A DNA stretch of 24,111 bases. Source: a virus. Each line of letters starts with the position of its first letter. Within the stretch, counting starts at the first letter, position 1. This document shows, piece by piece, positions 1 to 24,111 of this stretch. The translations under genes and the position numbers were made by a program. The stretch spans positions 1 to 24,111 of IMG/VR virus record IMGVR_UViG_3300031673_004415; one strand, 5' to 3'. The notes beneath the pieces were generated by a model. The model saw only the letters and a list, made by a program, of their open reading frames with translations. It did no database searches and was not told the DNA's origin.

Positions 1-1839
1 ACTATCATTACTATTATTAGGACCCGTTTGTGAACCAGTTTCAGCATCTCGGCCAAATAAAATTTTGGCAGTTATACCACCAACATTACTAACATCAAAG
101 GTCTCCGTTGTAGTTGAGTCTAAAACAACGGTATAACGATCCTCAGTTATACTCTTAATTTTAAAATATTTTTTTTCAGCTAAGTAATCACCCTCACTAC
201 CTAACTTAGGGTTTACATATATCCAATCATTTTTTGTATAAGTAGTTTTAACTCCAGAATAAACTTTATTTATTCCAGCATCATTTACCATATATCTTTT
301 AATTAAATTAAAAGTATCAATATCCACAACACCAGCCACCGCATTAGGTAAATCATTTCTATATTTAGTTTGAAAATCTATTACCGCAGTTTCAGTACCC
401 GTTTCAAATTTTCCATTAACAGGTATACCTAATTTTTGTTGTATTAATCTAACGTCATCACCTTTAGATTTTTTTGCTACCGATAATTCAAAAGCCGGTG
501 CTGGTATTGCCATTATTGATGCATAAGTTTCATCATCAACAACACCATCAATTCTTTTTAATCCTTTTTCTTTTTGGTGTTTAATTACTGCAGCTAATAC
601 CTGTGGACCAAAAGTAGGATTTTTTTCCGCAGGTAATCCTAATTTACTCATTATATTACCAACTTCCACACCTCTCTGTGGTTTGTCCTTATCATACTTT
701 AATTCAATCTCAGTTAATAAATTGTGTCTGAAACCTTTATGTCTATAACTTTCATTTGTTGCAAATTTCTTTTCACGTTCAGGATCTGTTGTTAATGCAA
801 TATTACCATCAATTACTATAACATCATCGTATTTCCAAATATCACTTTGAGATATTGACCATTTAACCCATTGTTCAGTTGTTGCATCAATCAGTAAAGG
901 TAATGTTTTATCAGTTTTTAAAAATTTAACAGGTTGTATGGTAGCATCATCATTTTTTACCATGATACCATATAAATATTTATCAATATTAGGATTATTT
1001 GTAAGTAAACTATAAACAGAAGAATTACCTTCATTAGTAGTTATTGTTTCATTTTTACCCAAAGCAGGATGTTTAGTTATCCAACCTTGATCATCCCAAC
1101 TACCTCCACCAGTAAGTTTTACTTTTAAATCTGCATCATTTTTATTTTTATCCTCAGCATCTTTTTTCTTTTTATCCGCAGCATCTTTAGTTATTTTATA
1201 TTTTTCTTCAAGTTGTTTTTTCCATACTCCATAATATTCATTACTATCACTTACCGCAATTGAGTTTTCAAATAAAGTTTCAATTGTTGTATAAAATTGA
1301 TTCCTTGCACCAGTTTTAGCATTTTCAATACCATAGTCACCACCAAATGATAGTGCACTAGTTCCAACCATACCCAAAGGGTATTTCCCCCCATTAAGTT
1401 TTTTAAATTTTGCATTTGCTGCACAAAAAGTGGGGAAATCACCTAAATTCTCAAGTCCTGAATTAATACTCTCAGTATTCATTCCGAATTCTAATAATTC
1501 ACCAAAAAGGTTCTGAGTAACATTACTTAGAGCACTTCCGGATTTAGTTGGTTTACCCATATATGTTTTTCCACAATAAATATTAATCAGTTCTTTTGCC
1601 GACTTTGAATCTTTATATATTTTTGCATTTTCTAAATATTCAAAACAAATTCCTCCCTCCGGACATGGTTCGTATGTCATACCAGTTACAATAGCTCCTT
1701 TGGGTACGGTTCCATGTTTAGATTTAGTTGTTATATCATAAGGAGTCACTTCTTGTAAATCCTCATTTAACAAACCATAACTTTCATTTAGACTTTGTCT
1801 AACAATACTTTTTAATAAACTATCTGTTATTCTTCTCAT
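1..1839 (-). CDS. Partial protein with two peptidoglycan-binding-like repeats; probable virion or cell-wall-acting protein
   Basis: The frame is open from an ATG at 1837-1839 through the left edge, giving 613 residues with the C-terminus missing. Residues 1-27 form a basic/amphipathic segment (MRRITDSLLKSIVRQSLNES) like the tag on other proteins here. Residues about 208-240 are a Lys/Asp-rich linker. Two modules near residues 386-444 and 458-515 look like PG_binding_1: the second has VRLIQQKLGIPVNGKF, then an FQTKY helix and GVVDIDTFNLI. This fold binds peptidoglycan in endolysins and tail-associated lysins. No catalytic lytic domain is visible in the part present. The start lies 3 bases after the stop of the small gene upstream, which has the same kind of module, so the two are probably co-expressed. 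The exact role (tail lysin, baseplate component or packaged protein) is inference. Confidence 0.85.
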   Translation of the reverse strand, partial: MRRITDSLLKSIVRQSLNESYGLLNEDLQEVTPYDITTKSKHGTVPKGAIVTGMTYEPCPEGGICFEYLENAKIYKDSKSAKELINIYCGKTYMGKPTKSGSALSNVTQNLFGELLEFGMNTESINSGLENLGDFPTFCAANAKFKKLNGGKYPLGMVGTSALSFGGDYGIENAKTGARNQFYTTIETLFENSIAVSDSNEYYGVWKKQLEEKYKITKDAADKKKKDAEDKNKNDADLKVKLTGGGSWDDQGWITKHPALGKNETITTNEGNSSVYSLLTNNPNIDKYLYGIMVKNDDATIQPVKFLKTDKTLPLLIDATTEQWVKWSISQSDIWKYDDVIVIDGNIALTTDPEREKKFATNESYRHKGFRHNLLTEIELKYDKDKPQRGVEVGNIMSKLGLPAEKNPTFGPQVLAAVIKHQKEKGLKRIDGVVDDETYASIMAIPAPAFELSVAKKSKGDDVRLIQQKLGIPVNGKFETGTETAVIDFQTKYRNDLPNAVAGVVDIDTFNLIKRYMVNDAGINKVYSGVKTTYTKNDWIYVNPKLGSEGDYLAEKKYFKIKSITEDRYTVVLDSTTTETFDVSNVGGITAKILFGRDAETGSQTGPNNSNDS

Positions 1840-1842
1840 ATC

Positions 1843-2055
1843 TTATCCTATTAAAGCATTTTTTATGGCCTTAAGGGTTAAAGGTCCTATTTTACCATCA
1901 GGATCCAACCCTGCGTTTTTATTTGAATTTAACCAATTTTGAATATTCACAGTGGAGTAATCTTGAGGCCCTTCTAATAAAACATTAGTCTTTACACCAT
2001 GTTTACTCAAAATGTCTCTGATTTCACTTTCCGTTAATTTTATTTTAGGTAACAT
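1843..2055 (-). CDS. Small tagged protein with a peptidoglycan-binding-like module (70 aa)
   Basis: The 70-residue product has two parts. Residues 1-29 carry the recurring segment KIKLTESEIRDIL and end at NVLLEGP. Residues 33-70 resemble one short PG_binding_1 repeat, with IQNWLNSN followed by DPDGKIGPLTLKAIKNAL, the D-G-K-x-G-x-x-T signature of that family. The gene lies 3 bases upstream of the large gene with two such modules, so they are probably one transcript and may share a structural or wall-binding role. LLE-G fits the consensus of T4-type prohead proteases (hydrophobic-x-Glu then a small residue), so the N-terminal part could be a cleaved propeptide; this is inference. A TATTTATA box stands 28 bases upstream of the ATG. 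Confidence 0.85.
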   Translation of the reverse strand: MLPKIKLTESEIRDILSKHGVKTNVLLEGPQDYSTVNIQNWLNSNKNAGLDPDGKIGPLTLKAIKNALIG

Positions 2056-2083
2056 AAATATTGCTTATTAAATTTATTTATTA

Positions 2084-2091
2084 TATAAATA
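2084..2091 (-). promoter_or_regulatory. TATTTATA box, candidate phage late promoter element
   Basis: TATTTATA on the coding strand, 28 bases upstream of the ATG at 2055. The same octamer at the same 28-base distance precedes the plus-strand gene at 12011. It is one of about ten such boxes in intergenic DNA in this window. The promoter role is inferred. Confidence 0.4.
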
Positions 2092-2114
2092 TAACCATAT
2101 AATAAAAAATAAAT

Positions 2115-2137
2115 AAAAAAAGGGAACATAAGTTCCC
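2115..2137 (-). terminator. Rho-independent terminator (minus strand)
   Basis: A perfect 6-bp stem GGGAAC/GTTCCC (2122-2127 with 2132-2137) and a 4-base loop are followed on the minus strand by seven T. It ends the transcript of the gene at 2203-2469 about 65 bases after its stop codon. Confidence 0.85.
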
Positions 2138-2144
2138 ATTTTAG

Positions 2145-2169
2145 GTCCGACATTGAATATATGTCTGAC
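2145..2169 (-). other. Imperfect hairpin in a 3' untranslated stretch
   Basis: The 147 bases between 2056 and 2202 hold no convincing ORF. Besides the terminator they contain an inverted repeat with 9-base arms (2145-2153 and 2161-2169, eight of nine paired) and a 7-base loop, lying between the stop of the upstream small gene and the terminator. It could stabilise the 3' end or be a small RNA element; no function can be read from it. Confidence 0.3.
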
Positions 2170-2202
2170 TCCACCACCTTATTTTTCTAAACAAGGAAAC
2201 AA

Positions 2203-2469
2203 TTATATTGTTACCAACGCCTCAATTTTACTTTTAACTTGTTCAGTTAAAGAAACTTGTCTAACATTTGTAAAAATAACAGAGTCTTTCAAGACCTTAC
2301 TTGGGATGTGAACCAAGAATGTATCTCCATTGAAGAAACTTAGGTCTTCTTCTAATACCAATGCTCCGTGCACCATCTTCAAAAAGATTTTGAATTGTGT
2401 CTGATCCATGAATGTCTCGTTGATTAAATCACCGAACTTATCACTAACTACTTTTATGTTGAAACCCAT
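2203..2469 (-). CDS. Small phage protein of unknown function (88 aa)
   Basis: I do not recognise a family. The product is soluble, mixed alpha/beta by appearance, with no Cys, signal peptide or membrane segment. It begins MGFNIKVVSDKFGD, with a hydrophobic KIFLKMVHGALVL stretch in the middle. A longer reading starts 9 bases upstream at 2478. I prefer 2469 because a clear host-type promoter box ends at 2483, so transcription should start near 2478-2480; the longer form would be leaderless and the shorter one has a leader of about 10 bases, like the Dam gene in this window. A terminator follows at 2115-2137, so the gene is a single-gene transcript, probably early. Confidence 0.75.
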   Translation of the reverse strand: MGFNIKVVSDKFGDLINETFMDQTQFKIFLKMVHGALVLEEDLSFFNGDTFLVHIPSKVLKDSVIFTNVRQVSLTEQVKSKIEALVTI

Positions 2470-2482
2470 CTTATTCATATAA

Positions 2483-2513
2483 CAAAGATACTAAATTATT
2501 TGACAATAACAAA
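2483..2513 (-). promoter_or_regulatory. Bacteroidota-type promoter (TTTG-N19-TATCTTTG)
   Basis: On the minus strand TTTG (2510-2513) is followed after exactly 19 bases by TATCTTTG (2483-2490). This matches the Bacteroidota housekeeping sigma consensus TTTG/TAnnTTTG. It overlaps the end of the neighbouring gene and drives the gene at 2203-2469. Confidence 0.7.
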
Positions 2514-2828
2514 TTTTCTACCCACTTTTTTTAATGTTCCAACAAAATCATTTTTGTGGTCAATACCTCCCCAAAAACCAGATCCGTCTGACCATACACC
2601 TTTTTTATTATTTTTATAAACCATCTCACCATCAAATGTGATGTATTCAGGTTGGTCATTTTTATTCAAAGCGTAAGCTCTTGTCATTTCTCTATTCTCA
2701 GATGGTGAGTAATTACCTGACCAATCTTGACGACATAAAAATGTTGCTTGTCCAACAACAACAGGATTTCCATCAAATGTTGCTTTCTTGTTGAATTTTT
2801 TCTTGAATGTGTGTATGTAAGTTCCCAT
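2496..2828 (-). CDS. Phage protein of unknown function (110 aa)
   Basis: I cannot name a family. The product is basic and rich in Gly, Asn and aromatic residues (WSDGSGFWGGIDHKNDF near the C-terminus), which suggests a small beta-rich fold. There is no signal peptide and no membrane segment. An ATG at 2852 in the same frame would give 118 residues but would overlap the upstream gene by 22 bases. The ATG at 2828, beginning MGTYIHTFKKKF, lies 2 bases after the stop of that gene and fits the close spacing seen throughout the window, so I use it. The gene forms a two-gene unit with 2831-3022. Confidence 0.7.
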   Translation of the reverse strand: MGTYIHTFKKKFNKKATFDGNPVVVGQATFLCRQDWSGNYSPSENREMTRAYALNKNDQPEYITFDGEMVYKNNKKGVWSDGSGFWGGIDHKNDFVGTLKKVGRKFVIVK

Positions 2829-2830
2829 AG

Positions 2831-3022
2831 TTATATAATTTTTTCTTTCCAAATACGATTTAATTCATCTTCCTCAATTCTCTGACTAAGATCAGAGAAC
2901 ATATTCGTTAACACCTTGACAAAACGAATTCTTTGACTCGCTAATTCAGGGTTAAAACCAATTTCAATAAGTGAATCACTTAGGTGACTATTAACAACAA
3001 TGTATAAAGGAATTGAGCTCAT
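2831..3022 (-). CDS. Small phage protein of unknown function (63 aa)
   Basis: A 63-residue protein starting MSSIPLYIVVNSHLSDS and ending in a charged helix (EEDELNRIWKEKII). The frame extends upstream to an ATG at 3079, but that codon lies inside the terminator hairpin at 3068-3103 and would add a Cys/aromatic-rich tail encoded by terminator sequence, so I reject the longer form. TATATTTG, a match to the host-type -7 box, lies 17 bases upstream of the chosen ATG, consistent with a new transcript starting there. Function unknown; it is followed after 2 bases by the next gene. Confidence 0.65.
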   Translation of the reverse strand: MSSIPLYIVVNSHLSDSLIEIGFNPELASQRIRFVKVLTNMFSDLSQRIEEDELNRIWKEKII

Positions 3023-3038
3023 ATGTTTTTTATTTCTA

Positions 3039-3046
3039 CAAATATA
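3039..3046 (-). promoter_or_regulatory. Possible host-type -7 box (TATATTTG)
   Basis: TATATTTG matches TAnnTTTG and lies between a terminator and the start at 3022. No TTG is present at the expected -33 position, so this is weaker than the other three host-type promoters. Confidence 0.35.
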
Positions 3047-3067
3047 CAAATAAAATTGACACGGCAT

Positions 3068-3103
3068 AAAAAATCCCATAGTTTTTTCTCAAAAAATATG
3101 GGA
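3068..3103 (-). terminator. Rho-independent terminator (minus strand)
   Basis: TCCCATA (3074-3080) pairs with TATGGGA (3097-3103). The stem continues through a T6/A6 pairing past one bulged G to a 3-base loop and is followed on the minus strand by six T. It ends transcription about 100 bases after the Nudix gene. The stretch 3104-3205 contains no ORF. Confidence 0.85.
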
Positions 3104-3162
3104 CTAATATTGATAAACCAATTAATTCGTAGAAAGGAAGGGTATTGGCTGTTTTTGTGTAA

Positions 3163-3170
3163 TATAAATA
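3163..3170 (-). promoter_or_regulatory. TATTTATA box without a downstream ORF
   Basis: Same octamer as in front of several genes here, read on the minus strand. About 60 bases downstream is the terminator at 3068-3103, with no start codon between. It may drive a small RNA or may be chance in AT-rich DNA. Confidence 0.25.
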
Positions 3171-3205
3171 TAGTTTAATTTATTAAAAGTAAATAAATTT
3201 TACGT

Positions 3206-3616
3206 TTAAGATAAAATTTTTGTTAAAATTTTGTATATTTCTTCATTTTCATCTATTGGAATGTCCTCTAAAGTAAAAAACCCACAATCTGAGTGTTCAT
3301 GACCATCTTCCGCTTTATCCAAGTTTGGCATCTTTTTTTCGTCAGATTCATATAAATAGACATAAATTAAACCATTTGGTTTTCCTTCTTCATCTTTCTT
3401 TGTAATGAATCCAACCAAACTTATATCCTCCTCAATCTTAATGTTTGTTTCCTCATAAAATTCACGATAAGCACAATCTTTTGGTGTTTCATTTGCCTCC
3501 AAATGCCCTGTTGGAATAAACCATTTTCCTGAATAAGTTTCGTGGTCAGCTCGTTTACATAACAGAACTTTATTCCCAAATTTTAATATAATACCTGAAC
3601 TTCTATTTGATTTCAT
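3206..3616 (-). CDS. Nudix hydrolase
   Basis: This 136-residue protein hydrolyses, by family, a nucleoside diphosphate linked to another group (for example damaged nucleotides, ADP-ribose, NADH or capped RNA ends) using a divalent metal. The Nudix box is at residues 37-59: G37, E43, then REFYEETNI. It fits G-x5-E-x7-RE-U-x-EE-x-G-U except that Asn replaces the second Gly. Length and strand order (GIILKFGNKVLLCKR, then GKWFIPTGHLE) are those of a minimal single-domain Nudix protein. The substrate cannot be read from the sequence. The gene is transcribed divergently from the DUF192 gene at 3640 across 23 bases and ends before the terminator at 3068-3103. Confidence 0.92.
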   Translation of the reverse strand: MKSNRSSGIILKFGNKVLLCKRADHETYSGKWFIPTGHLEANETPKDCAYREFYEETNIKIEEDISLVGFITKKDEEGKPNGLIYVYLYESDEKKMPNLDKAEDGHEHSDCGFFTLEDIPIDENEEIYKILTKILS

Positions 3617-3626
3617 TATAAGAATA

Positions 3627-3634
3627 TATTTATA
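3627..3634 (+). promoter_or_regulatory. TATTTATA box shared by two divergent genes
   Basis: TATTTATA lies 5 bases before the plus-strand ATG at 3640. The same bases read TATAAATA on the minus strand, 10 bases before the Nudix ATG at 3616. If it is a -10 type element for the plus gene, the transcript would be leaderless. Confidence 0.4.
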
Positions 3635-3639
3635 AGTAT

Positions 3640-3987
3640 ATGGAGTTAATAGTAAATAATAATTTATTCAATGTCAAATGTGTGATGACCACTAAAGACA
3701 TACAAAAAGGTATGATGGGTAAAAAATTTGACAAAACGTTTGATGGTATGTTATTCATAATGAAGGAAGGTGACCATTCTTTTTGGATGAAGAACTGTAT
3801 CATCCCTTTAGATATAATTTTTATAAAAAATAATAAAATCAACAAAATACATAATAATTGTAAACCATGTAATACACCTGAGTGTGATCGTTACACCGGT
3901 AATGGCGATATGGTATTAGAACTTAAAGGTGGTACTTGTATAAAGTATGACATTGCCGAAGGTGATACTATATTATTACAAGATTAA
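3640..3987 (+). CDS. DUF192 family protein
   Basis: This 115-residue protein matches the DUF192 pattern along its whole length: a T-T-K-D-I-Q-K-G-M-M-G segment (the usual T-x-x-E-R-x-x-G-L-M), GMLFIM, SFWMKNCIIPLDIIFI, then VLELKGG and I-A-E-G-D. DUF192 proteins are small beta-rich proteins of unknown biochemical role, found in bacteria, archaea and some phages; many bacterial members are exported, but no signal peptide is visible here. The central MKN-x3-PLDI motif is intact. The gene is one of few on the plus strand and converges on the DHH gene with only 2 bases between the stops. Why the phage carries it is unknown. Confidence 0.9.
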   Translation: MELIVNNNLFNVKCVMTTKDIQKGMMGKKFDKTFDGMLFIMKEGDHSFWMKNCIIPLDIIFIKNNKINKIHNNCKPCNTPECDRYTGNGDMVLELKGGTCIKYDIAEGDTILLQD

Positions 3988-3989
3988 TA

Positions 3990-5546
3990 TTATCTATTAT
4001 TTGGTCTGAATCTCATTTGATTTGATTTTACTGCCGATCTTGAAAATCTTAATCCTTGACCTTGTTTTCTAGCATTTCCTAATGACCTTGCGTGTTCCGT
4101 CATTTCAACTTCAAAATTTGGTTCATATCTATTACCACTATCATTATTAATTTTTTCTTTCAAAACTCTAACAAATTCATTCTGTACCATCTTGGTAAAT
4201 TTAATATAAGGTGTATCATCTGACTCTTCATTATATTTGTATTTATCTTTAGGTGGTCTTTTAGATCTACCTAAATAACTTAAACCAGAAATGTTAGTAA
4301 TACATTTATGTCCCCCACTATTAGATTGAATTAAATCCCAAGCGTTTACACTAATAGAATCTAACATTCTCATTTCTTTATCTGTTAAATTACTGAATGG
4401 TTTTTTCATTGCCACTTCAACATCACCAAGTATATCTTCCCCATCGGCCATTTGTTTAAATTCTTTACCATATAAGGCGTTAAAATCTCTAAATGTAAAA
4501 CCAACTGATTGTTCACCAAAACCTTTTCCTGATTCTGATATCCATTTTATTGTAGATAATGAAATGTCCTTATCTTGTAATTGTGATTTCCACTTGTTTA
4601 AGACATCATCTTTGATCTCACCTAAGTTTACACCTTTAAGTGCTCTTTCTTTCTTAAATGGATTACAAGACGCTTGTACCAACCCTAACGGCCAAGCAAT
4701 CACCAAGAAGTCCGCATCAGGATTATTTCTGAATGGTGTGTATCTATCATATGATCCTGGTTTCATCATACTACCTCCACCATACTGAACTATAATTTTA
4801 TCATCAACTTTAACATTCTTGTGAGTTTTCATTGTTTGAACGTAACTCTCTTTGTTTTTTTCTAAATCTCCAACATCAGCATAACTTTTTTCTTTGATCT
4901 GAGATCTGATGTTTAACAATATACTTAATAACGATGGATTTGCATTCATCACAATATTTTCCAAGAACCCTGGTTTGTTTTTGAATGCCAATAATAATTT
5001 ATTGGCAACCATACCCATTATCATTTTGTTTCTTTGTAGTGATTGATCCTTATCTACCTTAAACAAATAGTTCATTACTTGTTCAGGACTAATATCATAT
5101 TGAGCATAATTTGCTGAGTCAACCGTAGATATCAAAGTGATATCGTCAGATGGGAAAATATCTCTTGGAGATACGGTTTGAGATATTGTCTCAACGTTAG
5201 ATCTTGACGATTTAAAATTAGTTGAGGTACCTTGTTCAACTCCCGCTTGTGTGTCGTGGTGGTCCGTATGTATAATAAACATTGGTTTACCGTGAGCAAA
5301 GTCAACTAACACCGGCATAACATCACCCTCAGCGTCCAACTTCTTAATTGCAAATTCCTTATCACCATATTGGATAATCTCAGAGTCAACAACTTTGATT
5401 CCATTTTGTTCTAAGTAACTTTTCATACCTAAAGCAGTGGTTACACCATCTAAATCTTGGTGAAAATATATCTTAGCCTCAGGGTATCTTTTAGATAATT
5501 CCCTGATGTTTCTTATTCCCGATTCCGTTATTAACTTTTTCTTCAT
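3990..5546 (-). CDS. DHH-family phosphoesterase-like protein (518 aa)
   Basis: The N-terminal domain is DHH-type: HQDLDGVTTA at residues 29-38 (D31 and D33), VDFAHG with D82, and HTDHHDT with D95-H96-H97. Near residue 411 is SGGHKCITNISG, resembling the GGH motif of the DHHA1 domain. These are the metal- and substrate-binding motifs of RecJ nucleases, oligoribonucleases and cyclic-dinucleotide phosphodiesterases. The segment between the two domains (about 110-400) is long and not recognised. The C-terminus is Arg/Gln/Asn-rich and probably disordered. Residues 1-15 (KKLITESGIRNI) resemble the E-S-x-I/L tag on other proteins here. The substrate is unknown; nucleic acid or nanoRNA is the likeliest. 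A TATTTATA box lies 3 bases before the ATG. Confidence 0.85.
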   Translation of the reverse strand: MKKKLITESGIRNIRELSKRYPEAKIYFHQDLDGVTTALGMKSYLEQNGIKVVDSEIIQYGDKEFAIKKLDAEGDVMPVLVDFAHGKPMFIIHTDHHDTQAGVEQGTSTNFKSSRSNVETISQTVSPRDIFPSDDITLISTVDSANYAQYDISPEQVMNYLFKVDKDQSLQRNKMIMGMVANKLLLAFKNKPGFLENIVMNANPSLLSILLNIRSQIKEKSYADVGDLEKNKESYVQTMKTHKNVKVDDKIIVQYGGGSMMKPGSYDRYTPFRNNPDADFLVIAWPLGLVQASCNPFKKERALKGVNLGEIKDDVLNKWKSQLQDKDISLSTIKWISESGKGFGEQSVGFTFRDFNALYGKEFKQMADGEDILGDVEVAMKKPFSNLTDKEMRMLDSISVNAWDLIQSNSGGHKCITNISGLSYLGRSKRPPKDKYKYNEESDDTPYIKFTKMVQNEFVRVLKEKINNDSGNRYEPNFEVEMTEHARSLGNARKQGQGLRFSRSAVKSNQMRFRPNNR

Positions 5547-5549
5547 AGT

Positions 5550-5557
5550 TATAAATA
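5550..5557 (-). promoter_or_regulatory. TATTTATA box next to the start codon
   Basis: TATTTATA ends 3 bases upstream of the ATG at 5546. This is so close that, if it is a -10 type element, the mRNA would be leaderless; alternatively it acts in translation start. Confidence 0.4.
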
Positions 5558-5590
5558 GTTTTTAACAAAAAAAAGTTTGCAAATAATAAA

Positions 5591-5638
5591 TTAAAACTCA
5601 GAGATGGTGTGATCTCCCCATTCATAATCATCTTCCAT
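5591..5638 (-). CDS. Possible 15-residue acidic mini-ORF
   Basis: ATG to TAA encodes MEDDYEWGDHTISEF. It sits alone between a terminator (5673-5698) and the DHH gene, with a TATTTATA box 14 bases upstream. It is the only ORF in the 138-base gap 5547-5684. It may be a real small peptide, a leader, or chance; no family evidence. Confidence 0.2.
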   Translation of the reverse strand: MEDDYEWGDHTISEF

Positions 5639-5652
5639 AATAAATAATTTGT

Positions 5653-5660
5653 TATAAATA
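5653..5660 (-). promoter_or_regulatory. TATTTATA box after a terminator
   Basis: Placed between the terminator of the methyltransferase gene and the DHH gene, in the context GTATTTATAAC, similar to the box at 5550. It could start the transcript for the mini-ORF and DHH gene. Confidence 0.35.
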
Positions 5661-5672
5661 CTACGTAAAAAT

Positions 5673-5698
5673 AAAAAATCCCATTTAATTAAATGGGA
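5673..5698 (-). terminator. Rho-independent terminator overlapping a stop codon
   Basis: A perfect 8-bp stem (TCCCATTT with AAATGGGA, 5679-5698), an AATT loop and six T on the minus strand. The TAA of the methyltransferase gene (5685-5687) lies in the stem and loop, so the hairpin encodes the last residues of the protein. It ends the long operon that starts at 10351. Confidence 0.9.
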
Positions 5699-6536
5699 GT
5701 TCTTTTATTTGTTCTAAAGCTTTGAAATAATTAATTCTTGTTTCGGCAATTTGTTTGTAATTCTCACTCAACTCAATACCTAACCACCTACGTTCTAATA
5801 TCTGAGCCGCCACTAATGTTGTTCCTGAACCAGCAAATGGATCTAATATTACATCGTTCTTGTAGGATAGTATCTTAATAGCTTTGGTCGGTATGTCCAT
5901 TGAGAAAGTCGCCTTGGTGAGTGATTTAGTATCTGCAAAGTAATTCCACTGACCAAACACAAGTTCCATAAACTCTTTCTTATCCTTCTCCTCATATACA
6001 ATTTTTTTCTTTAATGACCCATCTTCCTGTTCAATGTCAGTAGGTGTCCCTTTCCACTGAGGTTCTCCTTTAACCTTTTTAATGTGGTGTTTTTTGTATG
6101 CCAATATTACACACTCCTTTGGATTATAAATATACGGACTTGATGGACTCATCCAAGAACCCCAAGCAGTAGTCTTACTTCTATGTGGCGATTGTTCTTC
6201 AAGATCAACGATACCAAAGAATCCAAATCCAATTTGTTTCATTAACTGGTACATCTCAGAAACAAAGAAAATTCTCCCACCTTTCTTTTGTCTGTTAATC
6301 TCATAAGGAATGTTAAGAGCAATACGACCATCATCCTTTAACACGTTGTAAGCCTCAGTTAACCAGTTCTTAGCGAATACTAAATACTCATCAAATTCAA
6401 CATCATCGTCGTGAACATCATAAGCAATACCGACACCATATGGAGGTGATGTACAAATTAAGTCCACAGATCCTTCAGGTAATGTTTTCATTACTTCAAT
6501 ACAATCCCCACTTATAATTTTTCCTGTTTCTATCAT
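5685..6536 (-). CDS. DNA methyltransferase, beta class (N4-cytosine or N6-adenine)
   Basis: The 283-residue enzyme transfers a methyl group from S-adenosylmethionine to an exocyclic amino group in DNA. The catalytic motif IV is TSPPYG at residues 29-34, and the SAM-binding motif I is LDPFAGSGTT at about 231-240. This order (catalytic first, SAM-binding last) defines the beta class; S-P-P-Y is common in N4-cytosine enzymes but also occurs in N6-adenine ones. The variable part between the motifs (about 120-200) should hold target recognition. No restriction nuclease is adjacent, so protection of phage DNA or regulation is more likely than a restriction-modification pair. It is the last gene of the operon, 5 bases after the acidic 68-residue gene, with a leader ending AAATAAAAAA. 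Confidence 0.93.
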   Translation of the reverse strand: MIETGKIISGDCIEVMKTLPEGSVDLICTSPPYGVGIAYDVHDDDVEFDEYLVFAKNWLTEAYNVLKDDGRIALNIPYEINRQKKGGRIFFVSEMYQLMKQIGFGFFGIVDLEEQSPHRSKTTAWGSWMSPSSPYIYNPKECVILAYKKHHIKKVKGEPQWKGTPTDIEQEDGSLKKKIVYEEKDKKEFMELVFGQWNYFADTKSLTKATFSMDIPTKAIKILSYKNDVILDPFAGSGTTLVAAQILERRWLGIELSENYKQIAETRINYFKALEQIKELPFN

Positions 6537-6541
6537 TTTTT

Positions 6542-6748
6542 TTATTTAATACTTTCTAAATAATCCCATACTTCATTTGAAAACTCTTCGTAAAGGTCTC
6601 CATCCTCATCATCCGATAAATCAACAATGTATTCATCAACACAATGTTCAACAATCATCTCGTGTATTTCCTCAAACTCTTTATCAGTTTGTTTTAAGGC
6701 ATCATATTGATCCTGAATATGATTTTTTTGTTCTTCTGTTAGTTTCAT
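6542..6748 (-). CDS. Small acidic protein of unknown function (68 aa)
   Basis: The product is strongly acidic and predicted helical (MKLTEEQKNHIQDQYDALKQ at the start, then a DLSDDEDGDLYEEF cluster). No motif, membrane segment or metal site is recognised. Acidic phage proteins of this size can be DNA mimics or inhibitors, but nothing here proves that. The gene lies 6 bases after the membrane-protein gene and 5 bases before the methyltransferase gene, so all are translated from one transcript. The leader ATTTAAATAAAA before the ATG is the A-rich type seen at other starts here. Confidence 0.8.
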   Translation of the reverse strand: MKLTEEQKNHIQDQYDALKQTDKEFEEIHEMIVEHCVDEYIVDLSDDEDGDLYEEFSNEVWDYLESIK

Positions 6749-6754
6749 TTTTAT

Positions 6755-7075
6755 TTAAATTATACTTGTTATTGCTTGAGCTAGTTTATATCCTGTGAAG
6801 GCACCTATTGCGGCCGAACCCGGTAAAACAATAAACTTACCCAACATAGTTTCATATTTTTTCCTATTAACAATATAAGAAATTAATATATAATAAGCAA
6901 TGTAGTTGATTAAAACCAAAAAGTCCAGTTCTTTTGCCACAAAAACTACAATTGAGTTTCCAAGAAATCCCCACATAAAATTAATAAGGGTTTCACGAAT
7001 AAGTTCACCGGGAGTTGTTATTGCCCCTAACACATTTATCTCTTTTGATAAACCTTTTTTATTTTTCACCACCAT
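6755..7075 (-). CDS. Small membrane protein (106 aa)
   Basis: The sequence has a polar N-terminus of about 25 residues and then about three hydrophobic segments: near residues 33-48 (FMWGFLGNSIVVFVA), 50-68 (FLVLINYIAYYILISYIV) and 82-105 (FIVLPGSAAIGAFTGYKLAQ). It is therefore probably an inner-membrane protein. Size and topology would allow a holin-like role, but there is no lysis neighbour and the C-terminus lacks the charged tail common in holins. The 17-base overlap with the end of the sugar-nucleotide dehydratase gene indicates translational coupling. Function unknown. Confidence 0.75.
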   Translation of the reverse strand: MVVKNKKGLSKEINVLGAITTPGELIRETLINFMWGFLGNSIVVFVAKELDFLVLINYIAYYILISYIVNRKKYETMLGKFIVLPGSAAIGAFTGYKLAQAITSII

Positions 7076-7994
7076 ATTGTCTATCTAAGTAATCAAACAA
7101 ATTTAAAAACTTAGGAACCTCCCCATTTTTAGTTATGTAATATTCTCTTAGTTTTGTACAATTAAGACCATATTTCCTATCATGACCTAATCTGTCTTCA
7201 ACGTATTTAACATCAACCTCTTTGTTTAAAATATAAGAAATATTTTTAATAATGTCCAAATTTGTCACTCTGAAAGTTGTTCCAATATTATAAGTGGTGT
7301 TTACAATCTCATCGTCAAACATTAAATCACAAATGACTTTTACATTATCATAAACATACATCCATTCTCTAACTTGTAATCCGTCACCATAAACTGGAAT
7401 TGGTTTACCTTCACTAATAGATCTTGCAATTGTCGGTAAGAATTTTTCCTCAAACTGATGTTCACCAAAATTATTACAAGTTCTTGTGATGAGATATGGT
7501 AATCCATAAGTTCTATTAGCAGATAAAACTAACATATCAGATGCCGCTTTAGTTGCGGAATAATATGAACTAGACTTTAAACTATCATCTTCAGTTGCCG
7601 TATGATCAATTGAATTATGTTCATTCATATCACCATATACCTCATCAGTTGAAATGTGTATGAATTTTTTAAGGTTCTTATTTTTTCTTGATATCTCCAA
7701 TAAATTAAATGTTCCTTCAACATTAGTTCTAACAAATGGTAATCCGTTTTTAATTGAATTATCTACGTGTGATTCGGCAGCAAAGTGAACAATGTAATCA
7801 AAATCGCCAAGTTCATCTGCCGTTACATCACAAATGTCTCTTTGTAAGAAATACAATCCGTGTTTAATGTTATTTAATTTTCCAGCATATGTTAGTTTAT
7901 CAATACAAAGAACATCACATTCAAAGTTATCTAATAGGTGATTTATAAATGCGGATCCTATAAACCCCGCTCCTCCTGTTACTACTATTTTCAT
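7059..7994 (-). CDS. rmlB: dTDP-glucose 4,6-dehydratase-like NAD-dependent enzyme
   Basis: The 311-residue protein is an extended short-chain dehydrogenase. It has the NAD-binding TGGAGFIG at 6-13, DKLTYAG at 32-38 (typical of RmlB), HFAAESHVDNSI at 70-81, catalytic STDEVYG at 115-121, YSATK at 145-149, and late motifs VREWMYVYD (208-216) and DRLGHDRKYGL (267-277). RmlB converts dTDP-glucose to dTDP-4-keto-6-deoxyglucose, the precursor of rhamnose and amino-deoxy sugars. The frame extends to 8033, but MKIVVTGG is the normal N-terminus and its ATG forms an ATGA overlap with the DUF3310 stop. No other rhamnose-pathway gene is in the window, so the product must feed host enzymes or genes elsewhere. 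A related epimerase activity cannot be excluded. Confidence 0.9.
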   Translation of the reverse strand: MKIVVTGGAGFIGSAFINHLLDNFECDVLCIDKLTYAGKLNNIKHGLYFLQRDICDVTADELGDFDYIVHFAAESHVDNSIKNGLPFVRTNVEGTFNLLEISRKNKNLKKFIHISTDEVYGDMNEHNSIDHTATEDDSLKSSSYYSATKAASDMLVLSANRTYGLPYLITRTCNNFGEHQFEEKFLPTIARSISEGKPIPVYGDGLQVREWMYVYDNVKVICDLMFDDEIVNTTYNIGTTFRVTNLDIIKNISYILNKEVDVKYVEDRLGHDRKYGLNCTKLREYYITKNGEVPKFLNLFDYLDRQYGGEK

Positions 7995-8266
7995 TTTTTC
8001 TCTAATGTTTCTATATGATGTTGCAAGTACCATAATGCTTTCTTAAGGTCCTGTAACTCTTTATCCGATTCTTTCTTACCAGCTCTTGATATATACTTAA
8101 CCGTATTACCCAATGAGAATCCTAATTCCCAAGCATCAATTACCTTGATTGCTTCGTATAGGTTTTCTTCACCTCCGTAATGTTGGGGGTGATTTACTTG
8201 TTCTATTTTTATTGGTGGACACTCACAAAATACGTTAGCTCCACATACACATTCTTTTTCCATCAT
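7991..8266 (-). CDS. DUF3310 protein (phage nucleotide-kinase-related family)
   Basis: Residues about 23-88 match DUF3310: VNHPQHYGG, then IKVIDAW, LGNTVKYISRAGKK, and the helix DLKKALWYLQHHIE. The family is common in phages and related to the C-terminal part of T7 gp1.7, a nucleotide kinase; the biochemical role of the short members is not settled. Unusually, residues 6-16 add a Cys-rich N-terminus, CVCGANVFCECPP, with two C-x-C pairs that could bind zinc. The gene shares ATGA overlaps with glutamine synthetase upstream and the dehydratase downstream, so it sits firmly in the operon. A second ATG directly follows the first. Confidence 0.88.
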   Translation of the reverse strand: MMEKECVCGANVFCECPPIKIEQVNHPQHYGGEENLYEAIKVIDAWELGFSLGNTVKYISRAGKKESDKELQDLKKALWYLQHHIETLEKK

Positions 8267-9381
8267 TCTTCTCTATATTCTTTTAATAATTCATCATTTG
8301 AAATTGTTCCGTATTTTTCATTAAGTCCTTCCATATCAAAATCCTTACTCATCATTATTTTAACGTCGTAGATTTGATCGGTAGTATTTAAAGATATGTC
8401 AATTTCTTTAATAATTTTATATGGGTCAGCATTTGAACCAGGTCTTCTATCCTCAACATAACCTTTCCAATTTTTTGCGGTATCTCTTGGAATTCTAATT
8501 GATGCTCCACGATCTGAAACCCCCCAACTAAATTTATCAATTGATTGTGTTTCAAATTTACCAGTTAAACGAAGATCGTTATCTGACCCGTAAGCTTTAA
8601 TGTGAGCCTCATGTCTTACCTCAAACGCATTAAACAATGATATAAAATATTTTTCGTTACCATCATTTCTCATTTTATCTGTGGAGAAATTTGTATGAAG
8701 TCCAGATCCGTTCCATTCTCCTTTTTGAATTGGTTTTGGGTGTAGATGAATCCCATAATTATATTTTTCAGATATTTTATACAAAAAGTATCTAGTCATC
8801 CACAAATCATCACCCGCCTTTAATTTACCTTTTGAAAATACTTGGTATTCCCATTGACCTAAGGCAACCTCAGCGTTGATCCCTGTAATATCAATTCCGT
8901 ATTTTAAACACATATCCATATGTTCCTCAACAAAATCTCTTCCTGCGACATATTCACCAACACCACAATAATATTTACCTTGTGGTTCCAAGTTGTTTTC
9001 ATCATGACCTAAAATACATTTGTTTTTTCTATCATAGATAAAATATTCTTGTTCAAACCCAAACCACAAATCTTCTTGATCTCCAATTAGTTTTGATCTT
9101 GTATTAGTTTCGTGTGGCGTACCATCAGAATTCATTACTTCACACAACACGTAAATTGTGTTTGTATGATCACAAAAATAATGTCTAACAGGTATTAAAA
9201 TACAATCAGAACTATTACCTTCCGCTTGTAATGTTGATGATCCATCAAAGTTCCATTCAGGGAAATTATTTAGAACTAAACAATTTTTAATTTGTTCATA
9301 GTCCACAATTTTAATCTTACTTCTAAGATTTGGTTCAGGTGTATACCCATCAATCCATACATATTCTAACCTAACTTTCAT
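8263..9381 (-). CDS. glnII: Glutamine synthetase type II (eukaryotic-like GSII)
   Basis: The 372-residue enzyme makes glutamine from glutamate, ammonia and ATP. All GSII blocks are present in order: WNFDGSST (43-50), FGFEQEYF (107-114), GINAEVALGQWEYQV (167-181), NGSGLHTNFST (224-234), RLTGKFET (271-278), FSWGVSDRGASIRIP (284-298) and EDRRPGSNADPY (310-321). The metal- and substrate-binding Glu, His and Arg of these blocks are kept and the length is near the family norm, so it looks active. One local change is QVFSKG where QVGP is usual. The type is GSII, not the long GSI or GSIII common in bacteria. It is embedded in a phage operon with ATGA overlaps on both sides, so it was recruited as an auxiliary metabolic gene. 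A gamma-glutamyl ligase activity on another amine is an alternative. Confidence 0.95.
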   Translation of the reverse strand: MKVRLEYVWIDGYTPEPNLRSKIKIVDYEQIKNCLVLNNFPEWNFDGSSTLQAEGNSSDCILIPVRHYFCDHTNTIYVLCEVMNSDGTPHETNTRSKLIGDQEDLWFGFEQEYFIYDRKNKCILGHDENNLEPQGKYYCGVGEYVAGRDFVEEHMDMCLKYGIDITGINAEVALGQWEYQVFSKGKLKAGDDLWMTRYFLYKISEKYNYGIHLHPKPIQKGEWNGSGLHTNFSTDKMRNDGNEKYFISLFNAFEVRHEAHIKAYGSDNDLRLTGKFETQSIDKFSWGVSDRGASIRIPRDTAKNWKGYVEDRRPGSNADPYKIIKEIDISLNTTDQIYDVKIMMSKDFDMEGLNEKYGTISNDELLKEYREE

Positions 9382-9560
9382 TTGTTTTTATTTATATAAT
9401 TTATTATTTCTTCCTCATTTTTTCCCTCATTAAACATCCTGTAGACATTGCGTGAAAATTCATCCGTACACAACACTGCGTCGGCATCTAAATAATTCAT
9501 AATATCTGTAAGGTGATTAAGGATGTTTTCTTTCTTTAAAAATCTTTTGTTAAAACCCAT
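9378..9560 (-). CDS. Small protein of unknown function (60 aa)
   Basis: A short helical protein starting MGFNKRFLKKENILNHLTD and ending NEEEIINYINKNK. It carries a single Cys and no motif I recognise. It lies 2 bases after the 262-residue gene and overlaps glutamine synthetase by the ATGA type, so it belongs to the operon and is translated in step with the enzyme. A regulatory or adaptor role for glutamine synthetase is possible but only suggested by position. Confidence 0.75.
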   Translation of the reverse strand: MGFNKRFLKKENILNHLTDIMNYLDADAVLCTDEFSRNVYRMFNEGKNEEEIINYINKNK

Positions 9561-9562
9561 TT

Positions 9563-10351
9563 TTAATCTTCTAAAAATTCTTTTTCTTTTTTTCTTTCCT
9601 CTTGTTCAATATTGTAATTTCTCGTTTGATTAATTAACATTATTGTTTTTCTTTTAAATAATGGTAGTAATGTTTCTTCAATTGGGAAATCACCTTTACT
9701 AATCATTTCTAACACCGGTAACTTTGTTTTGTTTTCGGTCTCAGAAAATGTAGTTATTATCTTTGGTATTGTCAATTTGTTTTTATCATCACAATAAATT
9801 AATTTAACATTTGTCTTATTTTCTGGTGATTTTTTTGCTGCAGGAGATACTTCATACTCCCAAACATAATACTTATTGTCTCTCTTATCCAAATGGAAAA
9901 AGAAACCTTTGTTAGATAAAATTTCTTTTTTGTTCTTCCTGTATTTTGCCTCAATACTATCATAAACTAATGTCCATACAGATTTTGCAATATTAAAATA
10001 TTCCGTCATCCTTGGCGCGGTGTATTGTAAAATCTTTGTAAATTCTTCATATTCATCAGTTGACATTTCAGGAACACTTTTAATTTTAAGATCTTTCACT
10101 AAAAGTTCGTCATCAACTGAATTAAATTTCTTGTTTGTATATATGATTTTCTTATCCCTGATAAGTGTTTGTATGTTCGCTAAATGTAATGATAATTCTA
10201 TAAACCCAGGGTAAAGTTCCATGTTATCTAACTTTTCACCCATACGTTGGAAATATGATAGTAACTTATATTCCTTATGTTCACTATCAATTGGCTTTTC
10301 AAACATCCAATCGGTGTCCATTACAAATTCTATTTTTTTATTTCTTGCCAT
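9563..10351 (-). CDS. Conserved-looking phage protein of unknown function (262 aa)
   Basis: First gene of the operon that includes glutamine synthetase. The protein begins MARNKKIEFVMDTDWMFEKP and ends with a Lys/Glu-rich helix (EQEERKKEKEFLED). It is predicted soluble, mixed alpha/beta, with a basic middle region (YRKNKKEI, KKSPENKTNVK). No enzymatic motif, zinc site or membrane segment is visible. The ATG follows the stop of the 511-residue coiled-coil gene by 41 bases, with no terminator between, so read-through from that gene is likely. Function unknown. Confidence 0.85.
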   Translation of the reverse strand: MARNKKIEFVMDTDWMFEKPIDSEHKEYKLLSYFQRMGEKLDNMELYPGFIELSLHLANIQTLIRDKKIIYTNKKFNSVDDELLVKDLKIKSVPEMSTDEYEEFTKILQYTAPRMTEYFNIAKSVWTLVYDSIEAKYRKNKKEILSNKGFFFHLDKRDNKYYVWEYEVSPAAKKSPENKTNVKLIYCDDKNKLTIPKIITTFSETENKTKLPVLEMISKGDFPIEETLLPLFKRKTIMLINQTRNYNIEQEERKKEKEFLED

Positions 10352-10392
10352 TACCCATAAACATAATAATATAATTGTATTCTGTAAAGGTA

Positions 10393-11928
10393 TTAGTCAA
10401 TTCTCATTACAACAAAAGTTGAATCATTAACTGAAACGGTATCATATTCATTGTTGTAACTACTTATTACACCATAATCATTCTCATCAACTAAATCATT
10501 TAATAAACTTTGTCTATCTATAAAATTATTATAGTCATCACCCATTTCATCTAACCAACCCATTGGATCATCTTTAATTTCACCTAACCTATCCTCAACG
10601 GCTTCCTCAATTTCACTCTCATTTAAGTCACCATCTGGGTCATCTCTTATATCTTGTATTTCTTCGTCTATACCTTCTATTTCATTTTCAATTTCTTCAA
10701 CCCTTGATTCATTATCCGACTCATGTTCACCATCCTCATCTTCATCTTCATAAGTTACTGACTCAACTTTTTTACCATTTTGGTAAATTTGCCATTTATT
10801 TTCAGACCATTCAACAACTAAAATGTTATTCATGTAATCATTAAATTTGAAGTACTTAAGACTTTCAACCCCTTCTTCAGTAAGAGGAGATCTAGCTCCA
10901 CTTGAAATCAAATATGTTTCTATTTGAAGGAACCTTTTTTGGTTTTGTAATTTTTTAATTTCATTATCTTGACTACCGCTAGTTTCCCTACTAACATCAT
11001 AATTTTCAGGATCGTCCATAACCCATTCACGAATCGCTTCTTCATAATATTCGGCAACTTCGTCACCATCAATATGGTAAGATAAAGTATTTTTACTAAA
11101 ATTACTTAAATCATTTACCATTTCATCATAATACTCTTCAAGAGAACTATCCGCCTCCCTTTCAGTTCCAACCGCATAAACATTACCACTAGAATTATTA
11201 TGTATTGACCTAAATGTATATAAGTCATAATGGGAACCCTCAGGCATTAAATCATACACATCATTATCTTTATCCTTAAGTTCATCAATCTCTGATTGTA
11301 AATCATTTTGTTCATTCTCCAATTCATCAACAATTTCAGAATCTTCCTCGTTATCTATTCTTTCCTCAAGTTCTTCCATTCTTCTTTCCAAATCTTCTAA
11401 TTCTTCACGTTCTGGCCCATCTAAATATTCAATATCACCTTCTTGAACCATATAGTCAAAAACTGCATTTGCCATTAAACCTTCATCATCAATATTAGAA
11501 TTATTTAGATCCCATTCACTATCTTCTCTTCTTTGTCTGGCTTCAGCCCTTAAAGCCATTTCTTTTCTTCTATCAAGTTCTTTACTATATGGTGTGTCCC
11601 AATAACTTAAACTACCACCAACTGTTACACCCTCAAGATTTACAATACCTGAGGAACGAAGATTTAAATCACCAGTCACAATTAACTCACCCAAATTAGT
11701 TACTTGTTTTAAACCCATCAAGGGTAAGTTACCATTTACTCTTATCTTTTTACCCTTGAAATCAGGAAACTTAGGAATCGCTTGTGCTTTATAATTAACA
11801 GACTTTAATAGATCCATATATTCTTGTGGAGTGAAATCTTCATACTCAACACTATCATCTTGTTCAACAATAATATTCTTAATCATCTCAATTAAATCAC
11901 TCTCGTTAATCCTTACAACTTTTTTCAT
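10393..11928 (-). CDS. Tagged acidic coiled-coil protein, likely virion-associated (511 aa)
   Basis: The frame reaches 12039, but MKKVVRINESDLIEMIKNII at 11928 is the natural start and carries the clearest copy of the recurring N-terminal segment, ending IIVEQDD. Residues 60-110 show short beta repeats (GLKQVTNLGELIVTGDLNL, then GSLSYWDTP) like a small beta-solenoid. Residues 115-140 are Arg/Glu-rich (RQRREDSEWDLNN). Acidic coiled coils lie at about 172-220 and 405-428. The protein is very acidic overall. I do not know a named family. The mix of a tag, a solenoid and coiled coils suggests a packaged or tail-associated protein rather than an enzyme. An AT-rich box (TATTTATT) ends 5 bases before the ATG. 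It is divergent from the small gene at 12011. Confidence 0.85.
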   Translation of the reverse strand: MKKVVRINESDLIEMIKNIIVEQDDSVEYEDFTPQEYMDLLKSVNYKAQAIPKFPDFKGKKIRVNGNLPLMGLKQVTNLGELIVTGDLNLRSSGIVNLEGVTVGGSLSYWDTPYSKELDRRKEMALRAEARQRREDSEWDLNNSNIDDEGLMANAVFDYMVQEGDIEYLDGPEREELEDLERRMEELEERIDNEEDSEIVDELENEQNDLQSEIDELKDKDNDVYDLMPEGSHYDLYTFRSIHNNSSGNVYAVGTEREADSSLEEYYDEMVNDLSNFSKNTLSYHIDGDEVAEYYEEAIREWVMDDPENYDVSRETSGSQDNEIKKLQNQKRFLQIETYLISSGARSPLTEEGVESLKYFKFNDYMNNILVVEWSENKWQIYQNGKKVESVTYEDEDEDGEHESDNESRVEEIENEIEGIDEEIQDIRDDPDGDLNESEIEEAVEDRLGEIKDDPMGWLDEMGDDYNNFIDRQSLLNDLVDENDYGVISSYNNEYDTVSVNDSTFVVMRID

Positions 11929-11933
11929 ATTAC

Positions 11934-11941
11934 AATAAATA
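11934..11941 (-). promoter_or_regulatory. TATTTATT, variant of the TATTTATA box
   Basis: One mismatch from the recurring octamer, ending 5 bases before the ATG at 11928, the same placement as at 3640 and 12218. Confidence 0.35.
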
Positions 11942-11974
11942 TTTAATGGTTTACAAAATATGATACTTATCTGA

Positions 11975-11982
11975 TATTTATA
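11975..11982 (+). promoter_or_regulatory. TATTTATA box, candidate late promoter element
   Basis: Lies 28 bases before the ATG at 12011, the same distance as the box in front of the gene at 2055 on the other strand. Confidence 0.4.
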
Positions 11983-12010
11983 ATTAAATAAACCTATTAA
12001 AACAAATATT

Positions 12011-12151
12011 ATGGGATGCGGATGTAAAAATAAAGCCAATCAACAACCTGTACAGGCACCTCAACAATCTCCACAACAACCAGCTCCAAGCCAATCTTCG
12101 GTTCAAGAGTCGGTAAAGAAAATTGTTGAGAAGTATTACAACAAAAAGTAA
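12011..12151 (+). CDS. Small Cys/Gln/Pro-rich protein (46 aa)
   Basis: ATG to TAA encodes 46 residues. The start is MGCGCKNKANQQP, with a C-x-C pair, the middle is Gln/Pro/Ser-rich (QQSPQQPAPSQSS), and the end is a basic amphipathic helix (SVQESVKKIVEKYYNKK). It is flanked by a TATTTATA box 28 bases upstream and a strong terminator 25 bases downstream, so it has its own transcription unit, which argues it is real despite its size. The N-terminal Cys pair could bind metal or be lipid-modified, though there is no signal peptide. A virion or membrane-peripheral role is speculation. Confidence 0.75.
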   Translation: MGCGCKNKANQQPVQAPQQSPQQPAPSQSSVQESVKKIVEKYYNKK

Positions 12152-12176
12152 TCTGTGGTTATTGGTTAAAAAGTTG

Positions 12177-12204
12177 AGGTGGGAAGTATTTTCCACCTTT
12201 TTTT
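12177..12204 (+). terminator. Rho-independent terminator (plus strand)
   Basis: AGGTGGGAA pairs with TTTCCACCT (one G-T pair) around a 4-base loop, and the stem runs into seven T (12198-12204). It ends the 46-residue gene just before the box and ATG of the next gene. Confidence 0.9.
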
Positions 12205-12205
12205 A

Positions 12206-12213
12206 TATTTATA
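12206..12213 (+). promoter_or_regulatory. TATTTATA box next to the start codon
   Basis: Lies between the terminator T-run and the ATG at 12218, ending 4 bases before it. The terminator directly upstream means this gene needs its own promoter, and this box is the only candidate seen. Confidence 0.45.
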
Positions 12214-12217
12214 AGTT

Positions 12218-13312
12218 ATGAATGATATTGAAGAACTAATTGAAGAATTTAATGAAGGTAATTGGAATGGTATATCCAAAATATTCAATAATAAGATTGA
12301 AGTATTTTTAAGTTTTATACTTAGAAAAGGTTTAATTGATGAGTTAGAATTGTCCAGCATACCTTATAATAACGCACCTTCATTTAACTTTTTGGTTAAA
12401 ACAAAAATTTTAGATAGATTTGAATATAAATCTATACCAGAAATTCTTGAGAATGATTTTCTTTTGTATAAAATACAACAGGATCCTGAAGTTTGGTTGG
12501 AATGGCTAACTAAAAATATTCTAAGGGATGTTGAAAGAAGATCGGATGGGTATTACCTACGATTAAGAGACCGTACAGAACTTGCCGAACTATTTGATGA
12601 TAGTGGTCGTGATGCTACGGCAAAAGACGCAGCAGAACGTGTATTAGGTGAAGATTACTGGGAAGATTTTTACGATTCAACCCATAATGTTTATGAGGAT
12701 GTAATTGAAGAATTAGATGTTGAAAATGTTATAAAATTAAGAAATCATATATTTAGAGAAATTGGTAATGTTGAGTTTTCGTTAGAAAAATATGACTCAG
12801 AGTTTTTTGAAGGTTTATCTGAAGAACAAGGAACCGAAGGTTATTTCATAATCAAAGAAACCGATTTAGATGAATTGATTAAGAATGAAGAAGCAATGAA
12901 ACAACTTCTAGATGATGATTTAAATGAATTAAAAAGTGAATTATACAATATTCATAGTAATGCATATAATGGGGCATACCAAAGTGAAATATATGGTTTA
13001 ATTTGGTCAGAGTTGGATATACACTTTGTTGGTAGAGTAATTGACGAACAAACCAAAATAGGTGAAACAACTAAATGGTTACAATATGTTAAAATACGTG
13101 ACTTACAAGGTAATGTGGAAAAATTTCTTTCCAATCGTTTGGGTAGTGAATATAATGAAGATAAATTAGATTACGAAGGTAGTTATACAACTATGATGAA
13201 ACGACTAATGGATGATGGTGAATACGATTGGTTAGACTTTAGAATACCTGATTATCCAGATTATTGGTTAGTTTCCAAAGACATAAATGATATATTTGGA
13301 GACTATATTTAA
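12218..13312 (+). CDS. Acidic phage protein of unknown function (364 aa)
   Basis: A soluble, acidic, helix-rich protein starting MNDIEELIEEFNEGNWNG. It has no Cys, no signal peptide and no membrane segment. Many aromatic and acidic pairs occur (EDYWEDFYDS, DYPDYWLV at the C-terminus). I see no enzymatic motif and cannot name a family. It lies directly after a terminator and before the 229-residue gene on the same strand, 51 bases apart, with a further TATTTATA box in the gap. Position among likely late genes suggests a structural or packaged protein; this is inference. Confidence 0.85.
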   Translation: MNDIEELIEEFNEGNWNGISKIFNNKIEVFLSFILRKGLIDELELSSIPYNNAPSFNFLVKTKILDRFEYKSIPEILENDFLLYKIQQDPEVWLEWLTKNILRDVERRSDGYYLRLRDRTELAELFDDSGRDATAKDAAERVLGEDYWEDFYDSTHNVYEDVIEELDVENVIKLRNHIFREIGNVEFSLEKYDSEFFEGLSEEQGTEGYFIIKETDLDELIKNEEAMKQLLDDDLNELKSELYNIHSNAYNGAYQSEIYGLIWSELDIHFVGRVIDEQTKIGETTKWLQYVKIRDLQGNVEKFLSNRLGSEYNEDKLDYEGSYTTMMKRLMDDGEYDWLDFRIPDYPDYWLVSKDINDIFGDYI

Positions 13313-13318
13313 GTAAAC

Positions 13319-13326
13319 TATTTATA
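13319..13326 (+). promoter_or_regulatory. TATTTATA box, candidate promoter element
   Basis: Lies in the 51-base gap before the ATG at 13364, 37 bases upstream of it. Confidence 0.35.
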
Positions 13327-13363
13327 TATTCATTTAAAACTCATATTCATTACAAAAAAAGAT

Positions 13364-14053
13364 ATGAGATTAATCAATAAAAATTCAAGACGAGGCATAG
13401 TAAATTTATTTGCCGATTTCATCGTTTCCAAAATTGACCCAAAAGAAAAATCAATTATACAAATCACAGATTGTGAGGTATTCATGGTTCTTAATGGTCA
13501 AACCACAAGCGAAACAGAACTTAACATTGATGAGTTAAAAAATGAATTCAATGAAACCTATAAGGAGATTCTTAAATCATTAGGTTTAGAACATTTCAAC
13601 GTTATCAATATAATCAAATACGGTGTTGATATATTACCAATTGAAACAGGTTGGGTTGATACAAATAAAAATGTATTTGTTGAGGAGAATAAATCATTTG
13701 ATGAAATTTCAATTAGTTCTGAATTTCCATATGGTTATAGTTTACGTACAGGTAGATCTATGGTTTACTACTCACATTATATACTTAACCAGATTTCATC
13801 AACAATCGGGTCAGAAAGTATGTATATTCATTTCTTACCTAAAGTAGATGATGAGGTTGATATTAAAGTTGTGACTACATCAATTTATAACCCACAAACA
13901 ATCAGATCACTGATTTTAGACGTATTTGACTTTGATTTAGAGGACTTCTCTAATAGAATGGAGTCTTATGACCTTACCCAAGATATATTGGATCCTGAGG
14001 GAGAAAAACCATACTTGGTTCAGGACAGATTAGAGGATGTAATTATATTCTAA
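13364..14053 (+). CDS. Unknown protein with faint resemblance to S-adenosylmethionine synthetase (229 aa)
   Basis: The gene is clear but the function is not. Segments line up in order with bacterial MetK: [20 protein letters not shown] with MetK [40 protein letters not shown] with [22 protein letters not shown]; and [11 protein letters not shown]...[11 protein letters not shown] with WLRPDAKSQVT...VVLSTQH. MetK makes S-adenosylmethionine from methionine and ATP. However, the N-terminal G-H-P-D-K catalytic motif is replaced by SRRGI, and the C-terminal third of MetK, including GGPxGDxGLTGRK, is absent. If the likeness is real, this is a reduced, probably inactive or repurposed relative. Two SAM-using methylases lie in the window. 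The likeness was judged by eye from memory and may be chance. The gene ends at a bidirectional terminator. Confidence 0.8.
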   Translation: [229 protein letters not shown]

Positions 14054-14055
14054 TT

Positions 14056-14090
14056 AAAAACCCCACTCTTATTAGAAATGGGGTTTTTTT
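14056..14090. terminator. Bidirectional terminator between convergent genes
   Basis: AAAAACCCCA and TGGGGTTTTT (arms 14056-14065 and 14079-14088) with a 13-base loop. It has T-runs in both directions and lies between the stop at 14053 (plus) and the stop at 14090 (minus). Confidence 0.88.
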
Positions 14091-14377
14091 TATCTTTCGT
14101 AAAACTCTTTGATGATTTTTACACCTTCATCAAGTTCATCATAATCTCTTTCAGGAGCATAAAGTTCAGTTTTAGAATTTTCTTGTCCCGGTGACTCAAT
14201 TAACATAAATGCCGGTACGTATTCATTCTTAGTAATTGAAACAAACATATCGTATTCATCGCTATGTTCGTCAATATCTCTATCAATATAAGGTATATCT
14301 TCTTTATCCAACATTTCCTTAAGTGTTTTACAATGACCACATGATTTCATTGAAAATATGATTGCTAACTTATCCAT
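14090..14377 (-). CDS. Glutaredoxin/thioredoxin-like protein with CGHC active site
   Basis: A 95-residue thioredoxin-fold protein. The active site is SCGHCKTL at residues 12-19, followed by IPYIDRDIDEHSDEYD and the cis-proline region YVPAFML near 54-58. The short length and the order of beta strand, CxxC, helix and VP motif are those of glutaredoxins. The CGHC pair is typical of protein disulfide isomerase and suggests a more oxidising redox potential than the CPYC of classical glutaredoxin. It probably reduces or reshuffles disulfides in the host cytoplasm, for instance for ribonucleotide reductase. The ATG overlaps the thioredoxin stop by 8 bases, so the two are translationally coupled. Confidence 0.88.
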   Translation of the reverse strand: MDKLAIIFSMKSCGHCKTLKEMLDKEDIPYIDRDIDEHSDEYDMFVSITKNEYVPAFMLIESPGQENSKTELYAPERDYDELDEGVKIIKEFYER

Positions 14378-14684
14378 TGATCAATTCTGTTAGGATCCCG
14401 TTTATTTGACCCTCATTCATCATACCAACTCTAGTATCAATGATGTTACTATTTTGGAAAACTTTAATTGTTGGAATACTTCTAATTCCTAATGATGCCC
14501 CAATTTCTTTATTTAAATCTACATTCATTGTATACATTTCAACGTTTGATGTGTTTTGAGATGCAACTCTTTCAAATAAAGGTTTCATCATTTTGCACGG
14601 ACCACACCATTCGGCCCAAAATTCTACGATAACTTTTTTACCTGAGTTAATTTTTTCTTGTAACTCAACACTTGTAATTTCCAT
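14370..14684 (-). CDS. trxA: Thioredoxin
   Basis: A 104-residue single-domain thioredoxin. The active site is FWAEWCGPCKMMKP at residues 22-35 (C27 and C30), followed by VDLNKEI and IRSIPTIKVF with the cis-proline at P71. The length equals the family norm and nothing is missing. It reduces disulfides in the cytoplasm; in phages thioredoxins commonly serve ribonucleotide reductase or a DNA polymerase. It starts 2 bases after the stop of the 107-residue unknown gene, with the A-rich leader TTAAATAAAA, and overlaps the glutaredoxin-like gene downstream. Confidence 0.95.
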   Translation of the reverse strand: MEITSVELQEKINSGKKVIVEFWAEWCGPCKMMKPLFERVASQNTSNVEMYTMNVDLNKEIGASLGIRSIPTIKVFQNSNIIDTRVGMMNEGQINGILTELING

Positions 14685-14686
14685 TT

Positions 14687-15010
14687 TTATTTAATTTTTG
14701 ATAAGTTTTTAATGAAGAATGATACTTCGTTTAATTGGTCCATATCGTAATAAATTTTCATCTGATACGACATATCCGCGACCTCCATTTTAGATAAATA
14801 TAAGTAAAACCCAGATTTATGTTTAAGAATTGATTCTAAATGATTAAGTTCAAATTCAAACTCAACACTATCCAAGTATTCAATTTCAAATTTCTTTTCT
14901 ATTAATGTCTTAGGTGTTAGTCCTATGGTACTATTAACTTTAATGATACCATATAATTTATCATGTCTTTCTTTTAAGATATCCAAAAAATCATTCTCAC
15001 GTTTAAACAT
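14687..15010 (-). CDS. Phage protein of unknown function (107 aa)
   Basis: A soluble protein starting MFKRENDFLDILKERHDKLYG and ending in a hydrophobic/basic helix (VSFFIKNLSKIK). It is rich in Glu, Leu and aromatic residues and has no Cys or known motif. It lies between a terminator (15025-15049) and the thioredoxin gene and is the first gene of this three-gene redox unit. Its role is unknown. Confidence 0.82.
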   Translation of the reverse strand: MFKRENDFLDILKERHDKLYGIIKVNSTIGLTPKTLIEKKFEIEYLDSVEFEFELNHLESILKHKSGFYLYLSKMEVADMSYQMKIYYDMDQLNEVSFFIKNLSKIK

Positions 15011-15024
15011 ATTGACTATAAATT

Positions 15025-15049
15025 AAAAAAGTGGGGTTGTTCACCCCAC
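15025..15049 (-). terminator. Rho-independent terminator (minus strand)
   Basis: A 7-bp stem GTGGGGT/ACCCCAC (15031-15037 with 15043-15049) and 5-base loop, followed on the minus strand by six T. It lies directly after the DUF932 gene. Confidence 0.92.
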
Positions 15050-15056
15050 GTTTCTT

Positions 15057-15812
15057 TTAGATCATTGACTCAGCAGTCTCCCAAAGTTTTGTATTTATTG
15101 CGTTTACCGCCATAATGTTTTTCAAACCTCTCAATCCTGTCTTACGACCACTTTGTGATTTGTATTCAACACCACCTCGTACAAATTTCTCCTGTACTAC
15201 GTTGAAAACTTTCCAAAGGTCATCACCTTCATCTTCGTTACGGTTAGGTGTTAACAAGTCCACTAAATCAAGTGTTGAAGGAACTGAACCTGTTGCCCAT
15301 CTAAGTCTAGATGCTTTTTGAACGAACTCAACTTTTTCATCCATAGTAAGTTGACGTTCCATCATTCGTCCAACAGAGTGTTGAATCATTGGCAATTTCT
15401 TTGCGAAACTTTCCGTTAACATTTTAACATCGTCAAGTTGGAAATCTTTGTGTCGGATTCGGAATTGGTCTGCTACTGACGTAGGAACGGTTAAACCATT
15501 ACTACACACCAATCTGTGAAGACCTGCACTCATTGAGAATGCCGACATACCATTGTGAGAGTTTTTGATGATTGCTTCAACCAAAGTATCACCAACAGAT
15601 GGAAGTTGTCCATTACGGAACTTAACTTCGTGTAAGGCGTGGATGCCACTACCATTTTGTTTAACAGATGAAATTTCCCACCCTTCTCTATCAAAGAACT
15701 CCATGATCTTGTCTGTAGGGACAAACTCATACTTGTTTGTCATTTTTGACGATGGAGATGTTGCGAAGATTGATGGTGCGGTTGACTTGATTAATTCTGG
15801 AGTATAGATCAT
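15057..15812 (-). CDS. DUF932 protein
   Basis: This 251-residue protein matches the DUF932 family of phages and plasmids. It has a middle block MSAGLHRLVCSNGLTVP at about 94-110, IRHKDF after it, and near the C-terminus DLWKVFNVVQEKFVRGG. The family is widespread on mobile elements; its function is not established, and early expression and DNA-associated roles have been suggested. The gene is visibly less AT-rich than its neighbours. It has its own host-type promoter (15838-15867) and terminator (15025-15049), forming a single-gene unit. That fits strong early expression. The ATG lies about 22 bases downstream of the predicted transcription start. Confidence 0.9.
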   Translation of the reverse strand: MIYTPELIKSTAPSIFATSPSSKMTNKYEFVPTDKIMEFFDREGWEISSVKQNGSGIHALHEVKFRNGQLPSVGDTLVEAIIKNSHNGMSAFSMSAGLHRLVCSNGLTVPTSVADQFRIRHKDFQLDDVKMLTESFAKKLPMIQHSVGRMMERQLTMDEKVEFVQKASRLRWATGSVPSTLDLVDLLTPNRNEDEGDDLWKVFNVVQEKFVRGGVEYKSQSGRKTGLRGLKNIMAVNAINTKLWETAESMI

Positions 15813-15837
15813 ATAATTAGTTTTTTAGATTACCTTA

Positions 15838-15867
15838 CAAAGATAGTCAATTTTTTGGATTCTACAA
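15838..15867 (-). promoter_or_regulatory. Bacteroidota-type promoter (TTG-N19-TATCTTTG)
   Basis: TTG (15865-15867) followed after 19 bases by TATCTTTG (15838-15845) on the minus strand. The -7 box is identical to the one at 2483. It drives the DUF932 gene. Confidence 0.75.
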
Positions 15868-15885
15868 GCCTTTACATAAAAAAAA

Positions 15886-16182
15886 TCAATTAAGTATGAT
15901 ATCCCCAAACTTAGTCTTTTGAATAAATCCTTTCACTTTGTTTGTATAACTTAATTTTTGGTTTAATTCAGGTGATTTAAGTTCAACAACAACATCTATA
16001 ATCTGTTGTTTGGTTAATACAAAGTCTTCACCTTTCTCATAGTTCTCAATAGATTTTTCTTTCATCTTTTGAAAGAATTCTTCTTTTTGTACCTCACCAA
16101 CAAGATTCATAAAATCACCTGGATTTTTTTCAAAGAAGGTTATTAGTTGACTAATATAAATTTCTATGTCTACGTTCATCAT
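15886..16182 (-). CDS. Small protein of unknown function (98 aa)
   Basis: A charged helical protein (ISQLITFFEKNPGDFMNLVG, then QKEEFFQKMKEKSIENYEKG) with a basic C-terminus ending KTKFGDIILN. No family is recognised. The frame extends to 16203, but the ATG at 16180-16182 forms a TAATG overlap with the stop of the 629-residue gene, a classic coupled start, so I use it. A second ATG directly follows. It is probably a partner of the large leucine-rich-repeat protein. Confidence 0.78.
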   Translation of the reverse strand: MMNVDIEIYISQLITFFEKNPGDFMNLVGEVQKEEFFQKMKEKSIENYEKGEDFVLTKQQIIDVVVELKSPELNQKLSYTNKVKGFIQKTKFGDIILN

Positions 16183-18071
16183 TAAGATCTTATAGGTCCA
16201 CAATGTTTCTTCAATTCAGGAGGGAAATTGATAAACCAAAATCCTTCATCCTCTGTCATATATTCTTCTAATTTTTTAGGTATTCTCATACCAGGATTTG
16301 AATTCTCCGTTGAGAAGAAGTTCAAACAATACAATTCACCAAACGCCTCAGGAATACTTTCCAATTGTGGGTTATTAGGTAAGTTTATAAATTTCAATTT
16401 TGTACAATTTCCAATACTTTCAGGGATTGACTTAACCATATTATCAATAATCAATGTTTTTAATTCGGTTAATTTACCAATACTTTCTGGTAAATCCAAG
16501 GCAATTGGAGTTTTACTTGTATTTTCCATTTGGATCATAGTCGTATTAGATGGAATATGATCAAAGAAATCATCAAACCCAAATAATGCAACATACTTAG
16601 AGTTATCATCTTTTGGATATTCAAGACCAACATAACCACTACTACTAACTCCGGCCAATTGACCTGAGAATTTTTCTCTTAATTTTTTCTTATTCTCTCT
16701 CATTATAGGACTATTGATGAATGCAATATCGGCATCATTCAATTGACTTAAACTTTTTGTCATCAACCCTTGAAGTTTTCTTGCCGCATAATATTTCAAA
16801 ACACTAGGTTCAGAATCATTGATCATTTCAGCAGTCAAGTCCATTCCCAACCCTAAGTATTTGTTTTTAAGATTTTCGGTAAAGTTACGATAAATTTCAT
16901 TACCATTAGTTCTATATGTTAAATCAGGACTTGAAAGCTCAAGCCACATTTCAGCCGCTTGTTCACTACCAAGTTCTTTAATCGCATCTTTATTGATAGT
17001 AGTATTTTTGTAGTCATTCAGTACTTTTTGTTCAGCAGAACTCAATGGGTCCGCAACAAACAAATGTTCTTTACCTTTTAATTTTGGAACTTTACTTACA
17101 ATTGTACTCCAATCCTCTCTTCTATGACCTGAATAACCTCCAGACATATTTTGACCATCAGCAATTCTTTTTCCACCATAAGGTTCAACTAAGATAACAA
17201 CTGCGTAGTTAAGGTCACCAAATGCTTTATCTTTATCAATAACATAATAAATTGTTAAGTTATGTCCCAAACGATAGTTATAATACATATTACCACCACC
17301 TGATTTAGATATACACCAACTTCTTCCGTTAGCCAATTTAATACATTGTTCCTTACCACTTGGTTTGAAGATTAATAAGTTATCATCATCATATATTGTT
17401 TCAATGTCAGAATAATCATCTTTTGTATCTTTAATGTCATCAGTTAAATCTCCCATACCATCTAATGTATGTTCAAGTTCATCAAAACTCATAAACAACA
17501 ATGGTGGTAAATTTGCAGGTAACCTATGATATAGATCCAAATATGTTGAAACATAATAAATTAATTGTTCAGGTGTCACATTAACCTTGTCATCTTTAAA
17601 TTTCTTAAGTGCCGCTGATGTTAACATAGTATTAAACTTACTCTGTAAAAACTCAACCAATTTCAAATAAGGCATTTTAAGAACGTCTCTTTGATTAATA
17701 GGTAATATTGGAAACAATTCGTAAAACTTACGTAATGCAAATTTAACCGCATTTTTGTCGGATCCTTTATTGGCTTCCATATATTTTTTGAATATACTTT
17801 TTTCTTGTTTTTTTATCTCCTTTGATAAAACAATATTCTTAACTATAGTATAAGTTAATTTGGTAATATCTCTTTGATCTTGAGGTAACCCATTTTTATA
17901 TTTCTCAAATGCGCTAATAACTGCCGTAATTTGTTCTTCAGTATCTCTAGTTGTAGGTTTGAATTTATCTATTAAAAATTTAATGACTTTTTCTGCCATC
18001 GCCTCACTTACAAGACGTTTACCGTTTGTGTTTTCTTTAATGACATTTGATAATACCTTAAGTAATTCCAT
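16182..18071 (-). CDS. Large protein with C-terminal leucine-rich repeats (629 aa)
   Basis: The N-terminal 14 residues (MELLKVLSNVIKEN) are amphipathic and may be a variant of the tag. Residues about 20-180 are helical and basic. A compact block at 232-295 has GRSWCISKSGGG, NMYYNYR and LTIYYVIDKD and looks like a separate folded domain; it has W-C-x-S and Tyr-rich motifs that I cannot name. The C-terminus (about 525-586) has three leucine-rich repeats of 22-24 residues with LPESIGKLTELKTL, IPESIGNCTKLKFINL and IPEAFGELYCL, like plant- and Leptospira-type LRRs that bind proteins. Such repeats in a phage suggest a receptor-binding, structural or host-interaction role. A TATTTATA box lies 13 bases upstream. 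It is followed by a coupled 98-residue gene. Confidence 0.88.
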   Translation of the reverse strand: MELLKVLSNVIKENTNGKRLVSEAMAEKVIKFLIDKFKPTTRDTEEQITAVISAFEKYKNGLPQDQRDITKLTYTIVKNIVLSKEIKKQEKSIFKKYMEANKGSDKNAVKFALRKFYELFPILPINQRDVLKMPYLKLVEFLQSKFNTMLTSAALKKFKDDKVNVTPEQLIYYVSTYLDLYHRLPANLPPLLFMSFDELEHTLDGMGDLTDDIKDTKDDYSDIETIYDDDNLLIFKPSGKEQCIKLANGRSWCISKSGGGNMYYNYRLGHNLTIYYVIDKDKAFGDLNYAVVILVEPYGGKRIADGQNMSGGYSGHRREDWSTIVSKVPKLKGKEHLFVADPLSSAEQKVLNDYKNTTINKDAIKELGSEQAAEMWLELSSPDLTYRTNGNEIYRNFTENLKNKYLGLGMDLTAEMINDSEPSVLKYYAARKLQGLMTKSLSQLNDADIAFINSPIMRENKKKLREKFSGQLAGVSSSGYVGLEYPKDDNSKYVALFGFDDFFDHIPSNTTMIQMENTSKTPIALDLPESIGKLTELKTLIIDNMVKSIPESIGNCTKLKFINLPNNPQLESIPEAFGELYCLNFFSTENSNPGMRIPKKLEEYMTEDEGFWFINFPPELKKHCGPIRS

Positions 18072-18084
18072 AATAAGTTTTTAA

Positions 18085-18092
18085 TATAAATA
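18085..18092 (-). promoter_or_regulatory. TATTTATA box, candidate late promoter element
   Basis: Lies 13 bases before the ATG at 18071, in the short gap after the Dam-like gene. Confidence 0.4.
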
Positions 18093-18114
18093 TTCCAATA
18101 GTATAAAAAAATGA

Positions 18115-18954
18115 TTAGTAATTCATTATTAATAATTCCTCACCCATGTTTTGTTTTGTTCCCTTTTTTGCTGCTGCCGCTTTAGCAAACTCTTTTTTCT
18201 CCCATTTGTACTGATCTTCAGGAAACCATTCGTGTAATAATTCAAAATCATAGTACGATAAACTGAATTTACCTTCCATACTTGTTAAAGACTTTGAAAG
18301 TCTTTCGTGGTCTTCCCTATCAAAATCATGATTAGAATAATAGTTCTCAGTCTTCCAATATGGTGGATCCACATAGAAGTAAGTTGTTGGTGAATCATAC
18401 TTTTCAATCACCTCAGCAAAATCCATATTCTCCACATCACTTATTCTTAAGAAATGTTCAACCCAATCAGGTTTCATTAACTTATCTCGGAATGTTAAGT
18501 ATTTAGATTTGTACTTACCTTTTAAGTCAATGAAAGAACTTTTTTCAGGTTTAGATCCTGAGAAGACTTGTGTTAAAACATACGCATATTTAGCGGCAAC
18601 ATCATAATTACCAGGTTCTACCCTGAAATTTTCAGCAAATATTTCAGCCTGAAAGCTGATAAATTGTTCTTTATATATTGATGGTGTTACTTCTTCCCCA
18701 AATTTTTGACATGGAATTGAGTTAATTGATTCCAATAATCTTTCAGGATTCTTAATACATTCAAATAAATTATGGTTAAGTGGGTTGAAGTCATTATATA
18801 CAACTTTCTTAAGATTAGGGAACTGACTTAGATCCATATTAAAGAAACACCAAAACATCCCACCGAATGTTTCAACATATGTCTCCATATTTTTATCATA
18901 GAAAGGGACTATCCACTTTCCTATCTTACTTTTTCCTCCAATATATGATAACAT
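18115..18954 (-). CDS. dam: Dam-like (D12 class) DNA adenine N6-methyltransferase
   Basis: The 279-residue enzyme fits the D12 (alpha-class) adenine methylase family. The N-terminus is YIGGKSKIGKWIVPF (4-18), a typical start; VETFGGMF at about 27-34 replaces the usual E-P-F-x-G-G SAM-binding loop; YNDFNPLN lies at 53-60; and catalytic YVDPPYW is at 194-200. It methylates adenine in a short site, GATC in the best-known members, but the target cannot be read here. It has its own host-type promoter (18968-18998), so it is probably early, protecting phage DNA from host restriction. It is divergent from the small CxxC membrane gene. Confidence 0.92.
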   Translation of the reverse strand: MLSYIGGKSKIGKWIVPFYDKNMETYVETFGGMFWCFFNMDLSQFPNLKKVVYNDFNPLNHNLFECIKNPERLLESINSIPCQKFGEEVTPSIYKEQFISFQAEIFAENFRVEPGNYDVAAKYAYVLTQVFSGSKPEKSSFIDLKGKYKSKYLTFRDKLMKPDWVEHFLRISDVENMDFAEVIEKYDSPTTYFYVDPPYWKTENYYSNHDFDREDHERLSKSLTSMEGKFSLSYYDFELLHEWFPEDQYKWEKKEFAKAAAAKKGTKQNMGEELLIMNY

Positions 18955-18967
18955 AGTTTTTTTATTA

Positions 18968-18998
18968 GAAATATACGAATTCTATAATGATATGTCAA
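18968..18998 (-). promoter_or_regulatory. Near-consensus Bacteroidota-type promoter
   Basis: TTG (18996-18998) followed after 20 bases by TATATTTC (18968-18975), one base off TAnnTTTG. The predicted start lies about 10 bases before the Dam-like ATG. Confidence 0.55.
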
Positions 18999-19058
18999 TT
19001 CAAAAATTATTCACTTATAAATTGTTTTAATGTATAATTATTATTATAACAAAAAATT

Positions 19059-19235
19059 ATGGAAGAAGAAACATACAACAACAAAACAGAAGCAACTCAA
19101 GTAACGGGATGCAAAAAGTGTAATCAAACAACAGGTAAAACGCAAAAATTTGTTTTTATCACTGGTGGTATTATGTTTGCCCTATCAATATATGGTGCAA
19201 TAGCTCTATATAAAGACATCATGTCTTTATTTTAA
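19059..19235 (+). CDS. Tiny membrane protein with a CxxC pair (58 aa)
   Basis: ATG to TAA encodes 58 residues. The polar N-terminus ([14 protein letters not shown]) leads to CKKC at 18-21. One transmembrane helix follows at about 31-51 ([20 protein letters not shown]), then a short tail YKDIMSLF. The CxxC before the membrane could bind zinc or act in redox chemistry; the preceding sequence is not a signal peptide, so the pair probably stays in the cytoplasm. The gene converges on dnaJ and overlaps its stop by 4 bases. The gap upstream (18955-19058) has no clear plus-strand promoter. Coding nature rests on the sensible membrane topology and the exact fit between neighbours. Confidence 0.7.
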
Positions 19236-20140
19236 GGTCTTTCAAACCTAACAATCCTATTAATTAATAGATCCCCAATTTGATCTACCTTAAATCCTTT
19301 ACCTTTAACTCTCAAAGGTTTTGAGGAATCAAATAACTTAGGTAATTTAATATTTAACTCACCATCAGGATGAGGTATGTTTATATCCTCCTTTATAAGA
19401 TCTTCATAGTTTAAATAAGAGTTATATATTAAATGTGGTCCGTTCTTAAAGAAACCATTTTCTTCCATTAAATTAACCCTTATAACCAAATCCCCAAATC
19501 TACCATTTCTAAAATCACCAACATTTGACATTCTTATGAACTGACCATCCTCTAACCCATGAGGTATTTTAACATCCAATGTTTTCATTTCATCTTTAGT
19601 CTCCGATCCATTACACGAATAACAAGCATTTATAGTAATTTTACCAGTACCTGAACAAGTATCACACATCATATTAACAACTTGTACGAACATACCCGTA
19701 CCCATTTGTTTCATAACACTACCAATACCATTACAGGTAGTACATACCTTCTTCTCCCCTCCTGATCCACTACAAACATTACAACTAGTCTTTCTCTTAT
19801 ATGTAATTTGTTTATTCCTACCTAAATATGAATCCAACACCCCTATGTTCACCGTAATCACACTAGTGTGAGTATCTTGTCTTTGTCGTTGTTGATTGAA
19901 TGAATGAAACATATCAGCAAAATTACCACCAAATGGGTTACTCCGTTGATTGTCGTATTGACTTCGTTTATTTGCGTCTCCAATCGTATCATACGCCTCA
20001 GTGATCTTCTTAAACTTTTCTTCATCCCCACCTTTGTCAGGATGATTTTCTTTTGCTAGGTTTCTATATGCCTTCTTGATTTCTTCTTGTGTTGCCTTTT
20101 CATCAACACCTAAAACCCCATAATAGTTTTCATTATTCAT
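19232..20140 (-). CDS. dnaJ: DnaJ-type co-chaperone, shortened
   Basis: The 302-residue protein has a J domain at about 5-64 with the essential HPD at 33-35, which stimulates DnaK ATPase. A short Gly/Phe-poor linker follows ([14 protein letters not shown]). The zinc region is at 120-180, with [24 protein letters not shown] and a degenerate fourth repeat CYSCNGSE. Substrate-binding C-terminal domains then run to FERP. Bacterial DnaJ is about 375 residues; here the Gly/Phe region is mostly gone and the C-terminal dimerisation part is shortened. All eight zinc Cys are present. No dnaK or grpE is in the window, so it probably redirects the host DnaK, perhaps for virion folding. It is divergent from 20186. 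Confidence 0.94.
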
Positions 20141-20185
20141 TTATAAAAAAAAATTAATATACTTAATTAAAGAGTGATCAATATT

Positions 20186-20821
20186 ATGAACTATTTAATC
20201 GTACTATTCAAAAATAAAGAAAGAAAAAAAATAATAAAGTCGTTTAAGACTTACGAGAACGCTAAAAAGTTCTACGATGGTAAAATAGTAGGTAATAAAG
20301 GCATTAGATTCAACACCTTATTTGAAAACGGGAAATCATGTTCATTTGAAATTGGTTTACTTGAAAAGTATTCTAAAAATTTTGATTCCTACTTTATTAA
20401 GGATGAACTAGGTCGTCAAATAAAAGTGGACTTGGATAATAGTGATTATACAATACTTTCTGTTTCTGAATTATTAATGGAGGAATTAATTTACGATATA
20501 CAAACCTCATCTAAAATTTCATTTGATAAGTTTGTTAAAACCTATCTACCTAAAGATGGGTTGAAACTTGTATCTAAAATTAACAATAAGATTGTGGTTC
20601 AAAATGACGATAAGTTTAATTGTTTCTCTTTGAAGTCTGTTAATGAATCTGGTAGGTTCCTTGACGTATTAGGTAAATTTCTACAGGATAAAAATAGAAT
20701 GGATTGTATATTGGTTCCTGACTCAAGTAAGTCACAAAAGAAATACATTTATGATATTTTAGAAAAAGGGGGAATCCCTAAATCAAAGTTGTATAGAACT
20801 TATACAACATATAAAAGATAG
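20186..20821 (+). CDS. Phage protein of unknown function (211 aa)
   Basis: A basic, mixed alpha/beta soluble protein beginning MNYLIVLFKNKERKKIIKSF. A GTG at 20174 would add four residues; I prefer the ATG at 20186 because the sequence MNYLIVLFKN looks like the first strand of a fold and ATG is used everywhere else here. The C-terminal part (KSQKKYIYDILEKGGIPKSK) is helical and basic. No motif is recognised. It ends with TAG at exactly the base before the minus-strand stop at 20822, so the two convergent genes abut with no terminator. Confidence 0.82.
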   Translation: MNYLIVLFKNKERKKIIKSFKTYENAKKFYDGKIVGNKGIRFNTLFENGKSCSFEIGLLEKYSKNFDSYFIKDELGRQIKVDLDNSDYTILSVSELLMEELIYDIQTSSKISFDKFVKTYLPKDGLKLVSKINNKIVVQNDDKFNCFSLKSVNESGRFLDVLGKFLQDKNRMDCILVPDSSKSQKKYIYDILEKGGIPKSKLYRTYTTYKR

Positions 20822-21112
20822 TTATTTTAAATAATTTTTTATTAGTCTTTTAATGAAACCTTCTTTTTTAATTACAATTGGTTCTTCAATTGGTTCTTCA
20901 ATTGGTTTTTCTTCTTCATATGAATTCTCTAATATGAATATTACCTCAACACCTGAAAGATCAATTTTAAATTTAGTGTAATTATTATCAATTTCTCTAA
21001 AGTTTTTTTGGACTTCTTTAAAATCAACTTCCGGTAATTCAAACACTATTGCCGTTTTACCATCAGGAAATAAAGATTGGGTGGCATCTGTAATCATTGC
21101 CAATTTTTCCAT
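20822..21112 (-). CDS. Small protein with EEPI repeats and a C-terminal basic helix (96 aa)
   Basis: The body is a mixed alpha/beta domain (GKTAIVFELPEVDFKEVQKNF and GVEVIFILEN). An acidic repeat PIEEPIEEPIV follows, and the end is KKEGFIKRLIKNYLK, a basic amphipathic helix that could touch membrane or nucleic acid. An upstream ATG at 21145 would add 11 residues; the ATG at 21110-21112 forms a TAATG overlap with the stop of the previous gene and is my choice. The neighbour at 21112-21312 ends in a similar helix (LWKRIKKVLLG), so the two may act together. Family unknown. Confidence 0.75.
   Translation of the reverse strand: MEKLAMITDATQSLFPDGKTAIVFELPEVDFKEVQKNFREIDNNYTKFKIDLSGVEVIFILENSYEEEKPIEEPIEEPIVIKKEGFIKRLIKNYLK
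20875..20910 (-). repeat. Three tandem 12-bp repeats encoding EEPI
   Basis: CAATTGGTTCTT occurs three times in a row (the last copy with one change) and encodes the EEPI repeat of the gene around it. It is a candidate site for length variation. Confidence 0.8.
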
Positions 21113-21312
21113 TATCCCAACAATACTTTCTTTATTCTCTTCCATAATGTCATTTTCTCAACATTGACTTTTACAATGTCTTCTTTCTTTAATTGTTTGA
21201 TTTGATTGATAAATTTACTTTTATTTCTTTCAACTTCAATCTTATCTTTTTCCAATTCATTATTTAACCACTCAATTTGAGTTTCTAACTGGGTCTGTAT
21301 TTTCTTCGTCAT
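21112..21312 (-). CDS. Small coiled-coil protein with a C-terminal basic helix (66 aa)
   Basis: Residues 1-45 are a continuous charged helix with heptad spacing (IQTQLETQIEWLNNELEKDK). The end EKMTLWKRIKKVLLG is a basic amphipathic helix like that of the downstream gene. There is no family match. The ATG lies within the end of the 142-residue gene (41-base overlap); it is the only sensible start, and the frame is closed by a TAATG junction with the next gene. Possibly a membrane-anchored or oligomerising accessory protein. Confidence 0.7.
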   Translation of the reverse strand: MTKKIQTQLETQIEWLNNELEKDKIEVERNKSKFINQIKQLKKEDIVKVNVEKMTLWKRIKKVLLG

Positions 21313-21700
21313 CTTCTAATTCAATTTTTTGATCTTCGGAAATTTCAAATTTTAATGCTTGTAGATTATCTAAATTTTGTTTTTCAAAAATAGATTTTAA
21401 CTCATTAACTTTGGTTTGGAACAGTTTATCCTTTTCCTCTCTTTCTTTATTATATTTAATAATGTTTCTGAGATTGTTAAAAATTTTCTCAACCTCTTCT
21501 TCATTAAAGGTACTAACAAATGAAAAGAATCTTTTACCTGTTTCAGTAGATTCATTTTCTAATAACGTTTCTTCATCAACAAACTTTTTTGGTATTTTCC
21601 ATGTGTTAGGAAAATGTATGTCAAATGAAAGATATGTTTTCAACTTTCTTACAGATTGTAAGTATGGTGATAAAGTATTAAATTCAGTAAAAAAACTCAT
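21272..21700 (-). CDS. Phage protein of unknown function (142 aa)
   Basis: Starts MSFFTEFNTLSPYLQSVRKL. A distinct block SFDIHFPNTWKIPKKF follows, then a helical charged region (NIIKYNKEREEKDKLFQTKV) and an acidic tail (ELEDDEENTDP). Not recognised as an enzyme. The ATG overlaps the stop of the membrane gene upstream by 4 bases (ATGA), and its 3' end overlaps the coiled-coil gene. The acidic tail could bind a basic partner such as the product of a neighbour. Confidence 0.8.
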   Translation of the reverse strand: MSFFTEFNTLSPYLQSVRKLKTYLSFDIHFPNTWKIPKKFVDEETLLENESTETGKRFFSFVSTFNEEEVEKIFNNLRNIIKYNKEREEKDKLFQTKVNELKSIFEKQNLDNLQALKFEISEDQKIELEDDEENTDPVRNSN

Positions 21701-21891
21701 AAAAAATTTTGTATTGTGTAAGTTATAACATAAGACAATGAAATACCTTGGAATAATATTTCCCTATTACTCATCACCAATCTTTCAGGTAAAGTTTGTA
21801 ATAGGGAAAATATAAATTTTACAACAACTCTAAAAACTGACAGAGCTGAAAAAATGAATATAAAAAGATATAAAGTATCAATATTAGTCAT
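21697..21891 (-). CDS. Small membrane protein (64 aa)
   Basis: Residues about 8-30 (LFIFIFSALSVFRVVVKFIF) form a transmembrane segment. A second, weaker hydrophobic segment is at 47-60 (FQGISLSYVITYTI), with a short charged loop between. The start overlaps the stop of the histone-like gene by 8 bases and the stop overlaps the next gene by the ATGA type, which supports it as a real member of this operon. No function is recognised. Confidence 0.78.
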   Translation of the reverse strand: MTNIDTLYLFIFIFSALSVFRVVVKFIFSLLQTLPERLVMSNREILFQGISLSYVITYTIQNFL

Positions 21892-22057
21892 TTTTCTTAG
21901 AATCTAAGATTTCACCTCTTAATGTTTGCAATAAAGCTTTTAATTCTTGAGATGTTTTTCTTGCTCTTGTTCCTGCACTTTTATTTCCTGCAAAAAACTT
22001 AGTCGTGTCAGCACTTAATAGTTCAACTAGTGTTTTAATTTGTTCTAACGTTTCCAT
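21884..22057 (-). CDS. Hc1-like histone H1 homologue (57 aa)
   Basis: ATG to TAA encodes METLEQIKTLVELLSADTTK, then FFAGNKSAGTRARKTSQELK and LRGEILDSKK. The A-G-N-K-S-A-G-T-R-A-R-K block followed by Q-E-L/I-K and R-x-E-I is the hallmark of the Hc1-like histone H1 family of Chlamydiae and Bacteroidota. These are small basic DNA-binding proteins. The family in Bacteroidota is also about 57-60 residues, so it is full length. It probably binds or compacts phage or host DNA. It is followed by an overlapping membrane-protein gene. The 64-base gap upstream (22058-22121) has short AT-rich hairpins but no clear promoter. Confidence 0.85.
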   Translation of the reverse strand: METLEQIKTLVELLSADTTKFFAGNKSAGTRARKTSQELKALLQTLRGEILDSKKND

Positions 22058-22121
22058 TTTTTAAATGTATTTTATTGTTTATGTAATTTAATTATACCTC
22101 ACTAACTTACCTTAGTAAATA

Positions 22122-22589
22122 CTATAGTACCAAATTTTTATCCAAACTCCTGTAAATATTAAGTATCATATCTAAATCAGATTGGGTAAATGGTTTATCT
22201 AAGTCAAACACATCTCTAAAGAAAACATTAATAGAATCTTTAATTTTTTTATCAACCTGATTATAATATATTTCAGAAAAAAATGATTGGAAGTGATCAT
22301 AATGTTCACCCCTTCTGTTGAAGGTTACGTTTTCCAAATTAAAACTATCTATTGTTTTATCCCAACACCAATCAAAGTGTTTATTCTTATCTTCTTCGGT
22401 CATCAATACTTTGGTTTCATTAAAACCATCGTCATCACCAAGATAAGTCTCTAAAATTAATTTATGTATGGATATAGAGAAATCATAATATAATTCCATC
22501 TTCTCAGGGATAATATTGTTGATGCTAAACCAAATCTCAATATCCTCCTGATTTAATTGTTTTGATATGTAGTTAAAAAAATTGTCCAT
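22122..22589 (-). CDS. Phage protein of unknown function (155 aa)
   Basis: An acidic soluble protein starting MDNFFNYISKQLNQEDIEIW, with aromatic-rich helices (FSINNIIPEKMELYYDFSI) and HFDWCWDKTIDSF in the middle. No domain is recognised. Its start codon lies inside the 3' arm of a terminator-like hairpin, and the T-run encodes Phe4-Phe5, so expression may depend on how that hairpin folds. The next ATG in frame is at residue 31, which would remove the helical N-terminus, so I keep this start. Confidence 0.8.
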   Translation of the reverse strand: MDNFFNYISKQLNQEDIEIWFSINNIIPEKMELYYDFSISIHKLILETYLGDDDGFNETKVLMTEEDKNKHFDWCWDKTIDSFNLENVTFNRRGEHYDHFQSFFSEIYYNQVDKKIKDSINVFFRDVFDLDKPFTQSDLDMILNIYRSLDKNLVL

Positions 22590-22610
22590 AGATTAATACC
22601 TATGGACAAT
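22575..22610 (-). terminator. Terminator hairpin covering a start codon
   Basis: A perfect 11-bp stem (ATTGTCCATAG with CTATGGACAAT, 22581-22591 and 22600-22610), an 8-base loop, and seven T on the minus strand. It lies 28 bases after the stop at 22638, so it can end that transcript. The ATG of the gene at 22589 is in its 3' arm. Confidence 0.8.
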
Positions 22611-22637
22611 GATAATACCTAATTATGTAATTGTAAA

Positions 22638-24111
22638 TTATTGAGTGTTTTTCTTATAAGACATTAAATCCATAATACGTGTATAATCCTCATTGATTTT
22701 TTGTTTTTTCTTTTCATCAATAGATTCTAACTTAGCCATAATTTTATCCCCCGCATTTTCACCTGATTTATCAGTTACAACAGGTTGAGGGGCTTTATTG
22801 TACGCTTTACGTTTAATTTTAGCCAATAAATTATCTTTTCTAATCTTATTTCTCTTCTCGTTATTTGGTGTCTCAACTGCGTTTGCCCATTCAGGATTAT
22901 TACCCGTTCTTGAAGACCCAACAACGTTGTCAGTTACCCAATCTTCATCAGGATGGATTTCATCGTAATCTAAGTTTTCTAAACCAGCGGCAGTGAAGTT
23001 ATCAATATAATCTTCAATTGCCCCTGAAGCAACATAAGCCTTTTTAGACATTTCTTCTAATTCACCATTTCCTTTTGGAAAGTTTTTTGGTGACATTTCG
23101 TATTTACCTTTAGACCCGTCTTTCAAATAATCTTTCATTTTTTTGGTCAAATCTTTCATATAACCTTCTTCATTTTTTTTTGACGTTTTAATAGATCTTT
23201 CATATTCAGCATATCCAGCCGGTGTCTTACCTTTATTGAATTTACCTTCTTCTTTTAAAACAATATTCTCAATCATTTCTTCAAACTGACTTTCATTAAA
23301 TAAAAGTTTTTCTCTTTTACCATTTACTGCAGTTGTTAATTCATAAAACACATTTTCATTTACATCTTCTTTTTTGTCTTTTCTTAACATTTTGAAGTCC
23401 TGTGAATCTAATCTTCCATTATGGTTCTTATCAATTCTTTTTTGGTTTCCGTATAATTTTTCATCCAACTCAACTTCGTTCATGTCATCTTCAACATCAT
23501 TATGTCTGTTTTTACGAGATCTCATAGCCATAGCATCTCTCATAGGAGTTTTAAATTTACCTTTATTAGATCTTATAGCATCTCTCATAGGAGTTCTAAA
23601 TTTACCTTTATGAGATCTAATAGCATCTCTTATAGGAGTTTCAAAATCCATTTCGTCATTTTCTCTTATTGATCCACCTGACTTTTTACCAAGTTCTTCA
23701 GATTTTCTTTTTGCTGCCAATAATGGTAAATAAACATATTCATTCCACTCACTATCACTATCAATATCACCGTCTAAGTCATCCAATAATGTTTCTCCAG
23801 GATAATTTTCCTCGTATCTTTTAATAACACTACAAAAGTCAGGAATTGTTTTAAGTTGACTTAGAGCGTCTTTGATTGCGTCTTCATCAGTTCCCCATCC
23901 TCTAACCGCATCGTAAAGTTTTTTTGATATTGAATCTAACGTACCTCCATTCATGGTTGATTTACCCATACCCTTTGTTTTACAAGCGTCAAATATTTTT
24001 TTAACACCGTTATAAGAACCTCCAGAACCGTGTAATAATCCTGCCGCGGCACCTACTACACCACCTATTACACCACCTATTAATGCACCTCCTCCTATCC
24101 CAACCGGCCCT
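22638..24111 (-). CDS. Partial modular protein: Gly-rich, annexin-like, EF-hand-like and tag segments
   Basis: The frame is open through the right edge; 490 residues are visible and the N-terminus is outside the window. The ATG at 23969 is not needed as a start, because the upstream codons continue in frame as a Gly/Val-rich hydrophobic stretch (GIGGGALIGGVIGGVVGAAA). Counting from that Met: residues 17-76 resemble one annexin-type repeat (LYDAVRGWGTDEDAIKDAL, then VIKRYEENYPGETLLDDL); 109-153 are three 15-residue repeats with TPxRDA; 180-192 (DKNHNGRLDSQDF) fits an EF-hand calcium loop; and 220-241 (KLLFNESQFEEMIENIVLKE) is an internal copy of the tag seen at the N-terminus of other proteins. 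The rest is charged and low-complexity. Probably a virion or packaged protein; an annexin relationship is only suggested. Confidence 0.82.
   Translation of the reverse strand, partial: GPVGIGGGALIGGVIGGVVGAAAGLLHGSGGSYNGVKKIFDACKTKGMGKSTMNGGTLDSISKKLYDAVRGWGTDEDAIKDALSQLKTIPDFCSVIKRYEENYPGETLLDDLDGDIDSDSEWNEYVYLPLLAAKRKSEELGKKSGGSIRENDEMDFETPIRDAIRSHKGKFRTPMRDAIRSNKGKFKTPMRDAMAMRSRKNRHNDVEDDMNEVELDEKLYGNQKRIDKNHNGRLDSQDFKMLRKDKKEDVNENVFYELTTAVNGKREKLLFNESQFEEMIENIVLKEEGKFNKGKTPAGYAEYERSIKTSKKNEEGYMKDLTKKMKDYLKDGSKGKYEMSPKNFPKGNGELEEMSKKAYVASGAIEDYIDNFTAAGLENLDYDEIHPDEDWVTDNVVGSSRTGNNPEWANAVETPNNEKRNKIRKDNLLAKIKRKAYNKAPQPVVTDKSGENAGDKIMAKLESIDEKKKQKINEDYTRIMDLMSYKKNTQ
23511..23645 (-). repeat. 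45-bp tandem repeat, three copies
   Basis: Three adjacent 45-bp units encode FETPIRDAIRSHKGK, FRTPMRDAIRSNKGK and a diverged FKTPMRDAMAMRSRK. The near identity at DNA level points to recent duplication in a charged, probably disordered linker. Confidence 0.85.

Follow-up and report, generated by a model that had tools for sequence, protein, structure and literature searches.

A shared N-terminal leader that probably addresses otherwise unrelated proteins of giant phages to the virus head

Several proteins encoded on the virus fragment IMGVR_UViG_3300031673_004415 (24,111 nt; the whole stretch is called the window here) start with similar basic, amphipathic segments, which raises the question whether such a segment is an address comparable to the capsid-targeting sequence that is processed by gp21 on the T4 proteins IPI, IPII, IPIII and Alt. 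The original prediction named segments on the products starting at 1839, 2055, 5546 and 11928 and an internal copy in the open reading frame at the end of the window, and all five are indeed there (Table 1). Hydrophobic-x-Glu endings had been noted in two of them; these exist, but the count was too low, as all four N-termini have one (LNE, LLE, ITE and IVE). The statement that the bodies are unrelated holds for many carriers (119 clusters, see below) but may not hold for the 1839 and 2055 pair, whose bodies both resemble peptidoglycan-binding repeats by eye; only the 613-aa product of the two matched Pfam. The window is colinear with the 304-kb phage G003 over 26 of 34 genes, phage records with the tag reach 412 kb, and the hosts of these giant phages are predicted to be Bacteroidota. 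A genome scan for the host gave a single match, to a 3.2-kb contig belonging to a MAG with the label Alphaproteobacteria.

Table 1. Leaders, tagged products and promoter-like words in the window; a slash marks a predicted or candidate cut after Glu.
Feature	Position	Strand	Remark
Canonical 22-residue tag MKKVVRINESDLIEMIKNIIVE/ of 511-aa product	11863..11928	-	Predicted cut after E22
511-aa tagged product	10393..11928	-	No match in Pfam or NCBIfam; PDB fold search without a significant hit
Tag variant MLPKIKLTESEIRDILSKHGVKTNVLLE/ of 70-aa product (1843-2055)	1972..2055	-	Sequence
Tag variant MRRITDSLLKSIVRQSLNE/SYGLLNE/ of 613-aa PG_binding_1 product	1762..1839	-	Two candidate sites, E19 and E26
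Short leader MKKKLITE/ (then SGIRNI) of 518-aa DHH/RecJ-like product (3990-5546)	5523..5546	-	N-terminal alignment
Short leader MELLKVLSNVIKE/ of 629-aa leucine-rich-repeat product (16182-18071)	18033..18071	-	Promoter word at 18086-18092
Internal tag-like copy KLLFNESQFEEMIENIVLKE/ in open-ended ORF 22638-24110	23250..23309	-	Homolog alignment
Weak candidate leader MNDIEELIEE/ of 364-aa product (12218-13312)	12218..12247	+	Promoter word 12 nt upstream; site is a regular-expression match only
Late-promoter-like word TATTTAT upstream of 2055/1839 gene pair	2085..2091	-	Second one at 2109-2115
TATTTAT upstream of DHH gene	5551..5557	-	Word scan
TATTTAT upstream of 511-aa tagged gene	11935..11941	-	Word scan
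TATTTAT upstream of 629-aa gene	18086..18092	-	Word scan
TATTTAT upstream of 364-aa gene	12206..12212	+	Word scan

In the set examined, the N-terminal peptide is common to 213 proteins in 119 phmmer (126 blastp) body clusters. Its consensus, MKKVIRLTESDLTRIVKRVINE/, spans about 22 residues with a basic start, an amphipathic helix and an [ILV]-x-E ending. The motif [ILVM]xE stands at the tag end in 98 of 119 phmmer clusters as compared to 2 of 44 internal look-alike sites (background 1.8%), and Glu occupies position +12 in 105 of 126 blastp clusters. The information content is 2.77 bits at +12, 1.09 at +13 and at most 0.39 from +14 onward; conservation thus ends at the Glu and the sequence beyond is unconserved. 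Among the 21 clusters without Glu at +12, 14 have [ILVM]xE at +9 to +24 and seven do not. A longer form with four extra residues before [IL]-x-E (V-x-E in one case) occurs in 7 of 126 representatives, from G001 and other records, and leader length varies from 7 to 28 residues with a constant ending. The pattern used to find the 80 stretches analysed (L094-L173, from 120 retrieved; further ones exist) partly builds in the conservation of the first half of the tag, and the second half had no role in selection.

The expectation that the motif is concentrated at N-termini above chance was borne out. In 81 loci (the window and 80 IMG/VR relatives) the motif expression matched 55 times per 7,970 residues at positions 1-10, three times per 7,970 at positions 11-20 and 0-1.3 times per 1,000 in later bins, near-identical N-termini having been removed and homologs, for example the DHH family, entering the count repeatedly. 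Whole large genomes had 10 matches per 3,080 residues (G002) and 12 per 3,580 (G003) at positions 1-10, against 14 per 88,156 and 12 per 83,048, respectively, from position 20 onward. Recurrence across separate genomes rules out a scanning artefact. With gene starts from a simple in-house caller, seven genomes (G001 covered to 400 of 412 kb) contain 4 to 12 seed-tagged genes each. N-termini of the type [hydrophobic][ILV]xE outnumber matches in a control stretch further downstream, the excess being 20 to 54 proteins in each genome, so the full set of leader-bearing proteins may amount to tens per genome. A tblastn search of annotated phages with the 24-residue consensus gave no match, which says little because so short a query reaches near-identical copies only. 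In the openly searchable literature no paper joining 'LTESDL' with 'phage' was found, and the titles and abstract openings examined show no such tag.

In the AlphaFold2 model of the 511-aa product, residues 1-25 have low confidence, a detached helix (9-22) ends at E22 and the confident body begins around residues 28-31; the best hit in the PDB fold search had an E-value of 0.98. Among homologs of this product [ILV]xE is retained, with Q, E or a similar residue next, even where the first half of the tag is replaced. In the family of ORF 22638-24110 the internal [ILV]xE is present in all seven aligned sequences (the window and six homologs), and the N-terminal leaders of the six homologs also end in [ILV]xE; the start of the window ORF falls outside the window. 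The leader MELLKVLSNVIKE/ at 18071(-) was absent from the list of the original prediction.

A gp21-like protease, which had been anticipated for these genomes, was found over the PF03420 cut-off in 15 of 24 related records chosen for length among the retrieved contigs, including G003 and all 12 of at least 187 kb. Of the nine records in which none was found, seven are DHH-bearing contigs below 100 kb; the other two, of 171 and 127 kb, bear the tag. None was found in the window record itself, a 24-kb fragment. Aligned with T4 gp21, the proteins of five records match it at the His, Ser and Asp positions that we take to be catalytic. The protease gene adjoins that of a gp23-family capsid protein, which matches PDB chains labelled gp23 and of which 22 of 23 distinct N-termini contain LINE/A and one LINE/S; T4 gp23 has FLTE/AEIGG at the corresponding site. 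The putative scaffold, identified by its position, has [IL]-x-E sites, and its N-terminal region in G003 (..MKQEIKELVKESLNE/Q) resembles the tag by eye.

These observations indicate that the tag is very probably a capsid-targeting propeptide like that of T4, in a new sequence. The equivalence proposed originally is thereby supported by the protease gene, N-terminal enrichment, conservation of the cleavage site and the sharing of a promoter word with head and tail genes, described below. The last two lines of evidence had not been foreseen.

Many of the carriers are small (median 146 aa) and their functions are mostly not recognisable. In T4 the core or scaffold proteins gp67 and gp68 are chopped up and expelled in head maturation, and the tag could likewise mark mostly assembly parts of the prohead rather than injected cargo. 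The size and obscurity of many carriers would fit such a role, as would the leaders and internal site of the 22638-24110 family, reminiscent of a core polyprotein, and the similar helix-plus-site pattern of the putative scaffold. We consider it unlikely, as entire enzyme-like domains, with sites located at their boundaries, are found among the carriers. Of the 126 body clusters, moreover, 102 occurred a single time, which does not resemble a conserved assembly set, although many sampled loci are fragments.

Among these enzyme-like carriers, the DHH family has 28 listed N-termini (27 distinct), which keep the Glu before SGIR or SGLR (or GGIR, EVGLR) while the preceding residue varies. This alignment overturns the earlier reading of the 'ES' of the DHH protein as part of a tag TES, which is out of register: the E ends a short leader (LI-x-E/SGIR). 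The DHH product of the window has no Pfam or NCBIfam match, and one homolog has a Pfam match below the cut-off. A fold search with a low-confidence model (pLDDT 62.8) retrieved RecJ and other DHH proteins, with the best E-value for an uncharacterised H. pylori protein (1.5e-4) and 2.6e-4 for RecJ. Superoxide dismutase regions occur in six ORFs, preceded by LLTE/M, FLTE/M, VVAE/A, FIME/M, IISE/I and FINE/M; the PDB comparison covered the ORF from G010. An [IVL]xE/S site follows this region in all four ORFs whose tail was readable by script. An esterase-like carrier has a weak PDB match (E 0.0064) beginning at residue 26, with the tag ending at 21. The identities esterase, lysozyme, LysM and PG-binding were assigned by eye, Pfam matches not being given per protein, and PDB matches of the carrier taken for a lysozyme are confined to its C-terminal, mostly LysM, part. 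PADLOC recognised four weak families among the carriers, with one protein each. Since most carriers have no known function, the term payload rests on few of them.

That the helix targets or binds elsewhere (a membrane, the tail or a replication compartment), with [ILV]xE merely a part of it, agrees with its amphipathic character and basic start. This is very improbable in view of the stop of conservation at the Glu, the one ending shared by leaders of such different lengths, the same kind of site on the capsid protein and the occurrence of the protease in every large record searched.

The nucleotide sequence of the tag and its upstream region bear on whether selection acts on the peptide. Among 104 tags, third codon positions are 0.55 identical as compared to 0.77 for positions 1 and 2, and this greater variation at third positions suggests selection at the peptide level. 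Third-position identity (0.555) nevertheless exceeds the 0.439-0.469 expected from background codon choice, and at 14 of 15 positions synonymous codons show slightly less diversity than background, a difference that is clear at three of them. This excess likeness probably means either that some tags derive from others by copying or that the choice of codons close to the start is under constraint. The promoter word, TATTTAT in the window, precedes 30 of 32 tagged genes and all six superoxide dismutase ORFs. Among orthologs of genes of Flavobacterium phage immuto, from late and early lists hand-picked beforehand from its annotation, it precedes 31 of 40 head/tail genes as compared to 1 of 30 replication/metabolism genes when those with less than 40 nt upstream space (24 of 64 late, 19 of 49 early) are set aside, and 39 of 64 versus 2 of 49 when all are kept. 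In each of G004 and G010 a single ORF was matched by two late queries, so that distinct late genes number 30 of 39 (38 of 62 with all kept), and p-values of the promoter tests overstate significance because the orthologs come from related genomes. For the head-cluster region alone enrichment is weak (11/20 versus 373/1,122, p=0.054), and in G001 the single testable tagged gene lacks the word. A DNA-level cassette of promoter and 5' coding leader, serving expression or gene acquisition and containing no peptide signal, would account for the common upstream word, the excess likeness at third positions and the restricted codon choice at 3 of 15 positions, but is the least credible reading, disfavoured by the far lower likeness of third positions than of positions 1 and 2 and by tagged genes closely behind another gene, which often lack the word yet keep the peptide.

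If the tag is a capsid-targeting propeptide, tagged proteins would bind the prohead core through the tag helix late in infection, and the shell would then close around them. Activation of the protease would lead to cleavage after the Glu and departure of the leader, and the released proteins would stay with the packaged DNA and accompany it into the next host. The proposed payload would include cell-wall-binding proteins as well as the DHH-like enzyme, superoxide dismutase and an esterase. Dozens of proteins that are otherwise unrelated appear to be labelled for the virus head, probably for delivery with the DNA into the next cell.

Similar to the T4 capsid-targeting sequence, the tag is N-terminal, occurs on unrelated proteins, ends in L/I-x-E and is found in the same kind of genome, with a gp21-family protease and a gp23-family capsid protein. 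It differs in length (about 22 residues versus 10), in sequence and in the number of carriers (at least 119 body clusters versus few proteins). By eye there is no resemblance to T4 MKTYQEFIAE, with which the consensus shares essentially only the final [IL]xE. For T4 IPIII, the first 10 residues are reported to suffice for targeting (PMC9026906). The 634-kb uncultured phage LR745206.1 likewise has 26 proteins with early leaders such as MIKKYLQFIKE/ (31 matches in the rest of its proteins), but these are T4-like (Y..FI.E), and its protease match is weak (20 bits, below the cut-off). A DHH homolog in this phage, 44% identical, bears its leader MISKYNQFINE/. The tag motif itself was looked for in LR745206.1 and not found (2 matches per 8,690 residues over positions 1-10, one seed match in 869 proteins). 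Judged by capsid protein, immuto is the nearest among named isolates whose host is known to belong to the Bacteroidota; it has an annotated prohead protease and gp23, and four of its proteins begin with an [IL]xE-containing leader of the kind M.NFDLKKFLVENKLT..LLKE. Its leader sequence is different, with no tag seed match in 208 script-called proteins. The giant phages phiKZ and SPN3US have leaders cut after Glu and ejected head proteins, as described in available sections of PMC5694885, but the site in SPN3US is A-x-E and those sections mention no common tag of this kind.

It is somewhat more likely than not that gp21/gp23-type phages use interchangeable leader dialects, the leader sequence being particular to a lineage and the [ILV]-x-E cut common to all, and that a cargo gene (DHH, superoxide dismutase or one of many unknown families) takes up the local leader, or exchanges its old one for it, on acquisition. 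On this view huge Bacteroidota phages would be vehicles for delivering proteins, with tens of different effectors that include a superoxide dismutase freed within the head from its precursor, and the injected payload could be read from metagenomes by means of the leader. Which proteins giant phages inject is hard to tell, as the function of most of their genes cannot be recognised. Should the leader be a packaging address, a sequence search would list candidate injected proteins and predict their mature N-termini for each genome of the clade, and a second address, of unrelated appearance, would be available for bringing proteins into phage heads. In T4, internal protein I acts as an inhibitor of a restriction enzyme of the host (PMC3012670), and IPIII is required for infecting one E. 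coli strain (PMC9391042); in view of these roles, early proteins of anti-defence or takeover may well be sought among the unknown carriers.

Additionally, the genomes resemble the bS21-encoding huge phages of freshwater Bacteroidetes, for which the available portion of PMC9723584 mentions no leader or tag, in having a bS21 gene near the protease. A bS21 match was present in 11 of 17 records, in all 11 on the opposite strand and within about 1.6 kb of the protease gene.

The window, a virus record of 24,111 bp, carries all five tag segments at the places assigned to them in the original prediction. Homologs of 26 of its 34 called genes are found, with the arrangement kept, in the 304-kb phage record G003, so the question could be put to large genomes, for which we used G002-G006, G010 and 400 of the 412 kb of G001. 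A search pattern (seed) built on the first half of the tag only and applied to 4,761 called proteins matched 277 (213 distinct). Alignment of 126 representatives, one per blastp body cluster, on the Ser of the TES core gave the consensus MKK[IV]IRLTESDLTRIVKRVI[KN]E, with Glu at +12 from that Ser in 105 and [ILV] at +10 in 117 of the 126; the information per position is 2.77 bits at +12, 1.09 at +13 and 0.39 at +14. The pattern [ILVM]xE, which has a background frequency of 1.8% of positions, occupies +10 to +12 in 98 of 119 phmmer clusters as compared to 2 of the 44 internal sites that share the TES core, and [ILVMF]xE occurs somewhere in +3 to +21 in 116 of the 119. Among the 21 blastp representatives lacking Glu at +12, 14 have [ILVM]xE at +9 to +24 and 7 have none there. 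A short form of the tag reads MKIIITESQLKFINE, with the predicted cut directly behind it; a longer form, seen in seven representatives from G001 and other records, has four extra residues (one helical turn) ahead of the site, which in one of the seven is TVDE. Identity among the tags is 0.55 at third codon positions and 0.77 at positions 1 and 2, which argues for selection mainly on the peptide; yet the third-position value exceeds the 0.439-0.469 that background codon choice would give, some sign of either tag copying or a codon constraint close to the gene start. At the sequence level, an N-terminal element with a sharp end, conserved mainly as peptide, is common to many proteins.

Genomes of the same clade also encode a matching protease and capsid protein. 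The gp21-like protease anticipated in the original prediction was detected as PF03420 (T4 gp21 family): of 24 records scanned, 15 score above the cut-off, among them all 12 with a length of at least 187 kb, and none of 14 control genomes does. Its His, Ser and Asp columns line up with those of T4 gp21. An excerpt of a review lists the same peptidase for two jumbo phage groups (PMC7824862). In G003 the genes run from terminase through portal, protease and scaffold (assigned by position) to capsid, an order that T4 shares over the portal-to-capsid stretch. Against PDB, the clade capsid protein hits chains labelled gp23 (E 8e-25), and its N-termini read LINE/A in 22 of 23 distinct sequences and LINE/S in one (slash, predicted cut after Glu), where T4 gp23 has FLTE/AEIGG. 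In the portions of PMC9026906 and PMC3012670 consulted, gp21 is described as cleaving after L/I-x-E, 10 residues of IPIII as enough for targeting, and the T-even internal proteins as diverse in body with a conserved targeting sequence. The tag helix would bind the prohead core, the prohead protease would cut at the predicted Glu, and the tagged proteins would reach virions and then be injected. This kind of system is already known from T4; as far as our literature searches went, the sequence, extent and clade of the tag had no earlier description.

The tagged genes share the promoter word TATTTAT: among those with intergenic space, 30 of 32 have it in the 60 nt upstream, compared with 373 of the 1,122 remaining genes (p 2e-12). 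Among orthologs of annotated Flavobacterium phage immuto genes, the word occurs in the 80-nt upstream stretch in 31 of 40 head/tail rows (30 of 39 distinct genes) versus 1 of 30 for replication/metabolism (p 1e-10); both p-values overstate because orthologs from related genomes are non-independent. Under the same 80-nt rule, 30 of 32 tagged genes carry it versus 421 of 1,166 others; the tagged genes are putative late genes. Of the window's 34 called genes, 5 have the word no more than 40 nt away, while its total over the window is not unusual (24 versus 20.8 expected), so that placement, not abundance, matters.

Coordinates of features in the window and in related records
Record	Position	Strand	Feature
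Window	1839		Gene close behind the 2055 gene
Window	2055		Called gene with TATTTAT within 40 nt
Window	3990-5546	-	DHH/RecJ-like product (DHH); TATTTAT within 40 nt of 5546
Window	3990-4150		DHH C-terminus (about residues 467-518), second shared module ..EYARTLKNARQQGVGLRFPKSAIKSNPSRFRPYNR
Window	5685-9381		Host-type genes, including DNA methyltransferase; by eye, nucleotide-sugar dehydratase-like protein and glutamine synthetase
Window	11928		Called gene with TATTTAT within 40 nt
Window	12011-12151	+	46-aa ORF MGCGCKNK.., not among the called genes; C-terminal end QSSVQESVKKIVEKYYNKK, a tag-like helix
Window	12218		Called gene with TATTTAT within 40 nt
Window	16182-18071	-	Leucine-rich-repeat protein with short leader; TATTTAT within 40 nt of 18071
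G002	127606		C-terminal end ..NESLEKLVKKIIREIVQD
G003	286-304 kb plus 0.6-8 kb		Homologs of window genes
G004	192755		EYARTLKNARQQGVGLRFPKSAIKSNPSRFRPYNR module, C-terminal
G005	97421		EYARTLKNARQQGVGLRFPKSAIKSNPSRFRPYNR module, internal
G006	239298		EYARTLKNARQQGVGLRFPKSAIKSNPSRFRPYNR module, C-terminal
LR745206.1	198546		707-aa ORF with weak gp21-like stretch

Most variants of the DHH protein have a leader of 7 to 10 residues (maximum 19), and Glu stands immediately ahead of SGIR, SGLR, GGIR or EVGLR in all 28 N-termini listed (27 distinct). The residue preceding this Glu varies (T, K, S, N, L, V, F), with I or L one further back, as in G006 (MKMVITESQYKRLLNE/SGIRNI); residues 1-11 of the AlphaFold model have pLDDT < 50. 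In the 634-kb phage LR745206.1 (L081-L093), which lacks the clade tag, T4-like leaders start 26 proteins (form M..KY.QFI.E) and the DHH homolog begins MISKYNQFINE/. Since this homolog bears the leader of its own phage, the DHH family by its sequences carries whichever leader type its phage uses. The EYARTLKNARQQGVGLRFPKSAIKSNPSRFRPYNR module is disordered in the structure model of the DHH protein, and the alignment of many DHH homologs ends ahead of it.

A Pfam scan of the 126 carriers gave 14 families with one protein each, for example alpha/beta-hydrolase, phage lysozyme, LysM, PG-binding and Fe/Mn superoxide dismutase (SOD); most carriers are without known family. For a hydrolase-like carrier the PDB match is weak (E 0.0064) and starts five residues past the tag; that of the SOD carrier is clear (E 4e-60). 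The 511-aa window carrier was modelled by AlphaFold2 as a confident body with a detached helix of low confidence (residues 9-22) whose end coincides with the predicted cut. A SOD motif search of the seven genomes and LR745206.1 yielded six ORFs (G002, G003, G004, G005, G006, G010) and none in G001 or LR745206.1. The seed matches only that of G010, loosely; all six have [ILV]xE immediately N-terminal to the SOD start and the promoter word, and all four with a readable tail have a second [IVL]xE/S site past the domain. With these predicted sites and promoter words, the ORFs possibly encode a packaged antioxidant enzyme. In NCBIfam, the leucine-rich-repeat protein of the window weakly resembles the LRR regions of type III effectors, with a score far under the cut-off.

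With respect to the host, bS21 lies beside the protease on the opposite strand in all 11 records with a bS21 match (17 searched; 10 matches above cut-off). Such an arrangement is described, in the part of PMC9723584 consulted, for huge lake phages infecting Bacteroidetes, and the putative Bacteroidetes host is transferred from that source because of this resemblance. The cultured phage immuto (NC_055915.1, L352-L355) shows another leader form: four of its proteins begin M..F[DN]L[KR][KS]FL[VT]EN[RK]LT, and an [IL]xE site comes after this stretch.
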